Assembly (NCBI RefSeq): GCF_020180945.1
Contig: NZ_JAIPUL010000001.1
Location: forward strand, 1,240,001 to 1,304,000
Length of the DNA: 64,000 bases
Direction of reading: 5' to 3'
Origin: Lacticaseibacillus kribbianus
GTDB taxonomy: Bacteria > Bacillota > Bacilli > Lactobacillales > Lactobacillaceae
Part shown: piece after piece, positions 1 to 64,000 of the stretch
Layout: every line of letters starts with the position of its first letter
Position numbering within the stretch: the stretch's first letter is position 1
Position numbers and translations under genes: made by a program
Notes under the pieces: generated by a model
Told to the model about the DNA's origin: nothing
What the model saw: the letters and a program-made list of their open reading frames with translations, nothing else
Databases searched by the model: none

Positions 1-66
1 AACGTGCCAAGCGCCACCGGGGCCAGCCGCCCCGTGATTCTGGGCAGCGTCACCTACTACGATTGA
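1..66 (+). CDS. C-terminal end of an unidentified protein (partial)
   Basis: The first 66 bases read as an open frame of 21 codons ending in TGA, followed 6 bases later by a strong terminator. The tail ends in VTYYD. The stretch is too short to assign a family. The frame and the terminator immediately after it support a real gene end entering from the left. Confidence 0.6.
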   Translation, partial: NVPSATGASRPVILGSVTYYD

Positions 67-72
67 TCAGCC

Positions 73-101
73 AAAACGCCGCTGGGACCCAGCGGCGTTT
101 T
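73..101 (+). terminator. Rho-independent terminator of the first gene
   Basis: A 14-bp perfect stem (73-86 with 88-101) begins with AAAACGCC and ends in GGCGTTTT, leaving a T-run at the 3' side. It sits directly behind the stop codon at 66. The symmetrical A and T tracts mean it could also work on the other strand. Confidence 0.8.
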
Positions 102-195
102 GAGTTGGCCGGTTTGCCGGCGTCCGACAAGAAGGACACGTTGAATGTCGCCAAGCCCGGCGCCGGCGCGTATACTGGTCGCGGAGGTGTTAACG

Positions 196-534
196 ATGCA
201 TGAAATTCCCCAGACACTTGACGCGGCGAAGGCCCTGGCCGCAAAATCCGCCGGCTCGGCGCACCCGCTGAGCCTCGACACTGTGATTCGACTCGGCCTG
301 CAGAACTGGCTTCAGGAGCTGTGCGACGAGGCCTTCGAGGGCGGCTACCTGACCGTCACGCTCGACGACCGCGGCCTCACTGTGATCGGCATCACCGGCG
401 CGGTGGCATACGCCGAGCCCGATTTTCAGCCGGCGCCCCAGGTTGCCGCGTTCAAGGCAGACGCCCACGCGACGCTGCTGCGCCTGCAGACCAAGGTGCG
501 CCAGCTGGTCGACTCCGGCAAGCTTCAGGGCTAG
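196..534 (+). CDS. Hypothetical protein, 112 aa
   Basis: I do not recognise a family. The ATG at 196 is preferred because GGAGGT lies 8 bases upstream; the in-frame ATG at 145 has no such site. The protein is soluble in appearance, with a helical N-terminal half (AKALAAKSAG, then LGLQNWLQEL) and a later segment rich in beta-formers around TVTLDDRGLTVIGITG. No membrane segment or signal peptide is visible. A similar ribosome site and leader (GGAGGTGTTA) precede the next gene, which starts 62 bases after the stop, so the two may be co-transcribed. Confidence 0.6.
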   Translation: MHEIPQTLDAAKALAAKSAGSAHPLSLDTVIRLGLQNWLQELCDEAFEGGYLTVTLDDRGLTVIGITGAVAYAEPDFQPAPQVAAFKADAHATLLRLQTKVRQLVDSGKLQG

Positions 535-596
535 TAAGCAGATTTCTGGTCAAATCTTCGGTCGCGGTCTACACTGCGGGTATAGGAGGTGTTACC

Positions 597-1217
597 ATGA
601 CCAGCTTACCCCGCCGTGACCCAAGCACCGACCCACTTTTGACCCCGGAAAATTCGGCTCTGCTGGTGATCGACTACCAGCCCACCCAGATTGAATCGAT
701 CCAGTCGATGCCCCACCCGCAGCTTTTGCAAAACGTGGCGCTGACCATCCGCCTCGCGCGGCTCTACGAGGTGCCCATCGTGCTGTCCACCGTCAACGTC
801 GCCACCGGCCGCAACCAAGACACCGTCCCCGCACTGCGCCGCCTGATGCCCGACGTGCCGAGCCTCGACCGTACCAGCATCAACGCGTGGCAGGACCGCG
901 AGTTCCTGGCCGCGGTCCACGACCTCGGCCGTCCGCACCTCGTGATGGCCGCCCTGTGGACCGAGGCCTGCCTGACCTTCCCGGCGCTCGACGCGCTGCG
1001 CGAGGGCTACCAGGTCCACCCGGTGGTCGATGCCGTGGGCGGCACGTCGACCCTCGCCCACGACACCGCGCTGGCGCGCCTGGGCCAGGCCGGCGCCGGC
1101 CTGATCACCAACGCGCAGCTGGCCTGCGAGTGGCAGCGCGACTGGAACCGCACCGCAACCGTGCCCGAGTTCGTCGACCTGCTGGCAGCGGCGGGCGACT
1201 TCGTGAAGCTGGACTAA
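597..1217 (+). CDS. Isochorismatase-family cysteine hydrolase
   Basis: The 206-residue protein has the alpha/beta isochorismatase-like fold signature: LLVIDYQ near residue 23 with the catalytic Asp26, and WTEACLTFPA with the nucleophile Cys125, followed by the VHPVVDAVGG strand typical of YcaC-like members. Such enzymes hydrolyse small amides or related substrates in the cytosol; the substrate cannot be read from sequence. The start at 597 is set by AGGAGGT 9 bases upstream. The gene ends just before a terminator. Confidence is high for the family and low for the reaction. Confidence 0.85.
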   Translation: MTSLPRRDPSTDPLLTPENSALLVIDYQPTQIESIQSMPHPQLLQNVALTIRLARLYEVPIVLSTVNVATGRNQDTVPALRRLMPDVPSLDRTSINAWQDREFLAAVHDLGRPHLVMAALWTEACLTFPALDALREGYQVHPVVDAVGGTSTLAHDTALARLGQAGAGLITNAQLACEWQRDWNRTATVPEFVDLLAAAGDFVKLD

Positions 1218-1243
1218 ACCCAGAGCGGCGCAAGGCGCTCTTA

Positions 1244-1273
1244 GCGGGACGCAGCCTTTGTGTCCCGCGTTTT
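1244..1273 (+). terminator. Terminator after the isochorismatase-like gene
   Basis: GCGGGAC (1244-1250) pairs with GTCCCGC (1262-1268) and is followed by GTTTTTG. The 25 bases before it (1219-1243) match the 5' box of the 120-bp extragenic palindrome family described under findings, so this terminator may have been built from a decayed repeat. Confidence 0.7.
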
Positions 1274-1352
1274 TGTGCGTCCCCCCGCCCGCGACTTGCA
1301 ATCCGCCGCTTTGAGCGCGTAGAATACGGGCAACACCACGAAAGAGGCTACT

Positions 1353-2222
1353 ATGACAAAACTCAAAACGCGGCTGGACGCGTTCTCGGATGCGATCATC
1401 GCCATCATCATCACCATCATGGTGATGAACATTCCACCGGTGCTGCACGACTCGGTGTCGGGCTACCTGCAGCTGGGCAAGAGCGTGGGCATCTACCTGA
1501 TCTCATTTCTCTTCATCGCCAACATCTGGTACCAGCACGCCACCGCCTTCGCCGAGATCGACCGGGTGACCTACCGCCTGCTTTTGCTCGACCTGCTGTT
1601 CCTCGGGCCGCTCGCGCTGATGCCGCTGCTGACCAAGATGATGGCGCTGAACACCACGCGCTGGACCGTCATGCTGTACGGCGCGCTGCAGCTTTTGGTC
1701 AACTGGCTTTTCCGCTGGCTGGCCAAGTCGATCATCCACCTGCAGTACACCGACCGCTCCGAGATGCGCAAGGTCTACACCAAAATCTACGGCGACAACA
1801 ACCTGCTGCTCAGTGCCTGGAGCCTGGTCGCCCTGGTCGCCGCGTACTTTTGGCCAGAGGCGGCGATGTTTTTCTACCTCGCCTACCCGATTCTGATGTT
1901 CGTGTTGAGCGCCCAGGCCCGCCAGCAGTTCTGCGAGGCGGAAAGCCTGCCGGAGGACCAGCAAAAAGAGTACGAGCACCTCACCGCCCTGCAGCGCCGC
2001 GACTTTCAAAAGGCGCACCAGGAGATTCTGGCCGACACCAGCGAACTGCCCGTCGGCTGGGCGCAGTGGCTGGACTCCAACGTCGACCCACGGCGCCGCC
2101 AGCAGCTGCGCAACCGCTACCTGCACGCGACACCGGAGCAGAAGGCGAAAATGGCCTTTTGGCTGCAGCAGGCGCACCGCGCCGGCCACGGCAGGCAGGA
2201 CCGCGGCCGCAACCAGGACTGA
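1353..2222 (+). CDS. TMEM175-family membrane protein (DUF1211)
   Basis: The N-terminus carries the RLDAFSDAIIAI signature of the TMEM175/DUF1211 family, whose bacterial members form tetrameric potassium-leak channels. About six hydrophobic segments follow in roughly the first 190 residues. At 289 residues it is longer than many bacterial members (near 200), because of a charged, soluble C-terminal tail rich in Gln and Arg. The start ATG at 1353 has GAAAGAGG upstream. The gene stands alone between two terminators. Channel activity is inferred from the family, and the role of the tail is unknown. Confidence 0.8.
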   Translation: MTKLKTRLDAFSDAIIAIIITIMVMNIPPVLHDSVSGYLQLGKSVGIYLISFLFIANIWYQHATAFAEIDRVTYRLLLLDLLFLGPLALMPLLTKMMALNTTRWTVMLYGALQLLVNWLFRWLAKSIIHLQYTDRSEMRKVYTKIYGDNNLLLSAWSLVALVAAYFWPEAAMFFYLAYPILMFVLSAQARQQFCEAESLPEDQQKEYEHLTALQRRDFQKAHQEILADTSELPVGWAQWLDSNVDPRRRQQLRNRYLHATPEQKAKMAFWLQQAHRAGHGRQDRGRNQD

Positions 2223-2242
2223 TGACCAGCGCGTAGACGACA

Positions 2243-2283
2243 ACATCCCCGTCAACCGAGAGATTCGGTTGACGGGGATGTTT
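2243..2283. terminator. Bidirectional terminator between convergent genes
   Basis: A 17-bp perfect stem (2243-2259 with 2265-2281) has a 5-base loop and a short T-run. It lies between the plus-strand TMEM175 gene and the minus-strand aldo/keto reductase gene and could serve both. Confidence 0.8.
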
Positions 2284-2309
2284 GCGTCCGTCGGGCGGTT
2301 GCGTGGCAA

Positions 2310-3158
2310 TCAGCCCTGGGTCGAATTGTGCGACTTGCCCGGTGCGGCGTCCGGCATCGCGTCCAGCGCGGCCATGTCCCCATCCGAGATGGTGAAGTCA
2401 AGCTTGGTGTTGGCCACGATGTGCGCCTCGCTGGTCGCCTTTGGCAGCGGCAGCGCACCCTTTTGCAGGACGTAGCGCAGGGCCAGCTGCGAGGTGGAAA
2501 CGTCGTAGTGGGCCGCGATGGCCGCGACGTCCTGGTTGTCGAGCAGGCCGCCGGTGGCCAGCGGCGAGTAGGCCTCAATCAGGATGCCGTGCGCCGCCGC
2601 GAAGCTGGAAATCTTCGGCTCCGTGAAGCCGATGTAGTACTGGATCTGGTCGACCGCCGGCACCACGGTGGTAGTTGCCAGCAGGTTCTCAAGGTCGTGG
2701 GCGTCGAAGTTGGATACCCCGATGGCCCGCGCGGCCCCGGACTCGTAAATCTCCTCGAGCTGCTGCCAGACGGCGGTGTTTTCCTTGTCGTAGCGGGTAC
2801 CGGCCTCGCGCCACGGCCACGGCGCGTGGATCAGGTAGAGGTCGAGGTAGTCCAGCCCGAGGTTGGCCAGCGTCTGATCGAAGTAGTCGCGCACCTCACG
2901 CGCGTCCTTGACCTCGGCGGGCAGCTTCGAGGTCACGAAAATCTCGTTGCGGGGCACGCCGGAATCCTTGATGGCGCGCCCGACACTCTTCTCGTTGCCG
3001 TACACGTACGCGGTGTCGATGTGGCGGTAGCCGGTCTTCAGGGCGGTCAGGACCGCCTGGTACGCGACGTCGCCGTCCGGAATCTGCCAGGTGCCAAAGC
3101 CCACCTGTGGGATCAAAATATCGTTGTTCAGCTTGATAGTCTTAGTTAACACTGTCAT
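2310..3158 (-). CDS. Aldo/keto reductase
   Basis: This 282-residue protein is of the diketogulonate-reductase type. The catalytic tetrad is visible: Asp48 and Tyr53 in HIDTAYVYGNE, Lys78 in VTSKLP and His111 in YLIHAPWPW. The GFGTWQIPDG start and the AIGVSNF and QIQYYIG motifs are typical. It should use NADPH to reduce aldehydes or ketones in the cytosol; the physiological substrate is not evident. The start at 3158 is chosen over the much longer open frame because AGGGGTGA stands 5 bases upstream and the family's N-terminus begins here. The UPF0637 gene lies 47 bases upstream on the same strand. Confidence 0.9.
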   Translation of the reverse strand: MTVLTKTIKLNNDILIPQVGFGTWQIPDGDVAYQAVLTALKTGYRHIDTAYVYGNEKSVGRAIKDSGVPRNEIFVTSKLPAEVKDAREVRDYFDQTLANLGLDYLDLYLIHAPWPWREAGTRYDKENTAVWQQLEEIYESGAARAIGVSNFDAHDLENLLATTTVVPAVDQIQYYIGFTEPKISSFAAAHGILIEAYSPLATGGLLDNQDVAAIAAHYDVSTSQLALRYVLQKGALPLPKATSEAHIVANTKLDFTISDGDMAALDAMPDAAPGKSHNSTQG

Positions 3159-3205
3159 TTTGTCACCCCTTTTGCCACCATTGTAACGCAACTCGGGCGC
3201 AAAGT

Positions 3206-3805
3206 TCACGCCTGAAGCGCACGGTAAAGCGGCGCCAGCGCGGCCACGCGGTCCTGAATGTCGGCCCAAAGCTCGTCGGGCTGGGCGAACAGCGCGCCGT
3301 CTCGGCGGTAGGTCTGGCCGATCAAAAATTCGCCCTTGGCCGTGGCGGTGAAGCCCGCGGCCACCCGGTCGAAGTTCGCGGCGGTCAGCGGCATGACTTC
3401 CTTGCTGGTGTGATCGCGGCCGAGCTCGAATGGGCCCGGCAACGCGAGTGCCAAGTCGCGCACGCGTGTCGGGTCGGGCACCGGCTCGTGCGCCTTGCTT
3501 TCGGTCAAAAGCGCGACCCACAGGAACAGCCGGTCGTCCCACAGCCCAAGCTCCAGGTGCGGCAGCATTTTGTACCCGCGCGGGCTGGCCGAAAGCGCCA
3601 GCCACGTGTCCGGCGGCGGATTCTTGTGCCGGCGCAGGTGGCGCGCCAGGTGCAGCGTCTGCGCCGGTCCGCCCGCCGCCTCAAGTGTCGCAGCCAGCAC
3701 GGGCCCGGCCACCGAAAACTTGGGGTCGAGCCGGGTGCGAATCAGGTTCAGCCGCCCGGCAAGCGTCGGGTCGGCGAACACGGCGAAATCATCGCGATCA
3801 AACAA
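3206..3805 (-). CDS. UPF0637 (DUF1054) family protein, YktB-like
   Basis: The 199 residues match the DUF1054 pattern in order: an N-terminal F..DDFAVF segment, RL..IR..LDPKF, then the AxSxxxRGYKMLPHLELGLWDDRLFLW core. Length is normal for the family (about 200). The function of these small soluble Firmicutes proteins is not established. The gene precedes the aldo/keto reductase on the same strand, so the two may form a transcription unit. Confidence 0.8.
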   Translation of the reverse strand: MFDRDDFAVFADPTLAGRLNLIRTRLDPKFSVAGPVLAATLEAAGGPAQTLHLARHLRRHKNPPPDTWLALSASPRGYKMLPHLELGLWDDRLFLWVALLTESKAHEPVPDPTRVRDLALALPGPFELGRDHTSKEVMPLTAANFDRVAAGFTATAKGEFLIGQTYRRDGALFAQPDELWADIQDRVAALAPLYRALQA

Positions 3806-3855
3806 GTTCTCACGTCCTTATGCTAAACTAAGAGTAAATGCCGATGGAGGTAATC

Positions 3856-4296
3856 ATGACAGACAACGAAGACGTTCAGTCCCGCCTGACCCAGAGCATG
3901 ACGGGCACCCCGCAGACCAACCCGGACGAGCGCCGCCACTACCTGGGCTCCCTGCGCGAGCGGGCCTACCTGCTCGTGACCAACACCCAGGTGCGCGACG
4001 CCCACGCCCTGCCGGCGGTGAAAAAGGCGCTGGCCGAAACCAACGGCCAGGACGGCTACATCCTGCTGATCAACGGCAAGCTGGGCCCGAGCACCACCGC
4101 CCCGTTCATGGGCGCGGCCACCGCGCTGGACTACCCCTTCCGCCTAGTCAACAACGACCAGGCCGACCTGACGCCCAACGGCTGCGCGGTACTGGTCACC
4201 GCAAGCGTCGCCATCAACAAGCCGGACATCGGCCTGCCTTCAGCCCCCAAGGCCCCGGAGGAGAAGCCGAGCCTGTTCGACAGGTTGTTCCACTAA
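3856..4296 (+). CDS. YueI-like protein (DUF1694)
   Basis: The 146-residue protein has the DUF1694 features: a GTPQTNPDERRHYLGSLRER segment near the N-terminus, GYILLINGKL in the middle, and DYPFRLVNND. Function is unknown. The start at 3856 is preferred over the upstream in-frame ATG at 3838 because GATGGAGG lies 6 bases before it. A second, more divergent DUF1694 protein is encoded at 44934-45314 beside the other end of the EPS locus. The C-terminus ends in SLFDRLFH after a Pro/Lys-rich linker. Confidence 0.8.
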   Translation: MTDNEDVQSRLTQSMTGTPQTNPDERRHYLGSLRERAYLLVTNTQVRDAHALPAVKKALAETNGQDGYILLINGKLGPSTTAPFMGAATALDYPFRLVNNDQADLTPNGCAVLVTASVAINKPDIGLPSAPKAPEEKPSLFDRLFH

Positions 4297-4320
4297 AAAG
4301 TCGCCAAGGCGACTTTTTTT
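4296..4320 (+). terminator. Terminator after the YueI-like gene
   Basis: AAAAGTCGCC (4296-4305) pairs with GGCGACTTTT (4308-4317), followed by more T residues. It begins inside the stop codon region. Confidence 0.8.
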
Positions 4321-4364
4321 CTTTGCCAAACAGTGCGACGCGGTGCCGCACCCGCCTCGGCGGG

Positions 4365-5975
4365 TCACTCCGCGTCAAACAGCGCCGCCACCAGCGGCGT
4401 GGCCAGGTCGACGCCGGCCCCCATCTCGGGGTTGGCGTGCACGGCAAGCCGCGGTGCCGGGGTCACCGCCAGCACCCGCGCGGCGTCAGGGTGGTCCGGG
4501 GTCGGCGCGAGGTAGAGGTTGGGGATCGCGATGTCGACGCCGGCCAGCGGCGCGTGCACCGCTTGGGCCGCCGCGATGGCCAGCTGCTTGTAGCCGTCGT
4601 CGATTTCATCGGTCACGGCCACGCCGCGCCCGCCGGTGCTCAGGTTGCTGTTGAAGCGCAGGAACACCGAGTGGCCGCGCAGCGGCACGTCCGCCGGCGT
4701 TTTGCCCTGGCTGGCCAGCACGGCGCGCGCCGCGTCGTCGATGGTCAAGCCGCGGGCGGCGGCCAGTGCTTCGATGGTGCGGCGGCCGTCGCCGACCACG
4801 CCGGCCGGCTCGCACTCGAGCACGGCCAGCACCGCCCCGTTCAGCACGAAGAAGCGGTAGCTGTTGCCCGGCACGAACAGCTCGACCAGCACCGGTCCGA
4901 AGGCGTTGGCCGCGGTGACCGCGGCGGCGAAGGCCTCCCGCGTCGGCGGCAGCATGAACACGGTCACGCCCGCGCCGTGGTGGCCGTTGTTGGGCTTGAC
5001 CACCAGGCTCTTGGCGCTCAGCCCCGCGTCGAAGGCGGCAAGCGCCGCGTCCAGGGTGGTGAAAAGCGCGGCCCGGGGCACCGCAATGCCCGCCGCACCC
5101 AGCAGCGTTTTTTGCGCCTGCTTGCTGTCGCCGGTGGCCGCCGCGGCCGCCGAGTTCAGCTGCGTCACCCGCCCGCGCGCCACCAAGCGCTCGCGGGCCC
5201 CGTCACGCAGCGCCACCAGCTCGGCGGTGCGGTCCAGCACCTGCACGTGCAGGCCGGCCGCGTACGCGGCGGCCATCATGAGCTGCGTGTCCGCCCCAAG
5301 GTCTGCGAGCCCCGGCAGCGGCCGCGTCGCCCGGGCCACCGCCGCCGGTAACGCAGTGGCCGCGGTCAGCTTCGGCGCGGCAAGTCGCGTCAGCCACTCA
5401 CCGCGCGGCGCCTGCATCGCCTGCCACACCGCGGTGTTGAGCCAGTCCAGCGTCGCTGGGGCGATGCCGGCGGGATCGGCGGTCGCCGGCAGGTCAACCA
5501 CCGCAAGCGCCGTCACGGTGGTCACCGCCTCCGCCGTCGCCTGCGCCAGCCCGAGGCGCACGCCGGTCGGCGCGCGCAGCACGGAAGCCAGCGTCTGGCC
5601 CTGGGTGGCGAGTTCCGCCACCCACTGCTTGTACAGCGTGTTGCGAAACGCGACGTAGCCCGGGTCCTTTCTGAACGTCATGGCCGAATACAGCCGACCA
5701 AACAGCGTCTCGGGCAGCGTCAGGCGCACCGTCACCGTGCCGGGGCCGGTCAGCTGCGGCTCCTGCAGCGTGCCCAGAAGCGCCGCCAGCTGATCGGTCG
5801 CCTCGCGCGCGGACGCGAACGCGTCGGTCGTCACGCGCACCGTTTTGGCCGCCTGCGTCACGTACGCGCCGGTGCGGCCGACGCGACCCGCGAACGTCGC
5901 GACCAGCTGGAACTGCGTCTGGTCCTGCAGCGCGGTCAGCTTCAGTGCCTGAATGGTTTCACCTAGTGTCGTCAT
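4365..5975 (-). CDS. GshF-like ATP-grasp ligase lacking a full ligase half
   Basis: The C-terminal ~330 of 536 residues follow the ATP-grasp half of bifunctional glutathione synthase GshF: LHVQVLDRTAE, SLVVKPNNGHHGAGVTVF, FVPGNSYRFFVLNG, GDGRRTI, LRFNSNLSTGGRGVAVTD, GVDIAIP and a final NPEMGAG. Standard GshF is about 750 residues. Here only about 200 residues precede this part, and I do not see the usual glutamate-cysteine ligase motifs. It may therefore be a peptide or amino-acid ligase of another specificity, or need a separate GshA. The start at 5975 has AAGGGGGAG just upstream. A glutathione peroxidase gene lies 2.8 kb away. Confidence 0.75.
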   Translation of the reverse strand: MTTLGETIQALKLTALQDQTQFQLVATFAGRVGRTGAYVTQAAKTVRVTTDAFASAREATDQLAALLGTLQEPQLTGPGTVTVRLTLPETLFGRLYSAMTFRKDPGYVAFRNTLYKQWVAELATQGQTLASVLRAPTGVRLGLAQATAEAVTTVTALAVVDLPATADPAGIAPATLDWLNTAVWQAMQAPRGEWLTRLAAPKLTAATALPAAVARATRPLPGLADLGADTQLMMAAAYAAGLHVQVLDRTAELVALRDGARERLVARGRVTQLNSAAAAATGDSKQAQKTLLGAAGIAVPRAALFTTLDAALAAFDAGLSAKSLVVKPNNGHHGAGVTVFMLPPTREAFAAAVTAANAFGPVLVELFVPGNSYRFFVLNGAVLAVLECEPAGVVGDGRRTIEALAAARGLTIDDAARAVLASQGKTPADVPLRGHSVFLRFNSNLSTGGRGVAVTDEIDDGYKQLAIAAAQAVHAPLAGVDIAIPNLYLAPTPDHPDAARVLAVTPAPRLAVHANPEMGAGVDLATPLVAALFDAE

Positions 5976-6044
5976 GGTCTCCCCCTTGTCATCTTCTCTT
6001 ACTTTACCACGTACGCTATACTGAAGGCGAAAGGACGTGGCAAA

Positions 6045-7313
6045 ATGCAACAACCTCTGGCGTACCGCATGCGCCCCCAGAACCTGGACGAGGTCGTCGG
6101 CCAGCAGCACCTGGTCGGCCAAGACCAGATCATCCGGCGCATGGTGGCGGCCCACCGCCTCAGCTCGATGATTCTGTACGGGCCGCCCGGCACCGGCAAG
6201 ACCAGCATCGCAAGCGCCATCGCCGGTGCGACCAAGTACGCGTTTCGGATGCTCAACGCGGCCACCGACACCAAGAAGGACCTGCAGATTGTGGCCGAGG
6301 AGGCGAAGATGTCCGGCACGGTGATCCTGCTGCTCGACGAGATTCACCGGCTGGACAAAACCAAGCAGGACTTCCTGCTGCCGCACCTCGAATCCGGCCG
6401 CATCGTGCTGATCGGCGCGACCACCGAGAACCCGTACATGAGCATACTCCCGGCGATCCGCTCGCGCAGCCAGATTTTCCAGGTGTTCCCCCTCACGCCG
6501 CAGGACATCGGCAAGGCCGTCGACCGGGCGCTGGCGGATGCCGACCGCGGGCTGGGCAAGTACCCCGTTGACCTCACCGCTTCCGGCCGCGACTACCTGC
6601 TGTCGGCGACCAACGGCGACCTGCGCGCCGCGCTCAACGCGCTGGAGCTGGCCACCCTGTCGACGCCCGAGGTCGCCGGGCGCATCACCCTGGACGACAC
6701 GGTCATGCACCAGTCGCTGCAGCAGCGCGCCATCGCCGGTGACGCGGACGGCGACGCGCACTACGACCTGATCTCCGCCTTCCAAAAATCGATCCGCGGT
6801 TCGGACGTCGACGCCGCGCTGCACTACCTAGCCCGCCTGATCGTGATCGGCGACCTGCCGTCCATCCTGCGCCGCCTGTTGGTCATCGCCTACGAGGACG
6901 TCGGGCTGGCCAACCCGCAGACGGCCAGCCGCACCCTGACGGCGATTCAGTCCGCCGAGCGGCTGGGGCTGCCGGAAGGCCGCATCCCCCTGGCCAACGC
7001 CGTGATCGATCTGTGCCTGGCGCCCAAAAGCAACACCGCCATCGCGGCCATCGACGCGGCCATCGCGGACGTGCAGGCCGGCAAGTCCGGCAGCATCCCC
7101 GACGACCTGCGCGACGCCCACTACAAGGGCGCCGCGGCCCTGGGTCACGGCGTTCACTACAAGCTTCCCCACGACTACCCCAACGGCTTCGTCAAGCAGC
7201 AGTACCTGCCGGATAAGCTGCGTGGGCGACACTACTACCAGCCCAAGCAGACCGGCAAGTACGAGGCGGCGCTGGCGCAACGGCTGGCCCAGCTTCGCCA
7301 GTGGCAGCAATAG
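6045..7313 (+). CDS. rarA: Replication-associated recombination protein A (RarA/MgsA)
   Basis: A 422-residue AAA+ ATPase. It has Walker A GPPGTGKTS (residues 46-54), Walker B LLLDEIHRLD, sensor 1 GATTENPY and an arginine-finger region SRSQIFQV, followed by the RarA C-terminal domain ending in HDYPNGFVKQQYLP and HYYQPKQTG. RarA acts at stalled replication forks with SSB and the clamp-loader-like tetramer fold. The start ATG at 6045 has AAGGACG upstream. It is divergent from the GshF-like gene. The 6S-like RNA immediately downstream is a conserved neighbour of rarA in Firmicutes. Confidence 0.95.
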   Translation: MQQPLAYRMRPQNLDEVVGQQHLVGQDQIIRRMVAAHRLSSMILYGPPGTGKTSIASAIAGATKYAFRMLNAATDTKKDLQIVAEEAKMSGTVILLLDEIHRLDKTKQDFLLPHLESGRIVLIGATTENPYMSILPAIRSRSQIFQVFPLTPQDIGKAVDRALADADRGLGKYPVDLTASGRDYLLSATNGDLRAALNALELATLSTPEVAGRITLDDTVMHQSLQQRAIAGDADGDAHYDLISAFQKSIRGSDVDAALHYLARLIVIGDLPSILRRLLVIAYEDVGLANPQTASRTLTAIQSAERLGLPEGRIPLANAVIDLCLAPKSNTAIAAIDAAIADVQAGKSGSIPDDLRDAHYKGAAALGHGVHYKLPHDYPNGFVKQQYLPDKLRGRHYYQPKQTGKYEAALAQRLAQLRQWQQ

Positions 7314-7355
7314 CGGTTACAACCGCGCCAGATCAATCTTTGAAGGCGCTGATTC

Positions 7356-7384
7356 TTGCCATTTTGCCCGGACAGTGCTACGAT
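7356..7384 (+). promoter_or_regulatory. Sigma-A promoter of the 6S-like RNA
   Basis: TTGCCA (7356-7361) and TACGAT (7379-7384) are separated by exactly 17 bases. The predicted start near 7391 coincides with the outer stem of the RNA. Confidence 0.7.
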
Positions 7385-7390
7385 AAGTGC

Positions 7391-7607
7391 ATGGAAGATT
7401 CCTAAGATGTGCGCGCTTTCCTGTTATCAGTTGACCGAACAGTTTCGAGACCTTGGGACCGGAAGTGGCGCATACCGTGACGTTATCTCACTTAATGTCT
7501 AACGTGTGCGTCGTCTGGGCCCACTTGCTTAACAGCGGGTTTCAACGATTTGGAAAGAGAACGGCATCAATTTAGCCTTCCGTGGCCGGCTTCGCGCCGG
7601 TTTTTTT
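7391..7607 (+). ncRNA. ssrS: 6S RNA-like (ssrS / Lacto-usp position)
   Basis: No protein is encoded here. The transcript would be about 215 nt and closes on itself. CATGGAAG (7390-7397) pairs with CTTCCGTG (7577-7584); further in, GATG with CATC and CTTTCC with GGAAAG flank internal loops, giving the long, bulged hairpin expected of 6S RNA, which binds RNA polymerase and mimics an open promoter. Context agrees: it follows rarA and precedes a small membrane gene plus usp, the place where 6S RNA and the Lacto-usp RNA motif are reported in lactic acid bacteria. It ends in an intrinsic terminator (CCGGC/GCCGG, then seven T). I cannot run a covariance search, so the class is inferred. Confidence 0.75.
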
Positions 7608-7611
7608 GTGT

Positions 7612-7731
7612 CCAGAGTGCAGCAAGGCGCTCTTAGCCGGCCGGCTAGCGTAGGCTTGGGGCTTGGACCGCACTTTGGCCCGAGCGCCAAGCCTAGCTAG
7701 ATGAGCCGGCGTTGCCTTGCGTAGCTCGACG
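7612..7731 (+). repeat. 120-bp extragenic palindrome, copy 1
   Basis: It starts with CCAGAGTGCAGC and ends with GTAGCTCGACG. Arms pair in order: GCAAGGC with GCCTTGC, AGCCGG with CCGGC, TAGGCTTGG with CCAAGCCTA. The tip contains GCACTTTGG. It directly follows the 6S RNA terminator and abuts copy 2. Confidence 0.8.
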
Positions 7732-7732
7732 T

Positions 7733-7851
7733 CCAGAGCGAAGCGGGGTGCACTTAGGCCACCGGCCAGCGTAAGGCAAGTGCTTGGGCGCACTTTGCCC
7801 CGAGCGCTTGCCTTAGCTGGACGAGTGGCCGCTACCCCGCATAGCTCGACG
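7733..7851 (+). repeat. 120-bp extragenic palindrome, copy 2
   Basis: End boxes CCAGAGCGAAGC and ATAGCTCGACG match copy 1, but the stems differ with pairing kept: GCGGGGT with ACCCCGC, GGCCAC with GTGGCC, TAAGGCAAG with CTTGCCTTA. A 21-base start of a third unit (ATCAGAGCGAAGC) follows at 7852. Confidence 0.8.
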
Positions 7852-7934
7852 ATCAGAGCGAAGCTTGACGCCTGGCCGCCGCCCTTCCCCCACCGCGTGG
7901 CGGCGTGTACAATGAGGCTATCGAACCGGAAAGG

Positions 7935-8219
7935 ATGACCGTCTTGATTACCGTTGTTTTTATCGTCTTTGCCCTCCTTCAGCTCGGGCTGGGCTACTAC
8001 CTCCTGGCGCACCGGCGCGCCAACTTCCTGAACCTCGCTGAGGTGCCCGCCGCGCTTGGCCGCGAGCTGACCGGGTTTGCCGTCGGGTTCGGCGCCAGCG
8101 CCCTCGTCAGCCTGGTCGCCGCCTTCGTGTCGACCACCGTCTTGCAGCTGATCGCGCTGGTGCTGGCGGCCGTCATCGCGGGCCTGCTGGGGCTTCGCGT
8201 GCCGAAATACCTGCGCTAG
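7935..8219 (+). CDS. Small integral membrane protein of the usp operon
   Basis: About 94 residues with three hydrophobic stretches: VVFIVFALLQLGLGYYLLA, a second beginning near GFAVGFGASALVSLVAAF, and LQLIALVLAAVIAGLLGL. It ends in RVPKYLR. I do not recognise a named family. The start is uncertain: the ATG at 7935 directly abuts GGAAAGG, whereas a TTG at 7944 has ideal 9-base spacing from it. The in-frame start at 7905 is unlikely, since it lies within a probable -10 region (TACAAT). The gene lies 54 bases before usp, the arrangement described for lactic acid bacterial usp operons behind 6S/Lacto-usp RNA. Confidence 0.7.
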   Translation: MTVLITVVFIVFALLQLGLGYYLLAHRRANFLNLAEVPAALGRELTGFAVGFGASALVSLVAAFVSTTVLQLIALVLAAVIAGLLGLRVPKYLR

Positions 8220-8273
8220 AGACTGGCAGTGCGCACCTCAATCGAGTACAATAAAAGGAGAGAGGTGATTGAC

Positions 8274-8768
8274 ATGTTACAACAATACCAACACATTCTA
8301 GTCGCGATCGACGGGTCCTACGAGTCCGAGCTGGCCTTCCAAAAGGCCGTTGCAGTCGCCAAGCGCAACCACAGTGAACTGTTCTTGATTCACATTGTCG
8401 ACACCCGCGCTTTCCAAAACGTGTCCAGCTTCGACTCCGCCATGGTCGAGCAGGTCACCGAAACCGCCAAGCAGACCATGGACGGCTACATCGACCAGGC
8501 CCACAAGGCGGGGCTAGAGAACGTTTCGTACAGCATCGAGTACGGCGCGCCCAAGACCATCATCGCCCGTGACATTCCCAAGGCCAAGAGCATCGATCTG
8601 ATCATGATCGGCGCCACCGGGCTGAACGCCGTCGAGCGCCTTTTGATTGGGAGCGTGACCGAGTACGTCACGCGCAACGCCCTTTGCGACGTGCTCGTTG
8701 TGCGCACCGACCTCAACAACAAGCCGGCCCTGGCCTCCACCAAAAAGCCGAAGCCGCCAGTCAAATAA
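8274..8768 (+). CDS. Universal stress protein, UspA family
   Basis: A 164-residue cytosolic protein with the Usp fold. ILVAIDGSYESELAFQKA is at the N-terminus, and the ATP-binding motif G-x2-G-x9-G-S is present as GATGLNAVERLLIGSVTEYV, followed by the closing strand CDVLVVRT. Usp proteins bind ATP and help survival under stress. The start ATG at 8274 has the strong site AAAGGAGAGAGGTG; TACAAT at 8247 is a candidate -10 for an extra promoter. The tail after residue 148 (PALASTKKPKPPVK) is an uncharged-then-basic extension beyond the domain. Confidence 0.9.
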   Translation: MLQQYQHILVAIDGSYESELAFQKAVAVAKRNHSELFLIHIVDTRAFQNVSSFDSAMVEQVTETAKQTMDGYIDQAHKAGLENVSYSIEYGAPKTIIARDIPKAKSIDLIMIGATGLNAVERLLIGSVTEYVTRNALCDVLVVRTDLNNKPALASTKKPKPPVK

Positions 8769-8774
8769 CTCAAC

Positions 8775-8799
8775 AAGTCAGGCCGCGGCCTGGCTTTTG
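8775..8799 (+). terminator. Terminator after usp
   Basis: CAGGCC (8779-8784) pairs with GGCCTG (8787-8792), with A residues before and CTTTT after. It lies 10 bases behind the usp stop. Confidence 0.65.
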
Positions 8800-8822
8800 T
8801 TCACCCAGAAAGAGGGATTCCC

Positions 8823-9299
8823 ATGAGTATCTACGATTTCACCGCAACGCTTGAGGACGGCACCACCTACTCGCTGGCCAAGTACCGCGGCCGGCCAATG
8901 ATCATCGTCAACACCGCCACCAAGTGCGGCTTCGCCCCGCAGTTCGAGTCGCTTGAGAAGCTGTACCAGACCTACAAGGACCAGGGGCTGATCGTCCTCG
9001 GCTTCCCGTCCGACCAGTTCCACCAGGAGCTTGACTCAAGCACTGCGGCGGCCGAGGCCTGCCGGACCACCTGGGGCGTCACCTTCCCGATGCACGAGCT
9101 CCTGAAGGTCAACGGCCCGGACACCGACCCGCTGTTCGCCTACCTCAAGCAGGCGGCGCCGGGCGCCATGGGCACCAGCGTGAAGTGGAACTTCACCAAG
9201 TTCCTGGTCGACAAGGCCGGCAACGTGGTCGCCCGCGTGGCGCCCAAGACCGACCCGCTCAAGATGGTGCCGGAGCTCGAGCGCGTCTTGGCCGAGTAG
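8823..9299 (+). CDS. Glutathione peroxidase-type thiol peroxidase
   Basis: The 158 residues carry the peroxidase tetrad: Cys35 in NTATKCGFAPQF, Gln65 in GFPSDQF, and Trp122 and Asn123 in VKWNFTKFLVD. The active residue is cysteine, not selenocysteine. Bacterial members reduce hydroperoxides, often with thioredoxin rather than glutathione. The motif usually written FPCNQFG is FPSDQFH here, so the first Cys of that loop is absent; Cys80 (AEACRTTW) could be the resolving residue. The start ATG at 8823 has AAAGAGGG upstream. It is a single gene between terminators. Confidence 0.9.
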   Translation: MSIYDFTATLEDGTTYSLAKYRGRPMIIVNTATKCGFAPQFESLEKLYQTYKDQGLIVLGFPSDQFHQELDSSTAAAEACRTTWGVTFPMHELLKVNGPDTDPLFAYLKQAAPGAMGTSVKWNFTKFLVDKAGNVVARVAPKTDPLKMVPELERVLAE

Positions 9300-9342
9300 C
9301 ACCGCAAGACGAGTCGTGCCCCTCAATGACACCGAAACACAA

Positions 9343-9374
9343 AACGGCGTGGCCCCAACCGGGGTCACGCCGTT
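9343..9374 (-). terminator. Terminator of the Rgg-like regulator gene
   Basis: A 14-bp stem with one mismatch (9343-9356 with 9361-9374) is followed on the minus strand by TTTTGTGTTT. It lies 11 bases beyond the regulator's stop codon and also separates it from the convergent peroxidase gene. Confidence 0.8.
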
Positions 9375-9384
9375 CTCGTCTCCT

Positions 9385-10251
9385 TCAGGCGCTGATCGGA
9401 TCGGCCTCGAGGGCCTCAATCAGCCGCGCGCTTTGCGTCACGCGGGCGAGCGCCAGGGCAATCTGGTAGGCTTGCGGAGCGGCGGCGTCGCCGATGCGCA
9501 CCAGGGCGCGGGCGCGCAGCGCGTAGAACTCATCGAGCAGAAACAGGCTGTCGTTTTTCACCGCGCTGTCGATGCCGATCTTGACGTGCTGAAGCACCAG
9601 CTGGTCCTCGCCCAGCTCGTAGTAGATGCGCGCGACGTGCCAGTGAATCGTCAGTTCGATGTCGAGGTAGCGCCCCTCGGCCAGCGGCATCGTCTCCAGC
9701 AGCTGAAGCGCGGAGTCGATGTACACCCGGGCGCGCTCGGTGGTGCCCTTCTCGGCGTAGGCCAGCCCCAGCCCAAGCGTCGCCATGATCGCCGGCAGGT
9801 CCTTGAGCGTGGCGGCGAGCGGGTTCAGCACCCGCCCGAAGTAGTAGATCGCCTCGTCCTGGTTCTGAACCAAAAACAGCTGAACCATCCCCATCGCGTA
9901 GTAGTACCGGCGCTCGTCCTCCACCCTAAGCGACTTCGGACTCTTGATGGTCGCAAGCTTGGCGTCCGCCTGGGCGAAGTCGCCGTGGCGCACCAGGGTG
10001 TCGACCTGGGCCAGCGTACGCTGGACCCGCGTGCGATTCTCGACCACGATGTCCTCCAGGGTGATGCCCAGCCGGTCGATCAGCCGCAGCAGAATGTTCA
10101 TGCTGGGCACCTTGTTGCGCTTCTCGATCAGGCTGATGGTGGCCTGCGTGCAGATCCCGTTGGCCAGCTCGGCCTGGGAGAGGCCCTTGAGCTTGCGGTA
10201 GTGACGGACCCGTTCCCCCAGGATCCGTAGGGCCGGTTGCGAATTTTTCAT
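9385..10251 (-). CDS. Rgg/PlcR-like HTH-TPR regulator
   Basis: An N-terminal Xre-type helix-turn-helix (about residues 8-65: LGERVRHYRKLKGLSQAELA, then ATISLIEKRNKVPSM) is followed by about 220 residues of helical TPR-like repeats, the layout of RNPP regulators (Rgg, PlcR) that bind short signal peptides. Length (288 residues) is normal. The start at 10251 has AAAGGAG 9 bases upstream. The IS1380-bounded EPS block begins only 59 bases upstream of this start, so its promoter region may be affected by that insertion. No partner peptide gene is visible in the remaining 59 bases. Confidence 0.85.
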   Translation of the reverse strand: MKNSQPALRILGERVRHYRKLKGLSQAELANGICTQATISLIEKRNKVPSMNILLRLIDRLGITLEDIVVENRTRVQRTLAQVDTLVRHGDFAQADAKLATIKSPKSLRVEDERRYYYAMGMVQLFLVQNQDEAIYYFGRVLNPLAATLKDLPAIMATLGLGLAYAEKGTTERARVYIDSALQLLETMPLAEGRYLDIELTIHWHVARIYYELGEDQLVLQHVKIGIDSAVKNDSLFLLDEFYALRARALVRIGDAAAPQAYQIALALARVTQSARLIEALEADPISA

Positions 10252-10305
10252 TGTCTAACACTCCTTTGGCGGCTCCCGCCGTGCCGGTGGTGCGGTCATT
10301 TCAAT

Positions 10306-10310
10306 GTTTA
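10306..10310. repeat. GTTTA, left outer flank of the IS1380-bounded block
   Basis: The five bases before the left IS1380 copy are GTTTA, and the five after the right copy (43589-43593) are also GTTTA. The inner flanks (TTCAT and ATAAA) do not match anything. This is what a target duplication of a composite transposon would leave. Confidence 0.6.
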
Positions 10311-11932
10311 CCTGGATTATTCATAGAATTTCAAAAAAGCAGCGCAATCCCATGATTCACACGGGACTGCGCTGCTTTGGTGTTTCACCCATTGGGTGCG
10401 CCTATATGCTAAGGTTGAGTCGATGAAAACCATCACGAAAGCGAGGCTTCACACCATCTCAACTTTAACCAGCTTATCCCTGCAATGCAATACCAATGTG
10501 ACTATGACCGCCGACGGCGGTCAACTTTCAAATGACGCCGGGCTCGTTTTGTTCCAAGAGTTTCTTCATCGTATCAACTTTAGGCAACTTGCCAATCAGT
10601 GCCTCAAGTTACCAGACCAACGACGATTCTGGAAGGCCTCGATGATCGACATCTTCTTGGAAAAATTGTTGCTCGACGTTGCCGGGTATTTACATGACAG
10701 TAGTGCCAATGACTGGCAACGTGATCCCGTACTGGCGGCCACCTTGGGTAGCTCTCGGCTAGTCTCACAGCCCTCACTTTCACGGTTTTTCAAGCGCCTT
10801 GAAGACGCCGACCTAGATGACTTTCGGAAGCTTATCTGGCAAGTAGCCGCCTTGGCTTTCCGTCTTAGTGGTCAATCCCGCTTCGTGCTGGATATAGACT
10901 CAACGCATTGTGATACTTTCGGTAATCAAGAACGGTCCGCCTTCAACGCTCACTATATGGCCTATGGATATCATCCTCAGGTTGTATTTGATCAAGAGTC
11001 CGGGTTGCTCTTAGACGCCTTGATGCGCCCTGGCAATGAGTACACCGGCAAGGAAGCCGATAAGTTCGTCGAGACAACTTTTTCGCGCCTATCGGCGCTC
11101 CCTCAAAGCACCAGCGTCATCATTCGAGGCGATTCGGGGTTTGCTGCGCCAAAATTTTACGAGATGTGCGACACACATGGCGTCGACTTTTTGGTTCGAC
11201 TCAAGGCAAATTCAAAGCTTGGGAAGCTGGCAGAAACGGCCTTAGTGGATTGCCCTCCAAAATATGAAGAGAGCAAATGCGTCTACCACGAATTCAAGTA
11301 TCAGGCCGCGTCATGGGGTAAAGCTCGCCGTGTTATCGTATGTTCTACTCATACGGCAGATGAGCTAGTTCCCTGGAACCACGCATTCGTAGTGACCAGC
11401 CTGGCCTCCGAGGCTCCAGAGACTTTGTTCAAGACCTATAGACAGCGGGGCAATGCTGAGAACCAAATTAAGGAGCTGAAATGCGGGTTTGGCTTTGACA
11501 AAACAGACAGCTCAACTTTTGCACGGAACACTGCACGAGCCTTGATCACCGGTATTGCCTATAACCTGGTTCAGCTCTTTAAACAGCTCTTTGTCTCGGA
11601 AGACCGTCGTTCAACCATCTCCTCGCTACGGTTCAGTCTCTTTCACATCGCCGGTAGGATTACTTGGCACGCCCGTCGTGTGGTGATTCATCTTGCTTCT
11701 AACTATGTTTACAAGAACTGGTTTAGTCGGCTCATGGACGAAGTCCATCAGTTGGCGACCTGAACTGAATAACTGAATAGGTCGTGCGTCGAGCCGAAAC
11801 CTGGGTCGGTCTGTTCGTGGTGCATCGATCACCAACTTCTCCGCTCAGTCAGTATTCGCAACGCTCCAAACGTTGCTTTCAGACCGGCCAGATGCGATTT
11901 CATGTCCCAAATACCGAGGTGAATAATCCAGG
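10311..11932 (+). mobile_element. IS1380-family insertion sequence, copy 1 (1622 bp)
   Basis: The terminal inverted repeat CCTGGATTATTCA is perfect for 13 bases at both ends. The element encodes one DDE transposase. Inside the left end, a hairpin (AGCAGCGCA...TGCGCTGCT, about 10336-10374) followed by TT probably blocks incoming transcription. Copy 2 at 41967-43588 has the same length and orientation and differs at only a few positions. Confidence 0.9.
10423..11763 (+). CDS. IS1380-family transposase, copy 1
   Basis: The open frame runs from a GTG at 10396, but the ATG at 10423 (446 residues) has AAGG upstream and is the better start here. DDE-type residues are visible in VLDIDSTHCDTFGN, VIIRGDSGFAAPKF and GNAENQIKELKCGFGFDKTD, with YRQRGNAENQ typical of IS1380 enzymes. 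It should cut and join the 13-bp ends. The frame is intact. Compared with copy 2 it has Met instead of Thr at this start codon, Met for Val at the TMTADGG position, and Arg for His in WGKARRV. Confidence 0.9.
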   Translation: MKTITKARLHTISTLTSLSLQCNTNVTMTADGGQLSNDAGLVLFQEFLHRINFRQLANQCLKLPDQRRFWKASMIDIFLEKLLLDVAGYLHDSSANDWQRDPVLAATLGSSRLVSQPSLSRFFKRLEDADLDDFRKLIWQVAALAFRLSGQSRFVLDIDSTHCDTFGNQERSAFNAHYMAYGYHPQVVFDQESGLLLDALMRPGNEYTGKEADKFVETTFSRLSALPQSTSVIIRGDSGFAAPKFYEMCDTHGVDFLVRLKANSKLGKLAETALVDCPPKYEESKCVYHEFKYQAASWGKARRVIVCSTHTADELVPWNHAFVVTSLASEAPETLFKTYRQRGNAENQIKELKCGFGFDKTDSSTFARNTARALITGIAYNLVQLFKQLFVSEDRRSTISSLRFSLFHIAGRITWHARRVVIHLASNYVYKNWFSRLMDEVHQLAT

Positions 11933-11933
11933 T

Positions 11934-12449
11934 TCATAATGACCTCACATCATAGGCGTAAATCACTTTGTCTGTTTTAGGCGACGCGACCGAGATCTCC
12001 CGATACTGCTTGCTGACGGCCGGCCCATGTAGTTTTGACCACTTGACCGGCGCCAGCTTATCGATTTTTCTGAGCGCGATCTCATCTGACTGATTGAGTG
12101 CGAAGAGTGAATCGGATACCGGCTGCTGCCGAAGCTCTTTTTCTATCGTCAGCACGTTCCGATTCGTCATGCCCAAGATCGCCCGAACGACCTGCTGCTT
12201 ATCATCGGAGTCCTTCAAGTTATCGAGCTGTCTTCTAAGTTGACTATAAGTGCTCCCGATCTTACCTTCATCATGTTTTGAATAGATGGCATGCAGATAC
12301 TGCGTGTTAAACTCGTTGTCCGCCGCATCAGGCTCAGCTTGAATCAGTGCTTTAAGCTGATCTGCCACACGGATAATGTTCATATACAGCTGGTGCGACT
12401 GCTCCTGCATCGGCTCACTATACTGACGCACAACATCAAACGACTCCAT
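11934..12449 (-). CDS. Hypothetical protein cut short next to the IS element
   Basis: I do not recognise the family. It is a 171-residue, charged, mostly helical protein (for example LRRQLDNLKDSDDKQQ) without membrane segments. Its stop codon lies only 1 base from the IS1380 end, so the C-terminus has probably been replaced or truncated by the insertion. The start is either the ATG at 12449, 10 bases behind AAAGGTGG, or a GTG at 12455. Base composition is clearly lower in GC than the EPS regulatory genes to the right. Confidence 0.5.
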   Translation of the reverse strand: MESFDVVRQYSEPMQEQSHQLYMNIIRVADQLKALIQAEPDAADNEFNTQYLHAIYSKHDEGKIGSTYSQLRRQLDNLKDSDDKQQVVRAILGMTNRNVLTIEKELRQQPVSDSLFALNQSDEIALRKIDKLAPVKWSKLHGPAVSKQYREISVASPKTDKVIYAYDVRSL

Positions 12450-12455
12450 TAACAC

Positions 12456-12735
12456 TTCACCACCTTTACTAAGCGTTCAGAAAAAACGACCTGGTTTACA
12501 AATCAGCTGATCCAAAAATCAGGTTTGCTCATACCACCGTAAGTTTACCGGCTGCCGCTCAAATGTGTCAAGTAACCTGATTTTATTTTGCACAACCTTC
12601 GTGCTTGCGCCAATACGTGACCGCTACCCGCAGCACCCATTTCCTAGTCACCGCGCCTCACGCACACCGCCCCCTGGCCTCGACCGCGAACAAAATCGAA
12701 CGATCACGTTTTTTGCAATCGTTCGATCTGTGACG
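12456..12735. other. Non-coding spacer with a perfect 10-bp inverted repeat
   Basis: I see no convincing gene. ATCGAACGAT (12695-12704) and ATCGTTCGAT (12718-12727) form a perfect 10-bp inverted repeat around a T-rich 13-base loop. This could be a second terminator or an operator. Confidence 0.5.
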
Positions 12736-12785
12736 AAAAAACCGCCCGCCCGGCGTCCTCACGATCGAGAACGCCAGGCGAGCGG
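12736..12785 (-). terminator. Terminator of the EPS operon
   Basis: On the minus strand a 15-bp stem with some G-T pairs (12742-12756 with 12771-12785) is followed by TTTTTTC. It lies just beyond the stop of the tyrosine kinase gene, the last gene of the EPS run. Confidence 0.8.
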
Positions 12786-12795
12786 CAAGCAGCGA

Positions 12796-13548
12796 TCAGC
12801 GCTTCTTCTTCGCGTCGCTGCTGTAGTAGGCGTCGTAGTAGTAGCCGTAGCGCGTGTGACGCTCGGTTTCCGGGACGCGGGTCATGACAACGCCGATGAT
12901 GTTGGCGTCGACCTTGGTCAGGAGGTCCTTGGCCTCTGCCACCATCGCCTTTTGCGCGATGCCGAACGGAGCGACCAGGATGGTCGCATCCGCGCGGGAG
13001 GCGACGATCTGGGCGTCGGTCACGGACAGGACCGGCGGCGCGTCCAGGATCACGAGGTCGAAGGCGCCGGTGACCGCCTGCAGCAGGCGCCCCATGCGCT
13101 TGCTGGCGAGCAGCTCGGACGGGTTCGGCGGGATCGGGCCGGACGGCAGGGCGAAGAGGTTCTCGACGCTGGTCTTCTGGCAGGCGCGCTGCAGCAGCTC
13201 GTTGTCCTCATCCCCCGTCAGCAGGTCGACCAGGCCGACGTTGTTCTGCAGGCCGAACGTCGCGTGGACGCTGGGGCGGCGCATGTCGGCGTCGATGATC
13301 AGCGTGCGGCGGCCCGCCTGCGCGAAGGTGACGGCGACGTTGCCGGAGACGGTGGACTTGCTTTCGCTCGGCCCGGCCGAGGTGAAGACCAGGGTGCGGA
13401 TCGGGTCGTCGGCCTTGGCGTACTGGATGTTCGTGCGCAGCGTGCGGTACTCCTCGGAGACGCGGCTGGTCGGGTCGTAATCGGTGATCAGCGCGACCCC
13501 GTTGCGCAGGCTTTCGCTAGATAGGGTGTTCTTTCGTCTGAAAATCAT
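12796..13548 (-). CDS. EPS tyrosine autokinase (CpsD/Wze/YwqD type)
   Basis: A 250-residue BY-kinase with the usual elements: EEYRTLRTNIQYA, a P-loop, Walker A' LIIDADMRRP, Walker B LVILDAPPVL, and a C-terminal tyrosine cluster RYGYYYDAYY that is autophosphorylated. It works with the CpsC-like membrane partner encoded just upstream (12-base gap) to control polymer length and export. The P-loop reads SAGPSESKST, so the glycine normally before the Lys (GK) is Ser. If real, this could weaken ATP binding. The start at 13548 has GGAGGGAA upstream. Confidence 0.9.
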   Translation of the reverse strand: MIFRRKNTLSSESLRNGVALITDYDPTSRVSEEYRTLRTNIQYAKADDPIRTLVFTSAGPSESKSTVSGNVAVTFAQAGRRTLIIDADMRRPSVHATFGLQNNVGLVDLLTGDEDNELLQRACQKTSVENLFALPSGPIPPNPSELLASKRMGRLLQAVTGAFDLVILDAPPVLSVTDAQIVASRADATILVAPFGIAQKAMVAEAKDLLTKVDANIIGVVMTRVPETERHTRYGYYYDAYYSSDAKKKR

Positions 13549-13559
13549 CTTGTTCCCTC

Positions 13560-14309
13560 CTATCGCCGGCTGCGCGACTTGCGGCCCTGGATCTGACCGG
13601 TGCGGCTGGCCCCGAGCTTCATGTCCTGGGTGTCGATCTCGGAGATCGAGCCCAAGAGCGGCAGGTCCAGCGCGTCCTCAACGAAGGCCGGCTCCCGCAC
13701 CGTTTTATCCGTCAGCTCGCGGATGAAGGCGACCAGGACGCCGAGCACGAGCCCGGCGAGCAGGCCCACGGCGATGTTGATCTTCGGGCGCGGGCTGACC
13801 GGCGCCTTCTCCAGCGTCCCTTCCGCCACGATCGACACGTTCTTGGCGTTGGCCATGATCGTTGTGATCTTGGTCTGGAACACCTTCACCACCTCGTTGG
13901 CGATGGCGCGCGCCAGGTACGGGTCCTTGGCCGTCGCGGTGACCTTGACCACCTGCGAGTTCTCGTTGTTCGACAGCGAGATCGCACTGGCCAGGTCATC
14001 CTGCGGCACGAAGCCGTTCTTGTGCAGGTTCTTCTTCACCTGGTTCAGCACCACGCTCTGGGTGATGATGTCCTTGTAGGTGTTGATCATCTGCAGGTCG
14101 GTCTGGATCTGGTTGTACTGCATCGCGCTGTCGCTGGTGCTCTTCTGGTTGACCAGCATCAGCGAGCTGGACTGGTACTGCGGGGTCATGACGAAATAGG
14201 TCGCCCCCGTCGCCAGGATGCCGCCCAGCCCCATCATGATCAGGATCAGCGCCAGGTGCTTCTTGAGGATCGCGAAGATCTGGCTCAGGTTGATTACGTC
14301 GTCGTCCAT
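13560..14309 (-). CDS. Wzz/CpsC-type chain-length regulator
   Basis: A 249-residue polysaccharide co-polymerase. It has a cytoplasmic N-terminus (DDDVINLSQIFAILKKH), a first membrane helix (LALILIMMGLGGILATGA), a long outside loop, then the Pro-rich APVSPRPKINIAVG motif and a second membrane helix (LLAGLVLGVLVAFI) leading to a basic tail. It partners the CpsD kinase, whose gene follows. GGAGGAACCTA precedes the start. No kinase domain is fused, as usual in Firmicutes. Confidence 0.9.
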   Translation of the reverse strand: MDDDVINLSQIFAILKKHLALILIMMGLGGILATGATYFVMTPQYQSSSLMLVNQKSTSDSAMQYNQIQTDLQMINTYKDIITQSVVLNQVKKNLHKNGFVPQDDLASAISLSNNENSQVVKVTATAKDPYLARAIANEVVKVFQTKITTIMANAKNVSIVAEGTLEKAPVSPRPKINIAVGLLAGLVLGVLVAFIRELTDKTVREPAFVEDALDLPLLGSISEIDTQDMKLGASRTGQIQGRKSRSRR

Positions 14310-14403
14310 TAGGTTCCTCCAATTACGAATCTCACGTGTCTTGGGCCGCCCTGCGTCGCCGGCGGTCGGCTGGTGCGCGCTGACCGCCGGCGCCAGCGAG
14401 TGG

Positions 14404-15516
14404 CTAGTTGACCTTATCAGCGCCGGTGACGGTGTAGCCCGTCGCGTTGGTCGCCGTCCAGTCGAACTGCGGGTTGTTGGCGTTTTGCTTCGTCTCCTCG
14501 TTCTCCAGCGTCGCCTTGCTCAGGCCCATCTCGCCGCGCAGCTTGTCGGAGACGCGCTGCAGCTCCTTGGTCGAGGCGATCTGGTACGACGAGCCGTTCA
14601 GGTACGCGCCCACGCCTTGCAGCACATCCTGCTTGACCGTCGCGGCGGCCGGCTTGTAGTGCTGGTAGATGGCGATCATGTCGTCCAGGCTCATGCTGGT
14701 GCGCAGGTTGTCCTGCACTTGGGTCAAAAGCGTCTTGAAGTTCGCCAGCGTGTTCAGCGACGGCGCCGCCTTCAGGATCGCGGTGATCACCTGGCGCTGG
14801 CGCTCGGCGCGGCCGTAGTCGCCCTTGGGGTCCTCATAGCGCATGCGCACATAGGCCAGGGCCGCGGCGCCGGTGAGGTGCATGTCGCCCTTCGTGAACG
14901 TGTAGCCCGTGTTCTTGAAGTCGAACGGCACCGTCACGTTCACCCCGCCGACCGCGTCCACCACTTTTTCCAGCCCGCCCATGTTCACCACGGCGTACTG
15001 CTGGATCGGCACGTTCAACAGCGCGCTGACGGTGTCCACCGCCATGTCCGCGCCGCCGAGGCTGTAGGCCGCGTTGACCTTCTGGATGTTGACGCCGGTC
15101 GAGCCGATCATCTGGGCCATCGTGTCCCGCGGGATGCTCGTCATCGTGGTCACCTTGGTGGTCGGGTTGACCGTCACCAGGATCATCGTGTCCGAGCGCC
15201 CGCGGACCTCGGTGCGCCCGAACGCGCCGGTGTCCGTGCCCATCAGGAGGATGCTCAGCGGCTTCTGGCTGCTCAGCGCCTGCTTAGCGGCGTCCGCCTT
15301 CTTCTTGGACAGCGGGATGTAGGTGTTCTGCGTGGTGGTCTTGATGCTGTGGTAGACGTACCAGCCATACGCGCCGATCGCGATCAGCACCACCGCCACG
15401 ACCCCGCCCAGCCACCGCCACGGGTGGAAGCGGCGCTTGGGCCGGCGGTGGTGATGGTGGTGGTGATGATGCGGCTGCGGCGTTGGCTGCGGCTGCGGTG
15501 TCTCCTGATTGTCCAT
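14404..15516 (-). CDS. LCP (LytR-CpsA-Psr) family glycopolymer ligase
   Basis: A 370-residue type II membrane protein with one helix near residues 36-56 (LGGVVAVVLIAIGAYGWYVY). The LCP domain shows LLMGTDTGAF, RGRSDTMILVTVNP, SIPRDTMAQM, VNAAYSLGG and YVRMRYEDPKGDYGRAERQR, including the Arg and Asp residues that bind polyprenyl-pyrophosphate. Such enzymes attach EPS or teichoic polymers to peptidoglycan at the outer face. The N-terminal cytoplasmic tail has a PQPQPTPQP stretch and eight consecutive His (residues 16-23), an unusual possible metal-binding tract. GGGGAGAG precedes the start. Confidence 0.9.
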   Translation of the reverse strand: MDNQETPQPQPTPQPHHHHHHHHRRPKRRFHPWRWLGGVVAVVLIAIGAYGWYVYHSIKTTTQNTYIPLSKKKADAAKQALSSQKPLSILLMGTDTGAFGRTEVRGRSDTMILVTVNPTTKVTTMTSIPRDTMAQMIGSTGVNIQKVNAAYSLGGADMAVDTVSALLNVPIQQYAVVNMGGLEKVVDAVGGVNVTVPFDFKNTGYTFTKGDMHLTGAAALAYVRMRYEDPKGDYGRAERQRQVITAILKAAPSLNTLANFKTLLTQVQDNLRTSMSLDDMIAIYQHYKPAAATVKQDVLQGVGAYLNGSSYQIASTKELQRVSDKLRGEMGLSKATLENEETKQNANNPQFDWTATNATGYTVTGADKVN

Positions 15517-15612
15517 GATGTCACTCTCCCCGAATTCGATGTGCGTGATGGTGCTGGACCTGACCCCGCGTGCAGTGGCGGGGGCGGCGCCGTTAAGCGC
15601 CAGCCAGTCCGC

Positions 15613-16431
15613 TCAACGCAGGGCTTCCGGCACGTAGATCGGCACCAGCGCCTGCTTGATCACCGCCTGGGCGATCGCGCGCTGGCCCGCCTTAGTCGGC
15701 CAGTGGTCGGTCGCGGAGTTGCTGGCCTTGGCCCACTGTGCGCTGAGGTCAACGACGCTGGCGCCGGCGGCCGTGGCCGCCGCGCGGATCGCAGTGTCGT
15801 AGTCGGCCCCGGTGTCGGCCGCCTGGCGCCAAGACGTCAGGACCACCAGCTTGGCGTTGGGCAACCGGCCGCGCAAGTCGTTCAGCAGCGCGGTCAGGTT
15901 AATCTGCAGCGTGTTGGTGTGCGCGAAGTAGCGGTTCTGCTGGTCCTGCTCGTTGGTGCCGTACTCGACGATCACAAGGCCCGGCTGCTTGGCCGCGATC
16001 GAGGTGACCTGCCAGAGCCCGGTGCCGCCGATCGTGGCGCCGGTCGCCCAGTTGCCGCTAACGTCAACGGTGTAGCCCAGCGTGGTCTGCAGGTAATCCC
16101 GCAGCTGGTACTGGAAGCCGCCGTCTGCCTTGGCCGCGGCGATATCGTCGCCCATCACGGCCAGGTTCAGCGTCTGCCCCTGACCGACGGCGCGCAGCTG
16201 TGCGGCCTTGGCTTTTGCCGCCGCTGACTGAGCGGCCACCGGCTTTTTCACCTTGGCGGTCGCCGCGCCACTGCCGGCCTGTTGACTGGCGTGCTTGGCG
16301 CTGCCGCGGTGATACGCGGCCGTCTGCTCGTTGAGTGCCTGGGCCTGCCGCTGGCGGCCAACGACCACCAGCGCCCCGATCAGCCCCAGGCACAGCACAA
16401 CGATCAGCGTGTACGCGATTGATCGTTTCAT
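15613..16431 (-). CDS. SGNH-hydrolase-like secreted or anchored protein
   Basis: A 272-residue protein with an N-terminal membrane anchor (SIAYTLIVVLCLGLIGALVVV), an Ala/Lys-rich linker, and an SGNH-like domain: block I LAVMGDDIAAA, block III VEYGTNEQD, and block V SATDHWPTKAGQRAIA with the Asp-His pair. Block I normally reads GDS; the nucleophile position is Asp here, so catalysis in the usual way is doubtful. EPS loci often encode such proteins for acyl removal or transfer. ATG 16431, behind GGGGGG, is chosen over the GTG at 16446. Confidence 0.75.
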   Translation of the reverse strand: MKRSIAYTLIVVLCLGLIGALVVVGRQRQAQALNEQTAAYHRGSAKHASQQAGSGAATAKVKKPVAAQSAAAKAKAAQLRAVGQGQTLNLAVMGDDIAAAKADGGFQYQLRDYLQTTLGYTVDVSGNWATGATIGGTGLWQVTSIAAKQPGLVIVEYGTNEQDQQNRYFAHTNTLQINLTALLNDLRGRLPNAKLVVLTSWRQAADTGADYDTAIRAAATAAGASVVDLSAQWAKASNSATDHWPTKAGQRAIAQAVIKQALVPIYVPEALR

Positions 16432-16508
16432 CTCGATGCCCCCCACGTCGATGCATTATCGACTATTGTATCATTACTGCCGCGCCAGTTGACGCCGCGG
16501 CGTGAAAA

Positions 16509-18197
16509 TCAGGCGAAGTACGCCTGCAAGTCGGCCACGATCGCCGCCTCGCGCGCCGCCGCGGCCGCCCGTGTCGGCGCGCTGACGGACAGGTAGACCT
16601 TCAGCTTCGGCTCGGTGCCGCTTGGCCGCACCACCACTGAGCCGTTGTCGGCCAGGGTGAACTTCAGCACGTCGGCCTTAGGTAGCCCGTCGAGCCCAGG
16701 CGCGTAATCGCGCACCTGCGTGACGGCCTGGCCACCGAACGCCGCGATCGGGCCGCGGAACTGGCGCATGATCCGCTGCATTTTCGCGAACCCAGCCGCC
16801 CCGTCGAACTCGAAGGCGTGCAGCGTGTTCAGGCAGTAACCATACTCGGCGTAGAGCTGGTCGAGCCGCTCCAGCAGGCTGACGCCGCGGGTCTTGTAGT
16901 AGGCGAACATCTCGCAGATCAGGAAGCTCGCGTTGACCCCGTCCTTGTCGCGGACATAGGTGCCGCTGAGGTAGCCGTAGCTCTCCTCGAAGCCAAAAAT
17001 ATAGCTGTCGGCATGCCCCGCCGCCTCGAGCCGCCCGATCTCCTCGCCGATGAACTTGAAGCCCGTCAGCAGGTTGACCGTGCGCACCCCGTAATGCGCG
17101 GCGATGCGGTCCGCCATGTCGATGGTGACGATGGTCTTGACCAGCTCCGGGTCCGCCGGCATCGTGCCGTTCTCGGTGCGGCGCGCGCAGATGTAGTCCA
17201 GCAGCAGCATACCCATCTCGTTGCCCGACAGCAGCACGTACTCGCCGTTGGCGTCGCGCACCGCGGTGCCGACCCGGTCACAATCCGGGTCATTGGCCAG
17301 CAGCAGGTCGGCGCCGCGCGCCTTGGCGTAGCGCATCCCCAGCGCCATCGCCTCTTGGATCTCCGGGTTCGGGAACGGGCAGGTGGGAAAATCCCCGTCC
17401 GGCTGTTCCTGCTCCGGCACGACGAACAGGTTGGTGAACCCGGCCTCCCGCAGCGTGCGCGTGACCGGGCGCAGGCCCGTGCCGTTGAGCGGCGAGTAGA
17501 CGATCGCCACGTCGCGGTCGATCGCGGTCCCCGGTGCCAGCAGCGACTCCCGCCGCACCGCGGCCACGAAGTCATCGGTGACACTGGCCGGGATATCGGT
17601 GATCTGCCCGGCGGCGACCGCCGCGGCGTAATCGCCGCGCCACACGTCGGTGAAAATATCTAGCGCCTCGATCTCGCGCAGGATCACAGCGGCGGCCTCG
17701 GTCGTGATCTGGCAGCCATCCGCGCCGTAGACCTTGTAGCCGTTGTACTTGGCCGGGTTGTGGCTGGCGGTGATCATGATCCCCGCCGCGCAGTGCAGCT
17801 GGCGGGTGGCGAAGCTCAGGCACGGCGTCGGCATGATGTCGGCGTAGCGCACCACCTGGATGCCATTGGCGGCAAACACCGCCGCCGCCACCTGCGCGAA
17901 CTCGTCGGACTGATGCCGCGAGTCCCGCGAGACCGCGATCCGCCGCGCGTCAGGCGCGAAGTTGGCCACCACATAATTGGCCAGGCCTTGGGACGCCTTG
18001 GCCACCGTGTAGACATTCATCCGGTTGGTGCCCGCGCCGAGCGTGCCGCGCAGCCCCCCGGTGCCGAAGGCCAGGTCGCGGTAGAAGGCGTCCTGGATCG
18101 CTGCCGCGTCGCCGGCCATCGCCTCCAACTCGGCGCGCACCGCGGCGTCAGCCGTGGCGTGCGTCAGCCACTGTGCGTATTTATCCCCATCTGTCAT
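16509..18197 (-). CDS. Phosphohexomutase (phosphoglucomutase/phosphomannomutase)
   Basis: A 562-residue alpha-D-phosphohexomutase. It has the active phosphoserine loop ITASHNPAKYNGYK (Ser145), metal loop NDPDCDRVG, sugar-binding GFEESYGYL and phosphate-binding RPSGTEPKLK. It interconverts hexose 6- and 1-phosphates in the cytosol. Located directly after manC with a 4-base overlap, it most likely supplies mannose-1-phosphate for GDP-mannose, though PgcA-type phosphoglucomutase is equally compatible with the sequence. The start follows GGGGAGGAA. Confidence 0.9.
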   Translation of the reverse strand: MTDGDKYAQWLTHATADAAVRAELEAMAGDAAAIQDAFYRDLAFGTGGLRGTLGAGTNRMNVYTVAKASQGLANYVVANFAPDARRIAVSRDSRHQSDEFAQVAAAVFAANGIQVVRYADIMPTPCLSFATRQLHCAAGIMITASHNPAKYNGYKVYGADGCQITTEAAAVILREIEALDIFTDVWRGDYAAAVAAGQITDIPASVTDDFVAAVRRESLLAPGTAIDRDVAIVYSPLNGTGLRPVTRTLREAGFTNLFVVPEQEQPDGDFPTCPFPNPEIQEAMALGMRYAKARGADLLLANDPDCDRVGTAVRDANGEYVLLSGNEMGMLLLDYICARRTENGTMPADPELVKTIVTIDMADRIAAHYGVRTVNLLTGFKFIGEEIGRLEAAGHADSYIFGFEESYGYLSGTYVRDKDGVNASFLICEMFAYYKTRGVSLLERLDQLYAEYGYCLNTLHAFEFDGAAGFAKMQRIMRQFRGPIAAFGGQAVTQVRDYAPGLDGLPKADVLKFTLADNGSVVVRPSGTEPKLKVYLSVSAPTRAAAAAREAAIVADLQAYFA

Positions 18198-19534
18198 GCG
18201 TGTTCCTCCCCTAAGCGATCAAAATCATACGCGTACTTGCGCTTATCCTGCGCACTGATCGACTCGCCGGTCTGGACCTCGATCACGCGCAGCTCCGTGT
18301 CGGCGATGATCGTATGCCGGCTCCCCGCCGGCAGCCGCACGACATCCCCCGGCCGCACCGCGCGCACCGCGCCGTCGATCACCGTCCAGCCGGTGCCCGT
18401 CAGCACCGTCCACACCTCGTCGCGGTGAACATGGCTGTGGTAATTCATGTGGTGCCCCGGATTCAGCGTGACCTTGATCGTCATGCCCCCGTCGGAGACA
18501 TCCAGCACACGGAAGCTGCCCCAGGACTTCTCCGCGAACATCACCTGCTGGTCGATCTGGTCGACGAAGGGTTTGATGTAGCTGCTCTGCTCCTTATCGG
18601 CGACCAGGATGCCTTCCGGGCTCGCCGAGATCACGACATCGTGCAGCCCCATCGCGAGGATCGGCACATCGAGGTCGTTGATCACATGGACGTTTGCACA
18701 CGAATCGTTCAGCATCGTCTTGCCGACACTCGGCTCGTCCATCGCCTCAGTCAGCGTGTTCCACGTCCCGAGGTCCTTCCACTCGCCGGCGTAGCGCATC
18801 ACCTGGATCTTCGGTTCGTGCTCGACCACCGCGTAGTCGAAGCTGATCTTGTCCAGGTCGGCGTAGCGCGCGAACAGGTCGTGGTAGTCGGTGAAGTCGA
18901 TCAGCTCGTGCGCGCGCTGCAGCAGATAGCCGAGCTTGAAGGCAAAGATCCCCCCGTTCCACAGCGCCCCGCGGTCGATATAGGCCGCTGCCGTGGCCGC
19001 GTCGGGTTTTTCCTTGAACGTCTCGACATCCGCCACCGCCTCGGTGCTGGTCGGCAGGATGTAGCCGTACTTCTCGCTCGGGTAGGTCGGCTCGATGCCC
19101 ATCAGCACCAGGTTGGCCTCGCCCTTGGCGGCCTGCGCGGTCAGATCGCGGACGCCTTCGAAGTAGCTGTCTTCGACATACGGATCGACCGGGCACACCG
19201 CGATCGGCTCGTCCGGGGCGACCCCGCGCACGTCGCGCAGGTACGCCGCCGCCAGCACGATCGCCGGGAACGTGTCGCGCCGGCACGGCTCAACGGAGAT
19301 GCCGACCGAGGCGCCGAGCTGGTTGTGCAGCGTCGAGACCTGCGACTTGGCCGTCGCGACCGTCACCGCCGCCTCGGGATCCACCGTGCGGATCTGGCGG
19401 TACACCCGCTGGACCATGGATTCGTACTCGCCACTCGGGCTCTTCAGCAGGTCGATGAACTGCTTGGAACGCACATTGTTGGACAGCGGCCAAAGGCGCT
19501 GGCCGGAACCGCCGGATAACAGAACGATTTGCAT
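18194..19534 (-). CDS. manC: Mannose-1-phosphate guanylyltransferase
   Basis: The 446-residue protein has the nucleotidyltransferase signature LLSGGSGQRLWPLS, the FKEKP motif, and a C-terminal cupin region (NYHSHVHRDEVWTVLTGTG) of the phosphomannose isomerase type II/ManC family. It makes GDP-mannose from mannose-1-phosphate and GTP; the cupin part may add isomerase activity. It overlaps the mutase gene (ATGA) and feeds Gmd and Fcl, encoded just upstream. GGGGGAAACT precedes the ATG. Confidence 0.92.
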   Translation of the reverse strand: MQIVLLSGGSGQRLWPLSNNVRSKQFIDLLKSPSGEYESMVQRVYRQIRTVDPEAAVTVATAKSQVSTLHNQLGASVGISVEPCRRDTFPAIVLAAAYLRDVRGVAPDEPIAVCPVDPYVEDSYFEGVRDLTAQAAKGEANLVLMGIEPTYPSEKYGYILPTSTEAVADVETFKEKPDAATAAAYIDRGALWNGGIFAFKLGYLLQRAHELIDFTDYHDLFARYADLDKISFDYAVVEHEPKIQVMRYAGEWKDLGTWNTLTEAMDEPSVGKTMLNDSCANVHVINDLDVPILAMGLHDVVISASPEGILVADKEQSSYIKPFVDQIDQQVMFAEKSWGSFRVLDVSDGGMTIKVTLNPGHHMNYHSHVHRDEVWTVLTGTGWTVIDGAVRAVRPGDVVRLPAGSRHTIIADTELRVIEVQTGESISAQDKRKYAYDFDRLGEEHA

Positions 19535-19818
19535 AGTTTCCCCCGTCTATGTAAACGGCCTCCGCGAAGGCGGCGGCCGCAGTGAGTGCTTGTCAATGCA
19601 TTGCGGATCAGGTGCGGCCCACCACGCGGCTTCCCCGAGCGGCGTGGCGGGCGTGGAGCTTGGAAGTGCAGTCGCCGGCACAGGCTAGTGGTCTGGCCGG
19701 GCCAGCGGGCTGGCGACGCTGACTCCCCTTAAGTTTGGCCGAACTCCGCGGACCCAGTAACGATACGCGGCCAAGCGCTGTCGCGATCTTAGGGTGAAGG
19801 CCCAGGCAACTCTGAAAT
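19535..19818. other. GC-rich spacer between manC and a palindromic repeat
   Basis: No convincing gene. It holds inverted stretches such as GGCCGGGCCAGCGGGCTGGC near 19697-19716 and continues directly into a 120-bp palindrome. It interrupts the otherwise tight fcl-manC run. Confidence 0.5.
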
Positions 19819-19941
19819 CGTCGAGCTGCAGCGCACAACGGGGAAGCAGCTAGCTACGCCAAGTCGCCGAGCCCCAAAGCCCGGGGCTCAACGCCTCGGC
19901 TAGGCTACCTGTTCCCCTAAGCCCGTGCGCTTCCGCTCTGG
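19819..19941 (-). repeat. 120-bp extragenic palindrome, copy 3
   Basis: On the minus strand it begins CCAGAGCGGAAGC and ends GCAGCTCGACG, the same end boxes as the copies at 7.6-7.9 kb. Stems AAGCGCAC with GTGCGCT, GGGGAA with TTCCCC and GCCGAG with CTCGGC are all different from the other copies yet paired. It ends one base short of the fcl stop codon. Confidence 0.75.
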
Positions 19942-19942
19942 G

Positions 19943-20887
19943 CTACCGTTCCGCCCGCATCGGGTTGGCCAAGAAGTCCTGGTAGGCTAAGCGGATGCCG
20001 TCGTCGAGCTCGGTCTGGTAGGTCCAGCCGAGGTCGGCGGCCTTGGAGACGTCGAGTAGCTTGCGCGGGGTGCCGTTCGGCTTGCTGGTGTCCCACTCGA
20101 TCTTGCCGGTGTAGCCGATGATCTCGGCCACTTTTTCCGTCAGGGCCTTGATGGTCAGCTCCTTGCCAGTGCCGGCGTTGACCGTCTCGTTGCCACTGTA
20201 ATTGTTCATCAGGAACACGCAGAGGTTGGCGAGGTCGTCGACGTACATGAATTCACGCAGCGGGCTGCCGTCGCCCCAGCAGGTGACGGTGTCGAGGCCC
20301 TGCTGCTTGGCCTCGTGGAAGCGGCGGATCAGCGCCGGCAGCACGTGGCTGTGCGTCGGGTGGTAGTTGTCGTTCGGGCCGTAGAGGTTGGTCGGCATCA
20401 CGGAGATGTAGTCCGTGCCGTACTGGCGGTTGAGGTACTCGCAGTACTTCAGCCCGGAGATCTTGGCCAGGGCGTACGCCTCGTTGGTCTCCTCCAGCGC
20501 GCTGGTCAGCAGCGAGCTTTCCTGGATCGGCTGCGGCGCCAGGCGCGGGTAGATGCAGCTGGAGCCGAGGAATTCGAGCTTCTTGACCCCGTTGGCCCAG
20601 GCTTCGTGGATCACGTTCATCTGCATGATCATGTTGTCGTACATGAAGTCCGCCAGCGCCTCTTGGTTGGCGACGATCCCGCCGACCTTAGCCGCGGCGA
20701 GAAAAACGTAATCGGGCTTCTCGGCGGCGAAGAAGGCTTCAACATCGGCCTGCCGCTGCAGGTCCAGCTCCGCGTGCGTGCGGGTGATCAGGTTCGTGTA
20801 CCCCTGGCGCTTCAGCTCGCGCACGATCGCGGAGCCCACCATCCCGCGGTGACCGGCAACATAGATCTTGGCATCTTTTTCCATCAT
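19943..20887 (-). CDS. fcl: GDP-L-fucose synthase
   Basis: A 314-residue short-chain dehydrogenase/epimerase. It has the NAD(P) motif GHRGMVGS, LAAAKVGGI, FLGSSCIYP with the catalytic Ser, and YALAKISGLKYCE with the YxxxK pair, followed by MPTNLYGPNDNYHP, typical of Fcl/WcaG. It converts GDP-4-keto-6-deoxymannose to GDP-fucose by epimerisation and reduction. The upstream gene is gmd (27-base gap), which makes its substrate. Two adjacent ATGs (20887 and 20884) are possible starts. Confidence 0.94.
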   Translation of the reverse strand: MMEKDAKIYVAGHRGMVGSAIVRELKRQGYTNLITRTHAELDLQRQADVEAFFAAEKPDYVFLAAAKVGGIVANQEALADFMYDNMIMQMNVIHEAWANGVKKLEFLGSSCIYPRLAPQPIQESSLLTSALEETNEAYALAKISGLKYCEYLNRQYGTDYISVMPTNLYGPNDNYHPTHSHVLPALIRRFHEAKQQGLDTVTCWGDGSPLREFMYVDDLANLCVFLMNNYSGNETVNAGTGKELTIKALTEKVAEIIGYTGKIEWDTSKPNGTPRKLLDVSKAADLGWTYQTELDDGIRLAYQDFLANPMRAER

Positions 20888-20914
20888 GAGTTCAATTCGC
20901 TTCTTTCTGTGTGA

Positions 20915-21973
20915 TCACTGTTCGTCAATGGCGCGGAAGGCCGCCTCGCGCTTGGCCAGCTGGCGGTCGTGCTTGGCCATGATCTCGACCAGCTCCTGGT
21001 AGCTCGTCTTCTGCGGATCCCAGCCCAGCACGGTGCGGGCCTTCGTCGGGTCGCCCCAGAGGTTGTCGACATCCGTCGGGCGGAACCACTGCGGGTTGAC
21101 CGCGACCAGCAGCTTGCCGGTGGCGGCGTCGTAGCCCTTCTCGGCCACGCCGGTACCTTCCCAGCGCACGGTCATGCCGTTCGCCGCGAAGGCCTTCTCC
21201 GTGAAGTCGCGCACCGTGTGCTGCTCGCCCGTCGCGATGACAAAATCATCCGGCGTGGCCTGCTGCATGATCAGCCACATGCACTCCACATAGTCCTTGG
21301 CATAGCCCCAGTCGCGCAGGGAATCCATGTTGCCCAGCTCCAGGTGGTCCTGCAGGCCTTCCGCGATGCGGCCGGCTGCCAGCGTGATCTTGCGGGTGAC
21401 AAAATTCTCCCCGCGCCGCTCGGACTCGTGGTTGAACAGGATGCCGTTGACCGCGAACATGTTGTACGCGTCGCGATACTCCTTGACGATCCAGAAGCCG
21501 TACTGCTTGGCCACCGCGTACGGGCTGTACGGGTGGAACGGCGTCGTCTCGCGCTGCGGCACTTCCTCGACCTTGCCGTAAAGTTCGGACGTGGAGGCCT
21601 GGTAGATCCGGGTATGCTGTTCCAGCTTGCAGATCCGCACCGCCTCCAGGATGCGCAGCACGCCCAGCGCGTCGACATCCCCGGAGTACTCCGGCACGTC
21701 GAAGGACACCTGCACATGCGACTGGGCGGCGAGGTTGTAGATCTCATCCGGCCGCACCTCACCGATGATCCGGATCAGGCCGGACGAATCGGACAGGTCG
21801 CCGTCGTGAAGCGTGATGGTGCCGGCCTCGATCAGGTGGTCGATGCGGCCGGTGTTCGAGATCGACGAGCGCCGGTGGATACCGTGGACTTCGTAGCCCT
21901 TCTCCAGCAGGAATTCCGCCAGGTACGAGCCGTCTTGGCCGGTGATCCCGGTGATCAGTGCAGTCTTGGTCAT
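20915..21973 (-). CDS. gmd: GDP-mannose 4,6-dehydratase
   Basis: A 352-residue dehydratase. It has the [14 protein letters not shown] nucleotide motif, [23 protein letters not shown] with the catalytic Thr/Ser and Glu, and [15 protein letters not shown] with Tyr and Lys. It uses NADP to form GDP-4-keto-6-deoxymannose. Together with fcl and manC this gives a complete GDP-mannose to GDP-fucose route, predicting fucose in the polymer. AGGGGACA precedes the ATG. Confidence 0.95.
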
Positions 21974-22181
21974 GGATTCTGTCCCCTTTTATGAATTATC
22001 TATCTTATTATGCCAGCCAATTGGCGGGGATAGTTGGGCGATATTGGCCAAAAGCTGTATAATATTGACTAAGCATGTCGGGCTGCCATCAGTGGGCTTG
22101 CGTCGCCTGCTTAAGTGGCGACGGCAGCGACCCACGCACCCTACCACCGGTGGTCGCAGTCTGGCTCAATTCGTTCACCCA

Positions 22182-22212
22182 TTGAACTATTACGCTTTAT
22201 GTAATAGTTCAA
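22182..22212. promoter_or_regulatory. Perfect 12-bp inverted repeat before the RhuM-like gene
   Basis: TTGAACTATTAC (22182-22193) and GTAATAGTTCAA (22201-22212) flank a 7-base loop, 44 bases before the RhuM start. It has a weak T-run and A-run on the two sides, so it is either an operator for a dimeric regulator, perhaps the AraC protein of this operon, or a terminator from outside. The AT-rich repeat stands out from the GC-rich surroundings. Confidence 0.55.
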
Positions 22213-22256
22213 AACCCCGTCGCACCGGCGTTTCACGCCAGAAAGGACCGTGTCTC

Positions 22257-23267
22257 ATGACTGAGCAGACCAACTTCGTCCTCTACCAGACCCCGCACGC
22301 ACGAGCCAGCATTCAGGTGCTCGTGCACGCGGACACGCTGTGGGCAAGCCAGCGCGCGCTGGCCCAACTCTTCGACGTCACGATCCCGACCATCAACCGG
22401 CACCTCAAGAACATCTTCGACTGCGGGGAGCTCGACCAGGCGGCGGTGACCCACACGTTCGCGCTCACCAGCACAGAAGGCCACCGCACCGTCACCCGCG
22501 AGACCACCTACTACAACCTCGACGCGATCATCTCCGTCGGCTACCGCGTCAACTCCGTGCAGGCGACCCACTTCCGCCAATGGGCGACCACCACCCTGAA
22601 GGACTTCATGATCAAGGGCTTCGTGCTGGACGATGAGCGGCTCAAGCAGGGCAGCACGCTGCTGGGCCAGGACTACTTCGACGAGCTGCTCGAGCGCGTC
22701 CGCTCGATCCGCGCCAGCGAACGCCGGATCTGGCAGAAGCTCACGGATATTTTTGCCGAGATCAGTGCCGATTATGACAAGAACAGCCCCGTCACCCAGC
22801 AATTCTACGCGACCGTGCAGAACAAGTTCCACTACGCCATCACCGGCCAGACCGCCGCGGAGATCATCTACCACCGCGCCGACCGCGATCAGCCGCACAT
22901 GGGGCTGACCACCTGGCAGAACGCCCCGGATGGCCGCGTACTCAAGCGCGACGCGATGGTGGCCAAGAACTACCTCTCCGCCACCCAGATCAAGGCACTG
23001 GAGCGCAACGTGACCGGCTACTTCGACTACATCGAAGACCTAATTGCGCGGCGCACCCAGTTCACCATGCGGGAATTCGCCGCCAGCATCGACCGCTTCT
23101 TGTCCTTCCGCGAGTATGCCATCCTGCCCGACAACGGCAGCGTCTCCATGCAGGCGGCGCAGGCCAAGGCCGCTTCGGAATACGCCGCCTTCAACCAGCA
23201 CCAGCGCATCCGATCCGACTTCGACCGCGCCATCAGCCAGATGATCGAGGCCAACGACAATGACTGA
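22257..23267 (+). CDS. RhuM-family protein
   Basis: A 336-residue protein of the virulence RhuM family. It has an N-terminal helix-turn-helix-like part (VHADTLWASQRALAQLFDV, then TINRHLKNIF), the ETTYYNLDAIISVGYRVNS and FRQWATTTLKDFMIKGFVLD segments, and a C-terminal helical region with KNYLSATQIKALERNVTGY. Its biochemical role is unknown; family members often sit in mobile or defence-associated places. The start at 22257 has AAAGGA upstream. It runs opposite to the EPS genes and overlaps the following araC-type gene by 8 bases, so the two are surely co-expressed. Confidence 0.85.
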   Translation: MTEQTNFVLYQTPHARASIQVLVHADTLWASQRALAQLFDVTIPTINRHLKNIFDCGELDQAAVTHTFALTSTEGHRTVTRETTYYNLDAIISVGYRVNSVQATHFRQWATTTLKDFMIKGFVLDDERLKQGSTLLGQDYFDELLERVRSIRASERRIWQKLTDIFAEISADYDKNSPVTQQFYATVQNKFHYAITGQTAAEIIYHRADRDQPHMGLTTWQNAPDGRVLKRDAMVAKNYLSATQIKALERNVTGYFDYIEDLIARRTQFTMREFAASIDRFLSFREYAILPDNGSVSMQAAQAKAASEYAAFNQHQRIRSDFDRAISQMIEANDND

Positions 23268-24126
23268 GCAGACCCCCACCCTTTTTCACGGCGACCTCGT
23301 CAACGCCGACCGGCTACTCTACACGCCGTCTGAATTCGCCAAGGCCAGCCTGCTCTACCTCCAGGAGATCGGTAGTCTGCGCGCCCAGAAGCCGCACCGC
23401 TCCCAGCGCGAGGACCTCGCCTCCTACCTCTTCTTCACTGTTACCGCCGGCTCCGGCACCCTCGCCTACGACGGCAAGACCTACGCGCTGACCGCCGGCG
23501 ACTGCGTCTTCATCGACTGCCGCCACCCCTACTACCACGAGAGTTCCCACGACCTCTGGGCGCTGAACTGGTGCCACTTCAACGGCCGCACCATGCCCAG
23601 CATCGAGGAAAAATACTGCGCGCGCGGCGGCACCCCGGTCTTTCGCCCCCGCGAGCCACAGGCGCTCGCCGACTGCTGGGCCGCGCTCAACGCCACCGCC
23701 CGCAGCGATTCCTACGTCCGCGACATGGCCATCAACGCCCGCCTCGCCGACCTCATGACCCAGCTGCTGGCCGAGAGCTGGCACCCCGAGCACCGCCAGC
23801 AGACCACCAAGCAGCGCCAGCTCACCGCCGTGCGCGACTACCTCGACGCCCACTACGCCGAGAAGATCACCCTCGACCAGCTCGCCCAGACCTTCTACAT
23901 CAACAAGTACTACCTCACCCGCCTCTTCAAGGCCACCTATGGCCAGTCGATCAACCAGTACCTGCTGGAGGTGCGCATCACCCACGCCAAGCAACTTCTG
24001 CGGTTCACAAAAAAGCCGATCGAAGCGATCGGCTTGGCGTGCGGATTCAGTTCCACTGAGTACTTCGCCCGGGTGTTTCGGCAGGTCGAAGGGGTGTCGG
24101 GGCGGGAGTATCGGAAGAGATGGTAA
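23260..24126 (+). CDS. AraC-family transcriptional regulator
   Basis: The 288-residue protein has an N-terminal cupin-like sensing part (GSGTLAYDGKTYALTAGDCV, then HPYYHES) and a C-terminal double helix-turn-helix: ITLDQLAQTFYINKYYLTRL, then TKKPIEAIGLACGFSSTEYF and the RQVEGVSGREYRKRW ending typical of AraC. Such proteins usually activate sugar-use or stress genes after binding a small molecule. Translation is coupled to the RhuM gene by an 8-base overlap, and both proteins begin MTEQT. The target is not evident. Confidence 0.9.
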   Translation: MTEQTPTLFHGDLVNADRLLYTPSEFAKASLLYLQEIGSLRAQKPHRSQREDLASYLFFTVTAGSGTLAYDGKTYALTAGDCVFIDCRHPYYHESSHDLWALNWCHFNGRTMPSIEEKYCARGGTPVFRPREPQALADCWAALNATARSDSYVRDMAINARLADLMTQLLAESWHPEHRQQTTKQRQLTAVRDYLDAHYAEKITLDQLAQTFYINKYYLTRLFKATYGQSINQYLLEVRITHAKQLLRFTKKPIEAIGLACGFSSTEYFARVFRQVEGVSGREYRKRW

Positions 24127-24150
24127 AGGGACTCGAGGCGGCCATCATCC

Positions 24151-24906
24151 CTATTTGAGAGCCTCGTTCTCCATTTCCTGCAGATCCCCATCAAAGAATT
24201 TGACGTGACCAGGATTCAAACGATCAACCCTCCGCTTCAACTTGACCATCCCACGCTCGCAATTTAGTTTACTTGGAGTATCCTGGTCGACATCTGCCCG
24301 TATAGCTTCCCCGAAACTGACAAGATTAGCTCCTGTCATTTCTGTGAACTCGTCCTTGAGCTCTTCAATGTCCATCAGCGAGACCTCTGCCCTCAGCCAA
24401 TAAAACGTACTTTCTTTGCACCAATCATTCTCTAATTCACTTACTTTCTCGGGCAAGTGGACATCTCCGAGGAAATCGCAGATACGACCAATCAACTCCG
24501 GCCATTTCGTAATGGTCCCATTATAACTAAATTGATCCTTAGGACACGGAGAAGCGAACCCCCAGATTTGTCCATAATCAGCCCCAAACTGTACCTTCAG
24601 ATTTGTTGCGGACCGCTCTGAGTAATTGGAGAGCTCATATTTATGTCCATCTACGTCTACAACTAGATTCACGGTGTCTATCGCTACCCCATGACGTTTA
24701 AGAAACGTGGAAAGTCCGGGCTGTTGCATAACGCCAGTAGCGTTCCTAATACCATCTTTCTTCACACTAGCGACCCCTTCTTTCGTTAAGGTAGTCGCTT
24801 GATAGATAATCATTCCTTGATTCTCGAGTAACCATGAATCTGCAGCCGTCTTGAGGAAGTCGAGCGTTTCCCGAACTTTTGACGGCGTGCTGTAGTCTAA
24901 TGTCAT
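24151..24906 (-). CDS. Hypothetical protein, 251 aa
   Basis: I do not recognise a family. The protein is acidic and soluble, with a helical N-terminus (KVRETLDFLKTAADSWLL), a beta-rich middle (IDTVNLVVDVDGHKYELSNY) and a charged end. It starts at ATG 24906 behind GGAGGAAAAG. It lies at the junction where the GC-rich araC gene gives way to AT-richer sequence and converges with araC. A second truncated hypothetical reading frame follows upstream. Possibly a cargo gene unrelated to EPS synthesis. Confidence 0.6.
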   Translation of the reverse strand: MTLDYSTPSKVRETLDFLKTAADSWLLENQGMIIYQATTLTKEGVASVKKDGIRNATGVMQQPGLSTFLKRHGVAIDTVNLVVDVDGHKYELSNYSERSATNLKVQFGADYGQIWGFASPCPKDQFSYNGTITKWPELIGRICDFLGDVHLPEKVSELENDWCKESTFYWLRAEVSLMDIEELKDEFTEMTGANLVSFGEAIRADVDQDTPSKLNCERGMVKLKRRVDRLNPGHVKFFDGDLQEMENEALK

Positions 24907-24997
24907 ACTTCTTTTCCTCCAATGCTGGTTATCTGTGTAGCACATTAATATTTATTATTCTTTCAGAATTATCGTCAAAATTTTCTGCCGCTTTATC

Positions 24998-25274
24998 TCA
25001 GTAAGTGCCTGCCAGAATCTCTTTCAACGTCTTCAACCGTGTTACCACAATGAGATTCTGCGTCGTGCGCTCGCTTGGTTTGCCAACCAATTTCAGATCA
25101 TGCAATTCTTCAAGTAATTGCCAATTGCTATCCTTGTTTGGCACTCGTACTTGGTCTTCTACACGATCTTTGTCAGCCAACTTCGCTAGGCCGTCCCCTA
25201 AGGCACCGATAAATTGGACGATGTCATACTTGTTTAGCTGGTTTAAAAACTTTCCCCGCGTTTTAGAATCAAGT
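24998..25274 (-). pseudogene. 5'-truncated hypothetical gene at the IS30 junction
   Basis: An open minus-strand frame ends at 24998 (tail TLKEILAGTY) and can be read back without a stop through NKYDIVQFIGALGDGLAKLA into the left end of the IS30 copy, with no start codon and ribosome site of its own. The N-terminal part is missing, so this is a remnant cut at its 5' end by the insertion sequence. A TTG at 25180 is the only internal candidate start and has no good ribosome site. The family is not recognised. Confidence 0.5.
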
Positions 25275-26521
25275 TAGCCACCCTCGCTCCAAAATTCGGG
25301 CGATAAAAAAACACCAAGACAAAAGTCCTGTTATCATTGAAGCTACCACACAATCAATGAGAGAAGGATGTCTTGATGCAAGATCAGCTTATCACGTCCC
25401 ACACCAAAGGTCACCACCTAACATTGCTTGAGCGAGGAGAAATTGCTGCCCTCCACGCCCGCGGCGAGTCTAACCGCCAGATTGCCACGCTCCTTGGCAT
25501 CAATCGTCAGACCATCGCTAACGAGCTCTCTCGCGGTCAGATCGACCAGGTTAAGAAGGTTAACGGCAAGCTGAGGTACTACCGCGTGTACAGCCCTGAA
25601 ACAGCACCGATACGCTATCAGGATAACCGCCAACTCAGCCATCGCCCGCGTAAGCTCGAGAAGGTCCAGGACTTCATCGCCTACTTCACGACCCACTTTC
25701 GCGAGGATGGGTGGTCACCTGACGCGGCGGTCGGCCGGGCCAAGACTGCGGGGTTGTACTTGCCCGACGAGATGGTCTGCACGGCGACGCTCTACAACTA
25801 CATTGAGGCGCAACTGTTGGAAGTGAGGAACATCGATTTGCTTGAGAAGACGGGTCGGCGCGTGAAGCACAAGGCCAACCACAAGTTCAAGCGTATGTTG
25901 ACGGGGCGCAGTATTGACGACAGGCCAAAGCGCGTTGACACTCGCAGAGAGTTCGGTAATTTCGAGCTAGACACCGTGGTCGGTAAACGCAATGGCCAGG
26001 AGAGTGTACTGATGACGCTCATTGAGCGCAAGACTCGCTTCCAGTTCGTGCGCCTGATTGATAGCCGTGATGCGGACTCGGTCAACCATGCCATGCGCAC
26101 AATCGTCAAGGACCATGGTGACGTCATCAAGACCATCACGGCGGACAATGGCTCGGAGTTCGCAGATCTATCGCGCGTACTCGATGGTGTGGCCGACGTC
26201 TACTACGCCCATCCATATCGCTCCAGCGAGCGCGGCACCAACGAAGCCCACAACCGAATGCTCCGGCGAGACTTCCCCAAAGGTATGTCTCTGGATACCG
26301 TAAGCCCACAGGACGTGGCGGAGTCCGCGCGCAAGATCAACGACCTCCCACGACTCATCCTGAAGTACCAGACCCCCACAGAACGGTTCAATGCCGAATC
26401 TAATCGGGTCCGGCGCCGGGCCGCCAAGGCAGCCACCGCCGGCTAACCCACCAACTTCATAGATAACAGGCTGTCACACTCGGGATTGGGCCGGGTGGCT
26501 AACTTGTTCTTGCAATTCGCG
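25254..26521 (+). mobile_element. IS30-family insertion sequence, copy A (1268 bp)
   Basis: Bounds are set by sequence shared with the inverted copy at 35037-36304: identity starts at CCCCGCG on the left and ends at CGCG on the right. Both ends contain CAAGTTAGCCACCC as inverted repeat, with further weak similarity (CGCG) at the tips. It carries one transposase gene with an intact frame. Confidence 0.85.
25376..26446 (+). CDS. IS30-family transposase, copy A
   Basis: A 356-residue enzyme. It has an N-terminal helix-turn-helix (HLTLLERGEIAALHARGESN, then RQIATLLGINRQTIANEL), then the catalytic core with ELDTVVGKRNGQESVLMTLI, TADNGSEFADLS and YAHPYRSSERGTNEAHNRML, giving the DD(33)E-type residues of IS30. 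ATG 25376 or the TTG just before it may start translation; GAGAAGGA lies upstream. The protein is identical to that of copy B, which argues for recent duplication. Confidence 0.93.
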   Translation: MQDQLITSHTKGHHLTLLERGEIAALHARGESNRQIATLLGINRQTIANELSRGQIDQVKKVNGKLRYYRVYSPETAPIRYQDNRQLSHRPRKLEKVQDFIAYFTTHFREDGWSPDAAVGRAKTAGLYLPDEMVCTATLYNYIEAQLLEVRNIDLLEKTGRRVKHKANHKFKRMLTGRSIDDRPKRVDTRREFGNFELDTVVGKRNGQESVLMTLIERKTRFQFVRLIDSRDADSVNHAMRTIVKDHGDVIKTITADNGSEFADLSRVLDGVADVYYAHPYRSSERGTNEAHNRMLRRDFPKGMSLDTVSPQDVAESARKINDLPRLILKYQTPTERFNAESNRVRRRAAKAATAG

Positions 26522-26807
26522 TCCCGATGAAATACTGATACGCGGGGGTATTTCGAATTGCAGCGACTACCATCCAATCAGACAATCCAGTGCGTTGTTT
26601 AACCAGCTCAGCACCATGTAGGAGACGAACTGGCTTGCCAGCCCGACCAAGCTTGGAGGGAGAGGCCAATTGGGTTGCTTCACTCAATTTAGCCCAGGGC
26701 ATCTGATCAGCTAACTGAACCCACTTGTTATCAGCTCTGAGCACGGTGCTTAGAGCAGTGCCAAAGGATTCGACTGAGAGTTGAGTGACGGTTTGTCGAT
26801 AAACCAT
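26502..26807 (-). pseudogene. N-terminal remnant of another transposase
   Basis: Read from MVYRQTVTQLSVESF, the frame resembles the N-terminal domain of IS5/IS1182-like transposases (DUF772 type): KWVQLADQMPWAKL, RAGKPVRLLHGAELVKQRTG, LSDWMVVAAIRNTPAYQYFIG. After that motif it runs into the IS30 end and stops. The catalytic part is gone, and what lies on the far side of the IS30 copy is not its continuation. This points to deletion next to the IS30 element. Confidence 0.6.
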
Positions 26808-26876
26808 GAGTAACGCCTCCGATAGGTTTTCATAAACTGCATGGATAATCGCGGATATCCCGTAATTCCCATTCAT

Positions 26877-27167
26877 TTATTAGACAACGATAACGGGTCA
26901 GCAAAGCGTTACAAATAACTTGGATAAATTATTCACCAGCCACTACCATGGCAATAAGTGTATCGGCGACGAATAATTTGCACAAATTGGCGCAAATGTC
27001 ATCCACGGATTCTTAAAGAGCGTTTCCAGGAAACCATAGAGCCATTAAAATACGCTGACCGCGGTTCCTGGCGATTTTCCGTCAGAAAAAATATAGTCTT
27101 GAGACATGGGAACCTTAGTAGCTTCAAATAGTACATAATTCACTCGCGATGACATTGTTATTAATAT
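26877..27167. other. AT-rich spacer without a recognisable gene
   Basis: Between the transposase remnant and the acyltransferase gene I see no open frame with a ribosome site and no strong hairpin. It may hold further decayed mobile sequence. Confidence 0.4.
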
Positions 27168-27692
27168 TTAAGGATGAACTATTCTCGATGGTATTCCTAC
27201 TGCTGTAGCCCCATCTGGGATGTCGGAAAGCACGACGCAATTGGCTCCAACTTTTGCGTTTGAACCAATTACTAGGTTTCCAATGATTTTTGCACCCGAT
27301 CCTATTTCCACATCGTTTTTTATAACGACATTTGAATCATTTAAGGAACGTTTCCTTGCGCCGATTGTTACACCTGACTGAAGAAAGCAATTATGACCTA
27401 TAATCGCATTCGGACCTATGACTACACCAACACTATGTCCGAGTTTAAACCCTGATTCAATCTTTGCTTTTGGCGAAATATCTGCTCCCGTCACTCGAAT
27501 ACTATGGCTTCGTATCAGTATGGATATTTTATCGAATCCTCTTAACTGTGCATACCGCGAAAGTCTATACAGAATAACCGCCTGCTGCCCTTTCGAACTA
27601 TAGTACGCGTGGAGTAGGTTCTTGTTGGATACATCTTCAAGCAAGTATTTCATCAGCGATTGGTGTTTAATTCTAGTAATTCTAGTATTCAT
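27168..27692 (-). CDS. Serine acetyltransferase-like hexapeptide acyltransferase
   Basis: The 174-residue protein has the left-handed beta-helix repeats of hexapeptide transferases (for example GHSVGVVIGPNAIIGHNCFL, VVIKNDVEIGSGAKIIGNLV, IGSNAKVGANCVVLSDIPDG) and the C-terminal AVGIPSRIV of the CysE-like group. In EPS loci such proteins usually transfer an acetyl group from acetyl-CoA to a sugar. The start at 27692 is preferred because AAAGGAGC lies 6 bases upstream; the longer frame is not supported. Confidence 0.85.
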   Translation of the reverse strand: MNTRITRIKHQSLMKYLLEDVSNKNLLHAYYSSKGQQAVILYRLSRYAQLRGFDKISILIRSHSIRVTGADISPKAKIESGFKLGHSVGVVIGPNAIIGHNCFLQSGVTIGARKRSLNDSNVVIKNDVEIGSGAKIIGNLVIGSNAKVGANCVVLSDIPDGATAVGIPSRIVHP

Positions 27693-28217
27693 ATTTTGCT
27701 CCTTTACGCAAATCAAGATATTTCAAACATCCGGCATCAGTTCTTCTGTGTCTATAACTTTGCTACTCCGATAACAGAGAGTAATAATGATTTTTCACCA
27801 TCTGAAAGTTTCTTTGCCTTTTTTACTGTCCCATTTTTAGATACCCATCGCCGGCAAAGTATCTAACGTCAATCTCACAATCTTCAAGAGCTGATTCAAG
27901 ATTCTTCGTGGTTCGGGTGCAAATCAACTTCCAACACTCAAATCGCACAGGAAAATCGTGTCACCGCTCGCCAGTGCACCCCCAGCCACAAGATCGCATT
28001 TAGAACTACTCGATGATCCAGAATTGTTGGTCTGCCAGCTGTATTTGCAGGAAACAGGGATATAATTTGAGCTCATTCCGCATCAGTAAGTTCCTACCGG
28101 GGGGATCATGAAAATCACTCGTCTATCCCAGCATATCAACTAAGGCCAAATCACGTACAATTTTGAGTTTAAAGACACGCCATAGTTGATAATTCCCTAG
28201 AAACAAATGTCCGAGAT
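27693..28217. other. Intergenic stretch with a short gene remnant
   Basis: No complete gene. On the minus strand an open stretch of about 45 codons between a stop near 27960 and one at 27823 reads through LESALEDCEIDVRYFAGDGY without a start codon, and looks like the tail of a lost EPS gene. The rest (about 28000-28217) shows nothing I can support. Confidence 0.4.
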
Positions 28218-28658
28218 CTATTTATTCGGATGTTCGTCCAAAATTGATTTGATCACGCCTGTAAGTTTTGTACTTGAAATTCCATCAGTATGAGGTAGAT
28301 ATACAATCTCAACCCCTTTAGGGGCTAGTTGCTTCTCATATATTTTCCACTGAGGTGTATTTTCCCAGTCAGATCCAACAAACATTTTACTAAAGTGTAA
28401 TCTTTTCCAGGCAGAGAGTTTGTCCTTGTCCGGTTGAACTACCACTTCATCAACGTAACGAATTGCACTGACGATCTCCATTCGTTCAGTCAGTGGGATT
28501 ACGGGAGTTTTATCCTTCTCTTTCCTTACAAGTTCGTCGGTGCTAACCCCTACAATTAAATAATCACACTGCTCCTTTGCACGACGAATTATATTCAGAT
28601 GTCCAACGTGAAACATATCGTAAACCCCTGTTGTGTATCCAATCACTTGTGTTGCCAA
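28218..28658 (-). CDS. TagD-like cytidylyltransferase
   Basis: The 146 residues have the nucleotidyltransferase signature GVYDMFHVGHLNIIRRAK (HxGH), GVSTDELV, PLTERMEIVSAIRYVDEVV and a late DGISSTKL, the counterpart of RTxGISTT in TagD. It should join CTP with glycerol-3-phosphate or a similar alcohol phosphate to give a CDP-activated donor. The gene directly follows licD (19 bases), whose product is the expected user of such a donor. A TTG at 28658 behind GAGGAAAG is the likely start; the longer frame overlaps licD. Confidence 0.85.
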   Translation of the reverse strand: MATQVIGYTTGVYDMFHVGHLNIIRRAKEQCDYLIVGVSTDELVRKEKDKTPVIPLTERMEIVSAIRYVDEVVVQPDKDKLSAWKRLHFSKMFVGSDWENTPQWKIYEKQLAPKGVEIVYLPHTDGISSTKLTGVIKSILDEHPNK

Positions 28659-28677
28659 TTCACTTTCCTCAAGCTTT

Positions 28678-29496
28678 CTAAGATTCTGATTTAAAAACAA
28701 CACGTACAGGATTATGATTCTGACGCTTATCCTTGGGAGGAAGCTTTAGGTAGTCTCCAAATAGCTGCTTCAGATATTGCTGACTATCATCAGGACCATA
28801 AAACTCGTACGAGCCAAACTTGATAAGAGTACCGTTACCGTAGACACTCTCGGGCATAGTCTGCCGCCTATTATTATAATTACTTCCTAAATTCGAAACA
28901 TATTTCAACTCACTACGAGTATTATAAAATCGCATTGCCTTCTCGCGAATTTTGACTAAGCTATTGGTAGTAAGTAAATTTAAGACACTACCTATAATAC
29001 CTCTCTCATGCGGCGGCTTACCGTAATGAAGTCGTCTCCAAATCACAACAGATCCGCACCCCTTAATGACAAGTGCCTGTAAATCTTGAAAAAAACTAGA
29101 TTGTTTTGGGACTTGATCCAAGGGAAATATATCTATAAATATTTCACTCTCGCCACGATAATTTTTCATACTATCTTCAGCAAAGACCGTATGCTTTTTT
29201 CGTAACTTAGCGTAGGGAAACCAATAATCGGGCTGAGTTTCTATGCTCTGAATCCAATATGGGTTCTGGGCGCTTGACTTGTTGTGTAAAACAGTGATTA
29301 ATTTCTGATAATCATCTCGCGGTAAAGCAATATCCATGTCGTCATCCCACGGTATGAATCCAGAATGCCGCACTGCTCCGAGCAATGTTCCGCCAACCAT
29401 AAAATAGTGGAGATGATGTTCTACACAGATATCATGAACATACTTGAGCATCTCAGTTTCGATACTTTGAAGCCTATTTAGAGTTTCTTTTTCCAT
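28678..29496 (-). CDS. LicD-family phosphotransferase
   Basis: A 272-residue LicD protein: the signature FMVGGTLLGAVRHSGFIPWDDDMDI is split over residues 32-56, followed by PRDDYQKL and IFIDIFPLDQVP, which contribute the metal-binding Asp residues. LicD enzymes transfer phosphocholine, or in EPS loci often glycerol- or ribitol-phosphate, from a CDP donor to a glycan. The neighbouring TagD-like gene suggests a phospho-polyol rather than choline. The start at 29496 has GAGGGA upstream. Confidence 0.88.
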   Translation of the reverse strand: MEKETLNRLQSIETEMLKYVHDICVEHHLHYFMVGGTLLGAVRHSGFIPWDDDMDIALPRDDYQKLITVLHNKSSAQNPYWIQSIETQPDYWFPYAKLRKKHTVFAEDSMKNYRGESEIFIDIFPLDQVPKQSSFFQDLQALVIKGCGSVVIWRRLHYGKPPHERGIIGSVLNLLTTNSLVKIREKAMRFYNTRSELKYVSNLGSNYNNRRQTMPESVYGNGTLIKFGSYEFYGPDDSQQYLKQLFGDYLKLPPKDKRQNHNPVRVVFKSES

Positions 29497-29594
29497 CTGA
29501 ATCCCTCATTTAATATATCAACGCGTTTGGACCAGCTCTGAGCTATCACTACAATTAACGTACTGGCATTGCTACAGGATATCAATTTGATTGA

Positions 29595-29762
29595 GATGGT
29601 GTGAGCGGCACCGCGCGTGAAGTGATCCTAGCGCTCGACGCGGCTGAGATCGTGGTGCCGACGGAGATGCAGAAGTTGTACCGGAGTGTGGTTAACCGGC
29701 TGCGCGACTTCCCCGCAGCGCAATCCGTGCATAGTACAATTAGGCGCGACCACGCCACGTAA
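29595..29762 (+). pseudogene. GC-rich coding remnant in the AT-rich core
   Basis: A 55-codon open stretch on the plus strand reads GTAREVILALDAAEIVVPTE and ends in STIRRDHAT with a stop at 29762. It has no start codon or ribosome site; an in-frame stop lies right before it. Its GC-rich codons contrast strongly with the licD and glycosyltransferase genes on both sides, so it is probably a scrap of another gene left by recombination. Family not recognised. Confidence 0.4.
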
Positions 29763-29910
29763 TCCCGCCAGTACAGACTTTGTACCCCCACGCCTGGGTA
29801 TTCAGGCGGAGCATATTCAACTTGGTATAAAGCTAGTCAACAGATTCTTAGACGGGGATACCAAGCATAGCCTTCGCCTTCTCATCAATTCTAGGTATAT
29901 TGTAGTATCT

Positions 29911-31050
29911 TTAGTTGTCGAACTCTGCGGTAGCTGCTTTTATACTGTTCACATGATCCGAGACCATTGCTTCTATGGTGTATCCCTGCGCTACGTTAAT
30001 TGCATTTATTGACATTCGGTGCCTTAGCTCCTCATCCCCTAAGAGCTTCACAATCTTGGTCGCTAAATCATCAGTATTCTCGGAAGCCACAAGATATCCA
30101 TTGAACCCATTGCGTATCATCTCAAGACCAGCTCCACAGTTGTTGGTAGTGACAGTCGGCAGTCCCTGCGCCAACGCTTCACCGACAACAAGCCCCCAAA
30201 TATCCTCGCGCGTCGGCAACACAAAGATGTCCGCAGCGCGATAATAATCTATGAGCTGTTCTCTACCTAAGAAGGGAATGAACTTAATATTGCCAATAAG
30301 CTCACTGCTAATTAACTGTTCTAAATCTGGAGTTGCTTGACCGCCAACAATCACGACTTGGACTGGATCGGATATCTTGGCCAGAGCCTTAATAAGGATG
30401 TCCCATCCTTTACGAGGAATAACCTGGCCAACACCTATGACCAGGGGTTCTACTCCAAGCCTAAGGTTATTACGTAGCGCCACCTTCTGGGATGCAGCTA
30501 CACCATGAGAAATCACGTCCGTATTGTGAACAGAGCTGAACCGATAACGATGAATTTGTGATCGATCGGCTCCATAAAAACAGAGATAGTCATCCGAAAC
30601 GGAAGAAGGGCTATAGTAGCCAACAGCGCCACCTATTAGGAATCGTTTGACTTGTTCACGAAAACCTTGGCCGGACTTTTTCATTCCACCATCGGTTTCA
30701 ATCCAATATGGTTTCTTGAGCATCTTCATAATCACAATCAGCAACATGGCTTTAGGCTTTGAGTATGTCCCCACAATAACCTGCTCAAAATCTTGCCGCA
30801 AAAGACCGATAATACGAGACAATGAGCTCCCTACTCTGTTCCCGTTTTGCCCTTTCAGATACACAGCACTGAATGCCTGCTTTTTTTCAGTAAACCACGC
30901 GGGATTACGATGCTTCTGTTTAGCGGCAGAGCTCGTAAAAGCAACCGTCAGATCAATTTTTTCTCCCAAGAGATTAAAAAAATCAACTCTATACGGCGCC
31001 GGATAATTCGTTATGAACAGCGCTTTGGTACGCTTGAGGTGTTTATACAT
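29911..31050 (-). CDS. Glycosyltransferase, GT4 type
   Basis: The 379-residue GT-B fold protein begins ALFITNYPAPYRVDFFNLL and has the donor-binding half: VIGVGQVIPRKGWDILIKAL, VVIVGGQA, PFLGREQLIDYYRAADIFVL, and the E-x7-E motif in REDIWGLVVGEALAQGLP. It transfers a sugar from a nucleotide donor to the growing lipid-linked repeat unit at the inner membrane face. The sugar is unknown. GGGAGAT precedes the ATG. Confidence 0.9.
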   Translation of the reverse strand: MYKHLKRTKALFITNYPAPYRVDFFNLLGEKIDLTVAFTSSAAKQKHRNPAWFTEKKQAFSAVYLKGQNGNRVGSSLSRIIGLLRQDFEQVIVGTYSKPKAMLLIVIMKMLKKPYWIETDGGMKKSGQGFREQVKRFLIGGAVGYYSPSSVSDDYLCFYGADRSQIHRYRFSSVHNTDVISHGVAASQKVALRNNLRLGVEPLVIGVGQVIPRKGWDILIKALAKISDPVQVVIVGGQATPDLEQLISSELIGNIKFIPFLGREQLIDYYRAADIFVLPTREDIWGLVVGEALAQGLPTVTTNNCGAGLEMIRNGFNGYLVASENTDDLATKIVKLLGDEELRHRMSINAINVAQGYTIEAMVSDHVNSIKAATAEFDN

Positions 31051-31243
31051 TATATCTCCCTAATTGACCGTACAATATTCCTACGCACAACGACGATAAT
31101 GCTAGACTGTTACTTGTAGGTTATATAAAAGCATTTTGCGGAGTTAAAGCAAGAGCATTTCAAATCCCCCATTTGTTTAAAACTTTGCTGGTAGACACGG
31201 CGCTAGAGACCAACCTGCTGGCATGTTCCCAATCATACATACA

Positions 31244-32401
31244 TCACAGATGCTCCGTATACCTATCGGATGATTTAACAATCATAGCCATACTCATCGC
31301 TATATATAGCTGCCCGATATTTCCTCCAAATCCGGATATAAAACCACCGATTGAAATAACGACAAAGGAGAAAAAGTATGAATTGAGCTCAGTAAAGTTG
31401 GACCTTAAGCAAGTCAAAACATGCCTCAGTGCTTTACCTCCAACCGCTGCGAAGACTACTAGCGTACCTACTATTCCATACTTTGCCACTAGGTTTGGAA
31501 TCCACATCTCTAAATCAGCTGCACTACCAAACGGGGTTCCAATAGTCCACGATAAAAAGCTCAGATTCTGGAAGGTTGACGAAGTTGTATTCCCTCTTAC
31601 AATTAAGGTGCTATCTTGCGCAAAAAAACTGCTCACTCTAAATCGATTTCTCAGAATGCTAATGACTCCAATTTTTTGAAATACTGAATACACCGCAAAA
31701 GCACATAGTGTAAGCAGCAATACTCTGCCAATATTTCTTAGATTGAATTTAAAATTTTTGAGAATAAAAATTACAAAGCAAAGCACCAGAGGTATCACCA
31801 AGGTTCTTTGTTGAGAGATTACTATGGCCGTTGATCCTAAAAAAACGACCGTCCAGTCAAATATTCGGCTTATCGCTGACTGACTCTCGATATTCTGCGA
31901 AAGCAGAGTTATCGAAATTGCAGACAGTGTAAATACCAGCGGAAAAGAAACATTTCTATACCCAATTCCAAACAAAGCGCTTTGTTGTTCATATGTAACT
32001 AGATAAAACACCGAGCAGATTAGCCCACTTAGATTCAGAGCCATCTCAAACGTATGCTCGTTAACCCTAAGGCCCTGAAAAACAATGTATCCAGAGAAAA
32101 GAAATAGAAGCGGTCTTGCGTCTACAAAAATACGAAATAGTGAATTCGCTGAAGCGACACCCCACAGCACAAGAAAAACTAAATATAAAATTAAAAGTGC
32201 CAGAGCTCGCGACAAACGAACCCTTCCGAGCATGAGTAATCTTGCCGCTAGCATCAGCAATGAAATGGAAAGCCCCAAACTAACCATGTCCATTCCTCCA
32301 ACGGCCGCACGGGTGTCAAAGACATTGTTTTGCAACCCTATCAAAATAAAAATAATAACTAACCAAAAGGTATCTTTTTTAACAACAAGACTATATTTCA
32401 T
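31244..32401 (-). CDS. Wzy-like EPS polymerase
   Basis: A 385-residue, very hydrophobic protein with about ten membrane segments (for example DTFWLVIIFILIGLQ, ALALLILYLVFLVLWGVA, TLVIPLVLCFVIFILKNF, SYFFSFVVISIGGFISGFGG) and a large loop before the last ones (FAQDSTLIVRGNTTSST). Such a layout in an EPS locus next to wzx identifies the polymerase that links repeat units at the outer face. Sequence conservation of Wzy is poor, so the call rests on topology and context. ATG 32401 is taken behind AGGATA; a GTG at 32419 is possible. Confidence 0.8.
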   Translation of the reverse strand: MKYSLVVKKDTFWLVIIFILIGLQNNVFDTRAAVGGMDMVSLGLSISLLMLAARLLMLGRVRLSRALALLILYLVFLVLWGVASANSLFRIFVDARPLLFLFSGYIVFQGLRVNEHTFEMALNLSGLICSVFYLVTYEQQSALFGIGYRNVSFPLVFTLSAISITLLSQNIESQSAISRIFDWTVVFLGSTAIVISQQRTLVIPLVLCFVIFILKNFKFNLRNIGRVLLLTLCAFAVYSVFQKIGVISILRNRFRVSSFFAQDSTLIVRGNTTSSTFQNLSFLSWTIGTPFGSAADLEMWIPNLVAKYGIVGTLVVFAAVGGKALRHVLTCLRSNFTELNSYFFSFVVISIGGFISGFGGNIGQLYIAMSMAMIVKSSDRYTEHL

Positions 32402-32562
32402 TTCAATTATCCTAATCACGGTTTTCCCAAGTGGCGTTTATAGTTTCTAAAATGTGAAAAAATTCTTAGAGTCGCTTGTCCGTTGGGCTTATTTTATCCT
32501 TCAAGCTCCTCGCGCTGAATTCCTTCGAACGTATACACAAATAATGTCTAACGTTGACTCCA

Positions 32563-34095
32563 TTATCTTTTTGAGATAATTCTCTTGAAAACGTCAATTA
32601 GATATCTAAATTCTGATATCCGCCGAACTCCAAGGAAGGCAACTCCGAGGTACACTACCTCAACCCCAAAGCCGGCCAAAATAAGAGTTGACCACGAACG
32701 AATGTTAAGATTCCATAGGTTCAGTGACTGTCGACAGAGTATTGTACATATGACTATAATCGCAGCATACCTAATCTGTCTGTTCAGGTACCGGTGCAAG
32801 TAGCGACTTCTAGAATCGCCAAACCGTTTAAACAATGATCGGATATTTAAAACCCAAGTTATCAGTTGACTTATTACTGTTCCTATCAAGACGCCCACAT
32901 AGCCTACTACAGTTACAAGTATCAGCGAAATCACTAGATTAGTAACCGCCGCAATTACGGATATTCTACGACTAAGGCGGAACTCCCCCAAACCTAACAA
33001 GTACTCTCCCAAAGGCCCCAACAAACTACCAAAGTATAAGTCTGCAATCAACAAAATCGGCACCCATAAGGGAAGGACATACTTGGCACTTCCAGTCCAG
33101 ATCGGAATAAAGTCACTAGAAAGTACCATTACCGGAACCGCAAACGCCCCGATAATACTAAACCGGATGAATGTATAACGTTGCAGAACCTTAAAAACAT
33201 GATGAGTTGATGAATCTGAGTTTAGCAGGTTACCCACGAGAGGCTGAACGGCACTCATCGCACTGTTCATAAGCCCCTTAAGTGCATTAGTTATGTAGCG
33301 GTAGTTCGAAAGAGTGCCCACCACAGATACCCCTAGAAAAATAGAAATTACAACGTTATCTGTAGAAGAGTATACGTACCCCGCAATTTTATTTCCAAGG
33401 ACTTCTCTTGCGTCTTGGTATAGTGCAACGATATCCTTCTTTAAGCGACCTGGTTTTGTAACTAAGTCACCATATTTTCTCTTGTACAAAAGGTGAATTG
33501 CAATCCCGCTAATCAGGGGCTGTAGCACTGCAATAACTAGATAGCCGATATAGTCGGCGAAGAGGATCAGTACGACAATCTCAAGAATTGCCGTCGTGAC
33601 GTACCCGGCTAAGTCCATCAACATGCTCCAGTGACGTTTCTTATCGGCGTCAAGTAACAGCCTCTGCTCCGACACTAGATAGGATGCTGCAGTCGCAAAA
33701 AGCTGAAGGTAAAATGCGGTGTAGACTTTCCCCCAGCCGATTGTTGGATGAGCTATGATCATCGGTAAAAAAAAGCTCAATATAATTCCGAATACGATTA
33801 TAGCCAGCGAAACAGTTCTAAAAACAGTCCTATACGCCGAAAGAAGTTCCGATATACGTTTAAAATCTCTGTCGATAACTGGCCTGTACAAGCGGTACAA
33901 CATAGCTGTAGTTATTCCCAAATCTGCCAACGATAACATGCTGACAAGATCAATAAGGACTGAATCTAGGCCAATCACTTCAACGCCGAGCTTCCTTATT
34001 AAGAAGGTCCGTACGATAAACTTTAAAACCAGCGTGATTAGTTGAGATGACAGCCCCGTCACGCTTCCTTTTATCGCCGCTTCTACTCGTCCCAT
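32563..34095 (-). CDS. Wzx-like repeat-unit flippase
   Basis: A 510-residue protein with 12 or so membrane segments and the polysaccharide transporter (MATE/PST-like) pattern: an N-terminal GSVTGLSSQLITLVLKFIVR, then GVEVIGLDSVLIDLVSMLSL and LADLGITTAMLYRLYRP. It should move lipid-linked repeat units across the membrane for Wzy. It lies 9 bases after the glycosyltransferase-like gene at 34105 and 161 bases before wzy. The ribosome site (AGAGG) is weak and rather far from the ATG. Confidence 0.88.
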   Translation of the reverse strand: MGRVEAAIKGSVTGLSSQLITLVLKFIVRTFLIRKLGVEVIGLDSVLIDLVSMLSLADLGITTAMLYRLYRPVIDRDFKRISELLSAYRTVFRTVSLAIIVFGIILSFFLPMIIAHPTIGWGKVYTAFYLQLFATAASYLVSEQRLLLDADKKRHWSMLMDLAGYVTTAILEIVVLILFADYIGYLVIAVLQPLISGIAIHLLYKRKYGDLVTKPGRLKKDIVALYQDAREVLGNKIAGYVYSSTDNVVISIFLGVSVVGTLSNYRYITNALKGLMNSAMSAVQPLVGNLLNSDSSTHHVFKVLQRYTFIRFSIIGAFAVPVMVLSSDFIPIWTGSAKYVLPLWVPILLIADLYFGSLLGPLGEYLLGLGEFRLSRRISVIAAVTNLVISLILVTVVGYVGVLIGTVISQLITWVLNIRSLFKRFGDSRSRYLHRYLNRQIRYAAIIVICTILCRQSLNLWNLNIRSWSTLILAGFGVEVVYLGVAFLGVRRISEFRYLIDVFKRIISKR

Positions 34096-34104
34096 AGTAT
34101 ATAC

Positions 34105-34920
34105 TTAACCTCTTCTGATAAGTTTAAGGCCAATGCTCCTAGGCAGTACTCCTAATACGTATTGCTTCAGACACGTACTCAGCTTAGGTATCCGTCCTCG
34201 ATGAAGGATAATCATCGTAGGATAGTCACGTTTACTTGCATAGCACATTTCACGTCCAGAGTCGTAATACTTCTCCGGCAACTTGCCATATTGCGTTGGA
34301 TCTGAGAACGTGTGTAGTCCTTGTTTCTTTGCCAAAAGGCTAATGATCGACTGGTCCTCTCTATGCGCCAGAAATACAGTTTTCTGCTCGCTTTCCGAGG
34401 AAGGTGGTAACAGAGCCAGTGGATTGCAGCAGTTTTCAAGCCAGGATTTTACGAAATCTATCGACTGTTTGTTCACACGTATCGCTACAAAAGTAGCCAT
34501 GATCTGTGGCGTGTTTTCAAATCGCCTTCCCTCACAACCAAGCTCTCTAAAGGTTTCCTTCTTTGTAAATTGTTTTTCAATTAAGGGAGTACGTGTAAGC
34601 CAGATATCTTCGTGTTTCAGAATGTTAACTACCCGGTCAATTTTTCTGATAAAAAAAGACCCTGAGTCTGCATAGAACAACAGATCTCCTTCATCTAGCT
34701 TCCTGGCTTCTTTGAGAATGATGTATGGTTTCCAAAGCCACATTCCTGCGCCACGAGACTTTTCTAATATCTCTTTATTCTCATCGAAAAACGCGTTATC
34801 AATATCACTCGGCGAATACTCAACGACTTTATCAAAACCTGCAACATGGATTCCCGTCCACGAGTTGAGCGCACGAGTCTTCTCGTAAGCGGCACTCGCA
34901 TAGTTAATTAATACTTTCAA
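34105..34920 (-). CDS. EPS glycosyltransferase-like protein
   Basis: The 271 residues contain GAGMWLWKPYIILKEARKLD, EGDLLFYADSGSFF and a later LAHREDQSIISLLAKKQGL. The DxD-like ADSG and the WLWKPYII segment recur in capsule-locus glycosyltransferases of a poorly studied group. It probably adds a sugar to the repeat unit; donor and linkage are unknown. The start is a TTG at 34920, clearly placed by AAGGAGGG 6 bases upstream. It is the last EPS gene before IS30 copy B. Confidence 0.75.
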   Translation of the reverse strand: MKVLINYASAAYEKTRALNSWTGIHVAGFDKVVEYSPSDIDNAFFDENKEILEKSRGAGMWLWKPYIILKEARKLDEGDLLFYADSGSFFIRKIDRVVNILKHEDIWLTRTPLIEKQFTKKETFRELGCEGRRFENTPQIMATFVAIRVNKQSIDFVKSWLENCCNPLALLPPSSESEQKTVFLAHREDQSIISLLAKKQGLHTFSDPTQYGKLPEKYYDSGREMCYASKRDYPTMIILHRGRIPKLSTCLKQYVLGVLPRSIGLKLIRRG

Positions 34921-35036
34921 GACTACCCTCCTTTTTCAAGGTCATTATGCGCAGCAAGAATATTGCTTTTTAGAAACTTCCCGAAATATTCTGTCAATAC
35001 CCCGATCTATACACCAAAGAGGCTACTTTTTAAATC

Positions 35037-36304
35037 CGCGAATTGCAAGAACAAGTTAGCCACCCGGCCCAATCCCGAGTGTGACAGCCTGTTATCTATG
35101 AAGTTGGTGGGTTAGCCGGCGGTGGCTGCCTTGGCGGCCCGGCGCCGGACCCGATTAGATTCGGCATTGAACCGTTCTGTGGGGGTCTGGTACTTCAGGA
35201 TGAGTCGTGGGAGGTCGTTGATCTTGCGCGCGGACTCCGCCACGTCCTGTGGGCTTACGGTATCCAGAGACATACCTTTGGGGAAGTCTCGCCGGAGCAT
35301 TCGGTTGTGGGCTTCGTTGGTGCCGCGCTCGCTGGAGCGATATGGATGGGCGTAGTAGACGTCGGCCACACCATCGAGTACGCGCGATAGATCTGCGAAC
35401 TCCGAGCCATTGTCCGCCGTGATGGTCTTGATGACGTCACCATGGTCCTTGACGATTGTGCGCATGGCATGGTTGACCGAGTCCGCATCACGGCTATCAA
35501 TCAGGCGCACGAACTGGAAGCGAGTCTTGCGCTCAATGAGCGTCATCAGTACACTCTCCTGGCCATTGCGTTTACCGACCACGGTGTCTAGCTCGAAATT
35601 ACCGAACTCTCTGCGAGTGTCAACGCGCTTTGGCCTGTCGTCAATACTGCGCCCCGTCAACATACGCTTGAACTTGTGGTTGGCCTTGTGCTTCACGCGC
35701 CGACCCGTCTTCTCAAGCAAATCGATGTTCCTCACTTCCAACAGTTGCGCCTCAATGTAGTTGTAGAGCGTCGCCGTGCAGACCATCTCGTCGGGCAAGT
35801 ACAACCCCGCAGTCTTGGCCCGGCCGACCGCCGCGTCAGGTGACCACCCATCCTCGCGAAAGTGGGTCGTGAAGTAGGCGATGAAGTCCTGGACCTTCTC
35901 GAGCTTACGCGGGCGATGGCTGAGTTGGCGGTTATCCTGATAGCGTATCGGTGCTGTTTCAGGGCTGTACACGCGGTAGTACCTCAGCTTGCCGTTAACC
36001 TTCTTAACCTGGTCGATCTGACCGCGAGAGAGCTCGTTAGCGATGGTCTGACGATTGATGCCAAGGAGCGTGGCAATCTGGCGGTTAGACTCGCCGCGGG
36101 CGTGGAGGGCAGCAATTTCTCCTCGCTCAAGCAATGTTAGGTGGTGACCTTTGGTGTGGGACGTGATAAGCTGATCTTGCATCAAGACATCCTTCTCTCA
36201 TTGATTGTGTGGTAGCTTCAATGATAACAGGACTTTTGTCTTGGTGTTTTTTTATCGCCCGAATTTTGGAGCGAGGGTGGCTAACTTGATTCTAAAACGC
36301 GGGG
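35037..36304 (-). mobile_element. IS30-family insertion sequence, copy B (1268 bp)
   Basis: This has the same length as copy A and appears identical, but is in the opposite orientation. The base next to the outer side of each copy belongs to CTTT (25250-25253 before copy A, 36305-36308 after copy B). The inner flanks TCCCG and AAAT differ. It splits the EPS glycosyltransferase run without breaking a recognisable gene. Confidence 0.85.
35112..36182 (-). CDS. IS30-family transposase, copy B
   Basis: The protein is identical to that of copy A, with the same helix-turn-helix and TADNGSEF and SERGTNEAHNRML motifs. The frame is intact. The pair of inverted copies could invert or mobilise the 8.5 kb between them (wzx, wzy, licD and others). 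Confidence 0.93.
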   Translation of the reverse strand: MQDQLITSHTKGHHLTLLERGEIAALHARGESNRQIATLLGINRQTIANELSRGQIDQVKKVNGKLRYYRVYSPETAPIRYQDNRQLSHRPRKLEKVQDFIAYFTTHFREDGWSPDAAVGRAKTAGLYLPDEMVCTATLYNYIEAQLLEVRNIDLLEKTGRRVKHKANHKFKRMLTGRSIDDRPKRVDTRREFGNFELDTVVGKRNGQESVLMTLIERKTRFQFVRLIDSRDADSVNHAMRTIVKDHGDVIKTITADNGSEFADLSRVLDGVADVYYAHPYRSSERGTNEAHNRMLRRDFPKGMSLDTVSPQDVAESARKINDLPRLILKYQTPTERFNAESNRVRRRAAKAATAG

Positions 36305-36333
36305 CTTTCTTTCGTTGCTTAGGCTCACAATCT

Positions 36334-37398
36334 TTAATTGATCATTTCCCGAAAAAGGTTGTGATAAGCGTCTGCAAATTTTTCTGGTGAAAGGCGTCCC
36401 CGATATGAGAGATATTTTGAATCAGCCTCAAACGGCGTTCTTAGCGCACGCTCCAGTATCTCAGCCAAATTTTCACTGTTCTCCGCTTCGAAGACGGAGC
36501 CCAGATGATTATCTCTTATTATCTGCCCCAAGCTGCCGTGACTTGGTCCAATTATCTGATTCATCCCAAGTACCCCAAGACCTAACGGGCCACTGGCTCC
36601 ATCAAACACCTTACGGTAGGGAAGCACGATTATATCAGCAATATTCACCAGATCTGAGATCTCGTGCTCTGAAAGGTAACGAAGCTGTAGCCTTACGCTA
36701 TCCGAATATAAACTAGATTCTTCATCAATTTGTTTGCGCTTAATGTCCGACTCTTGACCCGCAACTATTAAGGTGAAGTTTTCTTTTATGTTCTGCAGAG
36801 CAACTAACAGTATATCGAGTCCCTTGTCATATCGAGTTCCTCCCAATGCGAGCAGCACTTTATCTTTATCCTGGATGCTTGATTGATGGCGAATATTACG
36901 ACGTTGCTCATCGTCGAGCTCACTAATCGATTCAAATACTGGATAAGTAACCTCAGTACAGTTTGAGATTCCGCACTGTTTTAAGTACAGACGCAAAGAT
37001 TTCGTGTGGACAACCCCGATATTCAATTTTTTAAACAACCGCTTAATACTAACTTTCCTCAAAAAGGAATATCGAATCTGATGGAAAGTTGCGATAAGTT
37101 TAAAATCACTTAATCGGCCCAAACCAAGACCAAAAAATCTGTACATGACATCGCCATAAACAAAATGAATGATTTGGTAATTACCGTTCTTAGCAATTTT
37201 CCTTACGGACTCAATCCAGCTAAGATACCCACGAAGACTCCTAACATTCTCACGAACAACAAACTGATCTATACCCGCCAACTCAGGAACACTTTCGGGA
37301 ATGACCACACTGCACCGATTTTTTTCGCGATACGCTAGCGCCTTAATATAAGGCAGATGATGCCCATCGATACTCGTATCAACATAAAGAATTTTCAT
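36334..37398 (-). CDS. Glycosyltransferase, GT4/GT1 type
   Basis: The 354-residue protein begins ILYVDTSIDGHHLPYIKAL and has GT-B features: IIHFVYGDVMYRFFG, LLALGGTRYDKGLDILL, TLIVAGQES, and a donor site near LPYRKVFDGASGPLGLGVLG. This last segment replaces the usual ExFGxxxxE motif, so it is a divergent member. It acts on the lipid-linked EPS intermediate in the cytoplasm. The ribosome site (TAGGAG) is unusually close to the ATG. The C-terminus lies 30 bases from the IS30 end and appears complete. Confidence 0.82.
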   Translation of the reverse strand: MKILYVDTSIDGHHLPYIKALAYREKNRCSVVIPESVPELAGIDQFVVRENVRSLRGYLSWIESVRKIAKNGNYQIIHFVYGDVMYRFFGLGLGRLSDFKLIATFHQIRYSFLRKVSIKRLFKKLNIGVVHTKSLRLYLKQCGISNCTEVTYPVFESISELDDEQRRNIRHQSSIQDKDKVLLALGGTRYDKGLDILLVALQNIKENFTLIVAGQESDIKRKQIDEESSLYSDSVRLQLRYLSEHEISDLVNIADIIVLPYRKVFDGASGPLGLGVLGMNQIIGPSHGSLGQIIRDNHLGSVFEAENSENLAEILERALRTPFEADSKYLSYRGRLSPEKFADAYHNLFREMIN

Positions 37399-37565
37399 CT
37401 CCTACACCCTTCTGCTCTCATGCATGCTTACTATCCTGTACCTAGATGCGCCTACCATTATCCTGCGTAAAACGAAGTATCTGCTATGTCGTTTTTTGAA
37501 TTCTATCCGACTAGACTTCATGTCGTATGTTTTCGCCTTAACGTGCATAGACCACCCATAAGGAA
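37399..37565. other. Short AT-rich gap between two glycosyltransferase genes
   Basis: No gene or clear hairpin is visible in these 167 bases. The gap is larger than the others upstream in this operon, which overlap or nearly touch. Confidence 0.3.
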
Positions 37566-38630
37566 TCAAGTAAATTGCTTGCTAAAAATCGATAGCACCT
37601 TGCTCACGTACCTTTCCTCTGAAAAGTTGTGCGATACTGTATCAAAATTCACTTTTGCCGTTTTCTCAAAATCTACTCTGCTCATACGCGACAAAAGTCT
37701 TTCCTTCGAATAACCCGCCTGAAGAACAATTCCATTAACACCGTCCTCGACTATATCAGGAATGCCCGCATGATTCGTTGTAATTATGACGTTCCCATTC
37801 CCCATAGCCTCGAGTATACTAATAGGCTGACCCTCCTTCGGGTATCTGGTAGGTAAGATAAAGAAGGTAGCTTTCCTTAGTAAAGTTCGCTTGGTTTCAC
37901 CTGATACGGTTCCGTGATACATCACACTACTCTCAAGTTTGTTATCTTGAATGAATTTAAAAAATTCAATCTTTTCGTTCTTATCAAAAAAGGCACCTGC
38001 GAAATCAAACACATAGCTTCCTCGATCTCTATCAAGTAAAGCTAACTCTAGAACATCATGATAGCCTTTGGAGCGAATCATATTTGAGAGATAAAGAATG
38101 TGCTGCGCACGTTTTGATGTGCAACTAAGTTTGCATTTGAGCTCTTCATCACTCATTCGATATTCATCATCGACACAGTTCTCAACGACAAATATTTTAA
38201 GTGGGTCAATCATTCCCATGAACAGCGGCTTGAGCGACTCTCCCAAAACAATCACACCGTTCAGCCGCTTCACTAGCGCATAGTTCAACGCTCTTTGCCA
38301 ATGGTCAACGTCCGTATCAACTAATTTTCGATAGTAGCCACCGTGAAGGTGAATCAAGCACGGTTTATGTTTTATCAAAATCAGCCCCATCAAAATCAGA
38401 TCGCGCAGATTGCCCATCTTTGTTTGGCTGATTGTCAGATAGTATAGATCAGAGCGGCTGAACAAGAGCCTTATTAGGTTAAGTAGAAAAAATCTATTAT
38501 TCGTCAGGCTAAGCTTAGAAAATTCAAATTGGGTATTTAAGTCAGAATTATATAGAGTCGCAATTGCCTTAGATAACCCGTGAATTGGGGGTGGAAATTG
38601 TCCGAGAAAGCAAACCCTCTTCTTACTCAT
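37566..38630 (-). CDS. Glycosyltransferase, GT4 type
   Basis: A 354-residue GT-B enzyme: CFLGQFPPPIHGLSKAI at the N-terminus, CLIHLHGGYYRKL, LYLSNMIRSKGYHDVLELAL, and the donor motif RYPKEGQPISILEAMGNGNV with E-x7-E, then GIPDIVEDGVNG. It adds one sugar to the repeat unit. The ATG overlaps the end of the preceding acyltransferase gene by 8 bases, indicating translational coupling. Codon use is AT-rich compared with the genes at the start of the operon. Confidence 0.9.
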   Translation of the reverse strand: MSKKRVCFLGQFPPPIHGLSKAIATLYNSDLNTQFEFSKLSLTNNRFFLLNLIRLLFSRSDLYYLTISQTKMGNLRDLILMGLILIKHKPCLIHLHGGYYRKLVDTDVDHWQRALNYALVKRLNGVIVLGESLKPLFMGMIDPLKIFVVENCVDDEYRMSDEELKCKLSCTSKRAQHILYLSNMIRSKGYHDVLELALLDRDRGSYVFDFAGAFFDKNEKIEFFKFIQDNKLESSVMYHGTVSGETKRTLLRKATFFILPTRYPKEGQPISILEAMGNGNVIITTNHAGIPDIVEDGVNGIVLQAGYSKERLLSRMSRVDFEKTAKVNFDTVSHNFSEERYVSKVLSIFSKQFT

Positions 38631-39183
38631 TAACGTTACTCCTGATTACGCGTCCTGGATTCCCCACAATCACACTTCCTGCCTCGAACTGCCCACTCAC
38701 GACCGTTCCGGCACCAACCACACACCCTTCCCCCAACTCAGTACCCTTGAGGATCAGGGCATTGCAACCAATGAAGCAGTTCTTGCCAACGTGGATCGGG
38801 CGCGTCCCGATTCTACGCGTATCATTAGCCAGCCTGGCCTCAATCTCAACGGGATGGAAGTCGTTATCGAGGATCTTCACATTCCCGCCAATCAGCGTCC
38901 CCTCGCCGATTGTAATCTCCTCGCGGGCATAAATCGTCGCACCGGAAATCCCGACGTGGTTACCGATTACGATTCTTGCGTTTGCCGTCCGTGTCACAAT
39001 GATTGTCCGCGAGTACAACCCGACCAGGTTCGATAGGAATGAGCTCTTGATCATCACATCGTCACCGATGTTCAGCGTGGCGCCTTTCTGGTTGAAGATC
39101 ACGGGCACACCCTTGAGCGTGACGCGCTTGCCGATCTTCACTTTGGTCAGACGCATCACGCCTTTGAACCAATTACTGTTCAT
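38623..39183 (-). CDS. Hexapeptide-repeat acyltransferase
   Basis: The 186 residues form a left-handed beta-helix protein of the WcaF/maltose-acetyltransferase kind: VIGNHVGISGATIYAREEIT, IGEGTLIGGNVKILDNDFHP with the catalytic His, then IHVGKNCFIGCNALILKGTE and VIVGNPGRVI at the end. It probably acetylates a sugar of the repeat unit. AGGAGGAG precedes the ATG. It overlaps the next gene by 8 bases and starts 18 bases after the upstream one. Confidence 0.88.
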   Translation of the reverse strand: MNSNWFKGVMRLTKVKIGKRVTLKGVPVIFNQKGATLNIGDDVMIKSSFLSNLVGLYSRTIIVTRTANARIVIGNHVGISGATIYAREEITIGEGTLIGGNVKILDNDFHPVEIEARLANDTRRIGTRPIHVGKNCFIGCNALILKGTELGEGCVVGAGTVVSGQFEAGSVIVGNPGRVIRSNVNE

Positions 39184-39200
39184 TGTGTGCTCCTCCTCAC

Positions 39201-40460
39201 TTATAGATTGACGATCTGGTCGCGGTAGCCCTGAACCGAGACCGTCTTGGTCAGCCCCGTCTCCAGCATCTGTCGACTGCGTTGCCCCATCTCCGCCAGC
39301 TCCGCGGGATGCGCCAGTAGCGTCGTGATGTTCTCCGCCACCTGCGTGTAATCCCCAGGCGTCGCAAGATAGCCGCCATTGTGTTCGCGGATCAATCGCT
39401 CCACTTCAGCCCCTTGCTCCAGCACCCCGAGCACCGGCTTCCCAGCAGCGGCGATGCCGTAGAACTTGCTTGGGCAGCTGACACCCTTGATGCCCTTGGC
39501 GTTGACGCACCAGTGCACATCGGCGGCATTGAGGCTGTAGATCAGGTCTTCTTTGGGCTGGTACGGAATGAAGGTCACGTTCTGCATGTCGTGTGCCGCC
39601 ACGTAGTCCTTCAGCGTCTGCAACACGGAGCCGGCACCGATGAAGGCGAAGACCACCTCGCGACCATCCGCGGCCTTGGTCCCGGCAGGAAACTTGGCGA
39701 TCACCTTGATCAGGTTCTCGAGGTCGTAGTACAACCCGATGTTGCCAGAATACATGATAATGAACTTGCCGTCTAATCCATACTGCTGCTTGAAGGCGAC
39801 CACATGCGGCTCGTCTGCCGGCAGCGGGCGGATCGCCTGCTCGTCGATCCAGTTGTTGATCATCGCCACTTTCGGCGCCTTGCCCGGCTTGAAGCGGCCC
39901 CGCAGCGTCTCCACCAGGTCGCGGCCGACAGTGATCACGAGGTCGCTTTGGCGGCAGCTGAACTTGTCGAGCGCCATCATCAGGCGCAGGACCAGCCGGT
40001 TTTGACTGTAGCCCACGGCCATGGTCTGCTCCGGGTTGAAGTCCTGAATATTATAGATGAACTTGGCGCGGCGCACCCACTTGCCCCACACCCCGAGCAG
40101 CCCGCCGAGGATCGGTGGCTGTGAGATGGAGAAGACGTAATCCTGGTGCCCCACCTTGAAGGTCGCGGCCATCGCGCCGAAGAAGTAGGCGAGGATGTTG
40201 CGGATGCGTGAGCGCTTGTTCTGCTTGCTGAAGGCCGGCACGCGGATGCGCAGAACCTTGATGCCGTTGATCGTCTCGCGATAGTACTTCTGCGTCTGGT
40301 ACGCCGGCGCGACAGTGCCGGAGTACGACGGGACCACACAGATCACGGTGATATCGAAGGTGTCGCGCATCCCCTCAGCCAGCTCTTGGAGGAGCTGGCC
40401 GGTCGAGGCGACGTCCGGGGTGTAGTAGTGGGCATAGATCAATAGTCGAGGCTTGGTCAT
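39201..40460 (-). CDS. Glycosyltransferase, WbuB-like GT4
   Basis: A 419-residue protein with LLIYAHYYTPDVASTGQLLQ at the N-terminus, FSISQPPILGGLLG, FIYNIQDFNPEQ, then IIMYSGNIGLYYDLENLI, AFIGAGS and VSCPSKFYGIAAAGKPVLG, the WbuB pattern for N-acetylfucosamine-type or related transferases. It is second in the operon, so it likely adds the second sugar. The donor is not proven; GDP-fucose made by the same locus is one possibility. It keeps the GC-rich codon use of the host, unlike the genes after 38.6 kb. Confidence 0.9.
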   Translation of the reverse strand: MTKPRLLIYAHYYTPDVASTGQLLQELAEGMRDTFDITVICVVPSYSGTVAPAYQTQKYYRETINGIKVLRIRVPAFSKQNKRSRIRNILAYFFGAMAATFKVGHQDYVFSISQPPILGGLLGVWGKWVRRAKFIYNIQDFNPEQTMAVGYSQNRLVLRLMMALDKFSCRQSDLVITVGRDLVETLRGRFKPGKAPKVAMINNWIDEQAIRPLPADEPHVVAFKQQYGLDGKFIIMYSGNIGLYYDLENLIKVIAKFPAGTKAADGREVVFAFIGAGSVLQTLKDYVAAHDMQNVTFIPYQPKEDLIYSLNAADVHWCVNAKGIKGVSCPSKFYGIAAAGKPVLGVLEQGAEVERLIREHNGGYLATPGDYTQVAENITTLLAHPAELAEMGQRSRQMLETGLTKTVSVQGYRDQIVNL

Positions 40461-40554
40461 TCAATTACTCCATTTCAAAAATATCCGCAAATGCAACAAG
40501 AAGCCTGGCCAGGCTGCCCGCCTGATCCAGACCTCCCCCATCAGTCTTCGTGCT

Positions 40555-41259
40555 TCAGATCCCCGTCGCCTTGAACACGATCGCCACGGTGCGCCCAACG
40601 ATCTGCAGGTCATTCCAGACCCCGCGGTGCTCGATGTAGTCGAGGTCCAGCTCCACCATCTCGTGGAAGCCAACATGGTTGCGGTCCCCGACCTGCCACA
40701 GGCCGGTGCAGCCTGGCTTCACTGCCAACCGCTGCATGTCGTACTCGGTGTACTCGGCGACCTCCCGCTGCAGCGGCGGGCGCGGCCCGACCAGGCTCAT
40801 GTCGCCGCACAGCACGTTCCAGAGCTGCGGCAGCTCATCGAGGCTGGTGCGACGGATGAACTTGCCGATCTCCGTGACGCGCGGGTCGTCCTTGATCTTG
40901 AACATCGCGCCTTCGACCTCGTTGCGGTCGAGCAGCGCCTTCAGCCGGGCCTCGGCGTCGACGCACATGGAGCGGAATTTGTACATGCGAAACTCCCGCC
41001 CGTCTTGACCGACGCGTGGTTGACTGAAGAAGACCGGTCCGTGGTCGTCCTGCTTGATCATGATTGCCAGGATCGCGAAAACAGGCGACAGCACGATCAG
41101 CCCCGCCGCGCTGGCCACGATATCGAAGGCGCGCTTGGCGAAGCGGTAACCGTACTGCCGCTCTAATAAGTCCACATTAATACGCGTGGCACTGTGCCCA
41201 TCCTGGTGCAGCTCAGGATCAGGCACAGCCGGCGCGGTGGTGACGTGCTGACTTTGCAT
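40555..41259 (-). CDS. Undecaprenyl-phosphate sugar-1-phosphate transferase (priming enzyme)
   Basis: A 234-residue polyprenyl-phosphate hexose-1-phosphate transferase with only the catalytic half of WbaP. It has the membrane helix AFDIVASAAGLIVLSPVFAI, GPVFFSQPRVGQDGREF, MYKFRSMCVDAE, RRTSLDELPQLWNVL, MSLVGPRPPLQREV, and a late KPGCTGLWQVGDRN. It loads the first sugar phosphate onto the lipid carrier and starts each repeat unit. It is the first gene of the minus-strand EPS run. The N-terminal 45 residues are a polar extension. GGGGAGAAC precedes the ATG. Confidence 0.93.
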   Translation of the reverse strand: MQSQHVTTAPAVPDPELHQDGHSATRINVDLLERQYGYRFAKRAFDIVASAAGLIVLSPVFAILAIMIKQDDHGPVFFSQPRVGQDGREFRMYKFRSMCVDAEARLKALLDRNEVEGAMFKIKDDPRVTEIGKFIRRTSLDELPQLWNVLCGDMSLVGPRPPLQREVAEYTEYDMQRLAVKPGCTGLWQVGDRNHVGFHEMVELDLDYIEHRGVWNDLQIVGRTVAIVFKATGI

Positions 41260-41283
41260 ATGTAAGTTCTCCCCTAAAAATGG

Positions 41284-41305
41284 CTACGGATTCCCCAATC
41301 CGTAG
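41284..41305 (-). promoter_or_regulatory. Leader hairpin before the priming enzyme gene
   Basis: CTACGGATT (41284-41292) pairs perfectly with AATCCGTAG (41297-41305) around CCCC. It lies in the presumed 5' leader 25 bases before the start codon and lacks a T-run, so it may shape message stability or translation rather than stop transcription. Confidence 0.5.
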
Positions 41306-41356
41306 TCGTTCCCCGATAATCGTCTATGCGTTTAACTTTATGAAACGTCTATCCCT

Positions 41357-41384
41357 ATCATAATTGATAACAATTCAAAGTCAA
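41357..41384 (-). promoter_or_regulatory. Promoter of the EPS operon
   Basis: On the minus strand TTGACT (41384-41379) and TATGAT (41362-41357) are spaced by 16 bases, with an AT-rich spacer. The predicted start is near 41350, about 90 bases upstream of the first gene. Confidence 0.7.
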
Positions 41385-41966
41385 TCGACTTTTATGGGAT
41401 TTCGTTAAGTTTCTTAAGGCCACTTAAAGAATGTGAAAAGCCAATCTTGAATATCGACTTTCACGGTGCGTTGTGATGCGGGTTATCCGAAGTATTTTTG
41501 CGATGAAAACGGACGGTGCAACTTCAGTAGACCGTATTCGTCCAGGCGAACGTGACCCGTTTCACGTGAAAACAAGCCCTCATATAAGTTGAGGTAAGAA
41601 TAGCGAGTTAGCGGCGTTTCAGCAGAGCTAAAAACGTCGAAAATCAACGAAAACACTTTGAAGTGTGCCATCTCTGTGCCACAACTTCATCCAAGGATAC
41701 CTTATCGGCGGTCATCTAAAACATGGATGATTGCCGTTTCTATCTCACCACTTTGCCGCGCGCGCCGTGCAGCGCGAAAGGCGCAAGCGCGAGCAAAGGG
41801 CGGTCGGCGTCAGCCGGCCGCCCATACCCCCAGTACTCTAACAGGGGGGTACTAAATACAACCAGATTGCCCGAACACAAGGTAGAGACACTTACGCAAC
41901 GGCGTTTCTGAATATACTACGAAAATGTGGATGGCACACCCAATCCACCATTTCATCAAATATAAA
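41385..41966. other. Long upstream region of the EPS operon with a parS-like site
   Basis: No gene is supported in these 580 bases. They hold a palindrome, CGTTTCACGTGAAAAC (41558-41573), close to the ParB-binding parS consensus, and a GC-rich stretch at about 41755-41825 with GCGCGCGCCGTGCAGCGC and CGGTCGGCGTCAGCCGGCCG. A C/G-run hairpin, CCCCCAGTACT near CAGGGGGGTACT, precedes IS1380 copy 2. The size suggests a regulatory region or a lost first gene. Confidence 0.45.
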
Positions 41967-43588
41967 CCTGGATTATTCATAGAATTTCAAAAAAGCAGCG
42001 CAATCCCATGATTCACACGGGACTGCGCTGCTTTGGTGTTTCACCCATTGGGTGCGCCTATATGCTAAGGTTGAGTCGACAAAAACCATCACGAAAGCGA
42101 GGCTTCACACCATCTCAACTTTAACCAGCTTATCCCTGCAATGCAATACCAATGTGACTGTGACCGCCGACGGCGGTCAACTTTCAAATGACGCCGGGCT
42201 CGTTTTGTTCCAAGAGTTTCTTCATCGTATCAACTTTAGGCAACTTGCCAATCAGTGCCTCAAGTTACCAGACCAACGACGATTCTGGAAGGCCTCGATG
42301 ATCGACATCTTCTTGGAAAAATTGTTGCTCGACGTTGCCGGGTATTTACATGACAGTAGTGCCAATGACTGGCAACGTGATCCCGTACTGGCGGCCACCT
42401 TGGGTAGCTCTCGGCTAGTCTCACAGCCCTCACTTTCACGGTTTTTCAAGCGCCTTGAAGACGCCGACCTAGATGACTTTCGGAAGCTTATCTGGCAAGT
42501 AGCCGCCTTGGCTTTCCGTCTTAGTGGTCAATCCCGCTTCGTGCTGGATATAGACTCAACGCATTGTGATACTTTCGGTAATCAAGAACGGTCCGCCTTC
42601 AACGCTCACTATATGGCCTATGGATATCACCCTCAGGTTGTATTTGATCAAGAGTCCGGGTTGCTCTTAGACGCCTTGATGCGCCCTGGCAATGAGTACA
42701 CCGGCAAGGAAGCCGATAAGTTCGTCGAGACAACTTTTTCGCGCCTATCGGCGCTCCCTCAAAGCACCAGCGTCATCATTCGAGGCGATTCGGGGTTTGC
42801 TGCGCCAAAATTTTACGAGATGTGCGACACACATGGCGTCGACTTTTTGGTTCGACTCAAGGCAAATTCAAAGCTTGGGAAGCTGGCAGAAACGGCCTTA
42901 GTGGATTGCCCTCCAAAATATGAAGAGAGCAAATGCGTCTACCACGAATTCAAGTATCAGGCCGCGTCATGGGGTAAAGCTCACCGTGTTATCGTATGTT
43001 CTACTCATACGGCAGATGAGCTAGTTCCCTGGAACCACGCATTCGTAGTGACCAGCCTGGCCTCCGAGGCTCCAGAGACTTTGTTCAAGACCTATAGACA
43101 GCGGGGCAATGCTGAGAACCAAATTAAGGAGCTGAAATGCGGGTTTGGCTTTGACAAAACAGACAGCTCAACTTTTGCACGGAACACTGCACGAGCCTTG
43201 ATCACCGGTATTGCCTATAACCTGGTTCAGCTCTTTAAACAGCTCTTTGTCTCGGAAGACCGTCGTTCAACCATCTCCTCGCTACGGTTCAGTCTCTTTC
43301 ACATCGCCGGTAGGATTACTTGGCACGCCCGTCGTGTGGTGATTCATCTTGCTTCTAACTATGTTTACAAGAACTGGTTTAGTCGGCTCATGGACGAAGT
43401 CCATCAGTTGGCGACCTGAACTGAATAACTGAATAGGTCGTGCGTCGAGCCGAAAACTGGGTCGGTCTGTTCGTGGTGCATCGATCACCAACTTCTCCGC
43501 TCAGTCAGTATTCGCAACGCTCCAAACGTTGCTTTCAGACCGGCCAGATGCGATTTCATGTCCCAAATACCGAGGTGAATAATCCAGG
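41967..43588 (+). mobile_element. IS1380-family insertion sequence, copy 2 (1622 bp)
   Basis: Same length, ends and orientation as copy 1, with only about half a dozen base differences. The right outer flank is GTTTA (43589-43593), matching the left outer flank of copy 1. Confidence 0.9.
42052..43419 (+). CDS. IS1380-family transposase, copy 2
   Basis: The frame is intact (455 residues if begun at the GTG at 42052). The ATG used as preferred start in copy 1 is ACA here, so this copy must start at the upstream GTG or another weak codon and may be expressed less. Catalytic motifs VLDIDST, VIIRGDSGF and GNAENQIKEL are unchanged. Other differences are Val for Met in TVTADGG and His for Arg in WGKAHRV. 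Confidence 0.85.
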   Translation: MRLYAKVESTKTITKARLHTISTLTSLSLQCNTNVTVTADGGQLSNDAGLVLFQEFLHRINFRQLANQCLKLPDQRRFWKASMIDIFLEKLLLDVAGYLHDSSANDWQRDPVLAATLGSSRLVSQPSLSRFFKRLEDADLDDFRKLIWQVAALAFRLSGQSRFVLDIDSTHCDTFGNQERSAFNAHYMAYGYHPQVVFDQESGLLLDALMRPGNEYTGKEADKFVETTFSRLSALPQSTSVIIRGDSGFAAPKFYEMCDTHGVDFLVRLKANSKLGKLAETALVDCPPKYEESKCVYHEFKYQAASWGKAHRVIVCSTHTADELVPWNHAFVVTSLASEAPETLFKTYRQRGNAENQIKELKCGFGFDKTDSSTFARNTARALITGIAYNLVQLFKQLFVSEDRRSTISSLRFSLFHIAGRITWHARRVVIHLASNYVYKNWFSRLMDEVHQLAT

Positions 43589-43593
43589 GTTTA

Positions 43594-43899
43594 TATTATA
43601 CTGAAAGTTATTCTTCCTGACTACTTTTCCTCATTTGTTATTGATTTAACAAACCCTGATAATTATTGTTATTAATTTGAACAAATGTGAATATCATGGC
43701 AGGAGCGCTTACCACTCCCGGAAGACTCATCAGCCTTATCATGACAGCCCTTATTCCGCCGGTGCACCGCCATTTATTTATTTTGTTGTGTTAACGCCGT
43801 CCCGGGTCTCCTCTTCCAGATGGCGAACCTGATGCGTTGGTCTCACGAAAAATATCTGTAATCCTCACCCCGGTGCCAGCAGTTTGTGAAAAAAAAGCG
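43594..43899. other. AT-rich right flank of the EPS block, no gene seen
   Basis: This is the chromosomal side of the right insertion boundary. It contains no supported gene. If the block were removed, it would join the 59-base leader of the rgg-like gene through one GTTTA, placing TATATTATA close to that leader. Confidence 0.4.
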
Positions 43900-43935
43900 A
43901 ACAAAAGCGGCCGCGTCTTGGTCGACGCGGCCGCT
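43900..43935 (-). terminator. Terminator of the DUF2785 gene
   Basis: GCGGCCGCGTC (43907-43917) pairs perfectly with GACGCGGCCGC (43924-43934); on the minus strand it is followed by TTTTGTTCGCTTTTTTTT. It lies 14 bases after the DUF2785 stop. Confidence 0.85.
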
Positions 43936-43948
43936 CCCTTGGTCCGAT

Positions 43949-44920
43949 TCAGTACAAGTCGATGATTTTCTGCAGATAATCCACGACCACCTTGGGCAGG
44001 TCGGCGCGCATCAACAGCGCCTCGAGCAGCCGGCTGCGGTTGTACCAGCGGTTCCAAAAGGCCACGGAATCCTGCGGGCGCAGGTCCTTCAGCCGGGCCT
44101 GCCAGGCGGTCAGGCACAGTACCTGCGACTCGGCGAAGAACTGGTGCTTGGCCGCCAGGTTGACCAGGTAGCCGGCGACGCGCTGATCCTCGCCGAACGC
44201 CAGCGAGTAGGTGTTGCGCTGCCAGCCCTCGAACACCGCGGCCATCAGCAGCACCTTTTCCCCGCGGGTCAACACGGGCACCGCGGTGAGCTCGTCGGCC
44301 AAGTTGCCGATGTGGGTGTAGGCGTGGGCCCAGCCGGCGCCCTCGACGAAGCCGCGGCCGTCCTGCTCGAGCGCCACGTAGCTGACCAGGTTCAACAGCA
44401 GCAGCCGGTAGTCGGCCTGGCTCAGCGCGTGGTAGCGGTTCTGGTCGGCGTACACCAGCCCCGACAGCAGCATCACCGAGAAGCTGCGGGCGAACACGCC
44501 GGAGTTCTCCGGTTCCAGAATGTGGGAGAACATGAGCTCCGGCCCCTGCAGCTGGTGGAACAGCCACTCAACCTGCGGCTGCGTGAACGCGTCGGCCTGG
44601 AACAGGTCGGAGATCAGGAAGAAGACCCCCTTGTCGCGCACCGCGGGGTTGCGTGACGCGAGGTGGTCGAGCAAAAAGCGCAGCTCGTCGTCTGAAACAT
44701 CCGGATGCTTGCTGTTTTTGATGCGCATGCCGATGGTGTGAATCCGCGCCAGCGCGCGGACGTCGTCGCTCGGCAGGATCAAAGGCGTCGGCTGGCTGCG
44801 CCGCACCCCGTTCATGATGTCGGCCAAAGCGGCCGGCAGCTTGGTGAACACCTTCCCGGCCAGCAGGCTGTTGCGCAGGTCCTGGATCTGCGCCTTGACG
44901 CGTGCAAGTTCTTCGTTCAT
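43949..44920 (-). CDS. DUF2785 domain protein
   Basis: A 323-residue, mainly helical protein of the DUF2785 family: VRDKGVFFLISDLFQADAFT, ARSFSVMLLSGLVYADQNRY, then the family hallmark GFVEGAGWAHAYTHIGNLAD with conserved Trp and His residues. Function is not established. The gene follows the YueI-like gene by 13 bases and shares its transcript. GACAAAGGAGAC precedes the ATG. Confidence 0.8.
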   Translation of the reverse strand: MNEELARVKAQIQDLRNSLLAGKVFTKLPAALADIMNGVRRSQPTPLILPSDDVRALARIHTIGMRIKNSKHPDVSDDELRFLLDHLASRNPAVRDKGVFFLISDLFQADAFTQPQVEWLFHQLQGPELMFSHILEPENSGVFARSFSVMLLSGLVYADQNRYHALSQADYRLLLLNLVSYVALEQDGRGFVEGAGWAHAYTHIGNLADELTAVPVLTRGEKVLLMAAVFEGWQRNTYSLAFGEDQRVAGYLVNLAAKHQFFAESQVLCLTAWQARLKDLRPQDSVAFWNRWYNRSRLLEALLMRADLPKVVVDYLQKIIDLY

Positions 44921-44933
44921 TGGGTCTCCTTTG

Positions 44934-45314
44934 TCAGATCAGAATCGGGCGGCTGATTTTCTCCGTCGGATGCGCGAGCACCCAGCCGAAGTCGTCGGCG
45001 GAGGCGTCGCGCTGCACCCGCATCCCCGTTTGCGCCATCACGGTGAACGGGTAATCGTGCGCGAGCGCCTGCTTCATGTAGGCGTTGATCATCGCGGGCG
45101 TCATCCGCCCGTTCAGGTACACCCGGTAGCCGGGGTAGCGGGCCAAAACGGAATCCAGCAGCGCGACGATGCGCGGGTCGTGGAGCTGGCGGATGGTCAC
45201 CGCCATGGCGACGCGCTCCCGGAAGTTGCCCAGAAACGCGCGCTTCTCGTCGGGATGCAGCGTCGGCACCCCGAGCGCCTTGGTCTTGATAAAGTCGTTC
45301 AGCGATTCCGTCAT
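44934..45314 (-). CDS. YueI-like protein (DUF1694), second paralogue
   Basis: A 126-residue protein sharing the DUF1694 layout with the one at 3856: GVPTLHPDEKRAFLGNFRER, GYRVYLNGRMTP and HDYPFTVMAQTG. It is shorter at the C-terminus. AAGGAGGGCGG places the start at 45314; the longer upstream frame crosses a repeat-rich spacer and is not real. It is co-transcribed with the DUF2785 gene. Confidence 0.78.
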   Translation of the reverse strand: MTESLNDFIKTKALGVPTLHPDEKRAFLGNFRERVAMAVTIRQLHDPRIVALLDSVLARYPGYRVYLNGRMTPAMINAYMKQALAHDYPFTVMAQTGMRVQRDASADDFGWVLAHPTEKISRPILI

Positions 45315-45593
45315 TCGCCCGCCCTCCTTCGTGTTGACTCCATGATACCACACGTGGCCAGACCCAAGCCGCGACGGCGGATCGGTGCCGGTGCCAGGCG
45401 AATGCGCCCAATCGCAGCGGGCACCAAGGCCAGTCGCGTCAGACGCCGAGGCTGGTCGAACCCGGGGTCGTGGCACGTCGCATCAGGCGTCGCGGCTAGT
45501 CGAATCAGGATTCGAGGTCGAGCGAGCCGGGGGGCGAGGCGGCCCGGGCCAAACGCTGAGGTTGGCCAGACCGGGCGCCAACCCGGGCTCGGC
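45315..45593. repeat. GC-rich spacer with three degenerate direct repeats
   Basis: Three related 21-mers lie at 45442-45462, 45486-45506 and 45552-45572. They share the pattern ACGCYGAGGYTGGYCRRACC with changes. A longer inverted pair, GGTGCC (45391-45396) and GGGCACC (45419-45425), lies beside them. No gene is supported. Confidence 0.5.
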
Positions 45594-47774
45594 TCAGCGG
45601 CCGGCCCGCTTGCTCGGGTCGATCATAGTCAGCTGGATGCGCTCGCGGTCAGGGTCGACGGCCTTCACCCAGACGGTCACGATCTCGCCCACCGCCACCA
45701 TGCGGTACGGGTCGCGGTTTTCCCCCGCCACCATCTGCGTGCGGTGCACCAGCCCGTCGTGCTTGACGCCGATGTCGACGAAGGCGCCGAAGTCCACGAC
45801 GTTGCGCACGGTGCCGGACAGCTCCATGCCGGGCTTGAGGTCAGCCAGCGTGGTGACATCGCGGCGCAACAGCGGCGCTGGCATGCCGTCGCGCTCGTCG
45901 CGGCCGGGGTGCTCTAGGCTTGACACAATGTCTTGGGCGGTCGCGGCGCCAAGCCCCGTTGCGATCAGCGGCGCCAGGTCGACGGCGGCCAGCGCCTGCT
46001 TGGCGGCCGGCGTGGCGAGCGCCGTGGCCGCGACCCCGGCGGTGGCCAGGATGCGCTTGGCCGCCGGATAGCTTTCGGGGTGGATGTCGGTGTTGTCCAG
46101 CGGCTCGCGGCCGTCGACGATGCGCAGGAAGCCGACCGCCTGCTCGAAGGCCTTGGGGCCCAGGCGCGGCACCTTTTTGAGCGCGGCGCGACTCGAAAAG
46201 CGCCCGTTGGCCTCGCGGTAGGTCACGATGTTGCCCGCGACCGTGGCCGACAGCCCCGAGATGCGGGTCAACAGCGCGGCGCTTGCGGTGTTCAGGTTCA
46301 CGCCGACGCGATTGACGGCGCGCTCGACCACCACATCGACGGCGGTCGCGAGGTCCTTTTCCGGCAAATCGTGCTGGTACTGGCCGACGCCAACCGCGGT
46401 CGGGTCGATCTTGACCTGCTCGGCCAAAGGATCCTGCAGGCGCCGGGCGATGCTGATGGCGCTGCGCTGCTCGACGTGCAGTTGCGGGAACTCGGCGCGC
46501 GCCGCGGCGCTGGCCGAGTAAACGGACGCGCCGGCCTCGTTAACGATGACGTAATCGACCGGCCGCTCCAGCTCGCGCAGGACCGAGGCGACGAACTGCT
46601 CGGACTCGCGGCTGGCCGTGCCGTTGCCGATGGCGATGGTGTCGACGCCGTAGCGCGCAATCAGCGCGCGCAGCTCACCGGCCGCGGCGTGGCGCTTGGC
46701 CTCGCTGGCTGGCTTGTGCGGGTAGATCACCGCCACGTCCAGCAGCTTGCCGCTCGGGTCCACCACCGCGAGCTTGCAGCCGGTGCGGTACGCCGGGTCG
46801 AACCCGAGCACCACGCGCCCGCGCAGCGGTGCCTGCATCAGCAGGTTGTACAGGTTTTGGCCGAACACCTGAATCGAGCGGGTAGCGGCGGCCTCGGTCA
46901 GGTTGGCCCGCGCCTCCCGTGCGATGGCCCGGGCGACGAAGCGCTTGTAGCCGTCCTCGTACGCGGCGGCGATGAACGCCGTCGCCGGCGACTTGGGCCG
47001 CTTACCCAGCAGGCGGAAACGGCAGAAGTTCAGGATTTCGGCCGGATCCACGGTCACCTTCACGGTCAGGATTTTCTCCTTTTCCCCGCGGTTGATGGCC
47101 AGCGTCTGCGTCGCGCTGATCTGGCGCAGCGGCGCCTTGAAGTCGTAGTAGTGGCGGTAGGTGCCGAGCTGGTCTTCGGCCTCCGCCTTGGGCCTCACGG
47201 CGGATTCCAGCATCCCGCGGCGCGCGGTCGTGCGCCGGGCGAAGTTGCGAATGGCGGCGTCCTCGCTGAAGGCCTCCGCGAGAATCTCGTGGGCGCCGGC
47301 CAGGGCCGCCGCGACATCCGGCACGCCGCGGCCGACGTAGCGGTGCGCGGTGCGCTCAAGCGCGCCGGCCGGGAAGCTTCTGATCCACTGGGCAAGCGGC
47401 AAGAGCCCCGCCGCCTGGGCCTTGGCCGCCAGCGTCTGGCGTTTTTGCTTGTAAGGCAGGTAGAGGTCCTCGACGTCCTGCAAGGTCTCCGCCGCGGCCA
47501 GCTTCGCGCTCAGCCCCGGCGTCAGCTTGCCCTGCGCCTCGATTGCCTTGCCCACCGTCGCCTTGCGCGCGGTCAACGCCTCAACGTGCTGGGCCGCTTC
47601 GGCAATCGCCTCCAGCTGCACCTCGTCGAGGCTGCCGGTGGCCTCCTTGCGGTAGCGCGCGATAAACGGCACCGTGTTGCCCGCGTCCATCATGGTCAAA
47701 ACGGTGCCAATCTGGCGCTCGCTGACGCCCGGCACCTCCTTGTGCACAAGCCTTACCGTCTGGTCTTCGCTCAT
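45594..47774 (-). CDS. tex: Tex-family RNA-binding protein
   Basis: The 726 residues show the Tex order: N-terminal helical domain with GNTVPFIARYRKEATGSLDE, YqgF/RNase H-like domain (LGFDPAYRTGCKLAVVDPSG, then DTIAIGNGTASRE), helix-hairpin-helix region (GVNLNTASAALLTRISGLSA), and a C-terminal S1 domain (KPGMELSGTVRNVVDFGAFV, then IGVKHDGLVHRTQM). Tex binds RNA through S1 and affects transcription and stress survival. Length is normal. GAGAAAGGTGGA precedes the ATG. Confidence 0.95.
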   Translation of the reverse strand: MSEDQTVRLVHKEVPGVSERQIGTVLTMMDAGNTVPFIARYRKEATGSLDEVQLEAIAEAAQHVEALTARKATVGKAIEAQGKLTPGLSAKLAAAETLQDVEDLYLPYKQKRQTLAAKAQAAGLLPLAQWIRSFPAGALERTAHRYVGRGVPDVAAALAGAHEILAEAFSEDAAIRNFARRTTARRGMLESAVRPKAEAEDQLGTYRHYYDFKAPLRQISATQTLAINRGEKEKILTVKVTVDPAEILNFCRFRLLGKRPKSPATAFIAAAYEDGYKRFVARAIAREARANLTEAAATRSIQVFGQNLYNLLMQAPLRGRVVLGFDPAYRTGCKLAVVDPSGKLLDVAVIYPHKPASEAKRHAAAGELRALIARYGVDTIAIGNGTASRESEQFVASVLRELERPVDYVIVNEAGASVYSASAAARAEFPQLHVEQRSAISIARRLQDPLAEQVKIDPTAVGVGQYQHDLPEKDLATAVDVVVERAVNRVGVNLNTASAALLTRISGLSATVAGNIVTYREANGRFSSRAALKKVPRLGPKAFEQAVGFLRIVDGREPLDNTDIHPESYPAAKRILATAGVAATALATPAAKQALAAVDLAPLIATGLGAATAQDIVSSLEHPGRDERDGMPAPLLRRDVTTLADLKPGMELSGTVRNVVDFGAFVDIGVKHDGLVHRTQMVAGENRDPYRMVAVGEIVTVWVKAVDPDRERIQLTMIDPSKRAGR

Positions 47775-47875
47775 TGTGGGTCCACCTTTCTCACTTTACG
47801 TCCTACCATACTCGCCATGCCCGGATTTGGCCAATCTGGCCGCCGCACAAGCGGCCGGGTGTCACCGTTTTTGAA

Positions 47876-47900
47876 CAAAAAAAGCCCGGGCTGCGGGCTT
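47876..47900 (-). terminator. Terminator after tRNA-Arg
   Basis: AAGCCCG (47882-47888) pairs with CGGGCTT (47894-47900), followed on the minus strand by seven or more T. It closes the tRNA transcript before tex. Confidence 0.85.
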
Positions 47901-47905
47901 ACAAG

Positions 47906-47979
47906 TGTGCCAGGCGGGATTCGAACCCGCGACCGATGGTTTAGAAGACCATTGCTCTATCCGACTGAGCTACTGGCAC
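47906..47979 (-). tRNA. tRNA-Arg (anticodon UCU)
   Basis: Read on the minus strand, the gene begins GTGCCAGTAGCTCAG and ends in CTGGCAC plus the discriminator A. The acceptor arm is GTGCCAG with CTGGCAC. The T-loop GGTTCGAATCC is canonical and the anticodon loop CTTCTAA gives UCU, reading AGA and AGG. The CCA end is not encoded. It probably shares a transcript with nothing else, as a terminator follows at once. Confidence 0.95.
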
Positions 47980-48087
47980 CTAATCGAACTTAATTATTAT
48001 AAGGATAGGACTCAGGAGAGTCAACGCTTGAAAGGCGCGGCCGACTTGTTTACACTTGAATCATTATAAGACATAGGAGTGATCTCA

Positions 48088-50475
48088 TTGAAACTTAATC
48101 AGTTCGCACGCCTGACGCCGGATGCCGCGACGCAGCTGCAGGAACTTCAGAACCTCGGCTTCGCCACGGACCCGGCGCTCGGCCTTGCGAAGCTGGCGCG
48201 CACCGACTTCGCCCTGCTTTTCCCTGAGGCCCGCACGGCGACCACCAAGGCGCAACAGCTTTCCGGGATCGCCATCGACGACCACCGCACCTTGCTGGAC
48301 CTGCTGCAGCCCGGTCTGACCGTCATCACGCGCCAGGAGTTCTACGCCGCGGCGCTTCAGCTGCTGGGTTTTGAGGGTCTCACCGACTTCAAGCTCGAGG
48401 ACCCGCTGAGCTTCGCCGCCGCCACCAAGCTGCCGGTGGTCGATGAAGACATCGCCACGCCGCAGCAGTTTCTCGCCGCCCTGTACCTGCTGTTGACCAC
48501 CCGCACCAAGCACCTGGTCAACTACCTGGACGCGCTGGCCACCCGCGGCTTTTTCAAGGACTTCCAGGGCGACACGCCGCGGTTCCTGTTCTTCAACGGC
48601 AAGGCGCAAAACGTGTTCGATCCGCGCCGCATTCACCGCGAGGTGGTCTGGATCGAATCCGACCTCGACACCGACGGCGACGGGCAGCGCGATCTGCTCG
48701 AGGCGACGATTTTCCGCCCGCTTGAAACCGACGCCGGGCTCCGCGTGCCGGTGCTCTTCACCGCCAACCCCTACTTCCACGGCACCAACGACGTGGACTG
48801 GATCACCCACAAGCCGAGCGACGCGGTGGCGGTCAAGACCCACTCGCGGACGCTTGAGGAGGTCACGGCCAAGCCGGAGCCGCAGCCGGCACTGCCACAC
48901 CGCGAGGTCAAGGGCGAGCGCCAGACGGCCGAGGTCTACGGCGACGAGGACGGCATCTACCCGCTGAACGACTACTTCCTGGCCCGCGGGTTCGCCACCG
49001 TCTACTCCGCCGGCATCGGCACCCGCGGCTCCGATGGTGTCCGCGAAACCGGCGGCCCCGGCGAAACGGCCAGCGCCGTCGCCGTGATCGAGTGGCTGAC
49101 CGGCGCCCGCCGCGCGTTCACCAACCGCACCGACAACATTGAGATCAAGGCCTGGTGGAGCAACGGCAAGGTCGCGATGACCGGCAAGTCCTACCTCGGC
49201 ACCCTGGCCGTGGCTGCCGCCACGTCCGGCGTCGAAGGCCTCAAGACCGTCATCTCCGAGTCCGCGATCTCCAGCTGGTACGACTACTACCGTGAAAACG
49301 GCCTGGTGGTTGCGCCGGGCGGCTTCCAGGGCGAGGACGCCGACGTCCTGGCCGTCGACACCTACTCGCGCCAGAAGAACACCGGCGACTACCTGAAGAT
49401 GAAGCCGACCTGGGACAAGGCGCTGGCCGCCATCACCCGGGACCAGGACCGCACCACCGGCGACTACACCGCCTGGTGGGACGCGCGCAACTACCGCAAC
49501 GACCTGGCCAACATCACCTGCGACGTCGTGTCGACCCACGGCCTCAACGACTGGAACGTCAAGCCCAAGAACGTGATCAAGCTCTGGGACGGCCTGCGCG
49601 ACCTGCCAATCAACAAGAAGTTGATTTTGCACCAAGGCCAGCACGTCTACGTCAACAACATCCTGTCCCTGGACTTCACCGACATGATGAACCTGTGGCT
49701 GTCCTACGAGCTGCTGGACGTGCAAAACGGCGCGCCGGAGCTGCTGCCGAACGTCCTGGTTCAAGACAACGTCGAGGAGCAAACTTGGCACGCGTACGAG
49801 GACTTCGGCGCGGGCGCCGGCCACACCGAAAAGACGCTGAACCTCGCCGAGGACTTCACCGCCGACCGCGCCAGCTTCGCCGACACCGCGACGCAGACGT
49901 TCAACGCGCACCACGAGACCTCGGACTCCTACGAGCTCGAGATCGTGAAGCCGGACAGCTTCTACAACACCAGCCGTCTGTGGCTGGACCTGCCCCATTT
50001 TGCCGACACCGTGACGCTTGAGGGCACCCCGCACATCCACCTGCGCCTGTGGATCGACCAGCCGACCGCGATTCTCTCCGTGCGCCTGGTCGACGCCGGC
50101 GAGGCCCAGCGCTTCGGCGCCACCGCCAAGCTGGTCGAAGGCGCCGGCTACAAGCTCGGCTACGACTACAAGGCGACCAACATCCTGGAGTTCGCTAAGG
50201 TCGCCCCGACCGCCAGCAAGCTGATCACCTTCGGCCACGCGAACGTGCAAAACCAGCACAACGCGTACGAAAACGTGCCGGTGGTGCCGGGTGAGCCGTT
50301 CGACATCGACTTCGAGCTGCAGCCGACGCACCTGACCCTGCCGGCCGACCGCCACCTGGCGCTGATCATCCACGGTGCCGACATGGCCCAGACCCACCGC
50401 CCGGTTGCCGTCACCAACTACCACGTCGACCTCGACCAGAGCTTCCTGACGCTGCCACTGCGCACGCAGGACTAA
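48088..50475 (+). CDS. pepX: X-prolyl dipeptidyl aminopeptidase
   Basis: A 795-residue S15 serine peptidase that removes X-Pro dipeptides in the cytosol, important for growth on casein-like peptides. The nucleophile is Ser368 in GKSYLGTLAV; the Asp and His of the triad lie in VSTHGLNDWNVKP and HQGQHVYVN regions. The C-terminal jelly-roll domain follows. The start is a TTG at 48088 behind ATAGGAGTG, giving MKLNQFARLTP as in other lactobacilli, rather than the GTG at 48079 that lies inside the ribosome site. Confidence 0.95.
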   Translation: MKLNQFARLTPDAATQLQELQNLGFATDPALGLAKLARTDFALLFPEARTATTKAQQLSGIAIDDHRTLLDLLQPGLTVITRQEFYAAALQLLGFEGLTDFKLEDPLSFAAATKLPVVDEDIATPQQFLAALYLLLTTRTKHLVNYLDALATRGFFKDFQGDTPRFLFFNGKAQNVFDPRRIHREVVWIESDLDTDGDGQRDLLEATIFRPLETDAGLRVPVLFTANPYFHGTNDVDWITHKPSDAVAVKTHSRTLEEVTAKPEPQPALPHREVKGERQTAEVYGDEDGIYPLNDYFLARGFATVYSAGIGTRGSDGVRETGGPGETASAVAVIEWLTGARRAFTNRTDNIEIKAWWSNGKVAMTGKSYLGTLAVAAATSGVEGLKTVISESAISSWYDYYRENGLVVAPGGFQGEDADVLAVDTYSRQKNTGDYLKMKPTWDKALAAITRDQDRTTGDYTAWWDARNYRNDLANITCDVVSTHGLNDWNVKPKNVIKLWDGLRDLPINKKLILHQGQHVYVNNILSLDFTDMMNLWLSYELLDVQNGAPELLPNVLVQDNVEEQTWHAYEDFGAGAGHTEKTLNLAEDFTADRASFADTATQTFNAHHETSDSYELEIVKPDSFYNTSRLWLDLPHFADTVTLEGTPHIHLRLWIDQPTAILSVRLVDAGEAQRFGATAKLVEGAGYKLGYDYKATNILEFAKVAPTASKLITFGHANVQNQHNAYENVPVVPGEPFDIDFELQPTHLTLPADRHLALIIHGADMAQTHRPVAVTNYHVDLDQSFLTLPLRTQD

Positions 50476-50486
50476 CCGTAAGATAC

Positions 50487-50527
50487 AAAACTGCCGCTTC
50501 GGTTGCGTAACCGAGGCGGCAGTTTTT
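50487..50527 (+). terminator. Terminator after pepX
   Basis: AAAACTGCCGC pairs with GCGGCAGTTTT, with an inner TCGGTT/AACCGA stem and a T-run. It lies 12 bases beyond the stop. Confidence 0.88.
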
Positions 50528-50653
50528 GGGTCTATCGGGGGCGGCGCCGCTTGAGGTTGGTCGGCCGGCGAGCAGTGTCGTCGCTCGCTTGGTGCTCACT
50601 CGGCGTGAAACCCGTGGTGCTCAGCGCGGTGCTGCCACAGGGCCGCGGCCGCG

Positions 50654-51571
50654 TCAGCCATGCGCCACCGCCAGCGCCGCCTCGACGGCCGCGCGGGTGG
50701 GAATCGACGGCAGCGCACCGAGGCTTTGGACGGCCAGCGCCGAGGCCTCACTCGCGTACTCGACCGCTTCCCGCAGGTTGGCGAGGTCCGGCGTGAGGCT
50801 GGCAACCAGCGCGCCGATGAAGGTGTCGCCGGCCGCCGTGGTGTCGACGGCGGCGACCTTGAAGGCCGGCACGGTGAAGGCCTGGCCGTCCAGGTCGACG
50901 TATGCGCCGTGGTCGCCCAGCGTGATGATCACGCCGCGCACCCCGCGCGCGTGGAAGTAGGCGGCGTTGGCGGCCAGCCCGGCGGCCGTGTCGGTCGTGA
51001 TACCGCTCAGCTTCGCGCTTTCCGTCTCGTTGGGCACGATCAGGTCGCACAGCGCAAGCAGTGCGTCCGGCAGCGGCTGCGCGGGCGCCGGGTTCAGCAC
51101 GGTCACGGAGCCTTGGGCGCGCGCCTGTTCAAAAACGGCCTGGGTGGTGTTAAGGGGCGTCTCGCACTGCGCCACCGTGAACGCCGTCTTGCGGTACGCG
51201 GCCACGGCGGGTGCGGGCGCGACATCCGCGTTGGCGCCAGCCTGAATCACAATCGAGTTTTGCCCGCTGGCCTGCAGCAAAATGTAGGCCTGGCCGGTCT
51301 GCTGGCCGGCGATGGTCGCCACCGCCGTCAGGTCGACGCCGGCGTCCGCCAGCTGCCGGCGCATGAAGGCCGCGTTGGCATCGTCGCCCGTGGCCCCGAT
51401 GAACGCCACGGCAGCGCCCGAGCGCGCCGCGGCCACCGCCTGGTTGGCGCCCTTGCCGCCGGCGGCCTGGGCGAAGCCGGTCATCGCAATCGTCTCGCCC
51501 GGCTTGGGCAAGGCGGGAATGTGCAGAATGCTGTCGACATTGATGCTGCCGAGAATGGTTACGCTGTTCAT
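50654..51571 (-). CDS. rbsK: Ribokinase
   Basis: A 305-residue PfkB-family sugar kinase. It has the N-terminal GSINVDSILHIPALPKPGET with substrate-binding Asp, AGGKGANQAVAAARSGA, and the C-terminal catalytic motif VDTTAAGDTFIGAL with Asp as general base. It phosphorylates ribose at O5 in the cytosol. No ribose transporter gene is adjacent. The start at 51571 has AAGGAGGACG. The long frame to 51883 is not supported. Confidence 0.88.
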   Translation of the reverse strand: MNSVTILGSINVDSILHIPALPKPGETIAMTGFAQAAGGKGANQAVAAARSGAAVAFIGATGDDANAAFMRRQLADAGVDLTAVATIAGQQTGQAYILLQASGQNSIVIQAGANADVAPAPAVAAYRKTAFTVAQCETPLNTTQAVFEQARAQGSVTVLNPAPAQPLPDALLALCDLIVPNETESAKLSGITTDTAAGLAANAAYFHARGVRGVIITLGDHGAYVDLDGQAFTVPAFKVAAVDTTAAGDTFIGALVASLTPDLANLREAVEYASEASALAVQSLGALPSIPTRAAVEAALAVAHG

Positions 51572-51710
51572 GTTCGTCCTCCTTGTGCGACAACAGCATA
51601 CCACATCCCACGGCGCTTGTCCGGCCGGTCCGCTGCGCCGCGGCCACGGGCACACGCTTCGCCGGCGGCCGCTTGGGCCCGCCCACCACTGTCTGGTCCC
51701 CCCGAACCAT

Positions 51711-51742
51711 AAAAAACCCGACCAGCACACGCCGGTCGGGTC
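51711..51742 (-). terminator. Terminator of glnA
   Basis: ACCCGACC (51716-51723) pairs with GGTCGGGT (51734-51741), followed on the minus strand by TTTTTTAT. It lies 35 bases after the glnA stop. Confidence 0.85.
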
Positions 51743-51776
51743 TGGGTCCAGGCTTTTGGGAAAATCCACTGGGCCG

Positions 51777-53117
51777 TTAGTAAAGTTCGAGGTACTGATC
51801 GCGTTCCCACTCGGAGACGCTTTGGCGGTAGGCCGCCCATTCCAGGTCCTTGGAGTCTTTGAAGGACTGGTACAGGTGCTCACCCAGCGCTTTTCTCACC
51901 ACGGCGTCCTCTTCCAGGGCCTTCAGCGCGTTGTGCAGCGTCGACGGCAGGTCCTGAATGTGGTTGGCCTTGCGCTCAGCGTCCTGCATCCGGTAGATGT
52001 TGCGGTCGATGCCCTGCTCCGGCGTCAGCTTGTTCTTGATGCCGTCCAGGCCGCTTTCGAGAATCGCGGCGATGGCCAGGTACGGGTTGGCGGTCGGGTC
52101 GACCGAGCGCAACTCGAGGCGCTTGGAGAGGCCCTTGCCGTTCGGCACGCGGATCAGCGGGCTGCGGTTGGTGCCGGACCAGGCGATGTACACCGGCGCC
52201 TCGAAGCCCGGCACCAGGCGCTTGTAGGAGTTCACGGTCGGGTTGTTGATGGCGGTCAACCCGCGGGCGTGAAGCAAAAGCCCCGCCAGAAAATGCATCG
52301 CGTCGGCGGACAGGCCGCTTTCGGACTGCTCATCGTAGAAGACGTTGGCGTCGTCCTTGAACAGGCTCATGTTGATGTGCATCCCCGAGCCGTTGATGCC
52401 GTGCAGTGGCTTGGGCATGAAGGTCGCGTACAGGCCGTGCTTGCGGGCGATGGTCTTGACCACCAGCTTGAAGGTCTGGATGTTGTCGGCGGCGCTCAGG
52501 GCGTCGGCGTACTTGAAGTCGATCTCGTGCTGGCCCGGCGCGACCTCGTGGTGCGACGCCTCGACCTCAAAGCCCATTTTCTCAAGCTCCAGCACAATGT
52601 CGCGCCGGCAGTTCTCGCCCATGTCCAGCGGCGCGAAGTCGAAGTAGGAGCCCTTGTCGTTGAGCTGCAGCGACGGTTCGCCCTTCTCGTTCAGCTTGAA
52701 GAGGAAGAATTCCGGCTCGGGGCCGATGTTGAAGGCGGAGTAGCCGGCGGCCTTCATCTCGGCGACGATGCGGATCAGGTTGTTGCGCGGGTCGCCGGCG
52801 AACGGGCTGCCGTCCGGCTCGTGCACGCTGCAGATCAGGCGGGCAATCTTGCCGTGATCGTTCTCCCAGGGGAAAAGCAGCCAGGTGTTCAGGTCCGGGA
52901 ACAGGAGCATGTCGCTTTCCTCGATGCGGACGAAGCCGTCGATCGAGCTGCCGTCGAAGGTCATTTTGTTGGCCAGCACCTTGTCCAGCTGGGAGACCGG
53001 CACTTCGACGTTCTTGATGATGCCGTTGATGTCCGTGAACATCAGGCGCAGGAACTGCACGTTCTCCTGCGCGACGCTTTCGCGAATCATCTCAGCGGTG
53101 ATCTGTTTTTTTGCCAT
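51777..53117 (-). CDS. glnA: Glutamine synthetase, type I
   Basis: A 446-residue GSI-alpha enzyme joining ammonia to glutamate with ATP. Motifs include [31 protein letters not shown], the glutamate/ATP sites GPEPEFFLF and [14 protein letters not shown], and [12 protein letters not shown]. The C-terminal tail ends in [11 protein letters not shown]. It is the second gene of the glnR operon (28-base gap), repressed by GlnR together with feedback-inhibited GlnA. ATG 53117 behind AAGGAG is preferred over the longer frame. Confidence 0.97.
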
Positions 53118-53145
53118 CAGATTGAAGACTCCTTCTAAAAGTGGG

Positions 53146-53511
53146 TTAGTTGCGGAAGCCAAAGCCCTGCGTCGGGAAGTTGCTCCCGCCGGCGTTCAGG
53201 CGGCCCTGGTTCATCAGCTCGTCGCGCAGCATCCGCCGCACCGCCGAATCGCTGGTCTCGGCCTCGTGGCGCGGGTGCTTGAGGCGCCGAATGTCGGCCA
53301 GGCTGAACCCGGCGGCGAGCTGTGAGCGGATGTCGAGCAGGTCGTCGACGTCGTTCAGGGCATACAGCCGGTGGTTCCCCTGGCTTCGAACGGGGTGAAT
53401 CAAGTCCTGCGCCTCGTAGTACCGAATCTGGCGGGCGGTCAGGTCGGTCAAGGCGATCACTGTACCAATCGGCAGAACGGGGCGGGTGCGCAAATCGCTG
53501 ATCTCGGTCAT
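53146..53511 (-). CDS. glnR: Nitrogen regulator GlnR (MerR family)
   Basis: A 121-residue MerR-type repressor with the winged helix [40 protein letters not shown], and the C-terminal tail typical of GlnR that senses feedback-inhibited glutamine synthetase. It represses its own operon through the box found upstream at 53574-53590. The tail ends in QGFGFRN. Confidence 0.95.
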
Positions 53512-53537
53512 GACATGGCTCCCTTCATCACCGGTTC

Positions 53538-53566
53538 AGTCTACCAATGCCCCTCCCCCTTGTCAA
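53538..53566 (-). promoter_or_regulatory. glnRA promoter
   Basis: On the minus strand TTGACA (53566-53561) and TAGACT (53543-53538) are 17 bases apart. The start point would fall about 20 bases before glnR. Confidence 0.75.
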
Positions 53567-53573
53567 CGGTGTG

Positions 53574-53590
53574 TGTCAGATTAGCTGACA
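53574..53590 (-). promoter_or_regulatory. GlnR operator
   Basis: TGTCAGATTAGCTGACA fits the TGTNA-N7-TNACA GlnR/TnrA box exactly. It stands 7 bases upstream of the -35 element of the glnRA promoter. Confidence 0.85.
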
Positions 53591-53682
53591 GACTTTTTAA
53601 CGTTCGGATTTACGTAGACCAATGCCGGTCGCGGTGCCCTGGTCAGCGGTACGTCAGGTGGCTGCCGCGGCCTTCGCGACGC

Positions 53683-53710
53683 AAAAACTCCCGGGCCACA
53701 GCCCGGGAGT
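53683..53710 (-). terminator. Terminator of the ynbB-like gene
   Basis: ACTCCCGGGC (53687-53696) pairs perfectly with GCCCGGGAGT (53701-53710), with TTTTTGC following on the minus strand. Confidence 0.85.
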
Positions 53711-53715
53711 GCGTG

Positions 53716-54972
53716 CTACTTGTTGAAGAACGTGGCCTGCGCCGCGCCGATGATGCCAAGGCGCACGTGCGCGTAGGTTAGCCCGCCCTGGATGTACAGG
53801 GTGTAAGGCTCACGCAGCGGGCCGTCGGCGGAGAATTCGATGGTCGAGCCGGACACGAAGTTGCCGGCGGCCATGACCACCTTGTCCTCGTAGCCGGTCA
53901 TCTCGGACGGCTCCGGGGTGACGAAGGCGTCGACCGGCGAGTTCTCCTGCACGGCCTTGGTGAAGGCAACCATGTCCGTCGGGTTGCCGAAGTTGACCGT
54001 CTGGATCAGGTCGGTGCGCGGCGCGTCCCACTTCGGGGACACGGCGAGGCCGAGGCGCTCGAGCAGCGCGGCCTCAAAAATCGCGCCCTTGATCGCGTTC
54101 CCGGTGACGGAAGGCGCGAGGAAGAAGCCCTCGTACATATCGAACAGGTTGCTGCCGGTGGCCCCTTCCGCCGGGCCGATGCCCGGCACGGTCATGCGGT
54201 AGGACACGCGCTCGACTAGGTCCTTGCGCCCGACGATGTAGCCGCCGGTCTTGGCGATGCCACCGCCGGCGTTTTTGATCAGGGAGCCCGCCATCAGGTC
54301 CGCGCCGACGTCCAGCGGCTCGAGGGTCTCGGAGAACTCGCCGTACGCGTTGTCGACGAAAATCCACATGTCAGGCGCCACTTCGCGCACCGCGTCGACC
54401 ATCTCCTTGATCTTGGCCACGGTGAAGGAGTCGCGGGTCGCGTAGCCGCGCGAGCGCTGGATGCAGACCACCTTGGTCTCCGGCCGGATGCGGGCCTTGA
54501 TCGCCTCAAGGTCGGCCGACCCGTCCGCCTTCAGCGGCACGTAATCGCAGTTGATGCCGTACTCCTTGGCGCTGCCGATACCGTTGCCGGCCATGCCCAG
54601 CACCTGCTGCAGCGTGTCGTAGGGCTCGCCGGTGATGTAGAGCAGCTCGTCGCCGGGCCGCACCAGGCCGAGCTCGGCCACGCCGATGGTGTGCGTGCCG
54701 GAGACGAACTGCGGGCGCACCAGCGCGTCCTCGCCGCCTAGCACCTGGGCGTAGATGGCCTCCAGGGTGTCGCGGCCCATGTCGTCATCGCCGTAGCCCG
54801 TGGTGCCCAGCAGGCTGTTTTCCGCCACGTGGTTGTCGCGGTAAGCCGTCAGCACCTTGGCCTGGTTGTCCATGATCTGCTCGTCAATCTCCGCCAGCCG
54901 CGGCGCAATCTGCCGGTCGACGTCCTCGACCAGCGCAATCAGCTTGGGATCGTACTCATCTTTCCAACTCAA
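53716..54972 (-). CDS. YnbB-like PLP enzyme (methionine gamma-lyase family)
   Basis: The 418-residue protein belongs to the YnbB/aluminium-resistance group of fold-type I PLP enzymes: FVSGTHTIGVAELGLVRPGD, VVCIQRSRGYATRDSFTV, IFVDNAYGEFSE with the cofactor Asp, and AGSLIKNAGGGIAKTGGY with the Schiff-base Lys. The reaction is not established for this group. The start is a TTG at 54972, placed by AAAGGAG, and overlaps the miaA stop (TTGA), so translation is coupled. The miaA-ynbB-glnR-glnA order is conserved in Firmicutes. Confidence 0.88.
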   Translation of the reverse strand: MSWKDEYDPKLIALVEDVDRQIAPRLAEIDEQIMDNQAKVLTAYRDNHVAENSLLGTTGYGDDDMGRDTLEAIYAQVLGGEDALVRPQFVSGTHTIGVAELGLVRPGDELLYITGEPYDTLQQVLGMAGNGIGSAKEYGINCDYVPLKADGSADLEAIKARIRPETKVVCIQRSRGYATRDSFTVAKIKEMVDAVREVAPDMWIFVDNAYGEFSETLEPLDVGADLMAGSLIKNAGGGIAKTGGYIVGRKDLVERVSYRMTVPGIGPAEGATGSNLFDMYEGFFLAPSVTGNAIKGAIFEAALLERLGLAVSPKWDAPRTDLIQTVNFGNPTDMVAFTKAVQENSPVDAFVTPEPSEMTGYEDKVVMAAGNFVSGSTIEFSADGPLREPYTLYIQGGLTYAHVRLGIIGAAQATFFNK

Positions 54973-55910
54973 TGCTTGTTCTCCTTTGTCTGCCACGAGG
55001 CGACCAGCGCCTCGATGTCTCTAAGTTCCTCTGGGTGTGCCACCAGGTCGAACCAGTGCGTCGGCATCTGGTGGCGAAAATACGTGAGCTGCCGCTTGGC
55101 GTAGCGCCGCGAGTTCTGTTTGACCGCCGCCACCGCCGTTTCAAGGTCGCCCCGCCCTTCCAGGTACGGCACGAACTCCTTGTAGCCGATGGCCTTGAGC
55201 GCCTGGGCGTCCGGTCCGGCCGCATCAAGCACCCGGCGCACCTCGGCCAACAGCCCCGCGTCGAGCATCGCGTCGACGCGGGCGTTGATCCGATCGTACA
55301 GCGCCGCGCGCTCGGTGGTCAGGCCGAGCACCAGCGCGTCGTAGGCGGGTTCTGGCTGAACCTGCGCGGAAAAAAGCTGGCCCGAGGCCACAACCTCAAG
55401 CGCCCGCATCACGCGCCGCGCGTTGCCGACGGGAATCGCGGCGGCCGCCGCGGGGTCGACCGCCGCAAGTCGTGCGTGCAGCGCCTCCGGGCCAAGCGCG
55501 GCCAGCTCCTCGCGCAGCGCCTGGCGCCTGGCATCGGGCGGCGCCGCCCCACCCAGGTTCAGCCCCAGGCGAAGGGCGTTGAGGTAAAAGCCGGTGCCGC
55601 CGACCACGATCGGCAGGTGGCCGCGCGCCCGCACCGCATGAATGGCGGCCGCCGCGCGGGCCTGAAACTGGGCCGCGGAGAACGGTGTGCCGGGAACCAC
55701 GATGTCGATCAGGTGGTGCGGCACCCCGGCCATCTCTTCGGCCGTGACCTTGGCCGTGCCGATGTCCATGCCGGTGTAGATCTGGTAGGCGTCGCCGTTG
55801 ATCACCTCGCCGGAAAAGCGCTTGGCCACGGCGACGGCCAGCGCGCTTTTGCCCGTCGCGGTGGGGCCGCCGATGATCAAAATTTGGGGTTTCACTGTCT
55901 CATAGTTCAT
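54969..55910 (-). CDS. miaA: tRNA dimethylallyltransferase
   Basis: A 313-residue enzyme that adds an isopentenyl group to A37 of tRNAs reading UNN codons. It has the P-loop GGPTATGKSALAVAVAK (residues 14-30), NGDAYQIYTGMDIGTAK, PHHLIDIV, and VGGTGFYLNALRLGL, with the later NSRRYAKRQLTYFRHQ. Length is normal. The ribosome site (TGGTGATGAA) is weak. It is the first gene of the miaA-ynbB unit and is divergent from the DUF3042 gene. Confidence 0.95.
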   Translation of the reverse strand: MNYETVKPQILIIGGPTATGKSALAVAVAKRFSGEVINGDAYQIYTGMDIGTAKVTAEEMAGVPHHLIDIVVPGTPFSAAQFQARAAAAIHAVRARGHLPIVVGGTGFYLNALRLGLNLGGAAPPDARRQALREELAALGPEALHARLAAVDPAAAAAIPVGNARRVMRALEVVASGQLFSAQVQPEPAYDALVLGLTTERAALYDRINARVDAMLDAGLLAEVRRVLDAAGPDAQALKAIGYKEFVPYLEGRGDLETAVAAVKQNSRRYAKRQLTYFRHQMPTHWFDLVAHPEELRDIEALVASWQTKENKH

Positions 55911-55997
55911 TTCATCACCAGCTTCTAGTATACTGAATGTGGCACCTAAGTTCTACCAAACCCGCGGATTGCCGCAGGAATGAAAAGAGGGATCTTT

Positions 55998-56177
55998 ATG
56001 AAGCACAAATTCATCACGGGCTTCTTGTTCGGGGTCATCGCAACCGCCGGCGCCGTTGCCGGCAGCGTTGTTGCCTTCAAGAAATCCTACATCGAACCGG
56101 TCGAAGACAAGGTCGAGGAGATCAACGCGAACCGCCGCAAGGCCAACCGCAAGCGCCACGGCGCACACATGGGCTAA
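55998..56177 (+). CDS. DUF3042 small membrane-associated protein
   Basis: The 59 residues match the DUF3042 pattern of lactic acid bacteria: a single hydrophobic helix (FITGFLFGVIATAGAVAGSV) followed by AFKKSYIEPVEDKVEEI and a basic end. Function is unknown. The ATG at 55998 has AGAGGGA upstream; the frame upstream (MKRGIF) overlaps that site and is discarded. It is a single gene between miaA and a terminator. Confidence 0.85.
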   Translation: MKHKFITGFLFGVIATAGAVAGSVVAFKKSYIEPVEDKVEEINANRRKANRKRHGAHMG

Positions 56178-56186
56178 GCCCCAACC

Positions 56187-56217
56187 AAAAACGCCGACCA
56201 TCGCGGTCGGCGTTTTT
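56187..56217. terminator. Bidirectional terminator
   Basis: AAAAACGCCGACC (56187-56199) pairs perfectly with GGTCGGCGTTTTT (56205-56217). It serves the DUF3042 gene and the convergent rhodanese-like gene. Confidence 0.88.
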
Positions 56218-56219
56218 GC

Positions 56220-56627
56220 TTACTCTGAAATCTTCTTGGCCTTGGTCTTGCCGGACCAGTTGTCGTAGCCGCCCTTGAGGAAGAACAGCTGCGTGAAGCC
56301 GGCCTTCTTCATCCGCGTGGCCGCGCGAACGGACATCTGGCCGGTCAGGTCGTACATGTACACCGGCAGGTCCTTGCGCAGCTCGCCCATGCGGGTCTTC
56401 AGGACCGTGTACGGCAGGTTGCGCGCGCCGAGCACGTGGCCGGCGTCGAAGTCCTTCTTCTCGCGCAGGTCGATGATCTGCGCCTTGCGCATCGTTTTTT
56501 CGAATTCCTCGGGTGCAAGCTCCCCGCCGACGGACTTCAGCCGCGACTTCTGGAAGGCCCCGATGCCCCATGATGCGGCCCAGACAATGAGCCCCGCACC
56601 CAGTAAAATAACCAGAAATTGAATCAC
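56220..56627 (-). CDS. Membrane-anchored rhodanese-like protein without active cysteine
   Basis: The 135-residue protein has an N-terminal helix (FLVILLGAGLIVWAASWGIG) and a rhodanese domain (AQIIDLREKKDFDAGHVLGA, then KAGFTQLFFLKGGYDNWSGK). The active-site loop reads YMYDLTGQMSVRAA; the catalytic Cys expected at its start is missing, so sulfur transfer is unlikely and a binding or regulatory role is more probable. It is encoded 22 bases after glcK in a conserved cluster. Confidence 0.85.
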   Translation of the reverse strand: MIQFLVILLGAGLIVWAASWGIGAFQKSRLKSVGGELAPEEFEKTMRKAQIIDLREKKDFDAGHVLGARNLPYTVLKTRMGELRKDLPVYMYDLTGQMSVRAATRMKKAGFTQLFFLKGGYDNWSGKTKAKKISE

Positions 56628-56649
56628 AAGATCGCCCCTTAATTACGTA

Positions 56650-57606
56650 TTAACGTGCCAAGCTGGCCGCTCCGATGACGCCAGCCGTGTTGCCCAAGGT
56701 CGCCAGCCGCAGGTGCGTCGTGTTGCGCACGTTCGGGAAGACGAAGGACTGGAAGTACTGGTTGACCCGGGAGAGCAGGAAGTCGCCGGCCGCGCTGACG
56801 CCGCCGCCGATCAGAATGTACTCCGGGTTGAGCATGTTGCCCAGGTTGCCCAGGCCAAGACCCAGGTAGAAGGCCACCTTGTCCACAATCATCAGTGCCA
56901 GCTTGTCGCCTTCCTGGGCGCAGTCGAACACGATCTTGGACGAGATGTCGTCGCCGTTGTCGAGGATTTGCTTGAGCGTGGAGTCGCCCGCGTACTCCTC
57001 GGCCATGTCGCGCGCCACGCGCACGACGCCGGTGGCGCTGGCCACGGTCTCAAGGCAGCCTTTCTTGCCGCAGGTGCACATGTAGCCGTCCGGATCGACG
57101 GTCACGTGGCCGATCTCACCGGCGGAGCCGGCCGTCCCGTGCAGCAACAGGCCGTCGGCGATGATGCCGCCGCCGATGCCGGTGCCGAGGGCCACCAGCG
57201 TCACGTTCTTGGACTTGTCGCCGGCGCCCTTCCACTGCTCGCCCATCGCCGCCACGTTGACGTCGTTGTCGATGCTGAACGGAATCCCGGTTGCGGCCTC
57301 GATGTCGCGCTTCGGGTGTTGGAGCGTTTTCCAGTTCAGGTTGTAGGCGCCGATGACCGTGCCGGCCTCCGTGTCGACCGTGCCCGGCGTGCCCATGCCG
57401 ATGCCGTTGAAGTCTTCCGGCTTCATGTTGTACAGCTTCAGGTGGTCGTTAATGGATTCGATGATGTCGGGGATGATGTGGCGCCCCTCGTCCAAAATGT
57501 TGGTGTCGATGCTCCAGCGCTGCTGAATCTCGCCCTCCGCGGTTAAAATGGCGAACTTGCAGGTCGTCCCGCCCAAGTCTACGCCGATCAGCTTCTTGTC
57601 AGTCAT
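56650..57606 (-). CDS. glcK: Glucokinase, ROK family
   Basis: A 318-residue ROK kinase phosphorylating glucose at C6. It has the ATP phosphate loop GVDLGGTTCKFAIL, GIGMGTPGTVD, the catalytic SIDNDVNVAAMGEQW, GTGIGGGIIADG, and the zinc motif CTCGKKGCLETVAS. It overlaps the upstream yqgQ gene by 8 bases, showing tight coupling in the rhomboid-yqgQ-glcK-rhodanese unit. Confidence 0.95.
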   Translation of the reverse strand: MTDKKLIGVDLGGTTCKFAILTAEGEIQQRWSIDTNILDEGRHIIPDIIESINDHLKLYNMKPEDFNGIGMGTPGTVDTEAGTVIGAYNLNWKTLQHPKRDIEAATGIPFSIDNDVNVAAMGEQWKGAGDKSKNVTLVALGTGIGGGIIADGLLLHGTAGSAGEIGHVTVDPDGYMCTCGKKGCLETVASATGVVRVARDMAEEYAGDSTLKQILDNGDDISSKIVFDCAQEGDKLALMIVDKVAFYLGLGLGNLGNMLNPEYILIGGGVSAAGDFLLSRVNQYFQSFVFPNVRNTTHLRLATLGNTAGVIGAASLAR

Positions 57607-57832
57607 CAGTTTTTCCTCCGTCAGGTTGAATTAAGGGGTGTTTCAGCTCCTGCTCGTGCGCGTGGCGCAGCACGATTTTGGCCGTTGCGTACAGCTTGTC
57701 GTCAATCAGGCCGGTCTCGTGCAGCCGGTCGACCTCCACGGCGGCAAGCTCCATGTCCCAGAGCCGCTTGCCCACGTGGATGTAGGTGCCGTAGCGCTTG
57801 AGCAGCTGCAGGACGTCGTAGTAGGTCTTCAT
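57599..57832 (-). CDS. yqgQ: YqgQ-like protein (DUF910)
   Basis: The 77-residue protein begins MKTYYDVLQLLKRYGTYIHV and continues RLWDMELAAVEVDRLHETGL, the DUF910/YqgQ pattern of about 70 residues. Members may bind single-stranded nucleic acid; the role is unclear. The start at 57832 matches the family's N-terminus; ATG 57844, which overlaps the rhomboid stop, is an alternative. Gene order rhomboid-yqgQ-glcK is conserved in Firmicutes. Confidence 0.88.
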   Translation of the reverse strand: MKTYYDVLQLLKRYGTYIHVGKRLWDMELAAVEVDRLHETGLIDDKLYATAKIVLRHAHEQELKHPLIQPDGGKTDD

Positions 57833-57836
57833 CTCG

Positions 57837-58514
57837 TCATGCATAGCCGAACCCCACACCGAGCAGCAACACCAGCGCCGCGGCGAGCACCACCCCGCCG
57901 ATCACGCGGCGGCTGGTGGGCGTCGGGCCAAGCTGCGGGGCGCCGACCGCAAAGGCGATCAGCACGCCGCCGACCAGGCCGCCGATGTGCCCGAAGATGT
58001 CCACGCCGCTTGAGAACAGGTTGAACACCAGGTTCATCGCCGCCAACAGCATGAACTGCCGCGACAGCTGCGTGATCACCGGGTTGTGCCGGTAGGTGTC
58101 CCCGAGCATCAGGAAGGCGCCCATCAGCCCAAAAATCGCGGTCGACGCGCCGGCGGCCAGGCCGTCGGCGTTGAACACGAAGCTCGCGACGTTGCCGGCG
58201 ATGCCCGACACCAGGTAGATCACCAGGTAGCGCCAGTGGCCGAAGATTCGCTCGGTGATCGAGCCGAGGTAAAACAGCGACACCGCGTTGACCACGATGT
58301 GCGTGACGCCGATGTGCACGAACATCGGCGTGATCAGCCGCCACCACTGCCCGATGTAAATCAGCGGGTTCCAGCGCGCGCCGAAGCGCAGCAGCACAAA
58401 GCTGTTGGTGGAGCCGCCGGCCAGCGTCTCCAGCAGGAACACGGCAATCGTCACCCCAAGCAGAATGTAGGTCACGAACGGTGTGTCGTCTAATCTTCGC
58501 CAAGTGCGCTGCAT
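57837..58514 (-). CDS. Rhomboid-family intramembrane serine protease
   Basis: The 225-residue membrane protein has six or seven helices and the rhomboid residues: HIVVNAVSLFYLG (Asn and His of helix 2), the nucleophile Ser in AGASTAIFGLMGA (GxS), and the catalytic His in VDIFGHIGGLVGG. It cleaves membrane proteins within the bilayer. AAAGGAGGG places the ATG at 58514 rather than 58532. It is the first gene of its cluster; the 5-formyl-THF ligase gene often found upstream is replaced by repeats here. Confidence 0.92.
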   Translation of the reverse strand: MQRTWRRLDDTPFVTYILLGVTIAVFLLETLAGGSTNSFVLLRFGARWNPLIYIGQWWRLITPMFVHIGVTHIVVNAVSLFYLGSITERIFGHWRYLVIYLVSGIAGNVASFVFNADGLAAGASTAIFGLMGAFLMLGDTYRHNPVITQLSRQFMLLAAMNLVFNLFSSGVDIFGHIGGLVGGVLIAFAVGAPQLGPTPTSRRVIGGVVLAAALVLLLGVGFGYA

Positions 58515-58548
58515 GGCACCCTCCTTTGACAATCACAGTCACGCACAA

Positions 58549-58577
58549 CGCCCCGTCACGGTCACCCGGACGGGGCG
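58549..58577 (-). promoter_or_regulatory. GC-rich hairpin in the leader of the rhomboid operon
   Basis: CGCCCCGTC (58549-58557) pairs perfectly with GACGGGGCG (58569-58577), 35 bases before the start codon. There is no T-run on the minus strand, so it could be a leader structure or the relic of a terminator. Confidence 0.45.
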
Positions 58578-58677
58578 CTGCCACCCCCGCAAGCGGGAGC
58601 CAAAACTTATCCCCTACAACTGGTCAGTCCAGTTATCCCTTACAGTGTAGCATTTTTTGAATGCGCTGCCTAGTAAA

Positions 58678-58796
58678 CCAGGGCGGAGCAAGGCGGGTTT
58701 AGCGAGACACATAGCGTGACCTGATGCGTGAGGCGCACTTGGCCTCGCGTGTCGGGTCTCGCTATGTGGCCTCGCGTCGCCTTGCGGAGCCCGACG
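58678..58796 (+). repeat. 120-bp extragenic palindrome, copy 4
   Basis: It begins CCAGGGCGGAGC and ends GGAGCCCGACG. Stems: GCAAGGCG with CGCCTTGC, GCGAG with CTCGC, CACATAGCG with CGCTATGTG. The tip has GCACTTGG. The start of a fifth, incomplete unit follows at 58799 (CCAGGGCGGAGAAGC) and runs into the 201-bp element. Confidence 0.8.
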
Positions 58797-58855
58797 AACC
58801 AGGGCGGAGAAGCGCGGGCTTAGGTCGGTAGACAGCCCTAACTGTGCTGAAAAGT

Positions 58856-59056
58856 CCGGGCTCCGGCACGAACGGGCCACGACTTCCGGCTCCGGGCCGG
58901 GGTGGCGGAACGCGTGGGGCTCCCGCAAGCCCAAAGCCCGGTCTTGCGACCCGCCCTTGCAGTAAGTCGGCCCAACCCGCCGACTAACTGCAATTTCACG
59001 CTGGCTCACCCCGGCCCTCCGCCTTCAGTCGTGGCCCGTTCGTACCTCCGCCCTAC
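58856..59056 (+). repeat. 201-bp structured element, copy 1
   Basis: It pairs within itself: ACGAACGGGCCACGACT with AGTCGTGGCCCGTTCGT, GGCCGGGGTG with CACCCCGGCC, and TTGCAGT with ACTGCAA, with AGTCGG and CCGACT inside. It also matches the reverse complement of 59380-59580 over its whole length. Confidence 0.8.
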
Positions 59057-59270
59057 TCAGCGGTTTGCATTCGTTCCGAGAGAAGAAAACATGGCGGCTC
59101 CTTACTAATAGCGTCCAGAGGTACACTGACGCTCGCATCGCGACACTTGTTACCACAGATTTCGCAGTGAGACAGCAATTCACTCATTACTTGCCCAATG
59201 AGCGAGTCAATTCTGACCCGAGTAATCGTCCCAATCGACGGCCTGCAAAAGTGTCATTGGCTAGGACGAA

Positions 59271-59316
59271 ATAAGTCCGACCCCAGAAGTAAACCCGCTT
59301 CTAAGGTCGGACTTAT
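59271..59316. repeat. Perfect 12-bp hairpin between the two 201-bp elements
   Basis: ATAAGTCCGACC (59271-59282) pairs with GGTCGGACTTAT (59305-59316), and AGAAG with CTTCT extends it inside. It lies in the 323-bp, lower-GC stretch between the elements, in which no gene is supported. Possible small-RNA terminator. Confidence 0.5.
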
Positions 59317-59379
59317 CATGATTTATCGATACTACCTCAGATTGCGCAAGCAACTACCCAAGCACCCGCTGACCACTGT

Positions 59380-59580
59380 GTAGGGCGGAGGCGCGGACCG
59401 GCCACGACTGGAGGCGGAGGGCCGAGGCGAGCCAGCGTGAAATTGCAGTTAGCGAGCGAACTTTGCTCGCTTACTGCAAGGGCGGGTCCTGAGACCGCAC
59501 TTTGGGCTCAGGGGAGCCCCACGCGTTCCGCCGCCTCGGCCCGGAGCCGGAAGTCGTGGCCAGTCCGCGCCGGAGCCCGG
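59380..59580 (-). repeat. 201-bp structured element, copy 2 (inverted)
   Basis: This is the inverse of the element at 58856-59056 and of identical length. Stem sequences changed together: GCGGAC with GTCCGC replaces ACGAAC with GTTCGT, and GCGAG with CTCGC replaces GTCGG with CCGAC. It ends 21 bases from the pbp2B stop codon. Confidence 0.8.
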
Positions 59581-59601
59581 CATTCCAGACACGCGGCCCA
59601 C

Positions 59602-61731
59602 TTAGCCGTTGATGGTGGCCTGGGTCTCGTTGTAGTCCTTGAGCTTGGCGACCTTGTAGAGGCTGTAGTAATCGGAGAACATCTGCTTGGCGATCTCAAT
59701 CGCGTAGCTGGTCTGCTCGGAGAGGTTCGGGACCACCACCGCGATGGCAATCTGCGGGTTCTTCGCCGGGGCGAAGCCGATGAAGCTCTGGGTGATGGTC
59801 TCGACCATCTTGGAGTTCATGTTGTCCGGGTCGACGTGCGCGAAGGACTGCGCGGTCCCGGTCTTGCCGGCGACGCCCGGGTTCAGCGGCTTGAGCGCCA
59901 TACCCGTGGACCAGCCGGAGGTGCCGTGGACCACTTCCCACATCCCCTGCTTGACCAGGTTCAGCTGGGCCTGCGTGTTTTTGACCTTGCTCAGCACGGT
60001 CGGCGTGGTGGTCGAGACGATCGGCCCGGCCTGGCCGTTGCTCAGGGTCTTGCTGATGCTCTTGACCACGTAAGGCTTGAGGCGGTAGCCGTTGTTGGCC
60101 ACGGCCGAGACGTACTGGGCCTCCTGGATCAGCGTGTAGGTGTCGAAGTTACCGAAGGAAAAGTCCAGCGCCGAGCCGTACGCGGTCAGGCCGGTGTCGG
60201 GGTTGATGGTGGCACCGGCGACCCCGGTGACCTCGCCGGGCAGGTCGATGCCGGTTTTTTGACCCAGCCCGAACTGGGAGAAGTAGTAGCGCATCTTCTG
60301 GAAAATGTCGTCGTCCATGCCGAACAGCTTCTTCGGTACGTACTTGGCGTGCCCCTCCTTCATCGCCAGGCGCATCATGTAGATGTTCGAGGACACCGCC
60401 AGCGCCTTGGCCGCGGTCAGGCTGCCGAAGGTCCCGGCCGCGTAGTCGGACTTCTTGACCCCGGTGCCCGGCAGGTAGATCGGCACATCGGACTGGGTGT
60501 TGTCGGTGGTGGTGATGACGCCGTCCTGAAGCGCCCCGAGCACCATCGCGGGCTTGGCGACGGACCCCATGGTGAAGGCGCGGTTGATCACGCCCAGCGA
60601 GTCGTCCGTCACCTTGCCGGTCTTGGTGTTGTGGGCGCGACCGGCGATGGCCAGGATCGCCCCGGTGTTGGGGTTGATGGCCACCGCGTAGGCCCCGTCG
60701 GCGTACTGGGCCTTGCCGGACTTGATGGCGGCCGCGAAGGTCTTGGTCAACGCGGTCTGGACCTTGGCCTGGTACTGGGAGTCGATGGTCAGGTTGAGGT
60801 TGTCCCCCTGTGCCCCCTTGAACTGCTGGACCTGGTCGATGATCGAGTTGTCGTTGCCGATTTCCACCTTGGTGCGGGACTTGGCGCCGCGCAGCACGTT
60901 TTCGTAGGCCTTTTCCAGGTACGAGGTGCCGACGCGGTCGTTGCGGGCGTAACCGTTGGCGAGGTAGGCGTTGATGGTCTCCTCGGGCAGCCCGGCCTTT
61001 TCACTCGATACGGTGCCGATGATGCCGGCCATCGAGCTGCCGTTGGGGTAGCTGCGGGTCCAGTTGGTGCCGAGGTTGACGCCGGACATCAGCGTCAGGT
61101 GCTCGCCGACCGTCGCGACCTCCTTGGTGGTGACGTCTTGGTCCTTGATGAACACGGTGGTCAGCTGACCGGCCCCGTTGAGCTTCTTGTAGATAAAAGC
61201 GGCCTGGCGCTGCTTGCTGGTGTAGGTCGGCAGGTGCGACTTGGCGTACTCGCGCTCGGCCTGGTAAAGGACGGCGGGCTTCACGCCGTTTTTTTGCATC
61301 GCGGCCGGCAGCTTGGCGATCACGGCCTTAGAGGTCTCCGGGTCGGCCAGGTAGTAGTCGGCGTAATCGCCGTCGAGCATCCCGTCGACGGTGACGGTGA
61401 TGTAGCCGGCGAGGCGGTCGGCGACCGCGCGCATCTGCTCGGACGTGATGCCGACGCCCTTGGTATAGGTGATGGCGGAGTTCGGCTCGTTGGTGACCAG
61501 CGGCCGGCCCAGGCTGTCGAAGATCTCACCGCGCGGCACCGTGCCGGTGACCGTGGCGGAGCCGGTGCTATCGACCGTGGCGCGGAACTTCTCGCCGTTC
61601 ATGATCTGCAGGTACGCCAACTGCGCGACCAGGGCCGCGAAGAGGACGAACACGAAAAAGAACAGCAGGTTCAGGCGAAACGGAATGTGTGAGCGCTCGC
61701 GCTTGGGTTTTGGCGTCCGGATGTATTTCAA
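59602..61731 (-). CDS. pbp2B: Class B penicillin-binding protein (PBP2b type)
   Basis: A 709-residue transpeptidase with one N-terminal membrane helix (LNLLFFFVFVLFAALVAQLA), the dimerisation/pedestal region starting VPRGEIFDSLGRPLVTNEPN, and the transpeptidase domain with SxxK in MGSVAKPAMV, SxN in AVSSNIYMMRL and KTG in GVAGKTGTAQSF. It cross-links peptidoglycan during growth, probably lateral or septal wall synthesis. The start is a TTG at 61731 behind AAAGGGGAT, not the upstream frame beginning at 61770. It is divergent from yfhO. Confidence 0.92.
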   Translation of the reverse strand: MKYIRTPKPKRERSHIPFRLNLLFFFVFVLFAALVAQLAYLQIMNGEKFRATVDSTGSATVTGTVPRGEIFDSLGRPLVTNEPNSAITYTKGVGITSEQMRAVADRLAGYITVTVDGMLDGDYADYYLADPETSKAVIAKLPAAMQKNGVKPAVLYQAEREYAKSHLPTYTSKQRQAAFIYKKLNGAGQLTTVFIKDQDVTTKEVATVGEHLTLMSGVNLGTNWTRSYPNGSSMAGIIGTVSSEKAGLPEETINAYLANGYARNDRVGTSYLEKAYENVLRGAKSRTKVEIGNDNSIIDQVQQFKGAQGDNLNLTIDSQYQAKVQTALTKTFAAAIKSGKAQYADGAYAVAINPNTGAILAIAGRAHNTKTGKVTDDSLGVINRAFTMGSVAKPAMVLGALQDGVITTTDNTQSDVPIYLPGTGVKKSDYAAGTFGSLTAAKALAVSSNIYMMRLAMKEGHAKYVPKKLFGMDDDIFQKMRYYFSQFGLGQKTGIDLPGEVTGVAGATINPDTGLTAYGSALDFSFGNFDTYTLIQEAQYVSAVANNGYRLKPYVVKSISKTLSNGQAGPIVSTTTPTVLSKVKNTQAQLNLVKQGMWEVVHGTSGWSTGMALKPLNPGVAGKTGTAQSFAHVDPDNMNSKMVETITQSFIGFAPAKNPQIAIAVVVPNLSEQTSYAIEIAKQMFSDYYSLYKVAKLKDYNETQATING

Positions 61732-61869
61732 GATCAGATCCCCTTTAAGTGTCTGCTTCGAGTGTAGCAAAAATTGGGTTCAAACGCCACGGCTCACCCA
61801 GTATGTTAGACTATGAGTAACACTTTTGGCTTCTTTACTGAAGAACTTTAACGTTTCTTGGAGGAATTC

Positions 61870-64000
61870 ATGCGCCTGATTCGCTTCGTCAACCGCCACG
61901 CGCTGTGGTTCGCCGCGCTGGTGCCGGCCCTCATCATGGCGGTCTACTTCGCCGCAACCAAGGTCTACCCCTTCGGCAACAGCAGCGTCATGACCGTCGA
62001 CATGGGCCAGCAGTACATCGATTTTTACAGCCTGTGGCGCCAGACCGTGCTGGGGCATCCCGGGCAGCTGTTCTACGCCTTCAGCAAGGACCTGGGCGGC
62101 GACATGTTCGGCGTGTTCGCCTACTACCTGCTCAGCCCCTTCAACGTGGTGATCCTCCTGTTCCCCAAAACGGCGCTGGATCTGGCCATCACCGCGATGA
62201 CCCTGACCAAGTACGCGGCGTGCGGGCTGGCCGCGGGCTGGTACCTGCGCGGCCGCGACGCGCGCGGCGGCTGGTTGATCGGGCTGGCCACCACCTACGC
62301 GCTGTCCGGGTGGATGCTGGCGAACCAGCTCAACCTGATGTGGTTGGACGCCGCGGTGTTCCTGCCGCTGATTGCGCTTGGCCTCGACCGGCTGGTGGCG
62401 CGCGGGCGCGTGCTGGCCTATGCCGCGTGGCTGGCGGTGGCGATCATCGCCAACTACTACATGGGCTACATGATCTGCCTGTTTCTGATCGGCTACTTCG
62501 GCTTCGCCGTCGTGGCGGCCGGCCAGACCGGGCGCAGGCTTTGGGGCAGCCTCTGGCGCTTCGCCACCGGCTCGCTTCTGGCCGGCGGGTTGGCCGCCGG
62601 GGTGCTCTTGCCGACACTGTTTCAGCTGGCGCAGAGCAAGGGCACCTACACCGTCACCAAGATTCACTGGCGCTTTGAGTCCGACCCCATCAAGCTGTTG
62701 GGCAAGCTGTTTGCCGGCTCCTTTTCCTTTGACCAGATGCCCAGCGGCGAGGCCAACATCTTCCTGGCGGGGCTGGTGCTGATTGCCTTTGGCCTGTACT
62801 TCTTCGACCGGCGCATCCGCTGGCAGGAGCGGCTGGCCGCCGGGGCGTGGACCCTGTTTCTCGGCCTGTCGGTGATGTTCGAGCCGCTGGACCTGCTGTG
62901 GCACGGGATGCAGTTTCCGGTCTGGTACCCCTACCGCTTCTCGTTCGTCATCGTCTTTTGGATGCTGCAGATTGCCTGGCGCGAGCTTGCGGCCCGTCCC
63001 AACGGGCCCAGCCTCATTCAGCTGCTCGGGGCGCTGGCCGGCACCGGCGCGCTGTGCGCGTTCGTCTTCTTCAAGGCCGACGACTACCCGTACCTGTCGA
63101 CCAGCCAGATTGTGCTGACGACCCTGATGTTCGCCGCCGCCATCGTGCTGATGGCGATCCGCGACGACGCTCGGCCCTGGTTTCCCCTGCTGGCCTGCAC
63201 GCTGTTGGTGGTCAACGCCGGCGCCAACGCCGTGGTGACGCTCAATCAGCTCAGCTACATCAGCCACTCGGACTACCACACCTACACCGAGGCCCTGCGC
63301 GGTGGCATCACCAAGCTGCAGCGGCGCATCGGCACGGCGGATCGCATCGGCAAAACGGTGCTGCGAACCAAGAACGACGCGATGCAGGTCGGCTACATGG
63401 GCACCGACCAGTTCAACTCGATGTTCGAGCCCGCGGTGCCGACCTTCTTCGGCGCCATCGGCCAGTCCGCCGGGGACGGCTTCGTGGCCTACACCGCCGG
63501 CACCGTGATCACCGACGCCTTCTTGGACCTGCGCGGCTTCGTGTCGCCGAACCTCGACGGCACCAGCACCGCCTTTTTGCCTCAGGTCTCCGCGCGCCCG
63601 GACCTGCTGCGCTACGACGAGGCCGGCCACACAACGGCGCTGTCCCTGTACGAGAACCCCTACGCGCTGGGGCTTGGTTTTGCCGCCAGCGCCGACATCC
63701 TGACCACCAAGCTGACCGAAAACGCCCCGGTGCTCAACCAGGAGCGCCTGCTCAACGGCCTGCTCGGTCAAACCGCCGACACCTACTTCACGCCGGTGGC
63801 CCTGGCAGCGCCGCACCTGATCGGCGTCACGCAGACCGGCGCGGTGTTCACCAAGAAGCCGATTGCCAAAACCAAGACGGTGGCCTACACCTTCACCGCC
63901 CCCACCACCGACCCGTACTACCTGCAGATCGGCGCGAACTTCACCGACGGCCTGGTCAGCCTGACCCAGGACGGCCGCGCGGTGCCGATCTACGACACCT
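61870..64000 (+). CDS. YfhO-family membrane protein (3' end outside window)
   Basis: The first 710 codons are open to the edge of the window. The protein starts MRLIRFVNRHALWFAALVPA and has many membrane helices, with YfhO marks such as YPFGNSSVMTVDMGQQYIDF, GHPGQLFYAFSKDLGGDMFG and AIIANYYMGYMICLFL. Members are large GT-C-like proteins linked to glycosylation of lipoteichoic acid in Firmicutes. TTGGAGG lies 7 bases before the ATG. Confidence 0.85.
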   Translation, partial: MRLIRFVNRHALWFAALVPALIMAVYFAATKVYPFGNSSVMTVDMGQQYIDFYSLWRQTVLGHPGQLFYAFSKDLGGDMFGVFAYYLLSPFNVVILLFPKTALDLAITAMTLTKYAACGLAAGWYLRGRDARGGWLIGLATTYALSGWMLANQLNLMWLDAAVFLPLIALGLDRLVARGRVLAYAAWLAVAIIANYYMGYMICLFLIGYFGFAVVAAGQTGRRLWGSLWRFATGSLLAGGLAAGVLLPTLFQLAQSKGTYTVTKIHWRFESDPIKLLGKLFAGSFSFDQMPSGEANIFLAGLVLIAFGLYFFDRRIRWQERLAAGAWTLFLGLSVMFEPLDLLWHGMQFPVWYPYRFSFVIVFWMLQIAWRELAARPNGPSLIQLLGALAGTGALCAFVFFKADDYPYLSTSQIVLTTLMFAAAIVLMAIRDDARPWFPLLACTLLVVNAGANAVVTLNQLSYISHSDYHTYTEALRGGITKLQRRIGTADRIGKTVLRTKNDAMQVGYMGTDQFNSMFEPAVPTFFGAIGQSAGDGFVAYTAGTVITDAFLDLRGFVSPNLDGTSTAFLPQVSARPDLLRYDEAGHTTALSLYENPYALGLGFAASADILTTKLTENAPVLNQERLLNGLLGQTADTYFTPVALAAPHLIGVTQTGAVFTKKPIAKTKTVAYTFTAPTTDPYYLQIGANFTDGLVSLTQDGRAVPIYDT

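Follow-up and report, generated by a model that had tools for sequence, protein, structure and literature searches.

A family of covarying extragenic hairpins at gene 3′ ends in Lacticaseibacillus kribbianus and other Lactobacillaceae

Results

Hairpin elements within the window

The window analysed here is a 64,000-nucleotide stretch of contig NZ_JAIPUL010000001.1 (positions 1,240,001 to 1,304,000) from Lacticaseibacillus kribbianus, whose genome is 2.79 Mb. The RarA protein of this host shares 90% identity with its L. daqingensis counterpart and 82–85% with the proteins of L. porcinae, L. suibinensis and L. songhuajiangensis. Between rarA (6045–7313) and a Usp gene (8229–8768) lies a putative 6S RNA locus, followed by a two-copy array of extragenic hairpin elements. 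Features of the window are as follows.

1220..1254, plus strand: lone truncated 5′ piece, directly 3′ of a stop codon
7390..7611 (ends approximate), plus strand: putative 6S RNA locus with intrinsic terminator in the rarA/uspA interval, placed by gene order
7612..7731, plus strand: complete hairpin element, first of a two-copy array, adjoining the terminator of the putative 6S RNA
7733..7851, plus strand: complete hairpin element, second member of the array, after a spacer of one base
7852..7872, plus strand: truncated 5′ piece closing the array (by eye; scored 'internal' by the fragment script)
19819..19941, minus strand: complete element, starting one base past the TAG of a GDP-L-fucose synthase frame (19943–20887)
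58678..58796, plus strand: complete element (model match and folding)
58799..58829, plus strand: truncated 5′ piece closing the array (by eye)

The 6S RNA locus was placed using a synteny rule taken from part of PMC8414754; Rfam gives no 6S match at 7390..7611, and a permissive scan returns a sub-threshold sraL row in this region. At the junction with the 7612 copy, the T-run of the terminator is followed by GTGT and then by the CCAG that opens the element. The remnant at 1220 reads as a short hairpin (by eye) and then TTTTT.

The original prediction of four complete copies is borne out both by the sequence and by model R1, which finds all four on their own strands with scores of 95.5–119.1 bits; the sole further R1 match in the window is a weak one (24.8 bits) to the reverse strand of the 7733 copy. 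The partial copies predicted near 1219/1220, 7852 and 58799 are all present, as 5′ fragments. Some of the sequence features assigned to the copies need amendment. A common start holds for three of the four (CCAGRGYGNAGC); the 19819 copy begins with CCAGAGCGGAAGC instead. In place of one shared tip, the four copies carry GCACTTTGG, GCACTTTGC, GGGCTTTGG and GCACTTGGC, and their last bases are CGTAGCTCGACG, CATAGCTCGACG, GCAGCTCGACG and CGGAGCCCGACG. All four sense strands give much more stable folds than shuffled sequences (z = −6.6, −9.4, −6.4 and −9.5; 0/200 shuffles in each case).

Copy number in the genome

Far from being confined to the window, these elements are abundant. A single copy used as a blastn query gives 56 matches in its own genome, and a covariance model built from 66 distinct aligned copies (one spurious regex match and three identical duplicates having been dropped before alignment A2) finds at least 150, all with E-values of 4e-14 or better. 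These 150 scored copies form 87 clusters of one to five. Beyond them lie 19 full copies after array ends, plus two of the four copies in the window, and the true copy number is about 170 or more. Length is tightly constrained, being exactly 120 bases in 101/150 copies with a range of 118–123, and 147 of the 150 sequences are distinct. Other element ends also occur (AGAG...CGTTT and ACAG...CGACT).

A conserved fold with covarying stems

The earlier observation that the arms differ between copies yet pair within each copy is upheld genome-wide. Across the 66 aligned copies, 95.7% of cells in the consensus structure are standard pairs, and compensatory change is seen at 27 of 38 pairs. Both-side changes number 430 cells, versus 137 (sd 14) in shuffles, and 0/500 shuffles score as high; when the partner columns are slid by 1–3, at most 87 such cells remain. 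Adding members does not weaken the signal. In a set of 49 copies from several species, 92.9% of pairs are standard and compensatory change occurs at 33/38 pairs, with 432 compensatory cells compared to 125 in shuffles and at most 112 in slid columns. Even the outermost positions vary in this manner: the terminal base pair is C-G in 122/150 copies and A-T in 23/150, and position 5 and its partner are G-C in 107, A-T in 36 and G-T in 5.

The unpaired positions show the opposite pattern, being nearly invariant. T22, T23 and A24 are conserved at 97–99%, G59 at 100%, and C62, T63 and T64 at 93–97%, while C116 and G117 are unpaired and 100% conserved. The single-stranded marks comprise a UUA bulge in the context GCG-NN-CUUAG, a GNACUUUG-type tip, and the ends. 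The same bulged hairpin is kept across copies although its letters change, and selection on the folded form is strongly supported.

Polarity of the fold

The two strands are not equivalent. On the strand read with the upstream gene, the consensus structure contains 542 G·U cells and 53 A·C cells, whereas the structure derived from the opposite strand contains 48 G·U and 79 A·C. In 146/150 copies, the sense strand gives the more stable fold. A symmetric cruciform predicts no such strand bias; hence, RNA or one DNA strand is the relevant form, and the data favour a single-stranded sense fold (RNA or ssDNA) over a cruciform.

Young copies differ by single changes

It had been proposed that the folded form is either selected or produced by a templated process. 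The second possibility, that arm-to-arm correction through hairpin-mediated template switching makes matched arms without selection, would account for the pairing seen in every copy. If correction occurred in one step, paired changes should appear immediately. Among 17 copy pairs with 1–4 differences, we find 12 wobble-keeping and 11 pair-breaking single changes, 19 changes at unpaired positions, one non-compensatory double and zero compensatory doubles. In the next class (12 pairs with 5–8 differences), 3 compensatory doubles compare to 35 wobble or breaking singles, and doubles exceed singles at paired sites only once copies differ at about 21 or more positions; the copy pairs compared here share history and are not independent. 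That very young pairs differ by single rather than compensatory changes indicates that selection, and not instant copying between arms, keeps the fold. Arm-to-arm copying would also erase both the conserved asymmetric bulges and loops and the one-stranded wobble bias. Selection is the supported alternative; the templated process in its strong form is not supported and appears very unlikely.

Placement and arrays

Elements are found just past the 3′ ends of genes or directly behind one another. We classed a copy as terminator-associated when it follows the T-tract of a terminator, and as stop-associated when it starts at −2 to +3 relative to the stop of an open frame 100 codons or longer; the test is built such that either class reads in sense with the upstream gene. 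Of the 150 copies, 84 lie directly after another element, 35 after a terminator, 20 at a stop codon and 11 elsewhere, these numbers varying somewhat by script (76, 38, 18 and 18, respectively, with a second script). For 20,000 random positions in the same sequence, the corresponding figures are 124 (0.6%) for terminators and 356 (1.8%) for stop codons. By eye, five of the 11 unclassified heads (among 66) have a terminator T-run and one has a nearby stop codon.

Arrays run head-to-tail from a stop codon or from just past a terminator T-tract, with spacers of about 1–6 bases. Behind 93 array-end elements, the next match is a scored 5′ fragment in 46 cases, a further full copy in 19, an 'internal' match in 20 and a '3-prime' match in 8, leaving 28/93 with neither a scored 5′ fragment nor a full copy; about nine of the 20 'internal' matches start CCAG-like by eye. 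No consistent target duplication was seen by eye in the flanks of 69 copies.

Placement at stop codons extends to other genera, where a looser, cruder rule applied without a random control puts 17/34 heads at stop codons in Latilactobacillus fuchuensis, 11/21 in Lactiplantibacillus herbarum and 2/10 in Loigolactobacillus backii. In such heads, the first bases of the element may complete the stop codon.

Distribution across the Lactobacillaceae

Model R1 matches 26 of 30 genomes of the genus (the host's own included; four of the 29 others give no match), and 1/30 genomes outside it. Copy number within the genus is very uneven, from 0 to at least 60 per species by R1. Named counts, all minimum values, are 123 for MAG LACCAS3, 121 for L. 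suibinensis, 71 for L. daqingensis, 35 for L. porcinae and 11 for L. songhuajiangensis.

The broader model R2 matches 65 of 301 Lactobacillaceae genomes, in 14 of 40 genera (again with the host's own included). Among 24 named genomes, 7 match R2. Counts are at least 48 in Latilactobacillus fuchuensis, 24 in Lactiplantibacillus herbarum and 10 in Loigolactobacillus backii; Companilactobacillus keshanensis has 4, and Secundilactobacillus kimchicus, S. silagei and Periweissella ghanensis have 3 each. The 17 named genomes without an R2 match include Enterococcus cecorum, Listeria cornellensis, two Limosilactobacillus and Lentilactobacillus hilgardii. A sample of 246 genomes drawn from the whole order yields nine with matches; two of these belong to a different family and have three copies each. 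The covariance-model search called for at the outset returns many copies in the genome and a wide spread in the Lactobacillaceae. Neither of the two outcomes named in advance as refuting the family, copies confined to this stretch or loss of covariation with more members, is seen.

Turnover relative to a sister genome

A sister genome, G010, is 90% and 78% identical to the host genome over two blocks, with array flanks mostly at 80–96%. Behind the 6S locus, G010 has the same terminator through TTTTTTTGTGTC and no element; at C4:245507, its stop codon lies at the same place, without an element. Of eight comparable heads, five are empty in G010 and three are occupied, a ratio that leans towards presence because the G010 regions were partly picked around G010 elements; the empty call at C4:60398 consists of flank letters plus an absent model match only. 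At two of the three occupied loci, the orthologous arrays differ clearly in the copies they contain, whereas the first copies at C5:317832 are almost the same in both genomes. The G010 sequence at the 58678 site has diverged and gives only a weak model match (27.7 bits), so that a degenerate copy may be present there.

Within the host genome, near-identical copies with 4–5 differences reside on different contigs (C1/C7, C4/C5 and C5/C7). The combination of near-identical copies at unrelated loci and empty sister sites indicates dispersal and turnover of copies. Mobility of the elements is likely, with transposition inferred from these patterns. Ectopic gene conversion could be an alternative source of the dispersed near-identical copies. 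Because G010 seldom preserves the sequence past the element, loss there is as possible as gain here.

Candidate movers and known families

We looked for enzymes that might move the elements. Neither Y1/RAYT (PF01797) nor reverse transcriptase RVT_1 (PF00078) has any candidate in the host genome (G000). Y1 is found in 10 of 22 other genus genomes tested, including high-copy G014, G015, G020 and G021, and is absent from high-copy G001, G010 and G013 (at least 52 scored copies each). RVT_1 is found in 7/18 other genus genomes and is likewise absent from G001, G010 and G012. The Y2 HUH family (PF04986) has no match in G000 or 18 other genus genomes, nor in 14 controls. The integron integrase (TIGR02249) has none above the curated cut-off in 31 genomes; sub-cut-off matches, present in all 31 and in all 14 controls, are read as general tyrosine recombinases. 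All four families are accordingly rejected as movers in G000. An enzyme, if there is one, would lie outside these families, have been lost from G000 or be the host's own. Since Y1 and RVT_1 occur in relatives, such enzymes may act on the family at large or may have done so earlier. The largest of the ORF families that recur near arrays is one whose coordinates overlap those of the elements.

Our searches agree with the initial impression that no named family is involved, both in Rfam (the window and five other loci) and in the literature searched. In Rfam 15, only a tRNA in the window exceeds the gathering score, and permissive scans of five other loci and window positions 7300–7900 give a tRNA, miRNA rows that score far below that level and the sub-threshold sraL row. 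Single-copy queries, one from Lacticaseibacillus and one from Lactiplantibacillus herbarum, find no match in phages or in plasmids. A Latilactobacillus fuchuensis copy has one weak partial plasmid match, in a Latilactobacillus curvatus record. Scanning viral contigs with a sequence pattern produced five stretches of one match apiece, probably chance matches.

Discussion

We describe a high-copy repeat of lactic acid bacteria that shows textbook covariation and is absent from the Rfam scans and the literature searched. The family and its fold are established, as are its strand polarity, the selection that acts on it and its placement, which is sharper than that published for REP-type repeats in the portions of those reports considered below. 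Together, these properties suggest a type of small mobile or regulatory element not described before. If the elements are mobile, their mover could be sought in culturable lactobacilli; if they are functional, they represent a widespread 3′-end RNA that may set mRNA fate.

On balance, we lean towards the idea that these are REPIN- or MITE-like non-autonomous mobile hairpin replicators that target gene 3′ ends. In each ~120-base copy, the sense strand folds into one long hairpin with invariant single-stranded marks, and a putative trans-acting factor would read this fold. Only foldable copies would keep spreading, which could explain covarying stems alongside fixed marks. New copies would land just past a gene 3′ end, either where the stop codon lies or behind the T-tract of the terminator. 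Landing just past an existing element would generate the head-to-tail arrays; the positions and arrays are observed, and the order of insertion is what the model supposes. An imprecise downstream end might account for the often truncated last copy.

The main rival is a possible host function, in which the elements are useful 3′-end RNA modules whose hairpin shields mRNA 3′ ends or stops read-through, the fold being kept by selection on host genes. We regard this as the less probable of the two, albeit credible. Terminator and stop-codon heads are sense to the upstream gene, the polarity is RNA-like, and in 8 of 18 stop-codon cases inspected, a terminator can be made out by eye behind the array, implying that the array would be transcribed. 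However, a terminator precedes 35 of the 66 array heads, and little transcription would be expected past it. Such a function also sits poorly with the empty state of most comparable sister sites (5/8) and with copy numbers that range so unevenly, from 0 to at least 60 per species.

It is also conceivable, though we think it rather improbable, that the elements are a new type of replicator addressed by message ends, which has spread through the Lactobacillaceae. Its folded sense strand would be inserted at the terminator or stop codon, and the enzyme responsible would belong to none of the Y1, Y2, reverse-transcriptase or integron classes. The route might run via transcripts, R-loops or stalled ribosomes.

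Integron attC sites have an outer stem, an internal loop, an inner stem, extrahelical bases and a variable tip. The elements resemble them in size and layout and in their position directly after stop codons, which raises the question of whether they are attC-like ssDNA hairpin sites moved by a tyrosine recombinase. This appears highly unlikely. The core boxes RYYYAAC/GTTRRRY occur in 0/150 copies (first and last 25 bases), the 31 genomes contain no integron integrase above the cut-off, and the arrays have no gene cassettes between copies. Least plausible of all are ordinary intrinsic terminators or their remnants, a reading that fits hairpins at gene ends and the now terminator-like piece at 1220 but is refuted for complete copies by the lack of a TTTT run in the last 30 bases (0/150), and is at odds with the 35 heads already behind a terminator and with the conserved 120-base architecture.

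Returning to the mobile hairpin replicators that we favour, it is useful to compare the elements to known repeats. REPINs are non-autonomous extragenic hairpins with conserved flanks and a less conserved middle paired by compensatory changes, as outlined in part of PMC3116915. The elements likewise are high-copy extragenic hairpins, partly clustered, with compensatory change. Unlike the REPIN/RAYT system, they occur without Y1/RAYT in G000, G001, G010 and G013, form one-polarity head-to-tail arrays with precise stop-codon or terminator placement, have an asymmetric conserved bulge and belong to the Lactobacillaceae. Each is one continuous hairpin with ends CCAG/CGACG and variants thereof, and no constant GTAG-type tag is seen by eye at element ends in alignments A2 or A3.

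For CGTC-tagged REPs, the sections of PMC3733652 drawn on here state that tails mostly fit CCA and that no dedicated transposase is known. The element end CGACG contains CGTC on the other strand, and a transposase is missing from this genome too. The elements, however, are three to six times longer (120 versus 20–40 bases), and their CCA lies at the start of the sense strand, unlike the published arrangement; variant ends also occur here. We therefore file the elements as extragenic hairpin repeats that are members of neither REPINs nor CGTC REPs.

The pneumococcal repeats BOX, RUP and SPRITE are likewise extragenic Firmicute repeats with strong RNA-like folds, and the internal copy number of BOX varies (PMC3049150, in part). 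BOX is modular (A-B-C) and RUP is MITE-like, unlike the elements here, and the excerpted account describes no stop-codon or terminator placement for these repeats.

Group IIC introns insert downstream of intrinsic terminators in the sense orientation. The elements share this sense placement downstream of terminators; they differ in that G000 has no reverse transcriptase match, and in that the elements lack an intron fold and many of them sit at stop codons.

Variation at the ends of the hairpin element

The terminal bases of the hairpin element covary. Among the 150 copies scored with the covariance model in the genome of the window, itself a lower bound, the first and last bases are C-G in 122 and A-T in 23. 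A subfamily with different ends, AGAGGGCG...CCCGTTT, is also present in this genome (e.g., C4:251914, C4:258605 and C7:34629, by contig and position). Judged by eye, a single end type seems to be maintained within each head-to-tail array.

One copy, C4:48425, looks chimeric. By eye, its 5′ arm matches the 5′ arm of the neighboring copy, and its 3′ arm would pair with the arm of the truncated copy that comes next after that neighbor. This combination suggests unequal recombination inside hairpin arrays.

In L. daqingensis, the hairpin element in L070:5208-5440 (L070 being one sequence stretch of this species) is followed by AAGACCGGAAAG. The same tail is found again after further copies, in stretches L048 and L149. 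This recurrence hints at an add-on repeat that is specific to the species.

A second repeat beside the arrays

An alignment of 10 copies, two of them from the window, defines a second repeat family of ~210 bases, with a branched consensus fold. The window copies are inverted and enclose 307 bases:

58856-59064, plus strand, ~210-base repeat
59372-59580, minus strand, ~210-base repeat

Copies adjoin hairpin arrays on contigs C1, C4, C5 and C6 of the same genome as well, an association biased by the search, which covered only stretches around hairpin arrays. Seven copies start ~30–140 bases downstream of an array on the same strand, and two others are oriented opposite to a nearby array, at a distance of 102–157 bases.

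Other features of the window

Two open frames were searched in Pfam and NCBIfam, and neither matched; both may be non-genic. A putative 6S RNA locus is placed by synteny only, and 7390-7611 has no 6S match in Rfam, even with a permissive threshold.

7390-7611, putative 6S RNA locus, between rarA and uspA
57829-58584, open frame, 251 aa, no Pfam or NCBIfam match
59437-61692, open frame, 751 aa, no Pfam or NCBIfam match

G+C content dips to 42–52% per 4 kb at 24001-44000, versus 58–68% elsewhere in the window. This low-G+C stretch, which lies beside nucleotide-sugar genes, is perhaps an acquired block.
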